NCBI RefSeq assembly: GCF_902364365.1
Contig: NZ_CABJDN010000001.1
Coordinates: 248,001 to 312,000 of the forward strand
Length of the DNA stretch: 64,000 bases
Direction of reading: 5' to 3'
DNA from: Bacteroides intestinalis
GTDB lineage: Bacteria; Bacteroidota; Bacteroidia; Bacteroidales; Bacteroidaceae
Both the position numbers and the translations under genes were made by a program. Below the pieces are notes generated by a model. The model made no database searches. It was not told the DNA's origin and saw only the letters and a list, made by a program, of their open reading frames with translations. Shown here one piece after another: positions 1-64,000 of this stretch (positions within the stretch are counted from its first letter, which is position 1; the number at the start of each line of letters is the position of its first letter).

Positions 1-238
1 GGAAGCAGTCTCGCTCGGTTGGCTGAATCGATGGCTGGGTGCCGGACTGGGCGCATTGAAGTTTCTGCTGCTGGTGAGTCTGCTTATCTGTGTTGTCGAG
101 TTTATCGACTCGGATAATACGATGATTGATAGAACAATGAAGGAGGAATCCGTGTTATATTATCCTATAGAGTCGTTTGCGGGAATGTTTTTCCCGGCTG
201 CAAAAGAAGTTACAGAACAATATATACTTAATACATAA
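1..238 (+). CDS. CvpA-family membrane protein, C-terminal fragment
   Basis: The reading frame is open from base 2 to the TAA at 236-238, so the gene begins before the window and about 78 codons remain. The visible part has a small Gly/Leu-rich stretch, a hydrophobic membrane segment ([16 protein letters not shown]) and a polar tail with [12 protein letters not shown]. This resembles the last membrane segment and tail of CvpA (colicin V production) proteins, which are inner-membrane proteins of poorly defined role. An internal ATG at 56 lies inside the membrane segment and is not a likely start. The stop codon overlaps the sufB start by one base (TAATG), so the gene is probably cotranscribed and translationally coupled with the suf operon. 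The family call is from the pattern only. Confidence 0.65.
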
Positions 239-1695
239 TGCAACCCGAAGAACCCAATAAATATGTAAAGGAACTAACGCAGGAGAAGTACAAGTATGGC
301 TTCACCACCGACGTGCATACGGAAGTCATTGAGCGTGGGCTGAATGAAGATGTTGTACGGCTGATCTCTGCGAAGAAGAACGAGCCGGAATGGCTGTTGG
401 AGTTCCGTCTGAAAGCATATCGTCATTGGTTGACGATGGAGATGCCTACATGGGCGCATCTCCGTATTCCTGAGATAGATTACCAGGCTATTTCCTACTA
501 TGCCGACCCGTTGGCAAAGAAGAAAGATGCGCCGAAGAGTATGGACGAAGTAGACCCTGAGTTGATAAAAACCTTCAATAAGCTGGGTATTCCCTTGGAA
601 GAACAGATGGCATTGAGTGGCATGGCAGTGGATGCTGTGATGGACTCCGTATCTGTGAAGACTACGTTCAAGGAAACGTTGATGGAGAAAGGAATCATTT
701 TCTGTTCCATCAGTGAAGCCGTACGTGAACATCCGGATTTGGTGCAGAAGTATCTTGGTTCCGTTGTAGGATACCGTGATAATTTCTTTGCCGCACTGAA
801 CTCGGCGGTATTCTCCGACGGTTCGTTTGTATATATTCCGAAAGGGGTACGCTGCCCGATGGAGCTGTCCACGTATTTCCGTATCAATGCGCGTAATACA
901 GGCCAGTTTGAGCGGACGCTGATTGTGGCGGATGATGATTCGTATGTTTCCTATCTGGAAGGTTGTACGGCTCCGATGCGCGATGAGAACCAGTTGCATG
1001 CCGCTATCGTGGAGATTGTGGTGCACGAGCGTGCGGAAGTGAAGTACAGTACCGTACAGAACTGGTATCCGGGTGATGCCGAAGGTAAAGGCGGTGTCTA
1101 TAATTTCGTTACGAAACGTGGTAACTGCAAAGGTGCGAACAGTAAACTTTCCTGGACACAGGTGGAGACAGGTTCGGCTATTACGTGGAAATACCCTTCC
1201 TGTATTTTGACGGGAGATAACTCTTCGGCTGAATTCTACAGTGTGGCGGTGACGAATAACTACCAACAGGCAGATACGGGTACGAAGATGATTCATCTGG
1301 GTAAGAATACCAGCAGTACCATTGTCAGCAAAGGTATCTCTGCCGGACATAGTGAGAACTCTTACCGTGGTCTGGTGCGTGTAGCTCAAAAGGCGGATAA
1401 TGCACGTAACTATAGCCAGTGCGACTCTCTGTTGCTGGGTGATAAGTGCGGTGCGCATACCTTCCCGTATATGGATATCCATAATGAGACGGCGGTTGTG
1501 GAGCATGAGGCGACTACCAGCAAGATCAATGAAGACCAGATCTTCTATTGCAACCAGCGTGGTATTTCTACGGAGGATGCAGTAGGGCTGATAGTGAACG
1601 GTTATGCAAAGGAAGTGCTTAATAAGCTGCCTATGGAGTTTGCGGTAGAGGCCCAGAAGTTGTTGGCTATTTCGCTGGAAGGCAGCGTAGGATAG
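238..1695 (+). CDS. sufB: Fe-S cluster assembly scaffold SufB
   Basis: SufB is the scaffold of the cytosolic SUF system. With SufC and SufD it forms the SufBC2D complex that builds Fe-S clusters on sulfur delivered from SufS. The 485-residue protein has the usual length. It shows the N-terminal SufB region ([20 protein letters not shown]), the long beta-helix core, and the C-terminal block [16 protein letters not shown] that is typical of SufB rather than SufD. The ATG overlaps the stop of the preceding cvpA-like gene by one base. It is followed by sufC after 38 bases that hold a 7-bp repeat tract. No SufE or SufA gene is seen nearby. Confidence 0.95.
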
Positions 1696-1701
1696 GAATT
1701 G

Positions 1702-1729
1702 TAATTAGTCATTTGTAATTAGTAATTAT
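1702..1729 (+). repeat. Heptad tract between sufB and sufC
   Basis: Four consecutive 7-mers, TAATTAG, TCATTTG, TAATTAG and TAATTAT, fill the sufB-sufC spacer and end 4 bases before the sufC ATG. They sit where a ribosome binding site would be. The tract belongs to the same class as the heptad tracts in the dcw operon but has a different core. Confidence 0.6.
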
Positions 1730-1733
1730 AGAA

Positions 1734-2486
1734 ATGTTAGAGATAAAAGACCTGCATGCCAGTGTAAATGGCAAAGAGATATTGAAGGGCATCAACCTGT
1801 CGGTAAAAGCAGGTGAGGTGCATGCTATTATGGGGCCGAACGGTTCCGGTAAGAGTACTCTTTCGGCTGTATTGGTAGGTAATCCTGCCTTTGAAGTGAC
1901 AAAGGGAAGCGTGACTTTCTGCGGTAAGAACCTTTTGGACTTTTCACCGGAAGACCGTAGTCATGAGGGCATCTTCCTCAGTTTCCAATATCCGGTAGAA
2001 ATTCCGGGTGTGAGTATGGTCAACTTTATGCGTGCAGCGGTGAATGAGCAACGTAAATACAATCATCTGCCTGCTCTCAGTGCAAGCGAGTTCCTGAAGT
2101 TGATGCGTGAAAAGCGTGCTATTGTGGAACTGGACAATAAACTGGCTAACCGTTCGGTGAACGAAGGTTTCTCCGGTGGTGAGAAGAAGCGGAATGAAAT
2201 CTTCCAGATGGCGATGCTGGAACCGAAATTGAGTATTCTGGATGAAACGGATTCCGGGCTGGATATCGATGCTTTGCGTATCGTGGCCGAAGGTGTGAAC
2301 AAACTAAAAACACCGGAGAACAGCACCATTGTCATCACTCACTACCAACGCTTACTGGATTATATCAAACCTGACGTCGTACATGTGCTTTACAAAGGTC
2401 GTATCGTGAAGACTGCGGGACCGGAATTGGCTCTGGAACTGGAAGAGAAGGGGTATGACTGGATTAAGAAGGAACTAGGAGAGTAA
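1734..2486 (+). CDS. sufC: SufC ATPase of the Fe-S assembly complex
   Basis: SufC is the ABC-type ATPase that drives conformational change in the SufBC2D scaffold; it is soluble and has no transport role. The 250-residue protein has Walker A (GPNGSGKST, about residues 34-42), the signature [10 protein letters not shown] (about 146-155) and the SufC-type Walker [13 protein letters not shown] (about 164-175), followed by the switch His in VITHYQR. It lies between sufB and the inserted GxxExxY gene, and the operon resumes with sufD about 500 bases later. Confidence 0.96.
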
Positions 2487-2495
2487 TTACATTTT

Positions 2496-2526
2496 TTAGA
2501 CGCGGATGGCACGGATGACGCGGATT
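2496..2526 (+). repeat. Left inverted repeat of GxxExxY cassette
   Basis: A 31-bp element starting TTAGACGCGG, 9 bases after the sufC stop. It contains three 9-bp units (CGCGGATGG, CACGGATGA, CGCGGATTT). Its reverse complement is found at 2942-2972 with 4 differences, all transitions. The pair brackets the GxxExxY gene. Confidence 0.85.
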
Positions 2527-2541
2527 TTTTATTAGTGCATT

Positions 2542-2979
2542 ATGAGTTTGACACAGGCGGATAAAACTGATGCTATTATAAATGCATTTTATGATGTGTA
2601 TAATGAGCTTGGGTATGGGTTTATTGAAAATGTATATCAGAATGCATTATATAGGGAGCTGTTGAGACGTGATATTCCCTGTGTAGCACATCCGAAAATA
2701 AATGTTTATTATAAGGATGAAGTAGTCGGTTATTATGAAGCTGATATAATTGTATATAATTCTGTTATTTTAGAATTAAAAGCGGTCACCCGACTATCTA
2801 AAGAACATGAATTGCAATTGGTCAATTATTTGAAAGCAACAGATATAGAAGTGGGATTATTATTAAACTTTGGTCCCAAACCAGAAATTAGTAGAAAGGT
2901 TTTTTCCCATTACTATAGAGAACGTCTACAGAATAATAGTGAATCCGCGTCATCCGCGTTATCCGTGTCTAAGAAATAA
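2542..2979 (+). CDS. GxxExxY protein, PD-(D/E)xK nuclease fold
   Basis: A 145-residue member of the GxxExxY family (PDDEXK_3), for which no firm cellular role is known to me. The naming motif is GFIENVY (residues 26-32). A nuclease-like active site is visible as Asp68 (EADIIVY) and Glu78-x-Lys80 (ILELKAV), so the catalytic residues appear intact. The gene interrupts the suf operon between sufC and sufD. It is visibly more AT-rich than its neighbours and is bracketed by 31-bp inverted repeats. The 3' repeat is translated as the last residues (ESASSALSVSKK), so the true protein core ends near residue 130. Context and composition suggest insertion by transfer. A mobile or repeat-linked role is inference. 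Confidence 0.85.
   Translation: MSLTQADKTDAIINAFYDVYNELGYGFIENVYQNALYRELLRRDIPCVAHPKINVYYKDEVVGYYEADIIVYNSVILELKAVTRLSKEHELQLVNYLKATDIEVGLLLNFGPKPEISRKVFSHYYRERLQNNSESASSALSVSKK
2942..2972 (-). repeat. Right inverted repeat of GxxExxY cassette
   Basis: This is the reverse-complement partner of 2496-2526 (27 of 31 positions identical), built of the same 9-bp units. It overlaps the last codons of the GxxExxY gene and ends 5 bases before its stop codon. Confidence 0.85.
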
Positions 2980-2992
2980 AATATAAACGTAT

Positions 2993-4336
2993 ATGAATGC
3001 AGAACAACAATACATAGATCTTTTCTCCCAGACGGAAGCGATGATATGCCAGCACAGCACCGAGGTGATGAATACCCCTCGCGCGACTGCGTTTGCCGAC
3101 TTTGAACGGCTTGGCTTTCCTACCCGTAAACAGGAGAAATATAAATATACCGATGTCAGCAAGTTCTTTGAACCGGACTATGGGTTGAACCTGAACCGTC
3201 TGGATATTCCGGTAAATCCCTATGAAGTATTCAAATGTGACGTACCCAATATGAGTACCTCTCTGTACTTTGTAGTGAATGATGCTTTTTACAATAAAGC
3301 ATTACCTGCCCCACATCTGCCCGATGGAGTCATCTTTGGTAGTTTGAAGGAGATGGCAGAGAAGCATCCGGAACTGGTAAAGAAGTACTATGGCAAGCTG
3401 GCGGACACTTCAAAAGATGGAGTAACAGCATTCAATACCACTTTTGCGCAAGACGGTGTGCTGCTATATGTACCTAAGAACGTTGCTTTGGAACGTCCCA
3501 TTCAGTTGGTAAACATCCTGCGTGGTGACGTGAACTTCCTGGTGAACCGCCGGGTATTGATTGTATTGGAAGATGGCGCACAGGCACGTATGCTGGTGTG
3601 TGATCATGCCATGGATGCCGTGAACTTCCTGGCAACCCAGGTGATAGAAGTATTTGTAGGTGAGAATGCTGTCTTTGACCTTTACGAACTGGAAGAAACG
3701 CATACAAGTACCGTACGTATCAGCAATATGTATGTGAGACAGGAAGCCAACAGCAATGTATTGCTGAATGGCATGACCTTGCATAACGGCACTTCCCGCA
3801 ACACCACCGAAGTATTGCTGGCAGGTGAAGGCGCCGAAATCAACCTTTGCGGTATGGCCATTGCAGATAAGAATCAGCATGTAGACAACAATACAAGCAT
3901 AGACCATGCCGTGCCTAACTGTACGAGTAATGAACTCTTCAAGTATGTGCTCGATGACCAGTCAGTCGGTGCATTTGCCGGTCTGGTGTTAGTACGTCCG
4001 GATGCGCAACATACCAGTTCGCAACAAACGAACCGGAACCTTTGCGCCACACGTGAGGCACGTATGTATACGCAGCCGCAACTGGAAATTTATGCCGATG
4101 ATGTAAAGTGTAGCCATGGCGCTACCGTTGGCCAGTTGGATGAGAATGCACTTTTCTATATGCGTCAGCGCGGTATTCCGGCACGTGAAGCCCGCTTATT
4201 GCTGATGTTTGCCTTCGTGAACGAAGTAATCGATACCATCCGTCTGGATGCATTGAAAGATCGCTTACATCTCTTGGTAGAGAAACGTTTCCGTGGTGAA
4301 CTGAATAAGTGCCAAGGCTGTGCGATATGCAAGTGA
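2993..4336 (+). CDS. sufD: Fe-S cluster assembly protein SufD
   Basis: SufD is the second beta-helix subunit of the SufBC2D scaffold. The 447-residue protein shows the SufD-type N-terminus (FPTRKQEKYKYTDVSKFF), the beta-helix core with repeated hydrophobic strands, and the C-terminal block EIYADDVKCSHGATVGQLDENALFYM with the paired Cys-His that closes the SufB-SufD interface. A Cys-rich tail (KCQGCAICK) ends the protein. It starts 13 bases after the inserted GxxExxY gene and is followed 23 bases later by sufS, so it still belongs to the suf operon. Confidence 0.95.
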   Translation: MNAEQQYIDLFSQTEAMICQHSTEVMNTPRATAFADFERLGFPTRKQEKYKYTDVSKFFEPDYGLNLNRLDIPVNPYEVFKCDVPNMSTSLYFVVNDAFYNKALPAPHLPDGVIFGSLKEMAEKHPELVKKYYGKLADTSKDGVTAFNTTFAQDGVLLYVPKNVALERPIQLVNILRGDVNFLVNRRVLIVLEDGAQARMLVCDHAMDAVNFLATQVIEVFVGENAVFDLYELEETHTSTVRISNMYVRQEANSNVLLNGMTLHNGTSRNTTEVLLAGEGAEINLCGMAIADKNQHVDNNTSIDHAVPNCTSNELFKYVLDDQSVGAFAGLVLVRPDAQHTSSQQTNRNLCATREARMYTQPQLEIYADDVKCSHGATVGQLDENALFYMRQRGIPAREARLLLMFAFVNEVIDTIRLDALKDRLHLLVEKRFRGELNKCQGCAICK

Positions 4337-4359
4337 GAATATATTAATACCTAAACAAC

Positions 4360-5574
4360 ATGTATGATATTCAAAAGATAAGAGCCGATTTCCCGATACT
4401 TTCCCGTGAAGTGTACGGCAAACCATTAGTCTATTTGGATAATGGGGCGACGACACAGAAGCCGCGTTGTGTGGTGGATGCCATAACGGATGAATATTAT
4501 TCTGTCAATGCCAATGTGCACCGTGGCGTACACTTCCTGTCGCAACAGGCAACGGAACTGCACGAGGCAAGCCGAGAGACGGTGCGGAAGTTCATCAATG
4601 CCGGTTCTATAAATGAAATCGTATTTACACGGGGAACCACGGAAAGCATCAATCTGTTAGCCTCCAGTTTCGGTGAGGCATTTCTGCATCCGGGTGACGA
4701 AGTGATTGTTTCCGTAATGGAACATCATAGTAATATCGTTCCCTGGCAACTGCTGGCCGAACGGAAGCGTATCAATCTGAAGGTTATTCCGATGAACGAC
4801 CGCGGTGAACTTCTGATGGATGAATACGAGAAGCTTTTCACTGACCGAACGAAGATTGTGAGCGTAGTACATGTGTCCAATGTTTTGGGTACGGTCAATC
4901 CTATCAAGGAAATGATTAAGATTGCCCATAATCATGATGTACCTTTCCTGGTAGATGCGGCACAATCCATTCCTCACATGGCAGTGGACGTGAAAGATCT
5001 GGACGCTGATTTCCTTGTATTCTCCGGTCATAAAGTGTATGGGCCTACCGGTGTGGGCGTGCTCTATGGTAAGGAAGAATGGCTGAATAAGTTACCTCCT
5101 TATCAAGGCGGCGGTGAGATGATAAAGCATGTATCTTTTGAACGTACTACCTTCAATGAATTGCCGTTTAAGTTCGAAGCCGGTACTCCTGACTATATCG
5201 GTACTACGGGACTGGCGAAAGCTCTCGATTATGTTTCTGCCATTGGCATGGATAAGATTGCCGCTTATGAGCATGAATTGACGGAATATGCCACGCAGCG
5301 ATTGAAAACAATCCCCGGTATGCGTATCTTTGGTGAAGCTGCTGAGAAAGGAAGTGTCATCTCCTTCCTTGTGGGGGATATTCATCACTTCGATATGGGC
5401 ACATTGCTCGATCGTCTCGGCATTGCCGTACGTACAGGACACCATTGTGCCCAACCGTTGATGCAACGCCTCGGCATAGAAGGAACAGTGCGTGCTTCTT
5501 TTGGAATCTATAATACGAAAGAAGAAATAGATGTCTTGGTGGCAGGTATCGAACGCGTCAGCAAGATGTTCTAA
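4360..5574 (+). CDS. sufS: SufS cysteine desulfurase
   Basis: A PLP-dependent group II cysteine desulfurase that takes sulfur from cysteine as a persulfide and feeds it to the SUF scaffold. The 404-residue protein has the PLP Schiff-base lysine in SGHKVYGPTG (about Lys225), a PLP-contacting His in MEHHSNIVPW, and the persulfide cysteine in RTGHHCAQP (about Cys363) on the short lobe expected of SufS. It is the last gene of the operon, and a weak hairpin follows. SufE or SufU, the usual partner, is not in the window. Confidence 0.95.
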   Translation: MYDIQKIRADFPILSREVYGKPLVYLDNGATTQKPRCVVDAITDEYYSVNANVHRGVHFLSQQATELHEASRETVRKFINAGSINEIVFTRGTTESINLLASSFGEAFLHPGDEVIVSVMEHHSNIVPWQLLAERKRINLKVIPMNDRGELLMDEYEKLFTDRTKIVSVVHVSNVLGTVNPIKEMIKIAHNHDVPFLVDAAQSIPHMAVDVKDLDADFLVFSGHKVYGPTGVGVLYGKEEWLNKLPPYQGGGEMIKHVSFERTTFNELPFKFEAGTPDYIGTTGLAKALDYVSAIGMDKIAAYEHELTEYATQRLKTIPGMRIFGEAAEKGSVISFLVGDIHHFDMGTLLDRLGIAVRTGHHCAQPLMQRLGIEGTVRASFGIYNTKEEIDVLVAGIERVSKMF

Positions 5575-5594
5575 GCATAAATATAAAATTTAGG

Positions 5595-5623
5595 TTTCGT
5601 AAGCCTTATCAAAGCTTGCGAAA
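5595..5623 (+). terminator. Possible terminator after sufS
   Basis: A hairpin with a 10-bp stem (TTTCGTAAGC against GCTTGCGAAA, one G-T pair) and a 9-base loop lies 20 bases after the sufS stop. There is no clean T run behind it, so termination is uncertain. Confidence 0.4.
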
Positions 5624-5719
5624 CTTGAGTATAAAATATAAAAAGAAGGTCACTGCAACTTTCCGTCCTGTCTGTGCGTCTAATAGAATGCAAATAACTT
5701 AAATAAACAGAGAAAGATC

Positions 5720-6040
5720 ATGTTAGTAACAACAACCCCAATTATCGAGGGTGGACGTATCACCCGCTATTACGGTATAGTTTCAGGCGAGACGATTATC
5801 GGTGCCAATGTATTCCGTGACTTTTTTGCCAGTATTCGTGATGTAGTGGGCGGACGCAGCGGCTCTTACGAGGAAGTGCTGCGTGAAGCGAAAGATATTG
5901 CCCTTCGTGAAATGCAGGAGCATGCCAAGGCACTTGGAGCCAATGCTGTGATTGGCGTGGATTTGGACTATGAAACAGTAGGTGGAAGCGGCAGTATGCT
6001 GATGGTAACTGCTTGCGGCACGGCTGTGACCGTAGAATAA
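5720..6040 (+). CDS. YbjQ/UPF0145 family protein
   Basis: A 106-residue protein of the YbjQ (DUF74) family, which forms small pentameric cytosolic assemblies of unknown function. The family hallmarks are present: the N-terminal strand [21 protein letters not shown], a central helix with many Ala/Glu residues ([22 protein letters not shown]), and the closing strand [13 protein letters not shown] followed by [13 protein letters not shown]. It stands alone 145 bases after sufS and converges with the anti-sigma gene. Confidence 0.88.
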
Positions 6041-6080
6041 TCAATACAGAGGGAGAACCGGAAAGCTCTTCCCCTGCATA

Positions 6081-7052
6081 TCAATGCTTGGGAGAATAAT
6101 CGCTGATGATTACTTTTCCCTTTTTTTGTTCCAGTTTGGCTATTCCCAGATCATTGAGCGCTTGCAGTACCTCTTCCAAGGAAGTTGTTCGCGGGAAGCG
6201 GAAATGAATGCGTTGTTTCAGCAAGTCGGGCGAATGAAAGATGATACTGGTATTATACCATGTGCCGACAGACTTCATTATCTCCGCCAGTTCGGCATCA
6301 TCGAAGCTGAACTCTCCTTTGGTCCATCCTTCCGTTGCGGTGAGTTGTGCTTCGGATATGGTGAAACCATTATCTTCAGACAATATAGCTTGCTGTCCGG
6401 GCAATATGTCTTTCTGCCGTGTTTGTTTCTCGTCGCTGACGCGGACGCGCCCCTGAAATAAAGTGACTGCCGCTACTTTTCCCGGATAGGCATTTACATC
6501 GAATACCGTGCCCAATACCTGTGTCTGCATCTTACCGGAAGAAACAATGAAAGGACGTGCACTATCTTTTGCCACTTCGAAACGTGCTTCTCCTGTCAGA
6601 TGGACTTCACGGGTCCCCTCTGCCGGGAATTGTTTAGGATATTCCAGGCGGGAATTGGCGCTGAGCGTAACCTGTGTACCATCGTCCAAAGTGATTTGCA
6701 TGGTAGTGGCTGGGGGAGTTGAAAGAGTAATCCTGCCATTGCTCTCTGAGGTGATGATTGCTTCGGGAACATCCAGGGCCGCAAAGATTTCGATATCTTG
6801 AATCGTGTCTTTGTTGGTAATACGGGGCACGATAAGCACTACCAGCACTACGATGGCAGCTGCAATGCCGGAAGTCCACATCTGTATGATGCGTCTGCGT
6901 TTTTGGGCGTCTTGCCGGGAGGCAAAAGCATTCCATGCCGCGCGGGTTTCTTCTTCCGAAGGTAAGTCTCCGAGCGCTTCTCCGAAGGCATTCAGTAATC
7001 TGAGGTCTTCAGTATCCATCTTGAAATCATTTTCTTTTTTCTCTTCCATCAT
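6081..7052 (-). CDS. FecR-type anti-sigma factor
   Basis: An inner-membrane anti-sigma factor that holds an ECF sigma factor and relays a signal from an outer-membrane receptor. The 323-residue protein has a cytosolic N-terminal part, one membrane segment (about residues 59-77, rich in Ala, Ile and Val), a periplasmic FecR beta domain (about 105-205) and the Bacteroidetes C-terminal DUF4974-type domain (about 255-320). The start at 7052 overlaps the sigma-factor stop in an ATGA arrangement, so the two are translationally coupled. A second ATG directly follows the first. The likely partner is the outer-membrane protein at 7908-10493. Confidence 0.9.
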   Translation of the reverse strand: MMEEKKENDFKMDTEDLRLLNAFGEALGDLPSEEETRAAWNAFASRQDAQKRRRIIQMWTSGIAAAIVVLVVLIVPRITNKDTIQDIEIFAALDVPEAIITSESNGRITLSTPPATTMQITLDDGTQVTLSANSRLEYPKQFPAEGTREVHLTGEARFEVAKDSARPFIVSSGKMQTQVLGTVFDVNAYPGKVAAVTLFQGRVRVSDEKQTRQKDILPGQQAILSEDNGFTISEAQLTATEGWTKGEFSFDDAELAEIMKSVGTWYNTSIIFHSPDLLKQRIHFRFPRTTSLEEVLQALNDLGIAKLEQKKGKVIISDYSPKH

Positions 7053-7573
7053 CGGTTTCCTCCTTTCAGGGTCATAGCTTCGCGCAAGGTACGCAAAGCT
7101 TTGGATATATGTTTCTTTACAGTGTCGGGACTGATGCCAAGCTGTTCGGCTACTTCCCGATAGGTTTTATGTTCATAATAGCAGAGCCGCAATACCGTGC
7201 AGGTTGGTTCCGGTAGGTTGCGGGCAATGCTTTCCGCTTGTTGCAGTAGTCGTTCATGTTCCCGGTAGTCGGTCGCTACATCCATGCGGGTGGCTTCGCG
7301 CAATGCTTCCAGGTTGGTAGCTTCTACTTGCAGATGCTTCAGACGGTTAAGGCAGGCGTTACGTGCCGCAGTGTAAAGCCAGGCTCCCCGGTTTTCCGGT
7401 TCCAGCTTTTCGAATTGTTTCCACGCCTGCTCCATCACACTACCCACAATATCACGGGCTTCTTCTCCGTCGCCCAATAGTTGGGTGGCGTAGCGCACCA
7501 GACGGGGATATAGCTCCGTGAACATCTGTCCGAAAACTTCTCTTTTTGTGTCTTTTTTATGAAACAAGGACAT
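7049..7573 (-). CDS. ECF RNA polymerase sigma factor
   Basis: A 174-residue ECF sigma-70 factor. Region 2 is seen in YPRLVRYATQLLGD and VMEQAWKQFE, and region 4 in LPEPTCTVLRLCYYEHKT with the helix-turn-helix YREVAEQLGISPDTVKKHIS. It is followed in overlap by its FecR anti-sigma gene. A perfect TACCTTTG element lies 24-31 bases upstream of the start codon. In Bacteroides such pairs usually control an adjacent outer-membrane transporter. Here the nearest candidate is the beta-barrel gene just upstream on the same strand, separated by a 22-bp repeat array. Confidence 0.92.
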   Translation of the reverse strand: MSLFHKKDTKREVFGQMFTELYPRLVRYATQLLGDGEEARDIVGSVMEQAWKQFEKLEPENRGAWLYTAARNACLNRLKHLQVEATNLEALREATRMDVATDYREHERLLQQAESIARNLPEPTCTVLRLCYYEHKTYREVAEQLGISPDTVKKHISKALRTLREAMTLKGGNR

Positions 7574-7596
7574 TCTCTGATTCTTTATTTAGTCTG

Positions 7597-7604
7597 CAAA
7601 GGTA
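7597..7604 (-). promoter_or_regulatory. -7 element for sigma/anti-sigma genes
   Basis: The minus strand reads TACCTTTG, a perfect match to the Bacteroides -7 consensus TAnnTTTG, 24-31 bases before the sigma-factor start. No TTTG element is seen at the expected -33 distance. Confidence 0.55.
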
Positions 7605-7670
7605 AGGATTATCCTTTATTTCCTTTATCAATCTCCTTAAACTGTCGTTGCACCGTTGTGGGAAGGACAT

Positions 7671-7684
7671 TGTACAATTGTACA
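7671..7684. promoter_or_regulatory. 14-bp perfect palindrome
   Basis: TGTACAATTGTACA is a perfect 14-bp palindrome 67 bases upstream (minus strand) of the sigma-gene -7 element. It could be a dimeric operator. No regulator is known to fit it. Confidence 0.4.
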
Positions 7685-7761
7685 TATTGGGAAAGAGAGA
7701 TACAGGAAATGGTTAGTGCTCTAGCAATCAGTTGGTTGTATTTACAAACCATTTACATCAC

Positions 7762-7907
7762 ACGGTAAAAGCATTTACCGCCATATGTAACGCTCTTTAC
7801 CCCTTATTGTAACGCTCTTTACCTCGGTATGTAACGCTCTTTACCTCGGCGTGTAAACGGAGTTATCATTTGAGGTAAACAGAATCATCCTTTGGGGTAA
7901 ACGGAAT
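7762..7907. repeat. 22-bp-period palindromic array
   Basis: Seven units start at 7762, 7784, 7806, 7828, 7850, 7872 and 7894, an exact 22-bp step; the last runs across the neighbouring stop codon. Units at 7784, 7806 and 7828 share GTAACGCTCTTTAC, whose ends are complementary. The unit at 7762 contains CGGTAAAAGCATTTACCG, a perfect 7-bp stem with a 4-base loop. The last three units carry GTAAAC or GTAAAC-like cores. The array begins in the stop codon region of the outer-membrane protein gene and fills much of the 334-base gap before the sigma gene. Confidence 0.85.
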
Positions 7908-10493
7908 TTAAAGACGTCCTTTTTCACTTTCTCCGGCACCTTTACCTTTATATTTATTCTTAGTGGCATTGAACTGATAGTTGAGGCGTATGCCGAAACG
8001 TTGTTTGTCGGCATAATTTTCAAACTCGTTGTAGGTACGGTCGCCATATACACGAAAGTGATAGGTACCTGTACGAAATATATCATTCGCTACCAACGAG
8101 ATGCGCAACGCACGGTCTTTCAGGAAAGATTTGGTAAGTTGCGCATCTACAGTTCCTTCTGTTTTTCTGATGGCATAGCTTTGCTTTGCACCCAATGCCA
8201 GTCTTCCTTTTATATTGAGAAACCAGCCACGAGGCAAAGTAAAGCTGTTGTTCAGAATGAAATCCGGTTGCGCCTCATTCCAGAGGGGCTGAATATTCAG
8301 TGAACGGGCATTGGACTGGAACCAGGACACACTGACCGTAAATTGCGGTTGCCACCAGCCGAACTTCGGGGAGAGTACCACAGCGCCTCCGTATGCATAG
8401 GAGTTGGGAATGCTTGCCATCGTCCACAATACTACGCCGGGATGCTTTGCATCGTCGTATGGTTTTGCATAAGTGGTGTACATGTTTCGTACATGGTTGA
8501 AGTATAAACTGGTATTGATCCATTTCCAGCCCCCTTCCAATGAGAAGAGGTTATGCTTTTGTGGTTCCAGTTCAGGATTTCCGTTGTGGTATTGGTACTT
8601 GCTTTGGTAACTGATGGTACTGGACAGCATACTGTAACTGGGACTAAATTTCTTCATGCGATAAGACAGGCCGATATTCCAGTCCTCCTTTTTATAGAAA
8701 ATGCCGGCTACGGGAATCAAGTCATGATAGGCAGGACTTTTCTCTACTTTATAGACATCTGATTCGTAGTAATCCGTCTTTTGATATTCGTAGCGTAGTC
8801 CTGCCGTAAGGTCGAACTGTCCCAATTCTATGGAATAATCGGCAAAGGCAGAGGCGATGGACTGTTTGATGCGGTTGTCGGCATCGTTGGAGAAACCGCT
8901 TTGCTTGAAGATGTCGTGGCGCTCGGTGAAAGTTTCTTCAGTACCGAAAGAGAGTTTGCCTTGCCCAAGCGGTGCTGTAATCACCAGTTTAGCGGCATAC
9001 AGGCGGTTTTTCACTTCACTGTCGGATGTGGCATCTGTTTCACCATTGTTGTCCACCTTCTGCCCGCCTCCCGAACGACCGTAGAGGTAGTCGGCATTGA
9101 AGTCGATGTTCCATTTTCCGAAAGTACCGTTATAATAGCCATTCACGGTATGATTCCAGTTGGTATGCTTGCGACCGTGTGAGTCGGATGTGAGACGATC
9201 CACCTCTTCTCCGTCCCGCAGCATCACGGTTTCACCTTGTGCATAAAGTTCCTGATTGCCCAGTCCGGTTTTGGGTACATAGCGTATACCGAAAGACTGA
9301 TGGTCATCCGGTTCGTAGTTGAAACCTACTTCGCCATTGAAGTTTGCATCATGTGCACGATTGACGTTGTCAGATATACTTTTCCATTCGGAGGAAGTGC
9401 TCAGTTGCAGTTGGGTATGACTGGTGGAGTATGTGTCCGACTCATTGAAATGCCCTTTGACAAAGATGTCCAGTCCGCCGGTACGATAATTCAGTGAGGC
9501 GCCTTGTTTGCCTTTTGCCGAGTGTCCCTGGGTATAGTCTGCGTAGGCATTGGCACTTAAACCTTGACCGCGCTTGCGGATGGTACGTAGTCGGATAACA
9601 GATGATACGTTGGAGGAATAACGTGCTCCGGGTGTGGTTACAATTTCGGCGGAGAGTATTTCGTTAGCCTGAAGTTGATCCAGTTCGGAGGAGTCGCGCA
9701 CTTTCCGACCGTTGATGTAGATGTCCGGTTTGCCTCGTCCGATAACCGTATAGTTACCGTCCGAGCCGGTGACAAAAGGGAGGTGACCGATCATATCGCT
9801 TGCCGAACCCAGCATGGAGAGCGGTGTTCCCGCTACGTTGGCAACGAAAGCGCCATTCTTGCGTTCCACCATCGGGCGGGAGGCGGTTACCGTCACTTCC
9901 TTCAGCATTTGCGCGTCCGGTTGCAGGCGAATGTCATTTTCCGGTTGGCAGGGAAGCGTCAAGGATTGATAGCCTATGTAGGTTACTTTCAGCAAATGTT
10001 TTTTTTCATTGTTGCCGGGTAGGATAAAGCTACCGTCTTCCGCTGTGACGCATCCTGTAATAAAAGAGGAATCGGTTGTTGCCAGCAGGATGACGTTGGC
10101 ATACGCTAACGGTTCATTCCGCTCTCCGTATATGGTTCCGCGCACTTGGGTAGTCTTGCCATCTTTTCCCTTACGCTGAATCACGAAGTAATCGGTACGT
10201 TCAATGCTGTTGAAAGGCTTTCCTTTCAGTACTGTGCGGATGGCTTCGCCTTGTGTCTGTTTACGGATACTTGCTGTTACGTGATAGTTCTCCGTCTCTT
10301 CATAGGCAAAAAGGATATTCTTGCCGCCCATCTTCTCTATCTGTTTCAGTGCGGCAGACAGCTTTTCGTTTTTTAGTTCCAGACTGACCAGTCTGGATGT
10401 TTGCTGTGCATTTGCGGTTGAGGTAAAGAGTAGAAGAATATATACTGTGTATATCATCCATGCCTTTCTAAAAGTAAAATCTGTGCGTTTCAT
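7908..10493 (-). CDS. Outer-membrane beta-barrel protein with STN and carboxypeptidase-like domains
   Basis: An 861-residue outer-membrane protein of the Bacteroidetes OMP_b-brl_3 type. In order: a signal peptide (about residues 1-29, ending ANA-QQ), an STN-like signalling domain (about 33-105, LKNEKLSAALKQIEKMG), a carboxypeptidase-regulatory-like domain (about 115-195), a plug-like region with DIYINGRKVRDSSELDQL, and a long C-terminal barrel. The STN domain and the nearby sigma/anti-sigma pair fit a FecA-like surface signalling system, although here the sigma genes lie downstream of the receptor. The substrate is not evident. The stop codon lies inside a 22-bp-period array. Confidence 0.88.
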   Translation of the reverse strand: MKRTDFTFRKAWMIYTVYILLLFTSTANAQQTSRLVSLELKNEKLSAALKQIEKMGGKNILFAYEETENYHVTASIRKQTQGEAIRTVLKGKPFNSIERTDYFVIQRKGKDGKTTQVRGTIYGERNEPLAYANVILLATTDSSFITGCVTAEDGSFILPGNNEKKHLLKVTYIGYQSLTLPCQPENDIRLQPDAQMLKEVTVTASRPMVERKNGAFVANVAGTPLSMLGSASDMIGHLPFVTGSDGNYTVIGRGKPDIYINGRKVRDSSELDQLQANEILSAEIVTTPGARYSSNVSSVIRLRTIRKRGQGLSANAYADYTQGHSAKGKQGASLNYRTGGLDIFVKGHFNESDTYSTSHTQLQLSTSSEWKSISDNVNRAHDANFNGEVGFNYEPDDHQSFGIRYVPKTGLGNQELYAQGETVMLRDGEEVDRLTSDSHGRKHTNWNHTVNGYYNGTFGKWNIDFNADYLYGRSGGGQKVDNNGETDATSDSEVKNRLYAAKLVITAPLGQGKLSFGTEETFTERHDIFKQSGFSNDADNRIKQSIASAFADYSIELGQFDLTAGLRYEYQKTDYYESDVYKVEKSPAYHDLIPVAGIFYKKEDWNIGLSYRMKKFSPSYSMLSSTISYQSKYQYHNGNPELEPQKHNLFSLEGGWKWINTSLYFNHVRNMYTTYAKPYDDAKHPGVVLWTMASIPNSYAYGGAVVLSPKFGWWQPQFTVSVSWFQSNARSLNIQPLWNEAQPDFILNNSFTLPRGWFLNIKGRLALGAKQSYAIRKTEGTVDAQLTKSFLKDRALRISLVANDIFRTGTYHFRVYGDRTYNEFENYADKQRFGIRLNYQFNATKNKYKGKGAGESEKGRL

Positions 10494-10563
10494 TATTCCT
10501 TTGTTTTTATTGATTTTACTTATACTACAACATGGGTGCTCAATCGGGTACGGTTTTCGCCTG

Positions 10564-10571
10564 CAAATTTA
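10564..10571 (-). promoter_or_regulatory. -7 element for beta-barrel gene
   Basis: The minus strand reads TAAATTTG, a perfect TAnnTTTG match, about 71 bases upstream of the start codon of the beta-barrel gene. No convincing -33 element is seen. Confidence 0.5.
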
Positions 10572-10599
10572 ATAGAATGAGTTGATTTTCTTTCATTCC

Positions 10600-10631
10600 T
10601 TTGCTTATTTCGTTTCAAATCAATACTTTTA
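10600..10631 (+). promoter_or_regulatory. Promoter of the pyrophosphatase gene
   Basis: TTTG at 10600-10603, a 20-base spacer, then TACTTTTA at 10624-10631 (one mismatch to TAnnTTTG). Spacing fits the Bacteroides housekeeping promoter, and the start codon is 35 bases further on. Confidence 0.55.
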
Positions 10632-10665
10632 GACTTTCAATCAACCTTTTAATACGAATAACACC

Positions 10666-12870
10666 ATGGACAGTTTGCTTTTCTGGCTGATTCCGGCCGC
10701 TTCCGTTTTAGCTCTCTGCTTTGCTTACTATTTCCATAAGCAAATGATGAAAGAGAGTGAGGGTACTCCGCAAATGATAAAGATTGCCGCCGCTGTGCGT
10801 AAAGGCGCGATGTCTTATCTGAAACAACAGTATAAGATAGTTGGCTGGGTATTTCTGGGACTTGTGATCCTTTTCTCTATTATGGCTTATGGCTTCGATG
10901 TGCAAAACCATTGGGTACCGATTGCTTTCCTGACGGGCGGTTTCTTCTCCGGACTTTCCGGCTTCCTCGGCATGAAGACGGCAACGTATGCTTCGGCACG
11001 TACGGCAAATGCTGCCCGTAATTCACTGAATGCGGGATTGCGCGTCGCTTTCCGTAGTGGTGCGGTAATGGGACTGGTGGTAGTGGGCTTGGGCTTGCTC
11101 GACATCTCTTTCTGGTATCTGTTATTGAATGCGGTTATTCCGGAAGATGTTCTGACTCCGACTCATAAACTCTGTATTATCACTACCACCATGCTTACTT
11201 TCGGAATGGGTGCTTCCACACAAGCGCTCTTTGCCCGTGTAGGTGGAGGTATCTATACGAAAGCTGCCGATGTAGGCGCCGACCTGGTAGGTAAGGTTGA
11301 GGCCGGCATTCCCGAAGACGATCCGCGTAATCCTGCAACGATTGCCGATAATGTAGGTGACAACGTAGGCGATGTGGCGGGTATGGGTGCCGATCTCTAT
11401 GAAAGCTATTGTGGCTCCATACTGGCAACTGCCGCTCTGGGTGCTGCCGCCTTTATTCATACGGGAGATACGGCCATGCAGTTCAAAGCCGTTATTGCTC
11501 CGATGCTGATTGCTGCCGTAGGTATCCTTCTCTCTATTATCGGTATCTTCGCAGTACGTACCAAGGAGAATGCGAAGATGAAAGACCTGCTTGCTTCGTT
11601 GGCTTTCGGTACGAACCTGAGTTCAGTGCTGATTGTAGTGGCTACTTTCTTTATTCTTTGGTTGTTGCAACTTGATAACTGGATGTGGATATCCTGTGCC
11701 GTTATAGTCGGTCTGGTAGTCGGTATCATTATCGGACGTTCTACGGAATACTATACCTCACAATCCTATCGTCCTACTCAGAAGTTGAGCGAAAGCGGAA
11801 AGACCGGTCCGGCAACGGTAATCATCTCCGGCATCGGTTTGGGTATGCTGTCTACCGCGGTTCCGGTGATTGCTGTGGTAATAGGTATCATTGCTTCCTA
11901 CCTGTTTGCATCAGGGTTCGATTTCAATAATGTAGGTATGGGACTTTACGGCATCGGTATTGCTGCCGTAGGTATGCTTTCCACCTTGGGTATCACGCTT
12001 GCTACAGATGCTTACGGTCCTATTGCCGACAATGCCGGTGGTAATGCCGAAATGTCCGGTCTGGGTGAAGAAGTTCGCAAACGCACCGATGCTCTCGACT
12101 CTTTGGGCAACACCACTGCCGCTACCGGAAAAGGCTTCGCCATTGGTTCGGCTGCACTTACGGGACTTGCCCTGCTTGCTTCTTATATTGAAGAAATCCG
12201 TATCGGACTGACTCGTTTGGGAACCACGGAATTAACACTTCCCCATGGGGATGCTGTGGGGCTTCAGGATGCCACCTTCTTCGATTTCATGCATCATTAT
12301 GATGTGACATTGATGAATCCGAAGGTTCTTTCGGGTATGTTCCTGGGTAGTATGATGGCATTCCTTTTCTGCGGATTGACAATGAACGCTGTTGGCCGTG
12401 CCGCCGCCCACATGGTGGATGAAGTGCGCCGCCAGTTCCGTGAAATCAAGGGTATCCTTACCGGTGAAACGGAACCGGACTACGAGCGTTGTGTAGAGAT
12501 TTCTACAAAAGGAGCACAGCGTGAGATGGTAGTTCCCTCATTGATAGCCATTATTGCTCCGATTGCAACGGGACTTATCTTCGGTGTTCCCGGTGTTCTG
12601 GGTTTGCTGATCGGTGGATTGAGCAGCGGTTTCGTCCTTGCCATCTTTATGGCGAATGCGGGCGGTGCATGGGATAATGCAAAGAAATATGTGGAAGAAG
12701 GTAACTTTGGCGGTAAGGGTAGCGAAGTACATAAAGCTACTGTGGTAGGCGATACGGTAGGTGACCCGTTCAAAGATACTTCCGGTCCGAGTTTGAATAT
12801 CCTTATCAAGCTGATGAGTATGGTAGCTATCGTGATGGCCGGACTGACGGTTGCGTGGAGTCTCTTCTAA
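10666..12870 (+). CDS. hppA: Membrane ion-pumping pyrophosphatase
   Basis: A 734-residue polytopic inner-membrane protein that couples pyrophosphate hydrolysis to ion export. Catalytic loops are complete: [22 protein letters not shown] and DNVGDNVGD (about residues 202-240), and a C-terminal [15 protein letters not shown]. The sequence [15 protein letters not shown] (about 478-492) has Ala where the K+-independent enzymes have Lys, so this is a K+-dependent type. Enzymes of this type in Bacteroides are reported to pump Na+, or Na+ and H+. Which ion is moved here cannot be read from sequence alone. It is monocistronic, with its own promoter and a hairpin at its end. Confidence 0.95.
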
Positions 12871-12902
12871 GAACCCTGTTTATTATTCCCTCTAATAGAA
12901 AT

Positions 12903-12928
12903 GCCCGTTTTCCTTAATGGAAACGGGC
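12903..12928. terminator. Terminator between hppA and the GH63 gene
   Basis: A hairpin with arms GCCCGTTTTCC and GGAAACGGGC (one bulged base) is followed on the plus strand by GTTTCATTTT. It lies between two convergent genes and may act in both directions. Confidence 0.65.
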
Positions 12929-12952
12929 GTTTCATTTTAATGGGAACGGGAA

Positions 12953-14881
12953 TTACTTCCCGTAATCATCGTACATCATCAATAGATGGGATGAACTCCA
13001 ACTGAAGTGTGGCGCTTTCAGTCGCTCTCCGGTGTGAGTGCCATAGTTCTCGTGGATGGGCGCTCCTTCTTTCAGCCCGTTGAGGCGGTCGAATACCTGC
13101 AAGGTATATTCATCGGCGAGCTTATGGTAACCGTAGTTGCGGAGCCCGCGGATGGCAAAGTAAGTCTGATCCAGCCAGATAGGACCACGCCAATAGCCGC
13201 GCGGGTTGTACTTGGGATTATCTGCGGCAATGGTGGGGAAGGGGATATACGTTGAGAACTTCGCTGTGTCCTGAAGCATGGGTAACATCTTGTCTACCTG
13301 CTCTTGCGTGGCAATCTGTGTCCACAACGGAGTATAGGCTTCGCATCCCGGTTCTTCAATGAATGAACCGTCTTTCAGGCGGCGGTCAAAGAAGAAATTG
13401 AGTTTGGGATCAAAGAAATAATCGGCTACTTTATTACTATAGTCGGGAGCATCGAATGAGACATTCAGTAATCCGGCAAACTTCTTCAGTAACTTACATT
13501 CCAATGCCAGGTAGGCATTCAGGTCTACACTTTCCTGGTCCATGCTCCAGGCATCCTCGCCCCCGTCGTTCTTCAGCATCACGGCATCGTCAAAACGGAT
13601 GGCATTGTCCATACCGCTTTCCCAGGCTGCCGCTTCCAGAGTACCGTCTGTGGCACCGTATTCGCACATACCATTATGATTATGGTCGCGTTTCTGATAC
13701 CACCACTTATAATAAGAAAGCAGTTGCGGATACATCTCGGAAACGAAAGCTGTGTCGCCTGTATGCGTAAAGATCTCATCTACAGCCCAGCATACAAGGG
13801 GTGGCTTGCTGTCGCGTGCATTGTTTTCGGATGGATCGGTGTAGATACAGTCGATAACCATACCGTCCGGTTGCTGATAATCGAACATGGCGCGGATGTT
13901 ATTCTTTGCCAGTTCAGGATCGAACTTGGCAGTTCCGGCGCTGAAACGCCAGCTGTCCCATGCCCAGAAGCCTACAAAGTAACCGACTGCATGGCTCGGA
14001 ATGATACCCTCGTGCAACAGACCGCCGCGATGGGTACGCCAGTTGGAGATAAGAGTGGTTACGGCTTTCACGGCGATGCGGTCGTATTCGGGTTTCATGT
14101 CGGTACGCAGTATCTTCGTCAGGTATCTTTCCCAACGTTCGGCATTGGCTTGCAATGCTTTTTCGGGATTGTTAAGCAGGTTGGGGAGGTTTTGTAATCC
14201 GGCTGTCATTTCCTTTTCGGAGGTGAAGAAGGAAATGGCTACGTTTACGGGGTACTTGGAGGTATGGATAAGGGCGGTGTAGTTATTATCCGTTCCGGTA
14301 AGTGCCACATCGGGAGTAAACGTTACAGTTACGCTTTCTCCACTGGGATGGCGGGCTATTACGGAATTCTGCTCTATACTTACGGTTACGTTCTTTCCCC
14401 ATTGGCTGCCGGTCAGCATCAGTTCTTCCGTCTTGTCGGCTTCTATACGAAGCAAAGCGGTAGAGGCACTTATGAAGTTAAGCTGCTGGGTGATGGTTCC
14501 GTTGCCCGAATGGGCGGACATATACAGTTCTCCGGGATAGTAGCAGGTGGAGTCGGGCACAAAGGTGTCCGAAGGTTTCTGACTAAAACCTACCGTAACA
14601 GCGGATTGAGCCATCCACTGGCGGCGAAACATATCCAGACTGAACGGGCCGCAGAAACCGTTTACCCAGTTCTCTTTCTCGGGAAGGGTGAAGCCCATCC
14701 ACGAGCCGGCATCTGTGAACCAGCCGTAGCAGCGGTGCAAAGTATCGGGAGTGTAGGCGATATCCAGTATATTATTGAAGGTATACCGCTTCTCCGCAGT
14801 GTTTTTGCTGCCGGAAGTGCAGGCGGTGATGCCTGCAACCAGCAGAGTAATACAAATGGTGTGTATAAACTTATGTCGCAT
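12953..14881 (-). CDS. GH63-like glycoside hydrolase, lipoprotein
   Basis: A 642-residue predicted lipoprotein with signal peptide and lipobox ending at Cys21 (AGITACTSG). The N-terminal half is beta-rich and the C-terminal half is an (alpha/alpha)6-type barrel. Motifs typical of GH63 and related inverting alpha-glucosidases are visible: GFWAWDSWRFS with the likely catalytic Asp, RGYWRGPIWLDQTYFAIRGL, and APIHENYGTHTGE with the likely catalytic Glu near the C-terminus. It lies downstream of the LacZ-type gene on the same strand, separated by a 28-bp-stem hairpin. Substrate is unknown; an alpha-linked glucoside is the family expectation. Confidence 0.82.
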   Translation of the reverse strand: MRHKFIHTICITLLVAGITACTSGSKNTAEKRYTFNNILDIAYTPDTLHRCYGWFTDAGSWMGFTLPEKENWVNGFCGPFSLDMFRRQWMAQSAVTVGFSQKPSDTFVPDSTCYYPGELYMSAHSGNGTITQQLNFISASTALLRIEADKTEELMLTGSQWGKNVTVSIEQNSVIARHPSGESVTVTFTPDVALTGTDNNYTALIHTSKYPVNVAISFFTSEKEMTAGLQNLPNLLNNPEKALQANAERWERYLTKILRTDMKPEYDRIAVKAVTTLISNWRTHRGGLLHEGIIPSHAVGYFVGFWAWDSWRFSAGTAKFDPELAKNNIRAMFDYQQPDGMVIDCIYTDPSENNARDSKPPLVCWAVDEIFTHTGDTAFVSEMYPQLLSYYKWWYQKRDHNHNGMCEYGATDGTLEAAAWESGMDNAIRFDDAVMLKNDGGEDAWSMDQESVDLNAYLALECKLLKKFAGLLNVSFDAPDYSNKVADYFFDPKLNFFFDRRLKDGSFIEEPGCEAYTPLWTQIATQEQVDKMLPMLQDTAKFSTYIPFPTIAADNPKYNPRGYWRGPIWLDQTYFAIRGLRNYGYHKLADEYTLQVFDRLNGLKEGAPIHENYGTHTGERLKAPHFSWSSSHLLMMYDDYGK

Positions 14882-14946
14882 ATTCGTTATTATTATGAAC
14901 TTAATAATTGCTTTTTAGGGGTGATAAATGATAATTTGAGAGGGAA

Positions 14947-15008
14947 TGGGTATGCGGACGACACGGATAAGGCGTTCGTCCGCCTTATCCGTGTCGTCCG
15001 CGTACCCA
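14947..15008. repeat. Long hairpin of the 9-bp repeat family
   Basis: Arms 14947-14974 and 14981-15008 form a 28-bp stem with one T-G mismatch and a 6-base loop. The left arm holds the 9-bp units TGCGGACGA and CACGGATAA, the same type of unit as the repeats bracketing the GxxExxY gene at 2.5-3.0 kb. It lies 3 bases past the stop of the LacZ-type gene. It could stop transcription, but there is no T run. Confidence 0.85.
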
Positions 15009-15010
15009 TA

Positions 15011-18793
<3,783 letters not shown>

Positions 18794-18797
<4 letters not shown>

Positions 18798-19072
18798 GCC
18801 CGGCCTCCTTTCCGTTTGTATAAGGCCCTCCACAGAGCCCAAGCGGCAATCACACTTCCCAGAGTTCCACCTATGGTGAGTATGACGGCTTCAAGGCCAA
18901 TGGTGTGCAGTCCTTTGATAATCTGCTCGTTTCCTCCCACTTCAATGCCGAGAATGAAGAGCAGTACCCAGATCAACACTGTGATAACTTTATGTATTTT
19001 ACTTAAATTCCGTTTCCGTAAGAGGTAGCCCAGCAGCATTCCTGTGAGCATCAGTCCGATAATTGTAAACAT
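18794..19072 (-). CDS. LysO-type lysine exporter, N-terminal component
   Basis: A 92-residue membrane protein with about three hydrophobic segments, matching the N-terminal part of LysO (LTGMLLGYLLRKR, VLLFILGIEVGGNEQII). It overlaps the C-terminal component by 4 bases (ATGA) and the two together have the length of a full LysO. A TATCTTTG promoter element is 21-28 bases upstream of the start. Confidence 0.8.
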
Positions 19073-19092
19073 ATCTATGTCGTTTTTGAGGG

Positions 19093-19100
19093 CAAAGATA
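19093..19100 (-). promoter_or_regulatory. -7 element for the lysO genes
   Basis: The minus strand reads TATCTTTG, a perfect TAnnTTTG, 21-28 bases upstream of the first lysO start. A CTTG at 19117-19120 is slightly too close (16 bases) to be a good -33 element. Confidence 0.5.
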
Positions 19101-19116
19101 AAGCTTTCAGGATAAA

Positions 19117-19150
19117 CAAGACGGTATTCATAGGTACAAATACCGTCTTG
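19117..19150 (-). terminator. Terminator after susD
   Basis: A perfect 12-bp stem (CAAGACGGTATT against its complement) with a 10-base loop is followed on the minus strand by TTTATCC. It lies 31 bases past the SusD stop and ends the SusCD operon. Confidence 0.75.
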
Positions 19151-19180
19151 TCATTCATATAAGATTAAGAGAGAATTATA

Positions 19181-20725
19181 TTAATTACTTTCCTCAGTTG
19201 TTAAACCGCTTAAGGCACTGTTCGCTTTAATTTCAGATTGAGGAATCGGGTAGAATGAATGTTTTTCAGCACTGAATGTTGTGCGTCCTGCAGCGTGTAA
19301 AGCGACATCCAGTTTGCCCCAACGGCGTAGATCATAGAAACGCCATGCTTCAAGTGGAAATTCAATCATACGTTCATGCTCAATCTGTGCCTGTACATTT
19401 TCTTGTGATGTACCTTTCATTTCCGGCATATCGCCATGTACTTTACGCACTTCATTGATAATTGGAATGGCTTGTTCAGGGTGTCCTTGTAGATTTAGAA
19501 CTTCAGCTTTCATTAATAATACGTTGGCATATCGCATTAACGGAAGATTAATGGCAGTATAATTTTCAAGAAGTTCATTGATTGTAGGAGGCAGATATTT
19601 TCTGAATGCAGGTTTGTTGTAGGCAATGCCATCATCTCCAGAGAATACGTCGTCATAGTCGTATCCATATACTTTACCTGTTCCGTCATTGAAGTAGTCA
19701 CATTGGAAAAACATGGTCTGATACATACGTGTATCATATAATCCGGTAGTAGCAATCTCACCTTCTTTCTTGAACTCGTTGATTAGCTGGTCGCTTGGGT
19801 ACATTTCTTCCCATCCACTTAACTCATAAGTTGCTATAAACTTATGAACTTGGTGTTTATAATAAGCGCCACCATCACTGTTCATTGTAAATTGAAGTTC
19901 GAAGACAGATTCTTTGCAGTTCTTGTTACTTCCGTCGAACATGCTGATAAATTTTTTCTCCAGTTCATATCCTTTGACTTCACTGAATGCTGCTAAAGCC
20001 TCGCGAAGGTATTCATCTTTTTTAGCTGTTTCCTCATAGGCTCTTGTAAGGTAAGCAAATCCCAGATAGGCATAGGCAGCCCCACAAGTAGCACGTCCAG
20101 CATTCTCGCTGGGGTGGCTTGAAGGTAATTTCGTTGCTCTTTTCAAGTCTTCGATAATGAAATCCCAAGCAGCTTCACGGGAAGAAAGTGGCTTATTTAG
20201 ATTGCTGGCATCTACATACTTATCACTGATGATGATTTCTTTCCAGTTCAGAATGAGTTTCAAATGATAATAAGCACGAAGGAAATAGGCCTCATTGAGG
20301 ATTTGTTGACGCATATCTTCTGTGATTTTTCCTTCTGGAACTTCCGGAACCTTAGTAATAACCTGGTTTGCATAGTTAGCTCCTTTGTAGTTGTTACTCC
20401 AGTAAAGCGAAATCTGCGAACTGCCTTGGTTAAAGGTAAAGTTATAATATTCCAGCATATAAGCCCAGTTGTAAACATCAGGACCAACTTTCAGAATATC
20501 TTCCCGGAATGATTCAACTGGAAACTTAACTTCAGACATCTGCCAACTGCTTATGGAGTATTCGAGTTGTGAGTAGGCTGCACTCAGTCCGGATAAAGCG
20601 TCTGCCTCATCTCTCCAAAATTTGTCGGAGGTCAATTGGTCGGGAGACTCTACCGACAAGAAATCATCGCATGCACTGAATAAAGTTGTGAATGCCAATG
20701 CTGCTATATATATATATTTCTTCAT
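19181..20725 (-). CDS. SusD-family glycan-binding lipoprotein
   Basis: A 514-residue outer-membrane lipoprotein that caps the SusC-type channel and binds ligand at the cell surface. Signal peptide and lipobox end at Cys19 (LFSACDD). The N-terminal SusD region (residues 20-170, with DQLTSDKFWRDEADALSG) and the C-terminal RagB/SusD domain with the usual NEVRKVHGDMPEM and MIEFPLEAWRFYDLRRWG blocks are present. It follows susC by 20 bases. No glycoside hydrolase lies in the same operon, so the ligand cannot be guessed; many SusCD pairs import glycans, some other polymers. Confidence 0.93.
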   Translation of the reverse strand: MKKYIYIAALAFTTLFSACDDFLSVESPDQLTSDKFWRDEADALSGLSAAYSQLEYSISSWQMSEVKFPVESFREDILKVGPDVYNWAYMLEYYNFTFNQGSSQISLYWSNNYKGANYANQVITKVPEVPEGKITEDMRQQILNEAYFLRAYYHLKLILNWKEIIISDKYVDASNLNKPLSSREAAWDFIIEDLKRATKLPSSHPSENAGRATCGAAYAYLGFAYLTRAYEETAKKDEYLREALAAFSEVKGYELEKKFISMFDGSNKNCKESVFELQFTMNSDGGAYYKHQVHKFIATYELSGWEEMYPSDQLINEFKKEGEIATTGLYDTRMYQTMFFQCDYFNDGTGKVYGYDYDDVFSGDDGIAYNKPAFRKYLPPTINELLENYTAINLPLMRYANVLLMKAEVLNLQGHPEQAIPIINEVRKVHGDMPEMKGTSQENVQAQIEHERMIEFPLEAWRFYDLRRWGKLDVALHAAGRTTFSAEKHSFYPIPQSEIKANSALSGLTTEESN

Positions 20726-20745
20726 AATGATCTGTTTTTAAGAAT

Positions 20746-23700
20746 TTAGAATGTTAATTGTAATCCTATTACATAAGATTTGGTGAATGGATATGTTAGA
20801 TTATCCACACCGGTATTCAATACGGAAGAACGTGAGAATTCAGGGTCAATGCCGCTATAATCGGTAATAGTAAATAAGTTTTCACCACTAACATATATTC
20901 TCAACTTCTCTATCTGTATCTTTTTCAACAGAGATGTGGGTAGATTGTAACCCAGTTGTAATTGACGACAACGAACAAAGTTTCCGTTTTCCAGGAAGCG
21001 GGTTGATTCGCGTGAATTTCTATTCGGGTCTCCTAACACTGCGCGCGGCATAGAAGTACTGTGATTGCTATCTGTCCATGCATTCAATGTTGTTTTGAAG
21101 AAGTTGGATGGACTGCTCATTCCTTCAAAATAGAAACGATTGGCATTGTACAATTTATGTCCCCATCCACTACCCAAAAGCATAGAGAAATCAAATCCTT
21201 TGTAGCTGATTCCAAGGTTTAAATTAGCTTCTAATTTGGGGATACCGGAACCGCTGTAGATTTTATCATCTTCATCAATTTCTCCATTGCCATCTATATC
21301 TCTGAAGCGTACATCACCTGGTACAGCATCTGGCTGAATAACTTTTCCTTCAGCATTTTTATAGTTATTAATTTCATCTTGACTTTGGAAAATACCATCC
21401 ATTTGGTAGAGATAGTAGGCTCCGATAGGTTTACCAACCGTTGCTTTAGTTACATAGTGATCGTCATAGTTGACACCATCTCCATTGATTTCCTGATTGG
21501 CATCAGCCAGTGAAACCACGCGATTGCGAGTTGTGGAAAGGTTTAGTCCTACGTTATATTCAACTTCTTTACCGATTTTGTCGTTCCAGTTCAATTCCAA
21601 CTCAAAACCGGTATTTTTGATTTTGCCTACATTCATTGTTGGGCTCCATAAACCAGAGGAAGGGGGCAGCACTTTAGTGATAAGTAGGTCACTGGTTTGG
21701 TTGTGGTAATAATTCAAAGCACCGGTCAGTTTGTTGCTGAACATACCAAAATCAACGCCGATATTTTTTGTGTCAGTGGTTTCCCATTGTAATTCATTAT
21801 TGGCTAACTCCGGTGCAATACTGCCTGCCCATGGGCTGGCACCGGTTCCTTGCACATATCCGTAAGCCATCCAGTTTTCTGTATAGATTAGAGATTGGAA
21901 GCCATAGTATCCTAAAGCGTTTTCATTACCAAGGCGTCCCCAACTGGCACGTAGTTTAAGATTATTGATGAACGAATCTTTTGGAAAAAATTCCTCTTCA
22001 CTGATTCTCCACCCCAAAGCAACAGAAGGGAAACATCCCCAACGGTTGTCTTTACCGAATTTGGAAGAACCGTCATAACGCATGGTTGCCTGCAGTAAAT
22101 ACTTGCCTGCGTAAGAATAGTTTATACGACCAAAGAAAGAGGCACGGTTATAAGTGTATTTGGTACCACTACCATCGAATGTTCCTCCGATTCCACCGTT
22201 GATTGTAGTAAATGAAGGATCCAGGAAACCAGCTGCTTCTTCACGCGTAATCAATTGGCCGTCTTTAACTTCATAGACCGTTTTCTTTCCTTCAATGATA
22301 ATTTTATTCCAAGTCTGCTTTTCAGTGGTGATAGAACTACCCACCATTGCGTTGACACTGTGCTTACCAAACTCTTTATTAAAACTCAATACGTTATCGA
22401 TCACCTGCTGTTCCCAATAGGAAGAATATTCGCTGTTGATAGGGTATTTAGTTGGCATCTTAGGATCAGCAATGTAATCAGGTTTGTGTGAAGTATTGCG
22501 TTCATGTACACCACGATACGAATAGCTGGTTTTGAAGTTCAGCCATGGAGTGAAGTTAATGGTTACTGCAATATTAGCATTGGTATCAAAAGACTTGTTG
22601 ACTGCATCAATATAATGATTATCAGCAATCACATTGCGATTGTTAGGCAAGGTATTAAAGTTGGTCAGACCAAAACCATATTCATTGTTTTCATCATAGA
22701 TAGGCACCAATGGAGAAATCATGTACATCTCTTTGAGTGAATACTGAGGCATACGTCCTTTGGTATATTTGAATGCAAAGTTGGCGTCAAAGTCAAAAAT
22801 ACTTTTTGTCATGTATAGTTTGGAACGTGCACTTTCTTGACGATAACTGTTGCCAATAAAAATTCCTTTTTCATCGGAGTGATTGTACGAAATGGAGTAA
22901 CGCGCATTGTCCGATCCGCCACGTACACTTATCATATAGTTCTGAGCTAATCCATTTTGTAATACTGCATCTTGCCAGTCGGTATCTATAGAACTTGGGG
23001 TTGTGATATATGCAGGATAATTAGCTTGTTCCGGCGCATATTTGTTATAGTTGTCATACATCTGTTTGTGTACTTGAATGTATTCGCTACTATTTAAGAC
23101 ATCCATTGTCTTTGCTACTTTCGTAAAGTTCAAATAAGAGGAAAAGTCAATTTTCATATCTCCTTTTTTACCATTCTTTGTAGTAACGATGATAACGCCA
23201 TTAGCTGCCACGGAGCCATATATAGCTGCTGCCGCACCGTCTTTTAGAACTTCCATTGACTCTATGTCTTGTGGACTTACTGTAGATATATCACCTGGGA
23301 ATCCGTCAATTACGTACAAAGGTTCGTTGTTGCCAAACGATTTGATACCACGAATTTTTACTTGTACGCCAGCACCTGCATAACCTCCAGCCTTTTGAAT
23401 GTTTACGCCTGCTATTTTTCCTTGTAAAGCTTCTGCAGGGTTAGTGGTGGCGCGGCTTGACAGCTGGTCTACATCAACAGATGAAATAGCACCTGTCATA
23501 TCGCTTTTCTTCATTGTACCATAACCTATAACAACCACCTCGTCCAGCATTTCGGCATCATCTTTCAAAGTTACTTTCAATACTTTCTGGCCTTTCAGCA
23601 GAACTTCTTGAGCTACATAACCCACATAAGAGATTACCATTGTCGCATTAGGAGCAACAGTCAGTGAAAAATTACCGTCGATGTCGGTAATACAACCATT

Positions 23701-23868
23701 AGTTGTACCTTTTTCCAAAACACTGGCACCAATGAGGGTTTCTCCTTTGGTATCAGTTACTGTACCGGTTAATTGGATAGTTTGCGCTAAAGAATATAGC
23801 GGTACCAAACATGTGATGAGCAAAGTGAGTAAGAAAACTCTTTGCAATTGGACATACTTTTTACTCAT
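20746..23868 (-). CDS. SusC/RagA-family TonB-dependent transporter
   Basis: A 1040-residue outer-membrane channel. In order: signal peptide (about residues 1-28), carboxypeptidase-like domain (LTGTVTDTKGETLIGASV, about 32-115), a TonB box-like segment near DEVVVIGYGTMKKSDMTG, the plug (VDVDQLSSRATTNPAEALQGK and following, with PLYVIDGFPGD), and the 22-stranded barrel to the C-terminal Phe. It lies between an unusual lipoprotein gene upstream and susD downstream, all on one strand with short gaps, so they form one operon. Confidence 0.94.
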   Translation of the reverse strand: MSKKYVQLQRVFLLTLLITCLVPLYSLAQTIQLTGTVTDTKGETLIGASVLEKGTTNGCITDIDGNFSLTVAPNATMVISYVGYVAQEVLLKGQKVLKVTLKDDAEMLDEVVVIGYGTMKKSDMTGAISSVDVDQLSSRATTNPAEALQGKIAGVNIQKAGGYAGAGVQVKIRGIKSFGNNEPLYVIDGFPGDISTVSPQDIESMEVLKDGAAAAIYGSVAANGVIIVTTKNGKKGDMKIDFSSYLNFTKVAKTMDVLNSSEYIQVHKQMYDNYNKYAPEQANYPAYITTPSSIDTDWQDAVLQNGLAQNYMISVRGGSDNARYSISYNHSDEKGIFIGNSYRQESARSKLYMTKSIFDFDANFAFKYTKGRMPQYSLKEMYMISPLVPIYDENNEYGFGLTNFNTLPNNRNVIADNHYIDAVNKSFDTNANIAVTINFTPWLNFKTSYSYRGVHERNTSHKPDYIADPKMPTKYPINSEYSSYWEQQVIDNVLSFNKEFGKHSVNAMVGSSITTEKQTWNKIIIEGKKTVYEVKDGQLITREEAAGFLDPSFTTINGGIGGTFDGSGTKYTYNRASFFGRINYSYAGKYLLQATMRYDGSSKFGKDNRWGCFPSVALGWRISEEEFFPKDSFINNLKLRASWGRLGNENALGYYGFQSLIYTENWMAYGYVQGTGASPWAGSIAPELANNELQWETTDTKNIGVDFGMFSNKLTGALNYYHNQTSDLLITKVLPPSSGLWSPTMNVGKIKNTGFELELNWNDKIGKEVEYNVGLNLSTTRNRVVSLADANQEINGDGVNYDDHYVTKATVGKPIGAYYLYQMDGIFQSQDEINNYKNAEGKVIQPDAVPGDVRFRDIDGNGEIDEDDKIYSGSGIPKLEANLNLGISYKGFDFSMLLGSGWGHKLYNANRFYFEGMSSPSNFFKTTLNAWTDSNHSTSMPRAVLGDPNRNSRESTRFLENGNFVRCRQLQLGYNLPTSLLKKIQIEKLRIYVSGENLFTITDYSGIDPEFSRSSVLNTGVDNLTYPFTKSYVIGLQLTF

Positions 23869-23907
23869 GTGTGTAATAATTTAAAGTTAATATATGTATC
23901 GTTGTTA

Positions 23908-25617
23908 TTAATAGTTTGTTACTGTATATGAGATATCTCCATACAATTCTTTATTAAATTTGAAATCTTGTGGATTCCACTCTAATTTGGGCGCAAAAGT
24001 TTTTGTAAGTACAATAGTATCATTTACGCTATTGTTGACATATAATGTTGTAGTGGCTTTAATTAAAGTATTATAATGTATTCCAACACTCCCATATAAA
24101 CTTACATGTTTAGCATTGGGTATAAATAATATACGTGGAACAGTGACAGGCTCTGGACCTATTTGTTTAGGCTTTTCTATCTGAAATTTATCATAAAAAT
24201 TAGTGATTTCATAATAATTCTCATAAATGAGATTACCTTTTCCACTTGTGATAGAAAATTTAAATCCTTCAGCAAGGCTGCCATGCGGGTAATTTTCAAC
24301 TTCTTCAGGCAATGGATTTGTTGAATAACATTTTAGATTGCAATTATATGAGCTTAAATAATCTATAATGTCGGGATTCATTATATAGTCATATTTATAA
24401 TTTGTTCCTTGTAATTGATCTCCTTGCATTTTCCATAGATGAAATATTGTAGGTTTATATTCTCCCCATGAAAGTAATTTTGCTGTTGTCATAAAATATA
24501 TTGTAGGCTGTTCACTCAAATTCCATACCCCTAATGTAATACCCAATGCAGATTTAGAGAGGTTAAGATTAGCTGGGACAAGCCCGCCTGTAACTTCAGT
24601 GTTGATTGTTCCTGATATTTCTGCTGTTCCATTGGTTGTGAACTGCAAGTCGTAATTTAGAGCCTGTTCTTTGTTGAAACGTCCAATAAATGAACTAAAT
24701 AGCTGATTTATTCCTCCTTTAACAATAGCCGATACTCCTCCTTTTACAATGTCACCAGCGGCATTTAAAACTTTTGTTGCGAATTTCTTATCTTGAGCTT
24801 CTTTTTTCAGAAAGGATAGTGCTTCATCTCCAGCGGCTTTTGCCAAGCCCTTTATTGGTCCGCTGGTAGGATTGGACGATGTTGTGGTAACAATTGTTCC
24901 TTTAGAAGAAGAACCAAAACTTCCGGTTAATTTAATGTCTGAGCTTGTTCGACTTACAGGATTAACTGTTAATTCTCCATTAGTAAACTGAGGATCATAG
25001 GCTAACTCTACTTGAAAACAGTTCCAACCTTGTACAAACCCTTTGGCATCAGTTGATGTTATGTTAGTACAATATAGATCTTGCGTTTGATAAATTCCAT
25101 TGATAGGGTCAGCAATTTCTCCTGTAAAAGCAAATAATCTTTGAGGTACATCTATGTGTAGATGCCAAATACCATAGTTGGATTGCGCAGCACCATTACT
25201 TAAATAGTAAAAGACTTTGAGTACTCCTGTGTATTTGTTATAGAAAAACATATAATTATTATTGCTTCCCCAATTACCATTAACTGTATATTTTAATAGC
25301 ATCCATCCATTTTCGGCTTTAATGTCGTGTCTAACTTGTGCAGGAATATTGGATGATACTATCGTATTGGCCCACGGTACTGCAACAGAATCTTGTCCTA
25401 TTACTCCGGAAGATAGTCTCACTTTTTCCCATTTTTCCCAATTAGGGATAGTAGTACTTCTTGTTTTAGCGAAAAGAGAATAAGGATAGATTCCATCTGT
25501 GATGGGTTCTATCACTTCGAAAACATGAGTGGATGTCTCAGCTGTTTTCAGGACTTCATCATTGCAACTATAGAATAAGACTGCAATGACAAGCATCAAT
25601 AAAATTTTAGTGTTCAT
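23908..25617 (-). CDS. Unrecognised lipoprotein of the SusCD operon
   Basis: I do not recognise this 569-residue protein. It has a signal peptide and lipobox ending at Cys18 (VLFYSCND), so it is a likely surface or periplasmic lipoprotein. Most of the chain looks beta-rich with many aromatic residues. Residues 255-314 differ: an alpha-type, Ala/Gly/Lys-rich amphipathic stretch (KAAGDEALSFLKKEAQDKK, then DIVKGGVSAIVKGGINQLF). That pattern recalls membrane-inserting helices, but no pore-forming family motif is seen. The gene is first in the operon, 39 bases before susC, in the place where SusE-like proteins are not usually found. It is very AT-rich, which suggests recent acquisition. Confidence 0.75.
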   Translation of the reverse strand: MNTKILLMLVIAVLFYSCNDEVLKTAETSTHVFEVIEPITDGIYPYSLFAKTRSTTIPNWEKWEKVRLSSGVIGQDSVAVPWANTIVSSNIPAQVRHDIKAENGWMLLKYTVNGNWGSNNNYMFFYNKYTGVLKVFYYLSNGAAQSNYGIWHLHIDVPQRLFAFTGEIADPINGIYQTQDLYCTNITSTDAKGFVQGWNCFQVELAYDPQFTNGELTVNPVSRTSSDIKLTGSFGSSSKGTIVTTTSSNPTSGPIKGLAKAAGDEALSFLKKEAQDKKFATKVLNAAGDIVKGGVSAIVKGGINQLFSSFIGRFNKEQALNYDLQFTTNGTAEISGTINTEVTGGLVPANLNLSKSALGITLGVWNLSEQPTIYFMTTAKLLSWGEYKPTIFHLWKMQGDQLQGTNYKYDYIMNPDIIDYLSSYNCNLKCYSTNPLPEEVENYPHGSLAEGFKFSITSGKGNLIYENYYEITNFYDKFQIEKPKQIGPEPVTVPRILFIPNAKHVSLYGSVGIHYNTLIKATTTLYVNNSVNDTIVLTKTFAPKLEWNPQDFKFNKELYGDISYTVTNY

Positions 25618-25657
25618 TTGAATTGGTTTTAAGGTTAATGAAAATGTTTTTCAGCTG

Positions 25658-25665
25658 CAAATAAA
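25658..25665 (-). promoter_or_regulatory. Weak promoter candidate for the SusCD operon
   Basis: The minus strand reads TTTATTTG (one mismatch to TAnnTTTG) 41-48 bases upstream of the lipoprotein gene, with ATTG 21 bases further upstream at 25687-25690. Both matches are imperfect. An activator may be needed. Confidence 0.3.
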
Positions 25666-25836
25666 TGATTATAAACAGTGAAAAAACAATTATTTAACCC
25701 TACAAATGACCTACAATAACCTTTTCTTGTGGATTATTTAATCTACAGTTGGAATCATAAAGTGTTGTTGAATAGTATTTTAGCTTATTTGCGGCTATCT
25801 ACAAATAGCTATATGGAGAATATGGTTAGAAAATCT

Positions 25837-27459
25837 TTAAATATCTTGTAAATATTCGGTTAAATCCATTTTAGATGGAAGATTCAAAGCTTTGCGCAAT
25901 CGGTAACGATTCATGTTGATGGTCTTGGGATTGGTGCCAGTGATCATGGAGATCTCTTTGGTAGATAAGTTCACGCGCAATAAGGTTGCCAGGTATTTTT
26001 CACCTTGCGTTAGTTCGGGGTGTTTTAGAATAAGTCTTTCAATGAATTCTTTATTCTTTTCCTCAATATTTAGCAGTAATGTATTATTGGTTTTATCTCC
26101 GCTTTGATATTGACTGATAAAAGCATTTACTTTCTTTAAGTGGGGAACAAGCGCTTGATTATCCATTCTATATCCTTCCTTAATCATCTCTCGTATTTTA
26201 TCCAGCAATTCATTACGGCTTCTGAGGAATACGGCAAAGCTGGTTACTTCCTGTTGACTGTTGTCCAAGGCACTCTGTACATTTTGCAATTCCAATTCCT
26301 GTTGGTGCAGTTTCAATTCGGATATTTCTCGTTGTGACAGTTCCAACTGATAACGGGCTTCTACCAGCTGAAGACCTTTTCTGCGTTTATACCATTTATA
26401 TAAGAATATACTGAAGGCTAAGCCAAGAACAAGTATACTGCCCAAAAGCCATAGGTTGCGCTTTAGTAGTTCTATCTTATAAGTTTGCTCTTGCATTTCG
26501 GTAGCATATTTCTGATCCTGATATCTTTTATAAGAGATTTCCTGCTCGATATTGCGTAGTTTGTTGCTACTTTGTAGCTCCTTGCTTAAAGCATACATTT
26601 GACTGAGCCGTTTATAGGCTTGGTCATAATCACCTATGGCAGCATATACCCAGGATGAATATTCGTAATAATCACAAATCAATTCCTTGGCACCAATGTT
26701 GCGGGCGTACTCATAGGCCTTTTGCAGAGCTTCCAGAGCTTTGGAGTATTGCTCACCAAAATAATATTGTTTGCCCATATTGTTGTAATTCTCTCCCAAC
26801 GACCATTGTGCATCCAGATTTTTATTGATAGCTATGGCTTCCTGGATGAGAGATAGTTTCTTTTCCGTATCTCCCTGATATAGACATAAATTATTCAGGT
26901 TGGTAGCAATTTCTTTTAAGTTTCGTTGGGCGCGGTTGATAGTCAGTGCCCGTTGAAGGAATCTTTCAGCTACCAGAAATTCATCGAGTAGGTAATGCAT
27001 GACTCCACGCTCATTATAACATCCTGCCACCGAAGCCGAATCTCCTAAAGACTTGAAAATAGAGGTTGCTTTATCATTCAGTTCTATTCCTTTGTTATAA
27101 TCGCCCAACTTGCTATATACACGTCCCATGAGTGAATAGAGCTGGGCCGTTTGTCGTTTGTTTGCCGGATTGATATATCTCTGTGTATCATATAAATTTT
27201 TGATACTTAAATCGAAGTTTCCCAGCAGTTGTTCTGCCTGGCAATGGAGTATCATAGCTTGCGCACGGGTTTCATTGGGTGCATCTTCAGGAAATAAGGC
27301 AGCAGCCTGGGCTGCATAGTATGATGCTTGCTTGGGATTACTGAACAGGGCATTTTGAGCTTGCTCCAGTAAAGTCTGGGCTTGTTTGTTATCTTGAGCC
27401 TGTAAGGGGATCGTGGTTAATAGGAAAACTGTAGATAGTAGATACAGTGCTTGCTTCAT
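25837..27459 (-). CDS. TPR membrane regulator with C-terminal HTH
   Basis: A 540-residue regulator from the ATG at 27459; the longer frame from 27480 would put seven residues before the signal peptide (MKQALYLLSTVFLLTTIPLQAQ). Tetratricopeptide repeats fill about residues 30-300 (for example YNNMGKQYYFGEQYSKALEALQ). One membrane segment follows (about 335-355, LWLLGSILVLGLAFSIFLY), then a coiled coil (about 365-420), and a LuxR-like helix-turn-helix at the end (LTQGEKYLATLLRVNLSTKEISMITG is the region, about residues 475-540). It therefore senses in the periplasm and binds DNA in the cytosol. It lies upstream of the lipoprotein-SusCD operon on the same strand and is the probable regulator of it. 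Confidence 0.87.
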   Translation of the reverse strand: MKQALYLLSTVFLLTTIPLQAQDNKQAQTLLEQAQNALFSNPKQASYYAAQAAALFPEDAPNETRAQAMILHCQAEQLLGNFDLSIKNLYDTQRYINPANKRQTAQLYSLMGRVYSKLGDYNKGIELNDKATSIFKSLGDSASVAGCYNERGVMHYLLDEFLVAERFLQRALTINRAQRNLKEIATNLNNLCLYQGDTEKKLSLIQEAIAINKNLDAQWSLGENYNNMGKQYYFGEQYSKALEALQKAYEYARNIGAKELICDYYEYSSWVYAAIGDYDQAYKRLSQMYALSKELQSSNKLRNIEQEISYKRYQDQKYATEMQEQTYKIELLKRNLWLLGSILVLGLAFSIFLYKWYKRRKGLQLVEARYQLELSQREISELKLHQQELELQNVQSALDNSQQEVTSFAVFLRSRNELLDKIREMIKEGYRMDNQALVPHLKKVNAFISQYQSGDKTNNTLLLNIEEKNKEFIERLILKHPELTQGEKYLATLLRVNLSTKEISMITGTNPKTINMNRYRLRKALNLPSKMDLTEYLQDI

Positions 27460-27477
27460 AGTATATTGTTGTTTCTG

Positions 27478-27485
27478 CAAATGTA
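27478..27485 (-). promoter_or_regulatory. -7 element for the TPR regulator
   Basis: The minus strand reads TACATTTG (perfect TAnnTTTG), 19-26 bases upstream of the start at 27459. This position favours the shorter start over 27480, which would leave no leader. Confidence 0.5.
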
Positions 27486-27526
27486 ATTATTTTCCTTTAA
27501 AAGTCCGGTTTGCTTTCAAAAAGATT

Positions 27527-27534
27527 TATCTTTG
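27527..27534 (+). promoter_or_regulatory. -7 element for rnhB
   Basis: TATCTTTG, a perfect TAnnTTTG, 20 bases before the rnhB start, divergent from the TPR regulator promoter. A TTTG at 27509-27512 is too close (14 bases) to be the -33 element. Confidence 0.5.
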
Positions 27535-27554
27535 TGGCTCTAAATTAATGCTAT

Positions 27555-28160
27555 ATGCTATTGCCTTATTTGAATGAAGATCTGATTGAAGCCGGTTGTG
27601 ATGAAGCCGGTCGTGGTTGCCTGGCAGGTGCTGTGTATGCTGCTGCTGTGATTCTTCCCAAAGATTTCAAGAATGAACTACTGAATGATTCCAAACAGTT
27701 GACGGAACACCAGCGTTATGCTTTGCGCGAAGTGATTGAGAAAGAAGCACTGGCGTGGGCGGTAGGTATCGTATCTCCCGAAGAAATCGATAAGATTAAT
27801 ATTCTGAACGCTTCTTTCCTTGCCATGCATCGTGCCGTAGATCAATTGCAGATGCGTCCGCAGCATCTGCTTATAGATGGCAACCGTTTCAAGAAATATC
27901 AGGATCTTCCGCATACCACGGTGATTAAAGGCGACGGCAAATACCTTTCCATTGCAGCGGCTTCTGTGCTTGCCAAAACCTATCGTGATGATTATATGAA
28001 CCGTCTTCACGAAGAATTTCCATATTATGACTGGGACCATAACAAAGGCTACCCCACGAAGAAACATCGTGCGGCCATCTCTGAACGTGGAACTACGCCT
28101 TATCACCGCATGACATTCAATCTGTTGGGTGACGGGCAGTTAGCGCTTGATTTCAAGTGA
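27555..28160 (+). CDS. rnhB: Ribonuclease HII
   Basis: A 201-residue RNase HII, which cuts the RNA strand of RNA-DNA hybrids and removes single ribonucleotides from DNA. Catalytic acidic residues are in [11 protein letters not shown] (Asp16 and Glu17), LLIDGN (about Asp108) and KTYRDDYM (about Asp144). Length is normal. Another ATG at 27548 is in a different frame. Its TGA stop abuts the stop of the convergent beta-propeller gene with no bases between. Confidence 0.96.
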
Positions 28161-29717
28161 TTATTCTATCGCTTCATCCAGATCGATAAACAGGAATTGG
28201 TTTTTATCGTTAAGTAACAGCAACTTATTACCAATCACCTGTCCCTTCTTGAAATCTGTTTGAAGATGGGCTACAGGCATTCCCATTTCATGGATGAACC
28301 AATAGTCTCCACGATTGCCGATACATAAATAATCTTTTAGTTGGATACTGGGACTGTAAATCCGTTCCCGTTCGTAGGTTTTGCCAATATTCAAGTCCTT
28401 GTCTACTTCATAGATGGCTCCCTGATCATTATATACCAGGCAATGTTCCCCATTGTAGGCGAGCGACTGGAAAGCTGTTGTATCTTTGTTGGCTGCATAG
28501 AATGTACCGGGCAGCATCGCTTCCAGCTTTCCGTATTGCTTGGTGTCCCAAGGTACAATATTTACGACGGAATCCATCAGTTCCTGATAAGCCATTCCAT
28601 CATCGAATAGCATATAGAGTGCATCATCAGTTCGCAGGGCATCTTCAATCATATCTTTCTTTACGCTTAGTTGGTTGAAGAAGATTTCTTCTCCGTTTAG
28701 CAAGTTATAACAAGCTATAAATGGACGTCCGTATTTCCTGCGAGTTGTGCCTTCGCGTAATCCGTAGCCGTAATTCAACATGAATAACTTGCCATCTTGT
28801 ACGAAAAGCCGGGAGCGGGAAGCTTTCACATCAGGAAACTCTGTTTGCCACACTACGTTGAAAGCTGTGTCCATACAGGAGATGTGTTGACGGTCTGCCC
28901 AGTAATAAAGTGAATCTTGGGACAGTATATTGGAAGTCAACCCCGTGATTGTATTATTGGCAATGGGAACATAGCTGTAATAATAGGCACCACCGGTTGC
29001 TACGCCACTGGCTACTCCGACTGCTACAGCGGCTAATCCTTGCAACAATGCCGCCTTTGTATCATGAGCTCCCGGTTTTCCCGGATAGGTCAGTAACTCT
29101 CCGGTCATGAAATCCAGCTTATGCAATGCATCCGCTACAATCAGGCGTTTATTTTGTTCCAGATCAAGAACTTCGTTCCAACCGTATTGATGAGGTATTT
29201 TGTTTTCCCACAAATCGTTACCGAATTTCAAGTTGACAGCGCGGAGTTTGTTGGAGGTAGGGGAGTTATAACCTAAGACCAATCCCAATGAATCGTCCAC
29301 ATATACCGGAAATAAATTAGCTTCCCATCTCTTTGCCCCTGTTTCTCTACTGAGCAATGATATCTTGCTGCCGATTTCAGTTATCAAGACCCCTTCCGAA
29401 AGACAGGTTATCCGTGATTTGCTGAAGTCAATCGGCTGTTTCCATAGGAGCTGACTGCTCTTTGTGTCATAGAAACCTATTTCTCCTTTATTCTTCAGAT
29501 ACTTGCCGCTTTTAGTGGTTTCCCTGAAACTGACGCAGAGATAATCGCCTTTATCACTCATGGAGAAAGTTTCCACCCGCTGCGGAAAAGTGTAGCACTG
29601 TGCTTTTAAGTCCGTTCCGTCCGCTTTTTTTCCTACAATGATGGTTTCGGATTGAGCATAAGAGATTGATGCCATGAGGAGCAGGCATACAAGCATTAGG
29701 TTCCTGTGTATTTTCAT
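28161..29717 (-). CDS. Secreted PQQ-like beta-propeller protein
   Basis: A 518-residue protein from the ATG at 29717 (ATGs at 29723 and 29744 are alternatives) with signal peptide MKIHRNLMLVCLLLMASISYA. The rest is a repeated strand pattern with WKQPIDF, RWEANLF, DLWENKIP and VWQTEFP at intervals, as in PQQ-like propeller repeats. A glycine/alanine-rich hydrophobic patch (GLAAVAVGVASGVATGGAY, about residues 230-248) interrupts the propeller. No cofactor or catalytic site is visible, and the role is unknown. Its stop directly abuts that of rnhB. Confidence 0.72.
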   Translation of the reverse strand: MKIHRNLMLVCLLLMASISYAQSETIIVGKKADGTDLKAQCYTFPQRVETFSMSDKGDYLCVSFRETTKSGKYLKNKGEIGFYDTKSSQLLWKQPIDFSKSRITCLSEGVLITEIGSKISLLSRETGAKRWEANLFPVYVDDSLGLVLGYNSPTSNKLRAVNLKFGNDLWENKIPHQYGWNEVLDLEQNKRLIVADALHKLDFMTGELLTYPGKPGAHDTKAALLQGLAAVAVGVASGVATGGAYYYSYVPIANNTITGLTSNILSQDSLYYWADRQHISCMDTAFNVVWQTEFPDVKASRSRLFVQDGKLFMLNYGYGLREGTTRRKYGRPFIACYNLLNGEEIFFNQLSVKKDMIEDALRTDDALYMLFDDGMAYQELMDSVVNIVPWDTKQYGKLEAMLPGTFYAANKDTTAFQSLAYNGEHCLVYNDQGAIYEVDKDLNIGKTYERERIYSPSIQLKDYLCIGNRGDYWFIHEMGMPVAHLQTDFKKGQVIGNKLLLLNDKNQFLFIDLDEAIE

Positions 29718-29888
29718 GTTCATTGACTTATTTGGCGCAAACATACATATTATTTGCGAAATCTGACCAAAAAGAGGAAAGTATTATTCTTATATTGAAG
29801 AATGGTTATATCTGATTCCAATTGATACGCAAGTGAAGTGAAGGAAATATACGAAGCTGAAAGACAAAACTGACGTTGCATTAGGTAA

Positions 29889-29920
29889 AGTGTCTTTCTT
29901 AGTACACAAAGAAAGACACT
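29889..29920 (-). terminator. Probable terminator after corA
   Basis: A perfect 12-bp stem (AGTGTCTTTCTT against AAGAAAGACACT) with an 8-base loop lies 75 bases past the corA stop. There is only a short T-rich tail. The rest of 29718-29994 holds no other feature I can support. Confidence 0.5.
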
Positions 29921-29994
29921 GCTATGAATTGTTGCAAACATTTTGAAGAATGTTGATGATGCTGACGACTTCTGGATGGACAGCTTCATGAAAC

Positions 29995-30921
29995 TTAGAA
30001 CCACTTAATCTTCCTGAACCAGATAAATGTTCCTGCCGATAATATTACGGATATCAGGATAATGAATATGAAGGCATAGGGGAAACCTTCCAGGTGAATA
30101 TCCACATTCATGCCGTAGAAACTGGCTATCAATGTTGGTATCATGAGCGTGATGGAAAGGCTTGTCATACGTTTCATGATGGCATTGACGTTGTTGGAGA
30201 TAATAGAAGCAAAAGCATCCATTGTTCCCGTAAGGATGTCACTGTAGATATTTACAGTATTATATGCCTGCTTTAGTTCAATGATTACATCTTCCAATAG
30301 CTCCATATCCAGATAATCAGTGTCCTGAAAGATATTTTTCAGGCGGCCGATCATCACTTCGTTCCCACGAATGGAGGTATTGAAGTAGACAAGAGTCTTC
30401 TGTAACTTCATCAGACGGAGCAAGTCTTCATTGCGGATACTCTTTTCCAGTTCTTTTTCCGCATTGGCTACATCATTGTTTATCTGTTTCAGATACTTCA
30501 GAAACCAGACGGCGGAAGAGTAAATCATCCGCAGAATCAAGTCCAGCTTATTGTTCACTACGATACCTTTGCGACGTGTATGTTGGATAAAATCTGAGAT
30601 GAGTTCAGTCTTGTGGTAACATACCGATACGATAATTTCATTATTGGTAATGATACCTATTGGCACGGTGATAAAGGGAATGCCATGCTGACTGCTCTGC
30701 ATCGGGATACGCAGGATGGTGAGCAACCAGTTGCCTTCTGTTTCCGTACGCGGGCGTTCGTCCGCATCGGCGATATCTTCCAAAAAAGATTCCGGAACTT
30801 TCAACTCTTGGGTGAGGAAATCAAAATCATTGTCATCGGGGCATTCAACGTTTACCCAGCTATTGGGCATCCATTGCTGCTTTTCTATAAAGCCGGCTTC
30901 AGAATAAAGATACGTTCTCAT
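29995..30921 (-). CDS. corA: CorA-family divalent cation channel
   Basis: A 308-residue CorA-type Mg2+/Co2+ channel. The start at 30921 (MRTYLYSEAGF) is chosen because AAAGGAGG lies 9 bases before it on the minus strand and it matches the family N-terminus; the frame stays open 50 codons further to 31071 without family features. The N-terminal two thirds form the cytosolic funnel with a long charged helix (about residues 150-245). Two membrane segments end the protein, the first closing with the pore signature YGMNV and the second before IWFRKIKWF. It is divergent from gpmI. Confidence 0.92.
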   Translation of the reverse strand: MRTYLYSEAGFIEKQQWMPNSWVNVECPDDNDFDFLTQELKVPESFLEDIADADERPRTETEGNWLLTILRIPMQSSQHGIPFITVPIGIITNNEIIVSVCYHKTELISDFIQHTRRKGIVVNNKLDLILRMIYSSAVWFLKYLKQINNDVANAEKELEKSIRNEDLLRLMKLQKTLVYFNTSIRGNEVMIGRLKNIFQDTDYLDMELLEDVIIELKQAYNTVNIYSDILTGTMDAFASIISNNVNAIMKRMTSLSITLMIPTLIASFYGMNVDIHLEGFPYAFIFIILISVILSAGTFIWFRKIKWF

Positions 30922-31060
30922 CGTAATGGCCTCCTTTCTTTTAGGTACGAACAGAAGCATTGCGAGCAACGTCTTCCGGTTCGCTTTAATTATAAATACT
31001 GTTGCACGTTCCTGGGTTTGAATCGTCCATATTTCTTGTTTTTTGTTTTTTAAAGCGCGA

Positions 31061-31068
31061 CAAAAGTA
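31061..31068 (-). promoter_or_regulatory. -7 element for corA
   Basis: The minus strand reads TACTTTTG (perfect TAnnTTTG). It implies a leader of about 130 bases before corA. I see no clear riboswitch fold in that leader. Confidence 0.45.
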
Positions 31069-31110
31069 CATAAATCATTTGAAACAGTACGCTTTAACCG
31101 TGCTTTTTTG

Positions 31111-31118
31111 TACCTTTG
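31111..31118 (+). promoter_or_regulatory. -7 element for gpmI
   Basis: TACCTTTG, a perfect TAnnTTTG in the common context TTTTTTGTACCTTTGCA. Expected start of transcription is near 31125. The -33 position has no TTTG. Confidence 0.6.
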
Positions 31119-31125
31119 CAGCCGG

Positions 31126-31157
31126 AAAAATCGTTCTCTCTGATAAAGAACGTTTTT
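31126..31157 (+). promoter_or_regulatory. Hairpin in the gpmI leader
   Basis: AAAAATCGTTCT (31126-31137) pairs with AGAACGTTTTT (31147-31157) with one bulged T. The 3' arm ends in five Ts, so it resembles an intrinsic terminator or attenuator right after the expected transcription start. Confidence 0.4.
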
Positions 31158-31197
31158 GCTGAGGTGAAAGATTGTACATTTAAAATCAATTAATATT

Positions 31198-32712
31198 ATG
31201 AGTAAGAAAGCCCTTTTAATGATTCTTGATGGCTGGGGTATCGGCGATCAGGGTAAAGATGACGTGATTTTCAATACACCTACTCCGTACTGGGACAGTC
31301 TGCTGGCAACATATCCTCACTCACAGCTTCAGGCAAGCGGTGAAAATGTAGGTTTGCCCGACGGTCAGATGGGTAACTCGGAAGTAGGACACCTTAATAT
31401 TGGCGCCGGACGTATCGTATACCAGGATCTGGTAAAGATCAACCGTGCATGTGCCGACAATAGCATTCTGAAGAATCCGGGAATCGTCTCCGCCTTTACT
31501 TATGCCAAAGAAAACGGCAAGAATGTTCACTTCATGGGATTGACTTCCAACGGTGGTGTGCACAGCTCCTTCGACCACTTATTCAAACTTTGCGATATTG
31601 CCAAAGAATATGGTGTGGATAATACTTTTGTTCACTGCTTCATGGATGGCCGTGATACCGACCCGAAGAGCGGCAAGGGCTTTATTGAACAACTGACCGC
31701 TCATTGTGAAAAGTCGGCAGGCAAGATTGCTTCTATTGTTGGTCGTTTCTATGCAATGGACCGTGACAAGCGTTGGGAACGTGTGAAAGTGGCTTATGAC
31801 TTGCTGGTAAACGGCGAAGGTAAAGTTGCCACCGATATGGTTCAGGCTATGCAGGAATCTTATGACGAAGGTGTGACGGACGAATTCATCAAGCCGATTG
31901 TAAATGGTAACTTCGACGGAACCATTAAGGAAGGTGATGTAGTTATCTTCTTCAACTATCGTAACGACCGTGCGAAAGAGTTGACCGTAGTGCTGACTCA
32001 ACAAGATATGCCGGAACAGGGCATGCACATCATTCCGGGCTTGCAATACTACTGCATGACTCCGTATGATGCATCTTTCAAAGGCGTACATGTTCTTTTC
32101 GATAAGGAAAATGTTCAGAATACATTGGGAGAATATCTGGCAGCTCAAGGCAAGACTCAATTGCACATTGCTGAAACGGAAAAGTATGCTCACGTAACTT
32201 TCTTCTTCAACGGTGGTCGTGAAACTCCGTATGACGCTGAAGAACGCATCCTGGTTCCTTCTCCGAAAGTAGCTACTTATGATCTGAAACCGGAAATGAG
32301 TGCTTACGAAGTAAAGGATAAATTGGTGGAAGCTATCAACACTCAGAAGTTCGATTTCATTGTTGTGAACTATGCTAACGGTGATATGGTAGGACATACC
32401 GGTATTTATGGCGCTATCGAGAAAGCTGTAAAAGCTATCGACGAATGTGTGAAAGATACGGTAGAGGCTGCTAAAGCCAACGATTATGAAGTAATCATCA
32501 TCGCTGACCACGGCAATGCGGATCATGCACTGAACGAAGACGGCACTCCGAATACGGCTCATTCATTGAATCCGGTTCCTTTTGTTTATGTAACAGAGAA
32601 TAAAGGTGCTAAGGTTGAGAATGGTGTTTTAGCGGATGTTGCTCCTTCTATTTTGCACATTCTGGGTATGGCACAGCCGGTTGAAATGAATGGTAAAGTA
32701 CTGATCAAGTAA
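31198..32712 (+). CDS. gpmI: 2,3-bisphosphoglycerate-independent phosphoglycerate mutase
   Basis: A 504-residue Mn-dependent glycolytic enzyme that interconverts 3- and 2-phosphoglycerate. Metal and catalytic residues are visible: LDGWG at the N-terminus, the phospho-acceptor Ser in [14 protein letters not shown] (about Ser61), [24 protein letters not shown], and the C-terminal [12 protein letters not shown]. It has its own promoter, a leader hairpin, and a terminator 20 bases past the stop. Confidence 0.97.
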
Positions 32713-32731
32713 ATAGTTATAACTATATAAG

Positions 32732-32758
32732 TAAAGGCGGGGGGGGACTCCGCCTTTA
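32732..32758 (+). terminator. Terminator after gpmI
   Basis: Stem TAAAGGCGG against CCGCCTTTA followed by TCTTTTC. The stem runs into a tract of eight consecutive Gs at its loop end. Confidence 0.75.
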
Positions 32759-32781
32759 TCTTTTCTAATCTTAGATTGAAG

Positions 32782-33363
32782 ATGATACAGATAGGTGATG
32801 TAGTGGTGAGTTTTGATGTGCTACGTGAGAAGTTCCTTTGTGATCTGAGTGCTTGTAAGGGTGCCTGTTGCATTGAAGGCGATGCTGGTGCTCCCGTAGA
32901 ATTGGATGAGATTGAAAAACTGGAAGAAGTACTTCCGGTAATTTGGGATGAACTCTCGCCTGAAGCGCGTGTTGTATTAGAGAAGCAAGGAGTTGCTTAT
33001 ACCGATTGCGAAGGTGATCTGGTTACTTCTATTGTTAATAATAAAGATTGTGTCTTTACTTGCTATGATGAGAAAGGATGTTGTTATTGTGCCATAGAAA
33101 AGGCTTACCGGGACGGAAAGACAGACTTCTACAAACCAGTTTCCTGCCATTTGTATCCGATCAGGGTCGGGAATTACGGAGTTTATAAGACAGTGAACTA
33201 TAATCGTTGGGATGTGTGCAAAGCCGCCGTATTGCTGGGGCAGAAAGAGAATCTGCCGGTATACAAGTTTCTGAAGGAACCATTGATACGTAAGTTCGGT
33301 GAAGACTGGTATGCTGAGCTGGAATTGGTGGCAGAAGAGATGAAGAAACAGAATATGTTGTAG
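32782..33363 (+). CDS. DUF3109 cysteine-rich protein
   Basis: A 193-residue protein of the DUF3109 family, function unknown. The ATG at 32782 is preferred to a TTG at 32776. Cysteines cluster as CDLSACKGACC (N-terminus), CVFTCYDEKGCCYC (middle) and SCHLYPIR with a later VCKA, a pattern that suggests bound metal, Zn or Fe-S, as in the distantly similar YkgJ proteins. It is cytosolic, with no signal peptide. It follows gpmI after a terminator, and its 3' end runs into a 22-bp-period array. Confidence 0.85.
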   Translation: MIQIGDVVVSFDVLREKFLCDLSACKGACCIEGDAGAPVELDEIEKLEEVLPVIWDELSPEARVVLEKQGVAYTDCEGDLVTSIVNNKDCVFTCYDEKGCCYCAIEKAYRDGKTDFYKPVSCHLYPIRVGNYGVYKTVNYNRWDVCKAAVLLGQKENLPVYKFLKEPLIRKFGEDWYAELELVAEEMKKQNML

Positions 33364-33380
33364 ATATCATATAGAATCCG

Positions 33381-33490
33381 CCTCATGAAGCGAAGTAAAT
33401 CGTCTCGTGAGCTGAAAAAATCCGTCCTGTGAGGTGAAAATATCTATCCCGCGGGACGGATTTTTCTATCTCGTGAGATGAAAAGAAAAA
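33381..33490. repeat. 22-bp-period palindromic array
   Basis: Five units start at 33381, 33403, 33425, 33447 and 33469, an exact 22-bp step. Each begins with a small palindrome: CTCATGAAG, CTCGTGAG, CCTGTGAGG, CCCGCGGG and CTCGTGAG. An A-rich tail with GAAAA or its complement fills the rest of each unit. The array begins 17 bases past the stop of the DUF3109 gene and ends at the terminator hairpin. Confidence 0.82.
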
Positions 33491-33526
33491 CGCCGGGCAA
33501 CAGGATTTTCCTGTCCGCCCGGCGTT
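33489..33526. terminator. Bidirectional terminator between DUF3109 gene and gyrB
   Basis: A perfect 10-bp stem AACGCCGGGC against GCCCGGCGTT, with an inner ACAGG-CCTGT pairing, A-rich on the left and T-rich on the right. It separates two convergent genes. Confidence 0.85.
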
Positions 33527-33572
33527 TCTTCGTTGTAAGATGTGAGGTTGGTTAATAAAAACGTGTTATCCA

Positions 33573-33607
33573 GTGACTAATCACTAATGGTTAATCATTA
33601 GTCATTG
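33573..33607. repeat. Heptad tract at the gyrB 3' end
   Basis: Five 7-mers in register: GTGACTA, ATCACTA, ATGGTTA, ATCATTA, GTCATTG. The outer parts (TGACTAAT and ATTAGTCA) are complementary. It begins 8 bases past the gyrB stop. Confidence 0.6.
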
Positions 33608-33614
33608 TTTTTTC

Positions 33615-35579
<1,965 letters not shown>

Positions 35580-35605
35580 CTAATTTCCTTATTCAAATAA
35601 CAGAG

Positions 35606-35636
35606 CAAATATAGTGAAAATTCGTGAGATACGAAA
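35606..35636 (-). promoter_or_regulatory. Promoter of gyrB
   Basis: On the minus strand TTTC at 35636-35633, a 19-base spacer, then TATATTTG at 35613-35606 (perfect -7, one mismatch in the -33 TTTG). Confidence 0.6.
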
Positions 35637-35728
35637 CTAAACCGAGTGATAAATTTCATTCGTTTACAGCTTTTTAGCTTCTTCCGGAAGGTGTTTGGAG
35701 TAGGGGAGATAAATATGTCGTATGCAGA

Positions 35729-35756
35729 AAAGGTCGGACTAAAAAGTCCGACCTTT
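35729..35756 (-). terminator. Terminator after rpsT
   Basis: A perfect 12-bp stem AAAGGTCGGACT / AGTCCGACCTTT with a 4-base loop, 30 bases past the rpsT stop, with TTTTC behind it on the minus strand. Confidence 0.85.
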
Positions 35757-35786
35757 CGATATTTCTTTTGTGTAATATTAATTAGC

Positions 35787-36041
35787 TTATCCTAGCTTAT
35801 TAATATAAAGAGCCAACTTAGATTTCAAGTTGCTTGCTTTGTTCTTGTGGATTACATTGGTTTTAGCCAATTTGTCCAACATCTTAGTTATACCCGGATA
35901 CATTGCAGTAGCTTCTGCTTTGTCGGTTGTAGAACGAAGCTTTCTAACAGCATTTCTCATGGTTTTACCATAATATCTGTTATGAAGTCTTCTGGTCTCT
36001 TCTTGTCTGATTCTTTTCAGTGATGATTTGTGATTTGCCAT
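35787..36041 (-). CDS. rpsT: Ribosomal protein S20
   Basis: An 84-residue, strongly basic, helical 30S ribosomal protein that binds 16S r[16 protein letters not shown] at the N-terminus and [20 protein letters not shown] near the C-terminus are diagnostic. It lies 40 bases downstream of tRNA-Glu on the same strand, with no promoter seen between, so it is probably cotranscribed with the tRNA. A strong hairpin terminator follows. Confidence 0.97.
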
Positions 36042-36081
36042 CTCGACTAATCTTTTTTTAATTCGTTTATTTTTTTAATTG

Positions 36082-36153
36082 TAGCCCGTGGGGGAATCGA
36101 ACCCCCCTTTCAAGAATGAAAATCTTGCGTCCTAACCGATAGACGAACGGGCC
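36082..36153 (-). tRNA. tRNA-Glu (UUC)
   Basis: A 72-nt tRNA on the minus strand. The acceptor stem is GGCCCGT / ACGGGCT, the D-arm has GTTAGGAC, the anticodon stem-loop is CAAGA-TTTTCAT-TCTTG with anticodon TTC, and the T-arm has GGGGGTTCGATTCCCCC. CCA is not encoded. It is followed by rpsT on the same strand and has a strong upstream promoter. Confidence 0.96.
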
Positions 36154-36208
36154 ATCCTTTGGTGAGCATTTCTGCTCTTGCAGAGAGATTATCTCTCGTT
36201 TGCGGTTG

Positions 36209-36239
36209 CAAATGTAGGGACTATTTTTGAATTGGCAAA
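36209..36239 (-). promoter_or_regulatory. Promoter of tRNA-Glu and rpsT
   Basis: On the minus strand TTTG at 36239-36236, a 19-base spacer and TACATTTG at 36216-36209: both elements perfect for the Bacteroides housekeeping promoter. Downstream, before the tRNA, lies a 15-base palindrome (GAGAGATAATCTCTC, 36183-36197). Confidence 0.8.
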
Positions 36240-36399
36240 ATAATCATGAGAAAAAAATAAAGGAATATGTCGGACTTATTCTAGTGTTTGTGGTTTATTG
36301 TCTGAATATCAGCAGAATAAAAGCTTTCGTTTTTTTACTTGTCTGCCTGCATTTTTTTATTTATCCGCGTTTTATCCCTGCTGTTTCCGTCTTTTTTCG

Positions 36400-36407
36400 T
36401 AGTTTTG
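36400..36407 (+). promoter_or_regulatory. -7 element for recO
   Basis: TAGTTTTG, a perfect TAnnTTTG, 32 bases before the preferred recO start. The -33 element is not clear. Confidence 0.45.
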
Positions 36408-36439
36408 TTACCGGATTGAAACCAAAATAGTAAGTGCGG

Positions 36440-37174
36440 ATGTTACAGAAAACGCTGGGGATTGTGCTGCATACCCTGAAATATAACGATACTTCCCTTA
36501 TTGCAGACATTTATACAGAGGTGGTCGGGCGTGCTTCGTTCATCGTAAAGATTCCCCGTTCGCGAAAGGCTGCGGTGAAACCGGTATTGTTCCAACCATT
36601 GGCTTTGGTGGAATTGGAAGCTGATTTCCGTCCGAATGCCAGTATATATAAGATAACGGAAGCGAAGTCTTTCTATCCGTTTTCTTCTATTCCTTATGAT
36701 CCGTATAAGTCTTCCATTGCACTTTTCCTGGCGGAATTTCTCTATCGGGCAGTGCGTGAGGAGGCTGAAAACCATCCGTTGTTTGCTTACTTGCAGCATT
36801 CTATTATTTGGCTGGATGAATGCCGTGATAATTTTGCGAACTTCCATTTGGTATTTCTGATGCGCTTATCCCGCTTCTTGGGATTGTATCCTAATCTGGA
36901 AGATTATCATAAAGGCGATTATTTTGATATGCTGAATGCTTGTTTTACTCCTCTGCGACCGCAACTCCATTCTTCTTATATACTTCCGGAGGAAGCCTCA
37001 CGGTTGATAATGCTGATGCGCATGAATTATGAAACAATGCATCTCTTTGCCATGAACCGCGCCGAACGTACTCGCTGCCTTACAATAATGAATGAATATT
37101 ATCGCCTCCACTTGCCTGACTTTCCTGTATTAAAGTCTCTTGAGGTGTTGAAGGAGCTCTTTGATACGGATTAA
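36440..37174 (+). CDS. recO: DNA repair protein RecO
   Basis: A 244-residue RecO, which works with RecR to load RecA on gapped DNA. The start at ATG 36440 ([19 protein letters not shown]) is preferred to the GTG at 36434 because it matches the family N-terminus. The OB-fold domain occupies about residues 1-80 ([22 protein letters not shown]). The helical C-terminal domain follows, with [18 protein letters not shown]. The four-Cys zinc finger of some RecO proteins is not present. Confidence 0.92.
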
Positions 37175-37280
37175 TAAATCCTTTGACGCGGAACAATGAG
37201 CCCTTTCCTGCATATCTTACTGACCCTTGATGCAAAAGATGTGTTAGGGATATGGGGAAGCCCCCTGGACATGGTGCGTT

Positions 37281-38531
37281 TTATCTTCTGTGAAAGGTAG
37301 GATACTTGTTATTGAAGCGGAAGCCGATACCCATCATCAGATAATTCGGGTCACTGAAGTTCTTCAGGTTATACCCGATATGCAGATAAGAACTGCGGGT
37401 CATCTCCACTTTGAGTGTCAATACCTGGTAGATACCTTTATGGTCACCGCCACCGTGCAGCACATTGGCTCCGATGCCCACACCTACTGTGAAGTAAGGC
37501 ATTACATATTCTGCACGTCCGGAAATACCTAAAGCTAACTGTTTTTCCAATGAAGGTTTGTAGCATTCATTGCCGTTTCCAGGGATAGTGTAGACATTGG
37601 AACTGGCATCATATACGCCATCCAGTGATACACCTGTGCGGAATTTATATCCGATGTTATACATAGGTGCGAAATTGAAACCAAGCACAGTATAGGCATC
37701 TGGTGAAGCAATTTGTCCGCTTCCTACCCATACTCCTTTCCGTCTCCATGAACCGAACAGGGTTAAGTCGTAGCTGAGGTATCGTGAGAACTTTGGAATA
37801 GGAGCTTTATATAGAGGCTTGGTGAGTGCATCTTTAGGTCTGTTGAAGTTGTAGATAACCCCTACTTTTAGGCCCATTGTATTGAGGCCGGCATTGGGAA
37901 ATTTAGTATTACCGTTGGAGAAATGGGTACCCGTAACTCCGGCAACCAAGTCGATTTCCCGTGAAACCATCCAGTTGAATTGTATGCCCGCATTGATATA
38001 GGCATTTGCTTTTGAACCGATCACACTGTTGTGAGGGTTGGTGTAGTCGTCATAGGGTTTCCATCCCAATGATAAGCCGAAGTTCCATTCGTAATTGAGT
38101 GATAGCCGCGAAGTAATACGGGCAATACGTGCTCCCTGATAGAGGTAAATGGCAATCGGATTTCCTAATTCTTCTTTGCTTCCGAAATCGTAATAGCCTA
38201 AGCCTATACCTTGGTAGGCACTACCATAAATCCGGTCGGCGCAAGTATTGGGCTTAAATTGGAATGAATATTTCAAGTGGGCTGAATAACCCCATTCGTA
38301 AGGCTTCCATTGTGAGTTATCTCCTGCCAGAAAAGAACTGGTCTGGAAAATGTATCCCGGGCGGTATTCTACTCCCAGTCTGTGAATAAAGCGTTTGGCG
38401 AAGTAACCTGTATCCGGCTTGTATCCCGGTATGCTATCTTGCGCCCGGTTCTTTGCATGAGCAACGTCAGACAAGAAAAACATTGTCCCCACAAGGACTA
38501 TTAATTTCCATATCTTTATATTGCTTTTCAT
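37281..38531 (-). CDS. PagL-like lipid A deacylase / acyloxyacyl hydrolase family protein
   Basis: A 416-residue outer-membrane protein from the ATG at 38531, which begins the signal peptide (KIWKLIVLVGTMFFLSDVAHA); the longer frame to 38594 would put 21 residues before it. Residues 50-245 match the PagL/acyloxyacyl hydrolase barrel, with the catalytic-type motif GTHFSNGNTKFPNAGLN (His and Ser). The family removes acyl chains from lipid A. The chain is about twice the length of Pseudomonas PagL: after NFNRPKD a second beta-rich half of about 170 residues follows, which also looks like outer-membrane strands. It lies downstream of the dcw operon behind a terminator. Confidence 0.78.
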   Translation of the reverse strand: MKSNIKIWKLIVLVGTMFFLSDVAHAKNRAQDSIPGYKPDTGYFAKRFIHRLGVEYRPGYIFQTSSFLAGDNSQWKPYEWGYSAHLKYSFQFKPNTCADRIYGSAYQGIGLGYYDFGSKEELGNPIAIYLYQGARIARITSRLSLNYEWNFGLSLGWKPYDDYTNPHNSVIGSKANAYINAGIQFNWMVSREIDLVAGVTGTHFSNGNTKFPNAGLNTMGLKVGVIYNFNRPKDALTKPLYKAPIPKFSRYLSYDLTLFGSWRRKGVWVGSGQIASPDAYTVLGFNFAPMYNIGYKFRTGVSLDGVYDASSNVYTIPGNGNECYKPSLEKQLALGISGRAEYVMPYFTVGVGIGANVLHGGGDHKGIYQVLTLKVEMTRSSYLHIGYNLKNFSDPNYLMMGIGFRFNNKYPTFHRR

Positions 38532-38650
38532 GATATTGTGCCAGAATTCTAGTTTTATTATTATGCGGGGATATTCCCTTAAAATGCGTGGCAAATATAA
38601 CGATAGTATTTGAATTAAAAATTATGATACTCAATAAAATGCAAAAAGAA

Positions 38651-38708
38651 GCCGTGTTTTTGGGAGATAGAAGTTGATTCGTCTTCTTCTATCTCCCGAA
38701 AACACGGC
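38651..38708 (-). terminator. Terminator after yqeY / dcw operon
   Basis: A 23-bp stem (arms 38651-38673 and 38686-38708, one mismatch) with a 12-base loop. On the minus strand it is followed by TTCTTTTTG. It begins 24 bases past the yqeY stop and probably ends the dcw transcript. Confidence 0.88.
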
Positions 38709-38732
38709 CAATGACGGTGACAAAGCGGGAGA

Positions 38733-39182
38733 TTATCCCAGCAATTCTTTTACTTTGGCGGAGATGGCACGTCCTTCGGCAAGTCCGGCAAGCTTCTTGG
38801 AAGCAACCCCCATTACCTTACCCATATCTTTACCACTGGTAGCACCTGTTTCGGCAATAATTTCTTTCAAGGCAGCTTCCAACTCTTCGGCTGACATTTG
38901 TTTGGGCAGATAGACCTCAATCACCTTTACCTGTGCCAGTTCTTCGTCTGCCAAGTCCTGGCGACCTTGCTGGATGTATATTTCAGCTGCATCTTTGCCT
39001 TGTTTCATGAGCTTCTGCATAATTTTCAATGCAGCATCGTCAGTCAGAGTATCGTTAGCTCCCGGAGCTGTTTTTGCTTCCAGGAATACTTTCTTGATGT
39101 TTCTCAGTGTTTCGAGAGCCACTTTGTCTTTGGCTTTCATTGCGGTTTTAATGTCTTCGCTGACTCTTTCAAATAAATCCAT
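38733..39182 (-). CDS. GatB/YqeY-domain protein
   Basis: A 149-residue YqeY-family protein: a helical bundle resembling the tail domain of the GatB amidotransferase subunit. Typical features are DIKTAMKAKDKVALETLRNIK at the N-terminus, EIYIQQGRQDLADEE in the middle and GKDMGKVMGVASKKLAG near the end. A role in tRNA-linked amidation is assumed from similarity but not shown. It is the last gene of the dcw transcript, 41 bases after ftsZ, and ends at a strong terminator. Confidence 0.92.
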   Translation of the reverse strand: MDLFERVSEDIKTAMKAKDKVALETLRNIKKVFLEAKTAPGANDTLTDDAALKIMQKLMKQGKDAAEIYIQQGRQDLADEELAQVKVIEVYLPKQMSAEELEAALKEIIAETGATSGKDMGKVMGVASKKLAGLAEGRAISAKVKELLG

Positions 39183-39223
39183 AATACTATTTATTATTTT
39201 ACTATTTACATTTAATCTGTAGC

Positions 39224-40543
39224 TTAGAAAGTAATCACACCTCCCAAGTCTTCACCTCCCTGTGCTTTTTCCGTAGCTATCTGCCCTTCGGTAGCGGCTT
39301 TGGTTTTGATGGTACTCAAAGTACTCTTATCGCGCAGATACGTCGGTGAACTTTCTACCATACTGATAATGTCGGCATTGTCCAGGTCTTCCGGGTTGAA
39401 GATATAGATATGGCGACGTTTGCGGATATTTTTGCTACCGATGCCACTGGCACTTTCACCATAGGCTTTGCGGATACGTTCTTTATTCTTTTCTTTTTCT
39501 TCTTCAAGCTGAAGCTGGCGTTCTTCCTCTTCCTGGCTGCGCTTTTCGAGTACGCTGTCCATACCGGGAACATCTTCCACACCGAAACCGGTGGCAAGTA
39601 CGGTAATCTTGACTCTGCCTTCCAGTGTGTTGTCCATAGCTACACCCCAGATCACCTCTACACCTTCGCGGAATTTGCTCATGAACTCGTGAATCTCGTT
39701 CATTTCTTCCATCATCAGCTCGGAACTTTCGCAGAAGGATACATTCAGCATCACCTTCTTGGCATTGAAGATGTCATTGTTGTTCAGTAGCGGAGAGTGC
39801 AGGGCATCGTCGATAGCTTTGGTCACACGACTTTCACCTTCGCCGAAACCTGTACTCATGATAGCCACACCACCATCTTTGAGGATGGTTTTCACATCTG
39901 CAAAGTCAAGGTTCACCGTTCCGCGCATGGTGATAATCTCGGCAATACTTTTGGCGGCGATAGACAATGTATCGTCTGCCTTGCCGAAAGCATTCATGAA
40001 CGTAAGGTCGGAATATATCTCGCGCAGGCGTTCGTTATTGATAACCAGCAGGGCATCTACATGTTGGGCGATACGCTCCACACCGTCCAGTGCCTGAATA
40101 ATCTTCTTTTCACCTTCGAAGATGAAAGGTATGGTGACGATACCGACCGTAAGGATGTCCATTTCTTTGGCTATGCGGGCTATGACGGGAGCAGCGCCCG
40201 TACCTGTTCCGCCACCCATTCCGGCAGTAATGAATACCATTTTTGTACCGTCGTTCAGTAGCGCTTTGATTTCTTCACTACTTTCTTCGGCAGCTTCGCG
40301 GGCACGTTCGGGACGGTTTCCGGCACCTAGTCCCTCGGTGATAGAACGTCCCAGTTGCAATTTCACGGGGACGGGAGACTCTTTCAACGCTTGGTTGTCT
40401 GTGTTGCACAGAACGAACGTCACGTCGTGTATGCCTTCCCGGTACATGTGGTTCACAGCGTTACCACCACCACCACCTACACCAATCACTTTGATGATCT
40501 TCGGTGAGTCTGTCGGGAAATCGAATTGTACTATATCGTCCAT
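39224..40543 (-). CDS. ftsZ: Cell division protein FtsZ
   Basis: A 439-residue tubulin-like GTPase that forms the division ring. GVGGGGGNAVNHM at the N-terminus and the tubulin signature GGGTGTGAAP (about residues 109-118) are intact, followed by the T7 loop region NLDFADVKTILKDGG. After the globular part (about residue 330) a long charged linker (QEEEERQLQLEEEKEKNKE) leads to a C-terminal tail ending in GGVITF. It lies 20 bases after ftsA in the dcw operon. Confidence 0.97.
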   Translation of the reverse strand: MDDIVQFDFPTDSPKIIKVIGVGGGGGNAVNHMYREGIHDVTFVLCNTDNQALKESPVPVKLQLGRSITEGLGAGNRPERAREAAEESSEEIKALLNDGTKMVFITAGMGGGTGTGAAPVIARIAKEMDILTVGIVTIPFIFEGEKKIIQALDGVERIAQHVDALLVINNERLREIYSDLTFMNAFGKADDTLSIAAKSIAEIITMRGTVNLDFADVKTILKDGGVAIMSTGFGEGESRVTKAIDDALHSPLLNNNDIFNAKKVMLNVSFCESSELMMEEMNEIHEFMSKFREGVEVIWGVAMDNTLEGRVKITVLATGFGVEDVPGMDSVLEKRSQEEEERQLQLEEEKEKNKERIRKAYGESASGIGSKNIRKRRHIYIFNPEDLDNADIISMVESSPTYLRDKSTLSTIKTKAATEGQIATEKAQGGEDLGGVITF

Positions 40544-40563
40544 AGTTCCTTATTTTATTAAGT

Positions 40564-41988
40564 TTATTTCAAATCGTCATCCGAGAAAATTTCATTGGAA
40601 AGCTTGTTGAAAGTCTTTTCAAACCAGCTGGGACCTTCTTTCTTCTTTTTCTTTTTCTCTTCTTTCTCTTTACGCTCTTTCTCCTTACGTTCCCGTTCGC
40701 GACGTTCTTTCTCTTCCTTGTCACGTTGAGCCTTGGCAGCGCGGGCGGCGGCTTCCTGTTCTTTCAGGGCTTCATCATCGCCGAACATATCGACGGGTTG
40801 TTTCGGAACAGCCGTCGTCGTAACAGCGGGTTTCACTTCTTGCAGACAGCAGTTCTCATTTCCTGCAGCAAGCAGTCCGAGCAGGGTATTCTGCATACAG
40901 TCTTTCTTCAGCACATCGTTGAAGCCGTGGATGTTGTTATGAACAAATTTGGTGGTCTTCACTTTCTCAACCTTGCTACGTTTACGGAACGCTTCTTCCA
41001 GGTTTTTCAGGTTGGCACCTCCACCAGTGAAGATGATACCGGATAATAGCTTATCCTCGTATCCTGACAGTTGAAGTTGGTTCCATACATTGGCAAGGAT
41101 TTCTTCGGCGCGTGCATCGATGATATCATTTAATACGTTAAGTTCGATGTTGCGACCGTCTTCCAAAGTACAGACTGCGGGTGTTTCTGTTTCCTCTTCT
41201 TCGTAGAGCATATCACCGTACTTCTTTTTCAGTTGTTCAGCTTCAGCCTCTTCCATTTGCAGGGCAGTGATGTCACGGGTAATATTGTTTCCACCCAGTG
41301 GCAATACACTGAGGAAGCGGAGCATGTTATTTTTATAAACCGATACAGTCGTTGTATCCGCACCGAAATCCACCAATGCACAACCCGAACGCATCTCACT
41401 TTCCGTCAGCACGGCATTCGCCAATGCTATCGGAGCGATGAGCAGGTCGGCTATTTCTATCTTAGCCTGTTCAAAGCTGTGCTCCAGATTCTTCTTAAGT
41501 GAAGCACGGGCCACAATATTCAGGAAGTTTCCTGTGATACGCTTGCCTGCCACACCTACCGGGTCGGCTTGAAGGTTATTGTCTATTTTATATTCCTGCG
41601 GGGCGACATCCAGCACACTCATGTCCATCAGGGGGACTTCGAGGTTTTCGTCGCTGATAGCGTCTACCAACTCTTGTGAGATAATCCCTTCCTCTTCCAG
41701 CACACGGCTTACCGCATTCTTTACCGTGCGCAAAGACTGTCCGCCAATGCCTACGTATACTTTGGCAATGGAGTTGTTCAACTGGCTTTCCAGCTTGTTG
41801 ATGATGGAAGTCAGAGCCTGTGCGGTCTTATCAATGTTGTAGATGACTCCTTTATGGATAAAAGAAGCGGCATCTTCACGCGCATAAGCCAGCACTTGTA
41901 TGCTTCCGTCACTGTTCTTCTTTCCTGCGATACCGGAAATCTTGGAAGAACTCAACTCGATAGCGGCGATAAATTCTGTTGTTGCCAT
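40564..41988 (-). CDS. ftsA: Cell division protein FtsA
   Basis: A 474-residue actin-like protein that anchors FtsZ to the membrane. The ATG at 41988 (MATTEFIAAIELSSSK) is preferred to one at 42021 because it matches the family N-terminus. Actin-fold motifs include CALVDFGADTTTVSVY and GIIFTGGGANLKNLEEAF. The C-terminus is unusual beside enterobacterial FtsA: a run of about 50 Lys, Glu and Arg residues (about 395-450), then an amphipathic tail WFEKTFNKLSNEIF that probably contacts the membrane. It is preceded by a heptad repeat tract and followed by ftsZ. Confidence 0.95.
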   Translation of the reverse strand: MATTEFIAAIELSSSKISGIAGKKNSDGSIQVLAYAREDAASFIHKGVIYNIDKTAQALTSIINKLESQLNNSIAKVYVGIGGQSLRTVKNAVSRVLEEEGIISQELVDAISDENLEVPLMDMSVLDVAPQEYKIDNNLQADPVGVAGKRITGNFLNIVARASLKKNLEHSFEQAKIEIADLLIAPIALANAVLTESEMRSGCALVDFGADTTTVSVYKNNMLRFLSVLPLGGNNITRDITALQMEEAEAEQLKKKYGDMLYEEEETETPAVCTLEDGRNIELNVLNDIIDARAEEILANVWNQLQLSGYEDKLLSGIIFTGGGANLKNLEEAFRKRSKVEKVKTTKFVHNNIHGFNDVLKKDCMQNTLLGLLAAGNENCCLQEVKPAVTTTAVPKQPVDMFGDDEALKEQEAAARAAKAQRDKEEKERRERERKEKERKEKEEKKKKKKEGPSWFEKTFNKLSNEIFSDDDLK

Positions 41989-42011
41989 ATCTTTTCTATT
42001 AATTATATTTT

Positions 42012-42108
42012 CATTTACCATTTACCATTTACAATGTACCATTTACCATTAAGATTGCACCACTACCCTACATAGCAAATTGTACATTGTAAATGGTAAA
42101 TTGTACAT
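42012..42108. repeat. Heptad inverted repeat between ftsQ and ftsA
   Basis: Left arm: 7-mers CATTTAC at 42012, 42019, 42026 and 42040 with AATGTAC at 42033. Right arm: TGTACAT, TGTAAAT, GGTAAAT and TGTACAT from 42081 to 42108. The arms are complementary over about four units. The right arm ends at the ftsQ stop codon. Confidence 0.8.
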
Positions 42109-42848
42109 CACTTCTCTCGCTTTGTACAGATAATCTGGTTACTAAATTCAACGCTAATACGGGAATATTTGTTCCATCCTACCTGATTTAAACCTCTTTC
42201 ATAAAAAGCTTTCATCCGTTCGAGTTTACGCTCAAAACCATCCAGCTTTCCAAGATAGATAATATGGTCGCCTACGCGAGGCACCAATTCCACGTCCTTG
42301 TCCGACAGCACATGTATCTGTTCAATCTGTGCTTCCCAGAACTTATTATTCTGCAAAAATACACCAAACTTATATAAATCCCTCATGGCAAACGACTTTT
42401 CTACTCTTCCGGTCACTATGGCAAGGTGTGCAACACACTTTGCATCGGGTGGCATCACAGTACCTTTATTGTCCAGATAGTAGTTCTCCCCGTTTGCACT
42501 TATCACTCGCAGGATTGGGATACGTTGACTGACTTCTACGCAAAGTTTACCACTGGGAGTCTTGTAGCATTCCACTTCATCAATAAGCGGATGTTTGGCA
42601 AGTTCCCGTTCCAGCGTTTTACTACGGATGCGATCTATTGGTTTACCAACAGGATAAATCCCTTTCTTCTCCAGTATGTCCGCCACTTCCTTTTTGGTGA
42701 TGAAACCCGCATAGACGGTATCTTTGATAACCAATTCCATGTCATTGCACACCTGTCCGGCAGGCTTCCGGTTGAAAGCCGAGAGAGCTACCACCAGATA
42801 GGCGATGACGAGCAGTAGGACGATAGACAATAGAATTCGTTTTAACAT
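42108..42848 (-). CDS. ftsQ: Cell division protein FtsQ
   Basis: A 246-residue bitopic membrane protein that links the division ring to septal wall synthesis. One membrane segment (about residues 5-25, LLSIVLLLVIAYLVVALSAF) is followed by a POTRA-like domain (about 40-110, DTVYAGFITKKEVADILEKK) and the FtsQ beta domain. It starts 3 bases after the murC stop. Sequence similarity to proteobacterial FtsQ is low, but position and domain pattern fit. Confidence 0.88.
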   Translation of the reverse strand: MLKRILLSIVLLLVIAYLVVALSAFNRKPAGQVCNDMELVIKDTVYAGFITKKEVADILEKKGIYPVGKPIDRIRSKTLERELAKHPLIDEVECYKTPSGKLCVEVSQRIPILRVISANGENYYLDNKGTVMPPDAKCVAHLAIVTGRVEKSFAMRDLYKFGVFLQNNKFWEAQIEQIHVLSDKDVELVPRVGDHIIYLGKLDGFERKLERMKAFYERGLNQVGWNKYSRISVEFSNQIICTKREK

Positions 42849-42851
42849 GGG

Positions 42852-44225
42852 CTATTTATTTAATAGTTTTGTGATTTCAGGGACGTAGTTGTCTATATCT
42901 CCGGCACCCAAAGTTATCAGAACTTCAATCTGCTTTTGAGATAAGAGTTCCAGTATATCCTCTTTTTTACACATGCATTTTTCAATGCCCGGTCGCAGGT
43001 TATCGTATATCAATTGGCTGGTGACACCGGGAATCGGTTGCTCACGTGCCGGGTAGATATCTACGAGAATGACTTCGTCAAGTAGTGACAGGCTGTCGGC
43101 AAATTCCTTATAGAAATCGCGCGTGCGGGTATAGAGATGTGGCTGGAAGATAGCTGTAATCTTCTTGTCCTGATACAGATCACGAATGGATTTTACACTC
43201 TGTGCTATTTCGGCTGGATGATGGGCATAGTCGCTCAGGAATACGACCTTGTCATTCTTGATCTTGAAATCGAAACGACGGTCTACTCCCCGGAAACTTG
43301 CCATACCTTGTTTGATCTCTTCGTCTGTCGCACCGTTGAGGTGGGCGAGTGCCATGGCTGCTACGCCATTCTCTATATTGATGCTGACGGGAACACCCAG
43401 TTGGATATCATTAATACGCGTGTCGGGTGCAACAAAATCGATAAAGATTTCACCATTTCCGATACGGATATTCTCTGCGTGGAAATCTCCTTCGGTACGG
43501 GCGTAACTATAGACTTTTACACCGGTCTGCACATCAGGTTTCAAAGTGATGTCCTTGTGTATAATGAGTGCACCACCCGGCTGGATAAGCGTCGTATAAT
43601 GACGAAAACTTTCCAGGTAGGCTTCTTCTGTGCCATAAATATCCAGATGGTCGGGGTCTGTGGCAGTTATTACGCTCATGTAAGGTGATAACCAGTGGAA
43701 TGAGCGGTCAAATTCATCTGCCTCGATCACAGTGTATGGACTGGACTGTGATAATAATAGGTTAGTACCATAATTCTTGGAGATACCTCCGAGGAATGCA
43801 GTACAACCGATGTGTGATTGGTAAAGCAGATGTGCTGCCATTGTACTGGTAGTTGTTTTACCATGTGTACCGGCTACACACAAGCCTTTGCTACTATGTG
43901 TGATCGTTCCTAAAACCTGTGCCCGTTTCTGAATCTCGAAACCATTGTTACGGAAATATACTAACTCGGCATGCTCTTGCGGAACAGCCGGAGTATACAC
44001 TACCAAAGTGCTCTCTGCATTCTTGCAGGCTTCAGGAATCAGATCCAAATTCTCTTCGTAATGTATCTGTGCTCCTTCTGCAATCAGGTGTTCGGTTAGT
44101 TCGCTTGAGGTACGGTCGTAGCCGGCAACGAGCTTTCCCTTTGATAAGAAGTAGCGTATCAGGGCGCTCATACCGATGCCACCGGCACCAACGAAATATA
44201 CGGATTTTATATTTTCTATATTCAT
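42852..44225 (-). CDS. murC: UDP-N-acetylmuramate-L-alanine ligase
   Basis: A 457-residue cytosolic ligase that adds the first amino acid, L-alanine, to UDP-MurNAc. The N-terminal Rossmann motif is FVGAGGIGMSALIRYFL, the ATP loop is GTHGKTTTSTMAA (about residues 119-131), and EADEFDRSF and DYAHHPAEIAQ mark the substrate and hinge regions. It lies between murG and ftsQ. A heptad repeat begins 4 bases upstream of its start codon, in the position of the ribosome binding site. Confidence 0.96.
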   Translation of the reverse strand: MNIENIKSVYFVGAGGIGMSALIRYFLSKGKLVAGYDRTSSELTEHLIAEGAQIHYEENLDLIPEACKNAESTLVVYTPAVPQEHAELVYFRNNGFEIQKRAQVLGTITHSSKGLCVAGTHGKTTTSTMAAHLLYQSHIGCTAFLGGISKNYGTNLLLSQSSPYTVIEADEFDRSFHWLSPYMSVITATDPDHLDIYGTEEAYLESFRHYTTLIQPGGALIIHKDITLKPDVQTGVKVYSYARTEGDFHAENIRIGNGEIFIDFVAPDTRINDIQLGVPVSINIENGVAAMALAHLNGATDEEIKQGMASFRGVDRRFDFKIKNDKVVFLSDYAHHPAEIAQSVKSIRDLYQDKKITAIFQPHLYTRTRDFYKEFADSLSLLDEVILVDIYPAREQPIPGVTSQLIYDNLRPGIEKCMCKKEDILELLSQKQIEVLITLGAGDIDNYVPEITKLLNK

Positions 44226-44229
44226 GTAT

Positions 44230-44299
44230 TTTAGTGTTTAGCGGTTAGTGATTAGTGATTAGCGCTGTGTGTACGGGGCTAATCACTAAACACTAATCG
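44230..44299. repeat. Heptad inverted repeat between murG and murC
   Basis: Left arm of five 7-mers (TTTAGTG, TTTAGCG, GTTAGTG, ATTAGTG, ATTAGCG; 44230-44264), right arm of three (CTAATCA, CTAAACA, CTAATCG; 44279-44299). The arms are complementary. The murG stop codon (CTA at 44293-44295) lies in the last right-arm heptad. Confidence 0.82.
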
Positions 44300-45447
44300 T
44301 TATTTATCAGTTTCAATACTTCTTTTGCAATAATGGTTGCCGAATCCGGCAAAGCCAGTTTTGCAATGTTTTCGCTCAATGTTTTCAGCTTCTCGACATC
44401 TGTGACAGTTTCAAGGGCCACAGGAACCAGATGCTTCATAGCATCTACATCTTTCACATAAATGGCGGCTTTCTTATCTACCAGTGCCAGTGCATTTTTA
44501 GTCTGATGGTCTTCTGCCACATTGGGTGAAGGCACCAGAATGACCGGTTTGTTCAGCAGGCAGAATTCTGAGATAGAACCGGCACCTGCACGGGAAATAA
44601 CCAGATCGGCAGCTGCATATGCACTTGCCATGTCTTTGATGAAATCCGTTACATACAGATTCGGGATAGCAGGAATACGTGGATTACGTATAGCTTCGCC
44701 CGTTGCGGTGGTAATGGCATCCTTGACTTGCTGGATATATATTTTTCCTGTCTGCCAGATGAACTGAATGTCGCCGTTTGCTTTTATCGTATCCAATGCA
44801 GCAATGAGGGTCTGATTGATGGTACGTGCCCCCAAACTTCCACCCAGTATCAATATTGTTTTCTTCTCCGGATTAAAGCCGAAAGAGGCTACAGCTTCTT
44901 CGCGGCTCTGTTTATTTGCTAACAGGTTCTGACGTACGGGATTCCCTGTCATGATAATCTTATCTGAGGGGAAGAATTTCTCCATTCCATCATATGCTAT
45001 GCAGATTTTACATGCTTTCTGTGCAAGCAATTTGTTTGTCACTCCTGCATAAGAATTCTGCTCTTGTATCAAAGTAGGAACTCCCATCATGCCCGCTACT
45101 TTTAATGTAGGACCACTGGCATATCCGCCTACACCTACTGCTACCTGCGGGTTAAATTCTTTCAGGATACGGCGTGCTTTCCACTGGCTACGCAACAACT
45201 TGATAATTACTGCAAAGTTCTTCCATAAGCGCTTACGGTCGAATCCTGCTACAGGCAGACCGATAATTTTATATCCTGCATCGGGCACGCGTTGCATCTC
45301 CATTCGTCCTTCTGCACCTACAAAGAGGATCTCTGCATCAGGGCGTAGTTCCTTGATGGCGTTGGCGATAGATACTGCAGGAAATATATGTCCTCCTGTA
45401 CCTCCACCACTGATGATGACGCGCGGTCCGTTATTTTTTGTTTCCAT
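44293..45447 (-). CDS. murG: MurG, lipid II-forming GlcNAc transferase
   Basis: A 384-residue peripheral membrane glycosyltransferase that turns lipid I into lipid II. The N-terminal glycine loop is ISGGGTGGHIFPAVSIA, the second is LILGGSLGARTINQTL, and the donor site shows DLVISRAGAGSISEFCLLNKP. It lies 11 bases after ftsW. Its last codons and TAG stop are part of a heptad repeat. Confidence 0.96.
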   Translation of the reverse strand: METKNNGPRVIISGGGTGGHIFPAVSIANAIKELRPDAEILFVGAEGRMEMQRVPDAGYKIIGLPVAGFDRKRLWKNFAVIIKLLRSQWKARRILKEFNPQVAVGVGGYASGPTLKVAGMMGVPTLIQEQNSYAGVTNKLLAQKACKICIAYDGMEKFFPSDKIIMTGNPVRQNLLANKQSREEAVASFGFNPEKKTILILGGSLGARTINQTLIAALDTIKANGDIQFIWQTGKIYIQQVKDAITTATGEAIRNPRIPAIPNLYVTDFIKDMASAYAAADLVISRAGAGSISEFCLLNKPVILVPSPNVAEDHQTKNALALVDKKAAIYVKDVDAMKHLVPVALETVTDVEKLKTLSENIAKLALPDSATIIAKEVLKLINND

Positions 45448-45458
45448 ATATCTTATTT

Positions 45459-46736
45459 TTATTCAAATTCAGCATCACTGTTCAATACCTTCGCCGTCGG
45501 GTCAGCAGCTGTTTGTGCATCGCTATTTGTCTCTTCGGCAGGTGCTTCTACTTGCATGGGTATTAAAGCATCGTGTTCCTTCTGTTCTTCCAGTCTGGCG
45601 GTATAGCGGCTCACACTCAGTATCATGCCGATATAAGCACAGTTGATAAGTGTAGAAGTGCCACCTTTACTGATAAGCGGAAGCGGCTGTCCGGTTACCG
45701 GGGCCAATCCTACTGCTACCATCATATTGAATATAGCTTGCGATACGAGTAGTAGTGCAATCCCTATTATAAGGAAGGCAGGGAACGTTCGTTCACACTT
45801 CTTCGCAATACGCCCGACTCGTATCAGCAGGCAGACGTAAAGGAATACGACGAAAGCTCCACCTATCAATCCCAATTCTTCGATAATGATAGCAAAGATA
45901 AAGTCAGAGAAAGCCTGGCTCAGGAAGTCGCGTTGTACCGAGTTACCCGGTCCTTTACCTACAACGTGACTCGTAGCTACAGCAATACGTGCATGTGCAA
46001 TCTGGGCATCTTTGTCTATATCGAATTTAGCAGCAGGTACCTCATTGTCATTTGTAAACTTCTCGATACGGGCACGCCATGTGTCGAAGCGGTGCAGGAA
46101 TGGCAAATCACTATTCTTGGTTAGTACAAGGAACGTTATACCTATAATTGCTACTCCAGCCAGACCGCCTGCCAGTATTAATAATTTCTTCATTGCCACT
46201 CGCCCGATGAACATCATCAGATAAACCACTCCGAAAAGCAGTGCTGCCGTCGAGAGGTTTTCCGGGGCAATCAGCAGACAAATGACACCTGTGATAATCA
46301 TGATACGCTTAAAAGCTTTCGGACTGGCTCCATCTTCGTCCTGCCCTTTCGAAAGAATAAAGGCGGTAACTATGATAACAGCCATTTTGGCTACTTCCGA
46401 AGGTTGGAACTGAACCCCCATGAAGGTCATCCAGCGTGCAGCACCGTTAATGCGTTCCATCATCATAACGAGGGCCAGCAGTACCACGGATAGTGGAAGC
46501 AGGAATACAGGAAATACCTGAAACCATTTGTAGGGGATATTGTGCATAAACACCACTACTACGGCACCCACCATCAAGATGATGCTGTGCTGTGTAATCG
46601 GCCCCCAGTGGTCACCGCTTTTATACGTCAGGGTAGACGCAGCACTGAACACTTCTACGATAGAAATGAGGCAAAGGAAAAGGAATATAATCCAGATTAC
46701 CTTATCACCTTTGAATATGCTTTTTAATAAATCCAA
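45459..46736 (-). CDS. ftsW: FtsW, septal peptidoglycan polymerase
   Basis: A 425-residue SEDS-family membrane protein with about ten membrane segments that polymerises lipid II at the septum with its partner FtsI. Family motifs include NGAARWMTFMGVQFQPSEVAK and the C-terminal PLPLISKGGTSTLINC. A polar C-terminal tail of about 50 residues follows (EAPAEETNSDAQTAADP). It lies between murD and murG in the usual dcw order. Confidence 0.95.
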   Translation of the reverse strand: MDLLKSIFKGDKVIWIIFLFLCLISIVEVFSAASTLTYKSGDHWGPITQHSIILMVGAVVVVFMHNIPYKWFQVFPVFLLPLSVVLLALVMMMERINGAARWMTFMGVQFQPSEVAKMAVIIVTAFILSKGQDEDGASPKAFKRIMIITGVICLLIAPENLSTAALLFGVVYLMMFIGRVAMKKLLILAGGLAGVAIIGITFLVLTKNSDLPFLHRFDTWRARIEKFTNDNEVPAAKFDIDKDAQIAHARIAVATSHVVGKGPGNSVQRDFLSQAFSDFIFAIIIEELGLIGGAFVVFLYVCLLIRVGRIAKKCERTFPAFLIIGIALLLVSQAIFNMMVAVGLAPVTGQPLPLISKGGTSTLINCAYIGMILSVSRYTARLEEQKEHDALIPMQVEAPAEETNSDAQTAADPTAKVLNSDAEFE

Positions 46737-46744
46737 TGCTTCGC

Positions 46745-46765
46745 AAATTAAAAATTAATAATTAA
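46745..46765. repeat. Heptad tract between murD and ftsW
   Basis: Three 7-mers in register, AAATTAA, AAATTAA and TAATTAA, fill most of the 25-base spacer. The murD stop codon (TTA at 46762-46764) lies inside the third. AT-rich, so the periodicity is less certain than elsewhere. Confidence 0.45.
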
Positions 46766-48096
46766 AGGTCTCTTACGCATGCCTTGAATTGATCGCCCCG
46801 GTCTTCATAGCTGTTGAAAAGATCGAAACTGGCACAACAAGGACTGAGTAATACGGTTTCACCCTTTTGGGCCAGACGGAATGCTGCGTCTACAGCATCC
46901 TTCATGCCGGTTTGTACATCGGCTACGGGCAATCCCATGCGATCAAAGAAGTCATGTAGCTTCTCATTGTGCAATCCCAGATAAACTAAGGCTGAACACT
47001 TCTCACGTACTAAATCTTCTATTTCCGTATAGTCATTACCTTTATCTTTTCCTCCCAGGATAAGCACGGTTTTCGTCTTCATACTTTGCAGGGCGTACCA
47101 ACAGGAATTTACGTTTGTGGCTTTAGAGTCATTGATGAACTCCACACCACGTACAGTTGCAACTTTTTCCAGGCGATGTTCCACCCCTTTAAAGTCAGAC
47201 AATGCCCGACGAATATATTCTTTCTCTATTCCGGCAAGATTGGCTGAGATACCTGCGGCGAGAGAATTGTATAAATTATGTGTACCTTGCAGGGCCAGTT
47301 TTTCTTGCTCCATGTTGAAGTCAATGGGTTCATTGATTTCAACTTCGCCGTCTTCCACATAAGCTATAGCTCCATCTTCTTTTACTGCAGAGAACGGATA
47401 AAGGTGGGCTCGCAGTCCATGCTTGTCCAGTTCCCGCTTGATGATGGGGTCATCATTCCAGAAGATGAAAGCATCTTCAGGTGTCTGGTTCTGTGTGATG
47501 CGGAATTTGGCATCCACATAATTCTGCATACAATGGTCGTAACGGTCCAGATGATCGGGTGTGATGTTCATCAGTACGGCAATATTGGCACGAAACTTAT
47601 ACATATTATCCAGTTGGAAAGAGCTGAGCTCAATCACATAATAATCATGTTGGTCTGTGGCTACCTGCAAGGCAAGGCTCTTACCTATGTTACCAGCCAA
47701 TCCCACATTCAGACCTGCACTTTTGAAAATGTGGTAAATAAGTGAGGTGGTAGTGGTCTTGCCATTTGAACCGGTAATACAGATCATTTTTGCATTGGTA
47801 TAGCGTCCCGCAAACTCTATCTCAGAGATAACAGGTGTACCTTGCTCTTTCAGTTTCAGTATCATCGGAGCGTCGTTGGGAATACCAGGGCTTTTCACCA
47901 CTTCATCCGCACTCAAAATCAGTTCCTCCGTATGCTGTCCTTCTTCCCAGGCAATACTGTACTTATCCAGCACTTCCTTATATTTATCTTTGATGGCGGA
48001 CATGTCGGATACGAATGTGTCGAAACCCTTCACTTTGGCGAGTACGGCAGCACCTGCACCGCTCTCTCCGGCTCCTAATACTACAATTCTACTCAT
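46762..48096 (-). CDS. murD: UDP-N-acetylmuramoylalanine-D-glutamate ligase
   Basis: A 444-residue cytosolic ligase that adds D-glutamate to UDP-MurNAc-L-Ala. Motifs are IVVLGAGESGAGAAVLA at the N-terminus, the ATP loop GSNGKTTTTSLIYH (about residues 109-122), NITPDHLDRYD, and FINDSKATNVNS in the C-terminal domain. It lies between mraY and ftsW. The gap to mraY holds a heptad inverted repeat. Confidence 0.96.
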   Translation of the reverse strand: MSRIVVLGAGESGAGAAVLAKVKGFDTFVSDMSAIKDKYKEVLDKYSIAWEEGQHTEELILSADEVVKSPGIPNDAPMILKLKEQGTPVISEIEFAGRYTNAKMICITGSNGKTTTTSLIYHIFKSAGLNVGLAGNIGKSLALQVATDQHDYYVIELSSFQLDNMYKFRANIAVLMNITPDHLDRYDHCMQNYVDAKFRITQNQTPEDAFIFWNDDPIIKRELDKHGLRAHLYPFSAVKEDGAIAYVEDGEVEINEPIDFNMEQEKLALQGTHNLYNSLAAGISANLAGIEKEYIRRALSDFKGVEHRLEKVATVRGVEFINDSKATNVNSCWYALQSMKTKTVLILGGKDKGNDYTEIEDLVREKCSALVYLGLHNEKLHDFFDRMGLPVADVQTGMKDAVDAAFRLAQKGETVLLSPCCASFDLFNSYEDRGDQFKACVRDL

Positions 48097-48114
48097 ATAT
48101 TCTTTAGTTATGAA

Positions 48115-48217
48115 CTACCAGCTATCAGTAGTGGCTGGAGTTGGTAGTTGCTACAAGTTTGTTATTTATCAGCAACCAGTAGCGAGCACTTGTAGCTTGT
48201 AGCTCGCGGCTGGTAGC
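48115..48217. repeat. Heptad inverted repeat between mraY and murD
   Basis: Right arm: TTGTAGC, TTGTAGC, TCGCGGC and TGGTAGC in 7-bp register (48190-48217). Left arm has the complements CTACCAGC (48115-48122) and GCTACAAG (48150-48157). The tract fills most of the 125-base spacer, and no other feature is seen in it. Confidence 0.75.
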
Positions 48218-48221
48218 TCTA

Positions 48222-49490
48222 TTATCTTATCTTTAATGTTATAATCGTTATCGCTGCCAATACAATCGTCACAATCCAGAAGCGGACTGTTATCTTTGAT
48301 TCATGGAACAGCTTGGTCGGCGTTGTGAACTTCACTGTACACCCCGGTTCTATCAGACTCATGGAAGTACGGAAATGGTCGTGAATGGGAGTTCGCTTGA
48401 ACAACCTTTGCTTAACGCCCCTTCTCTTTCCGGCTTTGTAATAGAATCGTTGCAGGATAACGGACAAGTTCTCTACCAGAAACACTCCACAAAGAATAGG
48501 TATCAGTAACTCTTTGTGTATGATAATGGCAAACACGGCAATGATACCACCGATTGTCAAACTACCCGTATCGCCCATGAATACCTGTGCAGGATATGCA
48601 TTGTACCACAGGAAACCGATCAATGCACCGATAAAGGCACAAATGAAAATTACCAGTTCCTCCGATCCGGGGATATACATGATGTTAAGGTAACTGGCAT
48701 ACGTAATGTGGCTCGATACATAGGCTAAAATACCTAATGCCAAGCCTATGATTGCCGAGTTTCCCGCTGCCATGCCGTCCATTCCGTCATTCAGATTGGC
48801 GCCATTGCTGACAGCTGTTACTACGAATATAGTAATGATTACGAATAAAACCCAACCGGCAGTTTGTGCATGCTCACCTAAGAAACCCACAAAGTCTGCG
48901 TAATCCAGGTTGTTGCTCTTAAAGAACGGAATCGTAGTCTGCGTAGACTTAATGTCTTGCCCCGCATGGATGACTTCCATTTCCTGTCCTGGTTTCTTTA
49001 CTTCAATATTCTCGCGGATAACTGCCTGTGGACTCAGGTAAAGTGTCAGCCCTACAATCAGTCCCAAACCTACCTGGCCGATAATTTTGAATTTTCCGTG
49101 CAAACCTTCCTTGTCTTTCTTGAAGATTTTGATGTAGTCATCGGCAAAGCCCAACGATCCTAACCATACTGTGGTAATCAGCATCAATATCATATAGACA
49201 TTGCTTAGTTTACCCAGCAATAGACATGGAATGAGAATGGCCACAATAATAATGACGCCTCCCATACTTGGTACACCCACTTTGTTCACTCCGAACGGGT
49301 CGATGCTGGCATCACGTTGGGTCTCTGTGATTTGTTTCCGTTTCAGCAAGTCTATAAAACGGTCACCCCAGATACTCGAGATGAGCAATGCGAGAATGAT
49401 TGCCATCAGAGCCCGGAATGATGTATAGCCAAACATGCCCGCACCGGGAATGTTATATTTGTCCAGCCATTGAAATAAGTAATATAACAT
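48222..49490 (-). CDS. mraY: MraY, phospho-MurNAc-pentapeptide transferase
   Basis: A 422-residue integral membrane enzyme with about ten membrane segments that makes lipid I on undecaprenyl phosphate. Active-site blocks are LGFADDYIKIFKKDKEGLHG (Asp pair), NGANLNDGMDGMAAG, and AYPAQVFMGDTGSL with KRTPIHDHF near the end. A loop of about 50 residues between about 175 and 225 (GQDIKSTQTTIPFFKSNN) makes it longer than the usual 360 residues, as is common in Bacteroidetes. A heptad tract begins 4 bases upstream of its start. Confidence 0.96.
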   Translation of the reverse strand: MLYYLFQWLDKYNIPGAGMFGYTSFRALMAIILALLISSIWGDRFIDLLKRKQITETQRDASIDPFGVNKVGVPSMGGVIIIVAILIPCLLLGKLSNVYMILMLITTVWLGSLGFADDYIKIFKKDKEGLHGKFKIIGQVGLGLIVGLTLYLSPQAVIRENIEVKKPGQEMEVIHAGQDIKSTQTTIPFFKSNNLDYADFVGFLGEHAQTAGWVLFVIITIFVVTAVSNGANLNDGMDGMAAGNSAIIGLALGILAYVSSHITYASYLNIMYIPGSEELVIFICAFIGALIGFLWYNAYPAQVFMGDTGSLTIGGIIAVFAIIIHKELLIPILCGVFLVENLSVILQRFYYKAGKRRGVKQRLFKRTPIHDHFRTSMSLIEPGCTVKFTTPTKLFHESKITVRFWIVTIVLAAITIITLKIR

Positions 49491-49493
49491 ATG

Positions 49494-49573
49494 ATTAGTG
49501 ATTAGTGGTTAGTGATTAGTGATTAGTGTCTTGCATTGTGATAATGCAGTTGCTAATCACTCATCACTAACCG
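49494..49573. repeat. Heptad inverted repeat between murE and mraY
   Basis: Left arm of five 7-mers (ATTAGTG four times, GTTAGTG once; 49494-49528), right arm CTAATCA, CTCATCA, CTAACCG (49553-49573). Between them TTGCATT and AATGCAG form a smaller stem. The murE stop (CTA at 49567-49569) lies in the last right-arm heptad, and the left arm occupies the mraY ribosome-binding region. Confidence 0.85.
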
Positions 49574-51018
49574 TTAAAAACTTTATTTAGTTCTTCTTTA
49601 TCATCAAAATGATGTTTAATCCCTTTGACTTCCTGATAGTTCTCATGACCCTTTCCGGCTACGAGAATAACATCACCGGGCTGCGCCAGCATGCATGCTG
49701 TTTTGATAGCTTCGCGCCGGTCGGCAATGCTGATGGTTTTCTGCATGTCATCTTTGTCCAATCCGGCAAGCATATCATTGATAATATCTTGCGGCTCTTC
49801 AAAGCGGGGATTGTCTGAAGTGATGATAACACGATCACTTGCTTTGGCCGCCTCTTTTGCCATGATGGGGCGTTTACCTTTGTCTCGGTTGCCGCCTGCA
49901 CCGACTACAGTAATAATTTTTCCTTTTCCTTCGAGTACACCATGAATGGCATTCAAAACATTGATGAGGGCATCCGGTGTGTGTGCATAGTCCACAATGG
50001 CAGTGATGCCTTTAGGTGAACGTACAGCCTCGAAGCGTCCGGTCACAGGCTTCAGGGTGCTGAGTGCAACGAGTACGTCTTCTTCTTTCTTTCCAAGCAA
50101 TACGGCTGCACCGAATACTGCCAGCAAGTTTGAAGCATTGAAACGACCAATGAAATGTACAGCCAATTCATGGTTGTTGAAGTCGAGCAACATCCCTTCA
50201 AAATGAGATTCCAATATTTTACCCTTGAAGTCGCTGAGGCTACGCAAGGAATAGGTATATACTTTGGAACGTGTGTTTTGGGTCATGACGAGTCCGTTCT
50301 TGTCATCCAGATTAGTCAGACTGAAAGCACTTTTCGGCATATCATCGAAAAACTTCTTCTTAGCCTTGAGGTAGTTCTCCACAGTCTTGTGGTAATCCAG
50401 GTGGTCACGTGTCAGATTGGTAAAGATCCCCCCCGCAAAGTGTAGACCACTAATGCGTTTCTGAGCAATGGAATGTGAACTTACTTCCATGAAGACATAT
50501 TTGCACCCGGAGTCCGCCATCTGCCCCAGCAACTGATTTAGGGTGATGGGGTCGGGGGTGGTATGTTCAGTTGGGATTGCCTGATCATCTATATAGTTAC
50601 AGACTGTAGAGATCAGTCCTACCTTGTAACCGAAATAGCGGAACGTATTATATAATAAGGTAGCGATGGTGGTTTTCCCGTTTGTTCCGGTTACGCCTAC
50701 CAATTCCATTTTGGAGGTTGGGTCGTCGTAAAAAGTAGTGGCTATTTTACCAACAGCATCTTCACTGTCTTTCACCTGGATGTAGGTGATATCTTCTTTC
50801 TTTTCTTCAGGCACATCTTCGCAAAGCACCGCAACGGCACCTTTCTCTATGGCAGCGGGAATGTAAGCATGCCCGTCAGTCTGGGTACCGCGCATGGCCA
50901 TGAACAGATGTCCGGCTTGCACCAGGCGGGAGTCGATATTTACCCCCGTTATTTCCGTCTCCGTACTTCCAATAACTTGTATCGGTTGTATTGCTTTCAG
51001 TAATTCACTTAATATCAT
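49567..51018 (-). CDS. murE: MurE, UDP-MurNAc-tripeptide synthetase
   Basis: A 483-residue cytosolic ligase that adds the third peptide residue, in Bacteroides expected to be meso-diaminopimelate. The ATP loop is [17 protein letters not shown] (about residues 108-124). The C-terminal domain has [17 protein letters not shown], which contains the DNPR motif associated with diaminopimelate selection. It lies 32 bases after ftsI. Its stop codon is part of the heptad repeat that precedes mraY. Confidence 0.96.
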
Positions 51019-51050
51019 ACCTTATTATATATAATGTATATTCCTGTAAT

Positions 51051-53177
51051 TTAATGAAGCGTCAAAGCTACTGTTTGACCTTTCACAATGCGGTTACCAC
51101 CCGGTATCGATTGATTCTTTACCTTTCCTATACCGCTTATTCTGACTTTCAGTCCTTTGCTTTCCAATAGGTAAACAGCATCTTTCGCTCCCATTCCTAT
51201 AACGTTGGGAACTGTATTTGAACTTGCTTCCTCTCTGGCCTGCAGTATGACTGCATTGGGAGACTCCTGTGTATGTCCCCATGCTTCTTTCCCTTTCTTG
51301 GGAGAGAATTGTTTTTGTACCGGAACATTCAGCCCGTTCAGCACTTGCAATGCTTCATTCATTTCTCCTGCTTTTACCGAAGGAATGACATTGCTTGTGC
51401 TATCTATTGCACTGCGGATATCAAACCGCAGATTTTTTGCATACACTCTTTCGGCAATCTTTCCGAATACGCTACCAGCCATCAGACCACCTGAGGCAGG
51501 AAGTCCTGGTTTCTGGATAGAAACAATACAACTGTACTTCGGTGCTTCTGCCGGGAAGTAACCGCAGAAACTTACCAAATAATTCACCCGTCCTGACTTG
51601 TAACCTGCCACACCCTGGGATACCTGTGCCGTACCCGTTTTTCCGGCTACGGAGAATTGCTTGCTTCCGGCAGGTTTTGCCAATCCTTGTGATACCACTT
51701 TTTCCAGAATATCGCGGATTTGTGTCAAGGTACGGTCGGAACATATCTTCGGATTGATTACCTCCGTCGGATATTCTTTTATCACTTCACCGTCTTTTAC
51801 AGCGGCCTTTACAAACTTAGGACGTACCATCGTGCCATTATTGGCAATAGCATTATAGAAAGTAAGGATGTTGAGCGGTGGAACCTGAGTTTCGTAACCG
51901 ATGCTCATCCATGGTAAGGTCGTCTTGGCGAAATATCTATCTTTCGGACCTTTTATATTCGGCTTTCCCTCACCTGAAATCTGTAGATTTAGCGGTTGGT
52001 CAATACTCATTCGCTTCAGTCCGTCTACATATTTTTGAGGATTATCCTTGTAGTGCTTGTCAATGAGGTACGAAACACCGACGTTGGAAGAAACTTCCAG
52101 GATGCGGGTTACATTGATCTTCCCGTAGCCACCGCGATGCCAGTTATGATCCCTCATCTTGCTACCGTACATCATCATTACACCGTTTCCGGTATCTACT
52201 TCCGTCTCCGGAGTAATCTTTCCGTCTTCAAGAGCCACCATGATAGAAGCCGTCTTGAATGTAGAACCTGGTTCCATCATATCACTAATGGCATTATTGC
52301 GCATTTCATAATAGTTACCATCGCCTGCTTTCATCATATTGACGATAGCTTTAACTTCACCTGTTTCCACCTCCATCAGTATAGCTACACCTACGGTAGC
52401 ATTGATGTCTTTCAACATATCCACCAATGCTTTCTCGCAGATATCCTGCATGCCTACATCGAGCGTGGAGATAATGTCACAGCCATCTACAGGAGCTATG
52501 TCTACGATGTTCAGGTATTTATTCATTACTTTCTGGCGGTGTGTGATACCGTCACGTCCTTTCAACAAAGTGTCAAAAGCCAGTTCGATGCCATTCTTTG
52601 CACCCTGTGCAGTATCAGCATAAAGGTCCCCCAGTGTACGGGCTGCCAAGGATCCGAATGGCTTTTTACGCTGATTATATACTTGTTCGTGGAAACCGCC
52701 TTTGTATTTGTTCAGATTGAAAACAGGCAGACGTTTGGCTTCTTTGTACTGGATGTATGAAATACGTTTCGGATAAATCAGGTAGTTGCGGCTACCTTTC
52801 TTACGCCCTTTCTGCAAGTGTGATTTGAACTCAGCTGTACTCTTATCAGGGAATATCTTATGCAACCCTTCACATATTTCATTCATGTGGTTCACCAACA
52901 TAGTGTCCTTGGTTTCTCCTCCTGCCTTGAAGTCCATGTATATACGATATTCGGGCAGGGAACTTGCCATCAGTTTGCCGTCGGATGAAAGAATGTTACC
53001 ACGATTAGGCTTTACCGTCACGTTTTCTTTCACGAAACGGTCGGCTACATCCTGCCAGTACTGTCGCTCCGCAAACATGATGACTGCGGCTTTAACGACA
53101 ATAGCTATTCCCAGCAATCCCATTACGAGGACTACAAAGAAGTAGCGGGTCATGATATTTTTCTTATTTACTGCCAA
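51051..53177 (-). CDS. ftsI: FtsI, septal penicillin-binding transpeptidase with PASTA domain
   Basis: A 708-residue class B penicillin-binding protein that cross-links septal peptidoglycan with FtsW. One N-terminal membrane segment (about residues 10-32), the dimerisation domain, and the transpeptidase domain with the nucleophile in PGSTFKTAS (about Ser303), SSN in EVSSNVGVS, and KTG in VAGKTGTAQVS (about 510). A C-terminal PASTA domain (about 645-708, NVIGMGAKDAVYLLESKGLKV) is present, which proteobacterial FtsI lacks but Bacteroidetes ones often have. It lies between ftsL and murE. Confidence 0.95.
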   Translation of the reverse strand: MAVNKKNIMTRYFFVVLVMGLLGIAIVVKAAVIMFAERQYWQDVADRFVKENVTVKPNRGNILSSDGKLMASSLPEYRIYMDFKAGGETKDTMLVNHMNEICEGLHKIFPDKSTAEFKSHLQKGRKKGSRNYLIYPKRISYIQYKEAKRLPVFNLNKYKGGFHEQVYNQRKKPFGSLAARTLGDLYADTAQGAKNGIELAFDTLLKGRDGITHRQKVMNKYLNIVDIAPVDGCDIISTLDVGMQDICEKALVDMLKDINATVGVAILMEVETGEVKAIVNMMKAGDGNYYEMRNNAISDMMEPGSTFKTASIMVALEDGKITPETEVDTGNGVMMMYGSKMRDHNWHRGGYGKINVTRILEVSSNVGVSYLIDKHYKDNPQKYVDGLKRMSIDQPLNLQISGEGKPNIKGPKDRYFAKTTLPWMSIGYETQVPPLNILTFYNAIANNGTMVRPKFVKAAVKDGEVIKEYPTEVINPKICSDRTLTQIRDILEKVVSQGLAKPAGSKQFSVAGKTGTAQVSQGVAGYKSGRVNYLVSFCGYFPAEAPKYSCIVSIQKPGLPASGGLMAGSVFGKIAERVYAKNLRFDIRSAIDSTSNVIPSVKAGEMNEALQVLNGLNVPVQKQFSPKKGKEAWGHTQESPNAVILQAREEASSNTVPNVIGMGAKDAVYLLESKGLKVRISGIGKVKNQSIPGGNRIVKGQTVALTLH

Positions 53178-53205
53178 ATCTGTCTACAATTTAATGATTC
53201 TATAA

Positions 53206-53574
53206 CTATTTAATCAAATACGGCGGATGAGTGGATGTCTGCAAGTCACTCTCTTTACTTGCAATATACTCTTCGATACGTGACTGCCGGCTCCGCTCCA
53301 TTAATTCCGAACTACGGGTAAGAGCATCGTATTTGATGTCAATCAGTTCTTTTTTCAATTTATCAATCTCTATCATTTGCTGCTGGCAAGCATAACGATT
53401 GTGTATATAGAATATAATCAGCAGCATTATCATTACGAGCAACTTCGTCTGACGGCGAAAAAAATCCGTAGCCAGAATGTCACCGCCGATAATGTTCTTC
53501 AGAGATGTACGATTTTTGGCTTTCTTCGCTTTCTCTGTTTTTTCGTTTACCTGTTTTTCTTCCATATCCTTCAT
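53206..53574 (-). CDS. FtsL-like division protein
   Basis: A 122-residue bitopic protein: a basic N-terminus of about 50 residues rich in Lys and Glu, one membrane segment (LLVMIMLLIIFYIHNRYA, about residues 46-63), then a coiled coil (IDKLKKELIDIKYDALTRSSELMERSRQ). This plan and its place between rsmH and ftsI fit FtsL, which with FtsB bridges FtsQ to FtsW-FtsI. Sequence similarity alone would not identify it. ATG at 53574 or the one three codons later could be the start. Confidence 0.8.
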   Translation of the reverse strand: MKDMEEKQVNEKTEKAKKAKNRTSLKNIIGGDILATDFFRRQTKLLVMIMLLIIFYIHNRYACQQQMIEIDKLKKELIDIKYDALTRSSELMERSRQSRIEEYIASKESDLQTSTHPPYLIK

Positions 53575-53584
53575 TATCTTACCA

Positions 53585-54499
53585 TCACTTTTTCTCTGCT
53601 ATTCTCAGTTTTGCACTTCTCGATCTCGGATTCCGTTCTATTTCCGCATCGTCCGGTACAATTACTTTATTGTTAACCAACCGGAATGGAGTCTGTACAT
53701 TTCCGAAGAAATCCTTTTCCATTTTACCTTCCACATTTCCGGTTCTCATAATATTCTTTACCATCCGGTCTTCCAGAGAATGGTAGGTAATTACTACCAA
53801 TCGTCCGCCCGGTTTCAAAGCCTCGGTTGCTGCATATAGCATCTCTTTCAGAGCTTCCATTTCCTGATTGACTTCGATGCGTAATGCTTGGAATACTTTG
53901 GCTAACTCTTTCTTTTCCCGTTCGCGGCCAAAAAGCGGTTTGATGACTTCCAGAAATTCACCGATGGTTGTAATCTTCTGTCCGGCACGTGCTTTCACAA
54001 TTACAGATGCCAGTTTGCGACTGTTCTTTAATTCACCGTATAGGTAAAAGAGGTCAGCCAACCGTTCCTCATTATATGTATTGATGATATCGGCAGCTGT
54101 ATCTCCTGCGCGCTTGTTCATGCGCATGTCCAATGCACCGTCAAAGCGGAACGAGAATCCCCTTTCGCTATCATCGAAGTGATGGGAGGACACACCCAAA
54201 TCGGCAAGTATTGAATCTACTTCCTCAATGTCATGATAACGCAGGAAGTTGTGCAGATATCGGAAGTTACTGCGTACAAAAGTGAAGTGGGGATTGTCCA
54301 CAATGTTTTGTTCGGCATCTTCATCCTGGTCGAATCCAAGCAACTGCCCGCCATCTCCCAGACGTGACAGAATTTCCCGTGAATGCCCTCCGCCACCGAA
54401 GGTGACGTCTACATACGTTCCATCCGGCCGGATATTCATTCCGTCTACACTCGGCATCAACAACACCGGTACATGATATGTCAACTCTTCATTTCCCAT
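53585..54499 (-). CDS. rsmH: RsmH, 16S rRNA m4C1402 methyltransferase
   Basis: A 304-residue SAM-dependent enzyme that methylates N4 of C1402 in the decoding centre of 16S rRNA. The SAM site shows YVDVTFGGGGHSREIL, followed by GFDQDEDAEQN, a lid with FDGALDMRMN, and the C-terminal blocks VFQALRIEVNQEM and VVITYHSLEDR. It follows mraZ after a heptad tract and precedes ftsL by 10 bases. Confidence 0.96.
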   Translation of the reverse strand: MGNEELTYHVPVLLMPSVDGMNIRPDGTYVDVTFGGGGHSREILSRLGDGGQLLGFDQDEDAEQNIVDNPHFTFVRSNFRYLHNFLRYHDIEEVDSILADLGVSSHHFDDSERGFSFRFDGALDMRMNKRAGDTAADIINTYNEERLADLFYLYGELKNSRKLASVIVKARAGQKITTIGEFLEVIKPLFGREREKKELAKVFQALRIEVNQEMEALKEMLYAATEALKPGGRLVVITYHSLEDRMVKNIMRTGNVEGKMEKDFFGNVQTPFRLVNNKVIVPDDAEIERNPRSRSAKLRIAEKK

Positions 54500-54500
54500 T

Positions 54501-54528
54501 CATCACTAATCACTAATCGTTAATCACT
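54501..54528. repeat. Heptad tract between mraZ and rsmH
   Basis: Four 7-mers in register, CATCACT, AATCACT, AATCGTT and AATCACT, fill the mraZ-rsmH spacer. The mraZ stop codon (TCA at 54524-54526) lies in the fourth. This tract has no opposite arm. Confidence 0.75.
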
Positions 54529-55000
54529 CGTTTTCCTCTTCTTCCCAATTCTCTTCGTCTCCCAGAATTTCCTGCAAAGCTTCGCTAAACTCTTCCGGGT
54601 TCATAAAGGGTTGTTCTGTTTTCTCTTTCGCCCAGATTTCTATCGTATTGTCCACACCGATGAAACGTACATCGCTCTGTATGCCGGCCATTTGCAGGTA
54701 GCGTTTGGGTAGTAGGATGCGTCCATTCCCATCGGGAACCATGATTTCCGCATCGCTCACAAATTGCCGGAAGATTTCTTGGTGTTTTGCGTTCCATTTG
54801 TTCAGGCGTTTCCTTAGTTGGTTTTGCGTCTTGAACCAAACGCTTTCTGGATAGAGTACCAGGCAGTCCTGGAACACGTCTTTGCGCAGCACGAGTTTCT
54901 CTTCGGAAGCAGATTGCAGTTGCCTCCGAAAACCGGCGGGGATAAATACACGTCCCTTAGCGTCGGTCTTCGCTTCTATATTGCCCAAAAAACGTATCAT
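54524..55000 (-). CDS. mraZ: MraZ, dcw transcription regulator
   Basis: A 158-residue ring-forming DNA-binding protein of the AbrB fold that heads the dcw operon and, in Escherichia coli, represses it. Two half-domains show the paired motif: DAKGRVFIPAGFRRQL (about residues 12-28) and DGNGRILLPKRYLQMA (about 88-103). An acidic tail (EEENWEEEENE-like) ends the protein. Two TGGGG boxes at the expected spacing overlap its promoter, which supports autoregulation. Confidence 0.96.
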   Translation of the reverse strand: MIRFLGNIEAKTDAKGRVFIPAGFRRQLQSASEEKLVLRKDVFQDCLVLYPESVWFKTQNQLRKRLNKWNAKHQEIFRQFVSDAEIMVPDGNGRILLPKRYLQMAGIQSDVRFIGVDNTIEIWAKEKTEQPFMNPEEFSEALQEILGDEENWEEEENE

Positions 55001-55025
55001 GCTACCTTATTATAATAAGCGACGG

Positions 55026-55055
55026 TAAAAGTACACATTTCCCCACAATTCCCCA
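55026..55055 (-). promoter_or_regulatory. mraZ/dcw promoter with two MraZ boxes
   Basis: On the minus strand the repeats TGGGGAATTG and TGGGGAAATG (boxes at 55055-55051 and 55045-55041) lie directly upstream of TACTTTTA (55033-55026), a near match to the -7 element. TGGGN repeats separated by 5 bases are the known MraZ site in E. coli. Here two boxes overlap the expected -33 region. Confidence 0.75.
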
Positions 55056-55091
55056 CGAGTTTTAACTAAAAACTTTTAGAGAAGTTTTCAA

Positions 55092-55132
55092 CACCCTGTT
55101 CATTGTTTATTTCATTGATAATGAACAGGGTG
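55092..55132. repeat. 13-bp inverted repeat upstream of mraZ
   Basis: CACCCTGTTCATT (55092-55104) and its perfect complement at 55120-55132, with a 15-base loop. It lies between divergent genes, so there is no obvious transcript to terminate on the minus side. Confidence 0.65.
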
Positions 55133-55185
55133 ATGAAAGCCCTTCTTGGTGGGGGATTAACGTAGTTTTATAGTCTCAGTTTTGT

Positions 55186-55317
55186 ATCCGGACCAAACTT
55201 GGGACATACTTGCTCCGTACCAACTCCGTACTTTCTCCGTGTAGAGGTACCTCTGAGTGGAGAATGTACGGAGCAAGTATGGTGCAGATACGTTCCGGGT
55301 ATGGAGCAGACGTGGTC
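55186..55317. repeat. 11/22-bp-period array with long inverted repeat
   Basis: CTCCGT recurs at 55213, 55224 and 55235 (11-bp step), and GTATGG at 55277 and 55299 (22-bp step). A 16-bp inverted repeat (CATACTTGCTCCGTAC at 55205-55220 and its perfect complement at 55266-55281) encloses the palindrome AGAGGTACCTCT (55243-55254). It occupies the middle of a 690-base gap between mraZ and the GH2 gene. Confidence 0.75.
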
Positions 55318-55344
55318 ATTTACAACTCAAAGCGTACCTCTTAA

Positions 55345-55503
55345 GATAAAGGCATAGGGCGTAGAGTGCCCTTTGGGGAAATTGATAAATATGGATTGTG
55401 TGGAGTATTGCCGGAAGAAGATGCACCTAAAATGAAATATTGGAAGGCATTACACTTGTACCGATGGGAGCAGCCCGTTTGCGTATTTCTGCTTTTCCTG
55501 TAA
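55345..55503 (+). other. 52-codon open stretch without a start
   Basis: The frame is open from after a TAA at 55342-55344 to a TAA at 55501-55503 with no upstream ATG. It encodes residues such as RRVPFGEIDKYGLCGVLPEE and MKYWKALHLYRWEQPV, which look protein-like. I do not recognise a family. It may be a decayed gene remnant or chance. Nothing else is seen between it and the GH2 promoter. Confidence 0.25.
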
Positions 55504-55618
55504 TTGAATAGGATAAGTCTCAGGTGTCGTGGCTGGTTATTTAGTAATGAATGGACAATTAGACAAAATTGGATTAAAAAATAGTGATTATTGGGATACT
55601 TATCTTCTGCTTTTGCCC

Positions 55619-55626
55619 TATTTTTG
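55619..55626 (+). promoter_or_regulatory. -7 element for the GH2-sulfatase genes
   Basis: TATTTTTG, a perfect TAnnTTTG, 64 bases before the GH2 start. No -33 TTTG is seen, which may mean an activator such as the nearby hybrid sensor is required. Confidence 0.45.
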
Positions 55627-55690
55627 TATCGGATGTTGTAAACAGTTGTTATTGCATCAAATTATGTACACCTAAAATAATACTATCTTC

Positions 55691-58369
55691 ATGAGCAAAA
55701 TCATTCATTTAATTCTAATTGTTTTATTGTCAGTTCCCTGCTGTGCATTGCAGGCGTCTCACCAACCAGAGTTTTCCACTGCCGGTTTCTTCGAATTACC
55801 CAATTCCGGACGTGAAGTGTTTTCCATGAATCCGGCCTGGCGTTTTTATAAAGGAAGCGTTGCTGGTGCTGAAGCTATAAGTTTTGATGATACGGAATGG
55901 GCTGTAGTCTCCCTGCCTAATGGGATTGAATACCTGCCTACGGAAGCCAGTGGTTGTATCAATTACCAAGGTGAAGTTTGGTATCGTAAGCACTTCACTC
56001 CCGCAGATGCATTGAAAGGAAAGAAGTTGTTCCTGCATTTCGAGGCCATCATGGGGAAGAGCAAGGTGTTTGTGAACGGCCGGTTGATGAAAGAACATTT
56101 TGGTGGCTACTTGCCGGTGGTAGTAGATGTGACCGATGCCCTGAAATGGGGAGAGGATAATGTGATTGCCGTATGGGCGGACAATAGTGATGATCCGTCT
56201 TATCCTCCCGGAAAGGCACAGGATGTTCTTGATTTTACCTACTTCGGTGGTATCTACCGTGATTGCTGGCTGATAGCTCATAATCCTGTTTTTGTCACCG
56301 ACCCTAACTTTGAGGACGAGGTCGCAGGCGGCGGCCTGTTTGTGGCTTATGATAAGGTATCGGATGCTTCGGCTGAAGTACTATTGAAAGCTCATGTACG
56401 TAATGATAGTCGTAAAACTTTTACAGGAGTTGTGGAATATGAATTGCAGCAACCGGATGGTACACAGGTGGCGTTCCTGAATGATAAAATACAGGTACGT
56501 CCGGGTAAGGCTGTTACTTCAAAAGATAAAATCACGGTAAAGAATCCATTGTTGTGGAGTCCGGAGACTCCTACCTTATATAATCTGATTGTACGTATTC
56601 GCGACCACGAAGGAAAAGTGGTGGATGGTTACCGTCGTCGTATTGGCATCCGCAGTGTGGAATTTAAGGGTAAGGATGGTTTCTGGCTGAATGGCAAACC
56701 CTATGAAGAACCGTTGATCGGTGCCAATCGCCACCAGGACTTTGCCATAGTAGGTAATGCAGTCCCCAACAGTATTCACTGGCGTGATGCAAAGAAACTG
56801 CGTGATGCCGGACTAAAGGTGATCCGTAATGCCCATTGTCCGCAAGACCCGGCGTTCATGGATGCATGCGATGAACTCGGTCTGTTTGTAATTGTCAACA
56901 CTCCGGGCTGGCAGTTCTGGAATGATGCTCCTGAATTTGCGCAGCGTGTATATAGTGATATACGTAACTTGGTACGCCGTGACCGTAACCATGCCTGTGT
57001 CTGGTTGTGGGAGCCTATCCTGAATGAAACCTGGTATCCGGATGATTTTGCCAAGAAGACCCGTGAACTGGTCGATCAGGAATATCCTTACCCTTATTGT
57101 TATTCTGGTTGCGACAGCGGAGCGCGTGGCAAAGAATATTTCCCGGTACTTTTCACTCATCCGTCTTTTGATGGGAAAGCATGGGGCGATCCGAATGCCG
57201 ATCCTAAAATCACCTATTTTACCCGCGAGTGGGGCGACAATGTGGATGATTGGAGTTCGCATAACTCACCCAGTCGTGTGGCACGCAACTGGGGAGAGCA
57301 ACCTATGCTCATCCAGGCCCGGCATTATGCCAATCCCACATATACCTATACTTGCTATGACGCCCTTTATCGTACTCCCCGGCAACACGTGGGCGGATGT
57401 CTCTGGCACTCGTTCGACCATCAGCGTGGTTACCATCCCGATCCGTTTTATGGTGGATTGATGGATGTATTCCGTCAGCCCAAGTATTCGTACTATATGT
57501 TCAAGGCACAGCGTTCGCCCGAGAAACAGGAACGCCTTTTCGAGACTGGCCCGATGGTTTATATAGCCCATGAAATGACTCCATTCTCAAGTAAGGATGT
57601 CACTGTTTATTCGAATTGCGAGGAAGTACGGCTAACTTTCATGAAAGACGGGAAAGTATCTACTTACAACAAGCCGCTGACAGAAGCCGGTATGCCTTCA
57701 CCTGTTATCACTTTCCCGGATGTTTACGACTTCCAGATGGACAAAGCCATGTCCCGGAAGAAAAAGCAAGAGGATGTGCTTTTGCTGGCCGAAGGGTTGA
57801 TAGATGGTAAAGTAGTTGCCACTCATGAGGTGCATCCGGCACGCCGTCCGGAGAAGCTATTGCTCTGGATAGATAATGAAGGGGTTGACCTGAAAGCCGA
57901 TGGTTCCGACTTTGTAACAGTGGTGGCGGCTGTTGCTGATAAGAATGGAAATATCAAGCGCCTGAATAATTATTATGTGAAGTTCCATGTGGAAGGTGAA
58001 GGGCGGCTTTTAGGAGATGCTTCCATATTGGCAAACCCCGCGCCTGTAAAGTGGGGCACCGCTCCGGTACTGATACAATCGACTTTGAAACCGGGCAAGA
58101 TAAAAGTGACAGCCAGTGTGTTGTTTGAAGGTTCGCAGATGCCCACAGGTGCTGTACTGGAATTGGAAAGTGTGCCGACAGATCATTCGTTGCTATATTC
58201 AGGGAAAGAAGCGGCACTTATTTCAAAGCTTCCTGTTGCCGGATTGGGAGGAACAGTTGCAAAATCGGCCGCTGAGTTGGAGCAGGAACGGTTGCAGAAA
58301 GAGCGGAATGCGCAAAAGCTGAAAGAAGTCGAGAAGCAACAAGAGGATTTCGGAGAGAAGAGTAAGTGA
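55691..58369 (+). CDS. GH2-family glycoside hydrolase
   Basis: An 892-residue secreted retaining glycosidase with signal peptide (about residues 1-22). A sugar-binding jelly roll (about 40-200), an immunoglobulin-like domain, and the TIM barrel follow. The acid/base Glu is in EPILNETWYP (about Glu446) and the nucleophile in FTREWGDN (about Glu513). Beta-rich C-terminal domains (about 640-855) end in a charged coiled coil (AELEQERLQKERNAQKLKEV). It is not LacZ-type, having no small-chain domain. It precedes a sulfatase by 43 bases, so both probably act on a sulfated glycan. Activity (galactosidase, glucuronidase or other) cannot be read. Confidence 0.88.
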   Translation: MSKIIHLILIVLLSVPCCALQASHQPEFSTAGFFELPNSGREVFSMNPAWRFYKGSVAGAEAISFDDTEWAVVSLPNGIEYLPTEASGCINYQGEVWYRKHFTPADALKGKKLFLHFEAIMGKSKVFVNGRLMKEHFGGYLPVVVDVTDALKWGEDNVIAVWADNSDDPSYPPGKAQDVLDFTYFGGIYRDCWLIAHNPVFVTDPNFEDEVAGGGLFVAYDKVSDASAEVLLKAHVRNDSRKTFTGVVEYELQQPDGTQVAFLNDKIQVRPGKAVTSKDKITVKNPLLWSPETPTLYNLIVRIRDHEGKVVDGYRRRIGIRSVEFKGKDGFWLNGKPYEEPLIGANRHQDFAIVGNAVPNSIHWRDAKKLRDAGLKVIRNAHCPQDPAFMDACDELGLFVIVNTPGWQFWNDAPEFAQRVYSDIRNLVRRDRNHACVWLWEPILNETWYPDDFAKKTRELVDQEYPYPYCYSGCDSGARGKEYFPVLFTHPSFDGKAWGDPNADPKITYFTREWGDNVDDWSSHNSPSRVARNWGEQPMLIQARHYANPTYTYTCYDALYRTPRQHVGGCLWHSFDHQRGYHPDPFYGGLMDVFRQPKYSYYMFKAQRSPEKQERLFETGPMVYIAHEMTPFSSKDVTVYSNCEEVRLTFMKDGKVSTYNKPLTEAGMPSPVITFPDVYDFQMDKAMSRKKKQEDVLLLAEGLIDGKVVATHEVHPARRPEKLLLWIDNEGVDLKADGSDFVTVVAAVADKNGNIKRLNNYYVKFHVEGEGRLLGDASILANPAPVKWGTAPVLIQSTLKPGKIKVTASVLFEGSQMPTGAVLELESVPTDHSLLYSGKEAALISKLPVAGLGGTVAKSAAELEQERLQKERNAQKLKEVEKQQEDFGEKSK

Positions 58370-58412
58370 CGAGTTATAAGCAAAATTTGAATTAATTAAA
58401 AACATATTCAAT

Positions 58413-59939
58413 ATGAAATATCTAGGAATAACCTTAGGGACAGGCCTGTTGGCAACTGTTTCTTTATGTGGCAATGCGGCAAACAAAGATTCCAAACCTA
58501 ATATAATCTTTATCTTGTGCGATGACATGGGATATGGAGATTTAGGGTGTTACGGACAGAAATATATTCAGACGCCTAACATAGACCGTATGGCGCAGGA
58601 AGGTATGTTGTTTACCCAAGCTTATGCCGGTAGTCCGGTTAGTGCACCTTCCCGTGCTTCTTTGATGACCGGGCAGCATACCGGGCATACCCATGTGCGT
58701 GGAAATAAAGAATATTGGAAGAATGTTCCTACTGTGACATACGGCATCAATGAAGATTTCTCTGTCGTAGGGCAGGAACCGTATGATGAAGGCCACATTA
58801 TCCTGCCCGAAATCATGAAGAAGAACGGCTATACTACAGGTGTATTCGGTAAATGGGCAGGCGGCTACGAGGGCTCCTGTTCCACACCGGATAAACGGGG
58901 GATAGATGAATTCTATGGTTATATTTGTCAGTTCCAGGCACATTTGTACTATCCCAATTTCCTGAACAGATACAGCAAGGAGGAAGGAGATTCCGGAGTC
59001 GTACGTGTTGTTATGGAGGACAATATCAATTATCCTATGTTTGGTGATGATTACAAAAAGCGTTCGCAATATTCTGCCGACCTTATTCATCAGAAAGCTA
59101 TGGAATGGATTGATAAGCAGGATGGTAAACAACCTTTTTACGGCTTCTTCACTTATACGCTTCCGCATGCCGAACTGGCGCAGCCCAACGACTCCATTCT
59201 GAAAGGCTATAAAAAGCAATTCTTCAGAGATAAAACCTGGGGAGGGTATAAAGGTGGGCGCTACAATGCCGCGGAGCATACCCATGCCGAGTTTGCCGGT
59301 ATGATTACCCGCCTCGACTGTTATGTAGGCGAAGTCTTGAAGAAACTGAAAGAGAAAGGGCTCGATGATAACACGATTGTTATCTTTAGCAGTGATAACG
59401 GCCCTCACGAAGAGGGTGGAGCGGATCCCGAATTTTTCGGACGGGATGGTAAGTTGCGCGGTCTGAAACGGCAATGCCATGAGGGCGGTATACGAATCCC
59501 CTTTATCGTGCGTTGGCCCGGGCGTATATCAGCCGGTACGGTGAATGATCACCAATTGGCTTTCTACGATGTGATGCCTACATTCTGTGAGTTGATGGAG
59601 GATAAAGCGTTCCCGAAGAAATACATAAATAAGAAGATAAAGGATGATTGCTTTGACGGTATTTCCTTTGCTCCTACCTTGTTTGGGGATGACAGCAAGC
59701 AGCAAAAGCATGATTTCCTTTATTGGGAGTTCCATGAAACAGACCAGATTGGTGTCCGTGTGGGAGACTGGAAATTGTTGGTTAAGAAAGGGACACCTTA
59801 TCTGTATGATCTCGCAAATGATGTGCATGAAGATCATGATATTGCAGCTGCTCATCCCGATATTGTGAAGCAGATGAAAGAGATTATAAGGCGGGAGCAC
59901 AGAGATAGTGAGATGTTTTCTGTTACGTTGCCTGAATAA
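58413..59939 (+). CDS. S1-family sulfatase
   Basis: A 508-residue secreted sulfatase with signal peptide ending near NAANKD. Metal-binding residues are in ILCDDMGYGDLG. The residue to be converted to formylglycine is Ser77 in VSAPSRASLMTGQHTGH, so this is the Ser-type that needs the anaerobic maturase. FGKWAGGYEG, SSDNGPHEEGG and GGIRIPFIVRWPG complete the active site. It follows the GH2 gene, most likely in one transcript. The sulfated substrate is unknown; host or algal glycans are possible. Confidence 0.93.
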   Translation: MKYLGITLGTGLLATVSLCGNAANKDSKPNIIFILCDDMGYGDLGCYGQKYIQTPNIDRMAQEGMLFTQAYAGSPVSAPSRASLMTGQHTGHTHVRGNKEYWKNVPTVTYGINEDFSVVGQEPYDEGHIILPEIMKKNGYTTGVFGKWAGGYEGSCSTPDKRGIDEFYGYICQFQAHLYYPNFLNRYSKEEGDSGVVRVVMEDNINYPMFGDDYKKRSQYSADLIHQKAMEWIDKQDGKQPFYGFFTYTLPHAELAQPNDSILKGYKKQFFRDKTWGGYKGGRYNAAEHTHAEFAGMITRLDCYVGEVLKKLKEKGLDDNTIVIFSSDNGPHEEGGADPEFFGRDGKLRGLKRQCHEGGIRIPFIVRWPGRISAGTVNDHQLAFYDVMPTFCELMEDKAFPKKYINKKIKDDCFDGISFAPTLFGDDSKQQKHDFLYWEFHETDQIGVRVGDWKLLVKKGTPYLYDLANDVHEDHDIAAAHPDIVKQMKEIIRREHRDSEMFSVTLPE

Positions 59940-59941
59940 TA

Positions 59942-60172
59942 TTATTCCTGTGATATATCTCTGGGCAATACTTTGAATTTCTTTTTGAAACAACTGCTAA
60001 AATATTTAGGATCATTATATCCTACAGTATAAGCCAAATCGGAAATACGCATGCCGGGGTTGTCAGAAAGAATCTTATAAGCTGCTTGTAAGCGTATATC
60101 AGGACACATGATGCTAATTATATGACTTTTCATCGTATTCGGAACTTTCGTACCTTTTAAAAGCTCATTGTA
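59942..60172 (-). pseudogene. Remnant of an AraC-type HTH, probably of a hybrid sensor
   Basis: The open frame encodes the second half of an AraC helix-turn-helix domain ending in MRISDLAYTVGYNDPKYFSS and the usual closing FKKKFKVLP. The first half and all upstream domains are missing; the frame runs back only to a TAA at 60173-60175. The match is to the C-termini of hybrid two-component regulators. It lies 2 bases past the sulfatase stop, on the opposite strand. It is best read as what remains of a second such regulator. Confidence 0.75.
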
Positions 60173-60240
60173 TTATGACATATTCAAGCCGCTTTCTTCC
60201 TTTCATGTATCTTCTTTAAGCAGGTATAGTTAATCCTGTT

Positions 60241-60372
60241 TGTTTCATGCCTTGAAACAACTTGTTTCATTGCTTGAAACAAAGTGTTTCACACCGAGAA
60301 ACAAACTGTTTCAAGGCATGAAACAAACGGTTCCCTGTGGCGAAACAGACGGTTTCACCTTGGGAACCGATT
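60241..60372. repeat. 22-bp-period palindromic array
   Basis: Six units start at 60241, 60263, 60285, 60307, 60329 and 60351, an exact 22-bp step. The first four have TGTTTC(N7)GAAACA. The units at 60241 and 60307 are exact reverse complements over 19 bases. Units five and six have lost the simple core but remain complementary to each other (GGTTCCC with GGGAACC, GAAAC with GTTTC). The array ends 2 bases from the stop codon of the hybrid sensor gene. Confidence 0.88.
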
Positions 60373-60374
60373 CT

Positions 60375-63300
60375 TCAGGAGCGTTCTTCCTTATATTGCG
60401 TTGGGGAGCAGCCCATGTATTGCTTGAATACCGTGCTGAAATAGCGTGCTGTAGAGAAGCCTGTCTGGTCGGCTATTTCGTTGATGCTAAGTGAAGTGTG
60501 GTTAAGCAACCAGGTAGCCCGTTCTATTCGCAGCTTCGTGATATAATCGTTGGAACCCATTCCTGCCAATGCCTTCAGCTTATTGTAAAGTCCTGCGCGA
60601 CTGATGCCCAGTTCCGTACAAAGGAACGATACTCCCAACTGTGGATTATCCAGATTCTCGGAAATCAGTTTGTTCAACCGGTTCAGGAACTTTTCGTCTG
60701 CCGAACTGAACGTACTTTCCTGAGGCTGGGGCAGCGGTCCGGCTTCCGTATAACGCAGCCGTATCCGTTCGCGATTCTCCAATTGGCTTTGAATCACGGT
60801 ATAGAGGATATCCACCTCAAAGGGCTTGGTCAGATAAGCGTCCGCACCATTCTTATAGCCAAAAAGCTGGCTTTCCTCATCATTGCGTGCCGTAAGCAGG
60901 ATAACGGGGATATGGCTGATTGCAAGGTCTTCTTTGATATGTTTACATAACTCATACCCATTCATGCGGGGCATCTGAATGTCACTGACTATAATATCAG
61001 GCGAAGACTCATGACAGATACGCAAGGCTTCTTCACCATCATAAGCCACCCGGATTTCTTTGAATTTACCTTTAAGGGCAGAAGACAGATAGTCCGTCAG
61101 ATCCTTGTTGTCGTCCACAATAAGCAATGTGCAGCTTTGGGTGTCTTCCTTCTTTTGCATGTCGTCAGGAATGCTTTCAACTTCCTGGGTGGGAGCCAGC
61201 AGCTCATTCAGATATGCCTGTGGTTGCAGAGTCATCTTGCCCGGTTGTATATCCCGTGGCAGTTCGAACCAGAAGGTGGAACCGGACATATTCCCATGGT
61301 CATAGGCACCTATGCTTCCGCCATGCTGCTCGGCAAGAATCTTAGAGTAGGAGAGGCCGATACCTGTTCCGGGGCGGCTGTTGTTGCCTTGATAGAAGCG
61401 GATAAACAAGTTGTTTATATCCACATCTTTTAATCCGGGACCTTCGTCGGAGACAGAGATGCGTACACGGCTCTTGTCATCTGACAGGCTGGTGGCTACT
61501 TGAATCAGACTGTTCTCAGGGCTGTACTTCAGTGCATTGATCAGCAGATTTATTAATATGGTAGTGCATTTCTCTTTATCAAAGCAAAGAGTGTCTACTG
61601 CCGGTTCGGGACTATATAGGATGGAGATGCCTTTTAACTGGGCTTCCGGTCTGAAATCTGCTACAAGCTGTTCTATCCATGGGGCTAATTCCACAGTTTC
61701 TGCGTGCAGGGTACTTTGTCCTACCTCCATTTTGCGTACGTCCAGCACCATATTCAGGAGGTTCTTCATGCGCCCGGACTGTTTGCTGATACTTTGGATA
61801 ACCGGATATTTGTCGTCTTCCGGAGATAGTGATTTCAGTAATTGCTTTAACGGGGCATGTATCAGGGTGAGTGGAGTGCGCAGTTCATGGTTGATATTGA
61901 TAAGGAAACGTACTTTCTCTTCATATACCTGTTGTTCGTGTTCCTTCATAGCCCATTTCAGCTTGTTTTCTTTGCGACGCAACAGGGAGAAGAATGCCAG
62001 TATGATGCCTGAAACTATCAATATGAAACATACACTGATAAACCAGATGGATTTATACCACGGCGGTAATACTACGAGTTCCAGAATCTGATAATCTTCA
62101 CTCCATCCTCCTGTACGGGTACTACAGGAAGCCATTACTTGGTAGGTTCGTGCAGATAGTCCGCTTAATGTCAGTTCCGGCTGGTATGAGTAAATAACTT
62201 GTCCCTCCATGCCGCGTAGGGTATAACGATACATTGGTTTGCGGAAGATATCTTTATCGTGGGCAATGATTTTAATGGTGATGGGCTTGCTCTGCTCTTC
62301 CACTTTTAATCTCCGTCCGGTGCTCATTTGGGTATTCATACGTTCTCCGCCTACCGATACATCCGCCAGTTCAAGAATGGGAGGAGCGGTAGGTTCGTCA
62401 GGGAGTTGTTTATTGATGCAAAGCATACCGTTGACACCTCCCATATAAATGTCACCCTGTGTTGAGAGTATACGGGGTTTTTCCAGATATTCGTTCAAGA
62501 TGATTCCGTCTGATTCTCCGTAAAGAATAAATTCTCCCCTTTGAATCAGGTGGGCGAATAGTTTGCTGTCCGCTCCTATCCAGACGCGTCCTCGCTGATC
62601 GCAAATTAGCGAATTAATTTCATAAATCAGACTATTGGGAATATTGATGCATTGTTTTTTTTCCATGGAATAGTAACTGAGCCCGTAATTACTTCCAATC
62701 CAGAAAAGCCCGTTTTCATCGGTAGATATAGAATTGAATATGGTATCACCTTTGCAGCTGTATAATGTTTCTAACTGATTCTTTCTGGAATCTATCTGGT
62801 AAATCCGTTTGAAATCATGTAGATAGGAAACGAAACCATTCTGACATATAGGCAGGAGACTGCCGACGATGTCCTGACCAGGTTTGTCGAGGGAAACAGG
62901 TGTGAAATCTTTCCGGGCTAAATGATAGCTATAAGGTATTTCTGATAGTAACAATATGGTTTCCGGTGTGTTCCGGAATATATTAACTGTTTTTCCCCGT
63001 TTGCATAAAAGGGCGTCTATGCTATCGTTGATGATAATAAGTGGTTGGTAACTTTCGGTTTGTTTATCGAAAAAGAATAACCCTTTACTGAATAAAGAAA
63101 CCAGAAGATGCCTTTGGTCTATACCTGTGATGGAAGATACTTTATCTCCCCAAGTGGAGAGTACATGGTGGAATTTTTTTGTGCCAGGATTAAAGCGGTT
63201 GATTCCACCGCCGTCTGTTCCAATCCATATATCTTCTTTTTCATCCTGATAGATGCTGAGTGTTGACTTCTCACTGAGCCCGTATTCAAATCCGGGTAAT

Positions 63301-64000
63301 GCGTCCGAATAAATTTTCATTCCCGCTTCTTTGATGTGTATCAAACCGGCACGCACACTACCTGCCCACATATTATTATTGGAGTCGGTGTATAAATAAA
63401 GAATCGAATTGGCAGGTAGCGAATACGGATCTCCAGGAACCCGTACAAGAACCGACATGGTATTATCTTCTGGATTCAGGATATAAATGCCGGAACCATC
63501 TGTACCTATCCATATCTGCCCGTCACGTTCGGCTAAAGAAAGTACAACATTCGTCTGCAATTGGGAGTTTGTGGTATCATAAGAGTGAAGAAGCTTGCCG
63601 TTCCGGTCGTAGCATTTCACACCCTGATGGTAGGGAGCTACCCATATATTTCCATCTTTGTCGATGAGAGTAGCTATCAGTTCGTTACTTTCGAAAGGTA
63701 CGGGATGGGTTCGTCCCGTTGGAAAATCAATGAGTAGTGCACGACTCCATCGGTTGGTGCACATCAGGGTCTGATCGTCCCATTTCTGGAGGCTGGTAAT
63801 GTTATACTTATTATTGGTAAGGGCACACAGGAATCTGATTTGGTGATTGGCATAGTCATACTTATATAATTTGCCGTTTCCACCGAATAATACACCATCT
63901 TCCCAAGGACAAATAGAGGTCGCTATTACCGGATTATTATCTTCATCGCGTGCCTGCCGGAATTCATCTTCCTGATAATTGTAGTAGAAAAGCCCTTTGG
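60375..64000 (-). CDS. Hybrid two-component system sensor-regulator, 5' part missing
   Basis: The frame is open to the window edge, so the start lies beyond it; about 1208 residues are seen, the ATG at 63764 being internal. In order on the visible part: beta-propeller repeats (Reg_prop type, IWIGTDGGGINRFNP), a Y_Y_Y domain, a membrane segment (WFISVCFILIVSGIILAFF), a histidine kinase with the phospho-His in NINHELRTPLTLI, an ATPase with DEGPGLKDVDI and GTGIGLSYSK, a receiver with Asp in DIIVSDIQMPRMNGYE and Lys in YLTKPF, and a C-terminal AraC helix-turn-helix. Such proteins sense a glycan fragment in the periplasm and switch on adjacent genes, here probably the GH2-sulfatase pair. Confidence 0.95.
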   Translation of the reverse strand, partial: KGLFYYNYQEDEFRQARDEDNNPVIATSICPWEDGVLFGGNGKLYKYDYANHQIRFLCALTNNKYNITSLQKWDDQTLMCTNRWSRALLIDFPTGRTHPVPFESNELIATLIDKDGNIWVAPYHQGVKCYDRNGKLLHSYDTTNSQLQTNVVLSLAERDGQIWIGTDGSGIYILNPEDNTMSVLVRVPGDPYSLPANSILYLYTDSNNNMWAGSVRAGLIHIKEAGMKIYSDALPGFEYGLSEKSTLSIYQDEKEDIWIGTDGGGINRFNPGTKKFHHVLSTWGDKVSSITGIDQRHLLVSLFSKGLFFFDKQTESYQPLIIINDSIDALLCKRGKTVNIFRNTPETILLLSEIPYSYHLARKDFTPVSLDKPGQDIVGSLLPICQNGFVSYLHDFKRIYQIDSRKNQLETLYSCKGDTIFNSISTDENGLFWIGSNYGLSYYSMEKKQCINIPNSLIYEINSLICDQRGRVWIGADSKLFAHLIQRGEFILYGESDGIILNEYLEKPRILSTQGDIYMGGVNGMLCINKQLPDEPTAPPILELADVSVGGERMNTQMSTGRRLKVEEQSKPITIKIIAHDKDIFRKPMYRYTLRGMEGQVIYSYQPELTLSGLSARTYQVMASCSTRTGGWSEDYQILELVVLPPWYKSIWFISVCFILIVSGIILAFFSLLRRKENKLKWAMKEHEQQVYEEKVRFLININHELRTPLTLIHAPLKQLLKSLSPEDDKYPVIQSISKQSGRMKNLLNMVLDVRKMEVGQSTLHAETVELAPWIEQLVADFRPEAQLKGISILYSPEPAVDTLCFDKEKCTTILINLLINALKYSPENSLIQVATSLSDDKSRVRISVSDEGPGLKDVDINNLFIRFYQGNNSRPGTGIGLSYSKILAEQHGGSIGAYDHGNMSGSTFWFELPRDIQPGKMTLQPQAYLNELLAPTQEVESIPDDMQKKEDTQSCTLLIVDDNKDLTDYLSSALKGKFKEIRVAYDGEEALRICHESSPDIIVSDIQMPRMNGYELCKHIKEDLAISHIPVILLTARNDEESQLFGYKNGADAYLTKPFEVDILYTVIQSQLENRERIRLRYTEAGPLPQPQESTFSSADEKFLNRLNKLISENLDNPQLGVSFLCTELGISRAGLYNKLKALAGMGSNDYITKLRIERATWLLNHTSLSINEIADQTGFSTARYFSTVFKQYMGCSPTQYKEERS

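Follow-up and report, generated by a model that had tools for sequence, protein, structure and literature searches.

Periodic hairpins and arrays in Bacteroides spacers are probably copies of several dispersed REP- or MITE-like families whose arms and tips change in place with pairing kept

Earlier work has described an excess of heptads in bacteria, as well as REP families and MITEs (excerpts of PMC4679880, PMC4692102, PMC3733652 and PMC5771137). Known intergenic heptads include the STRR of cyanobacteria, TAACTGA in Beggiatoaceae and GGGAATC in Xanthomonas (excerpts of PMC4679880 and PMC4692102), the Xanthomonas heptads being noted also as inverted pairs and a GTGATTA heptad being cited for Helicobacter pylori (same excerpts of PMC4692102); the latter is the TTAGTGA unit of the locus studied here. 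As these excerpts present them, STRR-type heptads and the Bacteroides repeats are alike in forming tandem 7-bp units of variable copy number in spacers near gene ends. The STRR, TAACTGA and GGGAATC types, however, are presented there as comprising one heptad, or a few, in each organism, whereas Bacteroides has many, paired around one tip. For the TAACTGA type, the excerpt describes a single prevailing heptad, with related heptamers rarely repeated (PMC4679880); that pattern does not recur here, where many different heptads occur within one genome and within one window.

REP/BIME elements, which are associated with RAYT transposases, offer a second comparison: the Bacteroides repeats, like them, are short, extragenic palindromes in many copies that fall into several families, but the Bacteroides hairpins measure ~70-110 bp, have arms made of tandem heptads and conserve the tip. 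Within the Bacteroidales, BrickBuilt repeats contain inner tandem repeats. The MITEs and BrickBuilt repeats of Porphyromonas gingivalis are likewise non-coding and dispersed (excerpt of PMC5771137); compared by description rather than by sequence, the Bacteroides hairpins differ from them in having no target duplication visible by eye. CRISPR repeats are given as 24-48 bp long with unique spacers (excerpt of PMC3733652), and we rejected a CRISPR array for the repeats reported here, whose array units measure 21-23 bp. In our literature searches these families were not found described, queries with the unit sequences returning only unrelated papers.

The window, by which we mean the whole 64,000-nucleotide stretch of Bacteroides DNA analyzed, contains the dcw cluster at 39-55 kb, and its MurD is 97% identical to that of B. 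timonensis and 96% to that of B. cellulosilyticus. Tandem Repeats Finder (TRF) and inspection of the sequence place heptad, 9-, 11- and 22-bp tracts in its spacers; they are given below with the strand where one was assigned, R1 denoting a model built from nine aligned heptad hairpins.

1693..1733, plus strand: single heptad tract TAGTAAT 3' of a stop codon (TRF 1693-1728)
2499..2525: 9-bp units CACGGAT-N2 (TRF), missed by the CACCACAGA pattern
2943-2969: period-9 row at the end of a gene (TRF)
7774..7907: 22-bp array with two unit types in succession (TRF 7774-7856, 7853-7907)
14946..15009: fold-back of 9-bp units with 29-bp arms, fold-back score 26
33385..33480: degenerate 22-bp units with differing palindromes CTCGTGAG, CCTGTGAGG and CCCGCGGG, seen by eye with approximate bounds and unscored
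33574..33606: heptad fold-back at a gene end (TRF 33578-33606; bounds by eye; no R1 match reported)
39185..39214: heptad tract TACTATT, ftsZ/yqeY spacer (TRF, period 7)
42012..42105, plus strand: heptad hairpin, ftsQ/ftsA spacer, arms TACCATT/TACAATG (R1 match 42018-42101, 46.1 bits, E 2.1e-6)
44231..44303, minus strand: heptad hairpin, murG/murC spacer, arms TTAGTGA, weak tip (R1 match 44240-44303, 32.8 bits, E 0.0021)
48097..48221, minus strand: CTACAAG/CTACCAG heptads, mraY/murD spacer (no R1 match in the window)
49491..49577, minus strand: heptad hairpin, murE/mraY spacer, arms TTAGTGA/TCACTAA, degenerate tip, murE stop codon inside the 5' arm (R1 match 49504-49577, 50.7 bits, E 1.9e-7)
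54502..54528: heptad tract ATCACTA, single arm, mraZ/rsmH spacer (TRF, period 7)
55207..55315: 11-bp fold-back CTCCGTAC-N3 upstream of mraZ (TRF 55207-55240; pattern match at 55213; outer bound by eye)
60238..60332: 22-bp palindrome array GTTTCA-N5-TGAAAC-N5 (TRF 60241-60332; six pattern matches, the 60242 tract)
Other period-7 rows in or at spacers (TRF): 42012-42050, 42077-42105, 44238-44264, 46745-46766, 48189-48204, 49492-49528

A search of the window against Rfam 15 at gathering score returned only a tRNA and no structured-RNA match to the tracts.

Across 1527 Bacteroidaceae spacers (those of the window, of 400 kb from each of four genomes and of 80 dcw loci), a lag-match score detected 202 tandem tracts where dinucleotide shuffles predict 2.6; the counts are not all independent, because the 80 dcw loci are orthologous. 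Genes were called by a simple longest-ORF rule, and spacers containing N were excluded. Periods 7-11 and 21-23 account for 192 of the 202 tracts (74 at period 7, 8 at 8, 3 at 9, 19 at 10, 3 at 11, 13 at 21, 55 at 22 and 17 at 23), the other ten having periods of 4, 6, 14, 15, 16 and 18. With different spacer bounds and the addition of genome G162, whose stretches were picked around hits, the survey gained single tracts at periods 12 and 24. The window itself scored five tracts in 31 spacers (three of period 7, two of period 22) and a fold-back in seven of the 31, with none of either in shuffles; 114 spacers of E. coli K-12 contained no tandem tract. The preliminary description, which had reported fixed-period tracts that fold back on themselves in these spacers and proposed a comparison with composition-matched shuffles, is borne out on both points, with the excess lying chiefly at 7 and 21-23 bp. 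A single conserved ATTGTGGGGA site upstream of mraZ, which we take to be the MraZ-box, supplies 16 of the 19 period-10 tracts, and we discounted the 10-bp peak as a repeat class.

The same description held that each tract has its own core and that a period is shared without a sequence, in a manner foreign to REP elements. Pattern searches of 60 Bacteroides genomes, allowing one mismatch, contradict the first statement for the tracts assigned to families and show the second to be mostly wrong. The 9-bp family F9, CACCACAGA-N3, gave 180 matches in 18 of the 60 genomes (reversed control, 1); the 11-bp family F11, CTCCGTAC-N3, gave 243 in 14 (control, 2); and the 22-bp family F22, GTTTCA-N5-TGAAAC-N5-GTTTCA, gave 761 in 27 (control, 1). 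These counts, like those for R1 below, exceed the numbers of elements, because both hairpin strands and overlapping units were counted as places. F11 is represented in the window at 55213 and F22 at 60242; the 9-bp tracts of the window, of the CACGGAT type, do not match the F9 pattern, and together with the single-arm heptads (1693, 39185, 54502) and the 7774 array they stand outside the family assignment. In B. fragilis, about 10 of 29 fold-backs consist, by eye, of 9-bp CACAGA-N3 units, and most of them have a CACCACAGA base. The richest family varies by genome (F22 in G111, F11 in G137, F9 in G006, and the heptad hairpins, F7, in G161). Over the 60 genomes, F7 copy number correlates with that of F22 (Spearman 0.40) and F9 (0.34), and the families are therefore not independent, perhaps through genome size. 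The assigned periods are thus the unit lengths of separate, dispersed families that conserve sequence as REP elements do.

For the heptad hairpins, the shared sequence lies at the tip. By eye, one tip, GGCTGCGCTATCATNCCGCATGGC, recurs on hairpins whose arms are of six or more kinds, and alignment of nine unlike-armed hairpins shows a conserved tip flanked by covarying arms: 82.9% of arm cells pair, against 65.2% when shuffled and 29-39% when slid, and 41 cells have changed on both sides, against 14.9 in shuffles, a result that is favored because the aligned hairpins had been selected for a tip and paired arms. The R1 model, whose seeds were picked in this way and whose structure was drawn from them, matches 45 of 60 Bacteroides genomes at E 0.1 (at most 79 candidates scored per genome) and three window tracts (49504, 42018 and, weakly, 44240); the mraY/murD spacers orthologous to that of the window in loci L001-L003 give weak matches (E 0.013-0.069). 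A phylum-wide search, with a stricter E-value and fewer candidates scored than in the genus, matched 10 of 148 genomes at E 0.001, including the centre genome, the others at E 5.9e-6 or weaker. In 69 of 146 R1 matches, chosen by hand as mostly the better strand of each place and viewed with their flanks, the same or a similar tip occurs on seven arm types (CTACAAG, TTAGTGA, GAAGAAT, TACAATT, TTGACAA, TGAATTA and GAGAGTT). Heptad units often fit K-A-N-N-A-N-T by eye, with CCCTAAC, CGTTAAA and TTTAGAG as exceptions. R1 copies are numerous and extragenic, although a few fall inside long ORFs or gene-poor stretches. A strict tip pattern matched in only 2 of 101 genomes, and the 13-mer GCCATGCGGCRTA alone proved a weak marker (in 12 genomes, 206 matches, compared with 134 for its reversed control).

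In this survey, too, heptads outnumber every other unit, as would be anticipated from plain polymerase slippage if, as Mrazek et al. proposed (cited in excerpts of PMC4679880 and PMC4692102), 7 nt is the polymerase contact length. Slippage leaves inverted arms, a shared tip and 21-23-bp arrays unexplained, however, and we consider it highly improbable as the source of the tracts.

We favor, at a probability of about 0.62, the reading that the tracts comprise several dispersed, non-autonomous REP- or MITE-like families, in which change of arms and tip in place keeps the pairing. Many of the tracts would be copies of non-coding intergenic families, each with a fixed unit length, their members being the tip-conserved F7 hairpins, the F9 and F11 fold-backs and the F22 palindrome arrays; further 21-23-bp arrays with other half-sites would belong alongside F22. 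Such elements may behave as non-autonomous units adjoining stop codons, mobilized in trans by a putative enzyme. In place, their arms would gain or lose whole units, the tip could be inverted when the arms exchange with each other, and an arm or a unit may be corrected against its complement at the DNA level, such that pairing would outlast sequence. A plain REP account leaves the paired arm change and the tip inversion over. Arms that stay complementary and tips that invert would follow from quasipalindrome correction and template switching, but these are mutational processes and not a repeat family. Several observations count against the favored reading: no mover was found, no target duplication is evident by eye at the few readable empty sites, few compensated cells occur in 22-bp arrays, and a number of window tracts fall outside the families. 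As to a mover, the Y1/RAYT transposase (PF01797) occurs in three of the 12 genomes that have 20 or more R1 matches and in 9 of the 48 others; nine of the 12 hairpin-rich genomes are without it, and RAYT was rejected for this role. The 69 R1 matches viewed by eye show no consistent GTAG or CGTC end tag, GTAG recurring only in CTACAAG-type arms; CGTC repeats are reported in Bacteroidetes (excerpt of PMC3733652).

Comparison of orthologous spacers, also proposed in the preliminary description, reveals different arms, or no arms, in close relatives. Species differ in the heptad found at the same place in dcw spacers. In syntenic regions of genomes G162 and G001, from two close species whose matched blocks are mostly 92-98% alike (one block, 86%), 13 spacers carry a heptad hairpin in at least one genome by eye among the matches listed: six have the same arms, with the tip inverted in two; three have different heptads; and in four the hairpin is confined to one genome, reduced to a remnant or replaced, gain and loss being inseparable with two genomes. 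Tips are also inverted between the orthologous copies L201/L094 and L022/L031. In spacer L247_10-11, G162 has a hairpin where G001 and G152 have 12 bp. At L247_11-12, the arms are TTAGTGA in G001 and GAAGAAT in G162; G152 has short GAAGAAT arms without the tip, G111 has 18 bp, and G009 and G002 have 22-bp arrays by eye. In this one case, the G001 tip scores 11.5 against the flipped G162 tip, and no more than 9.0 against any of 69 other tips. The spacer upstream of mraZ holds 11-bp arrays in the window and in L001, L002, L004, L005 and L006, with units that by eye seem to have drifted together, and 23-bp palindrome arrays in L019, L022 and others.

A DNA-level process might rewrite both hairpin arms at once, by whole units, while the tip is kept, with period and pairing inherited and heptads swapped, possibly from copies elsewhere; we regard this as possible, if doubtful. 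Somewhat more doubtful is a process that makes or maintains period and complementarity regardless of sequence, for instance hairpin-templated slipped re-synthesis building arrays in place. The different arms in the same spacer of close relatives fit it, as does the single L247_11-12 case, in which the tip is kept as if the arms had been rewritten round it; it is nonetheless disfavored, because units that recur across many loci and genomes are not its expected outcome.

The 21-23-bp arrays bear on the same question. Their consensus is palindromic at 7/8 or more pairs in 27 of 109 arrays, against 1 of 109 when shuffled. Among those with a consensus of at least 6/8 pairs, eight doubly compensated cells occur inside the arrays (2.1 expected), and the diverged units flanking them are complementary on the array axis in a fraction of 0.385 of cells (287 of 745), compared with 0.23-0.30 on slid axes. 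One 22-bp array reads AAAGATGGCATCTTT in G001 and CAAGATGGCATCTTG in G162, a compensated change in nearly all units. Both this change and the palindromy outside the arrays speak for the sequence-independent process. The suggestion in the preliminary description that complementarity is kept over sequence thus stands in part: arms covary, flanking units are palindromic and orthologous arms differ, but sequence is conserved within each family. Alternatively, the 22-bp arrays may be operator arrays, in which cognate DNA-binding proteins would occupy half-sites spaced by one helical turn. The 11-bp alternation of GTTTCA and TGAAAC, seen in many arrays of a genome, and the 21-bp AAATAGCACCCAAAAACTATC pairs that several species have in divergent spacers are consistent with such a role, but half-sites differ among arrays of one genome, and on sequence grounds we judge it unlikely.

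Position relative to genes gives a divided result. Fold-backs with periodic arms occupy 14 of 128 convergent, 36 of 544 tandem and 5 of 106 divergent spacers, in keeping with the placement at gene ends described earlier; 27 of the 109 21-23-bp arrays, however, lie in divergent spacers. Selection at gene ends for hairpins in the RNA (terminators or mRNA 3' protection), fed by any repeat at hand, would account for the higher share in convergent spacers, for positions adjacent to stop codons and for different hairpins occupying the same spacer. Divergent spacers carry fold-backs too, however, presence differs between the two close species in four of the 13 spacers among the matches listed, and G.T is not in excess of A.C on the sense strand of tract stems: in co-directional spacers, G.T and A.C mismatches number 65 and 79 in tract stems and 173 and 116 in other stems. 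We hold such selection to be quite unlikely as the main cause. The G.T/A.C balance leans towards a DNA-level process, which is only suggested, because a stricter recount on best stems gave 55/70 for tracts and 81/68 for others (p 0.09).

Bacteroides spacers, those of the dcw operon included, are thus rich in hairpins that differ between close relatives. If the hairpins move, some mover is at work in common gut bacteria; if their arms are rewritten in place, the hairpins preserve a trace of hairpin-templated DNA synthesis in nature. In both cases they matter for operon expression, for strain typing and for how spacers are annotated.

Among the dcw loci of Bacteroidaceae relatives (80 loci surveyed), the distance between murG and murC varies from -23 bp, an overlap, up to 1014 bp. 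In four of these relatives (loci L001, L002, L004 and L010), a palindromic CCTCC...GGAGG element occupies the murG-murC spacer, the position at which the window carries a heptad hairpin, a fold-back with arms of tandem 7-bp units. A further fold-back, AAATGATAATTTA...TAAATTATCATTT, is present at about position 11188 of locus L111 and in two spacers of locus L247, that between genes 9 and 10 in genome G162 and that between genes 3 and 4 in genome G152; in one case it encloses a nested heptad hairpin. Two spacers within positions 6625-8626 of locus L020 contain a CTGTCATCCTGAGCG...GAAGGATCTC element.

Repeats at a fixed step were also seen. Pairs like AAATAGCACCCAAAAACTATC, set at a 21-bp step, lie in divergent spacers of L008, L016, L022, L026, L028, L077 and genome G006; they span several species and are operator-like. 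Upstream of mraZ, conserved ATTGTGGGGA direct repeats recur at a 10-bp step in the window (55034-55056) and at many other loci, and these probably constitute the MraZ operator.
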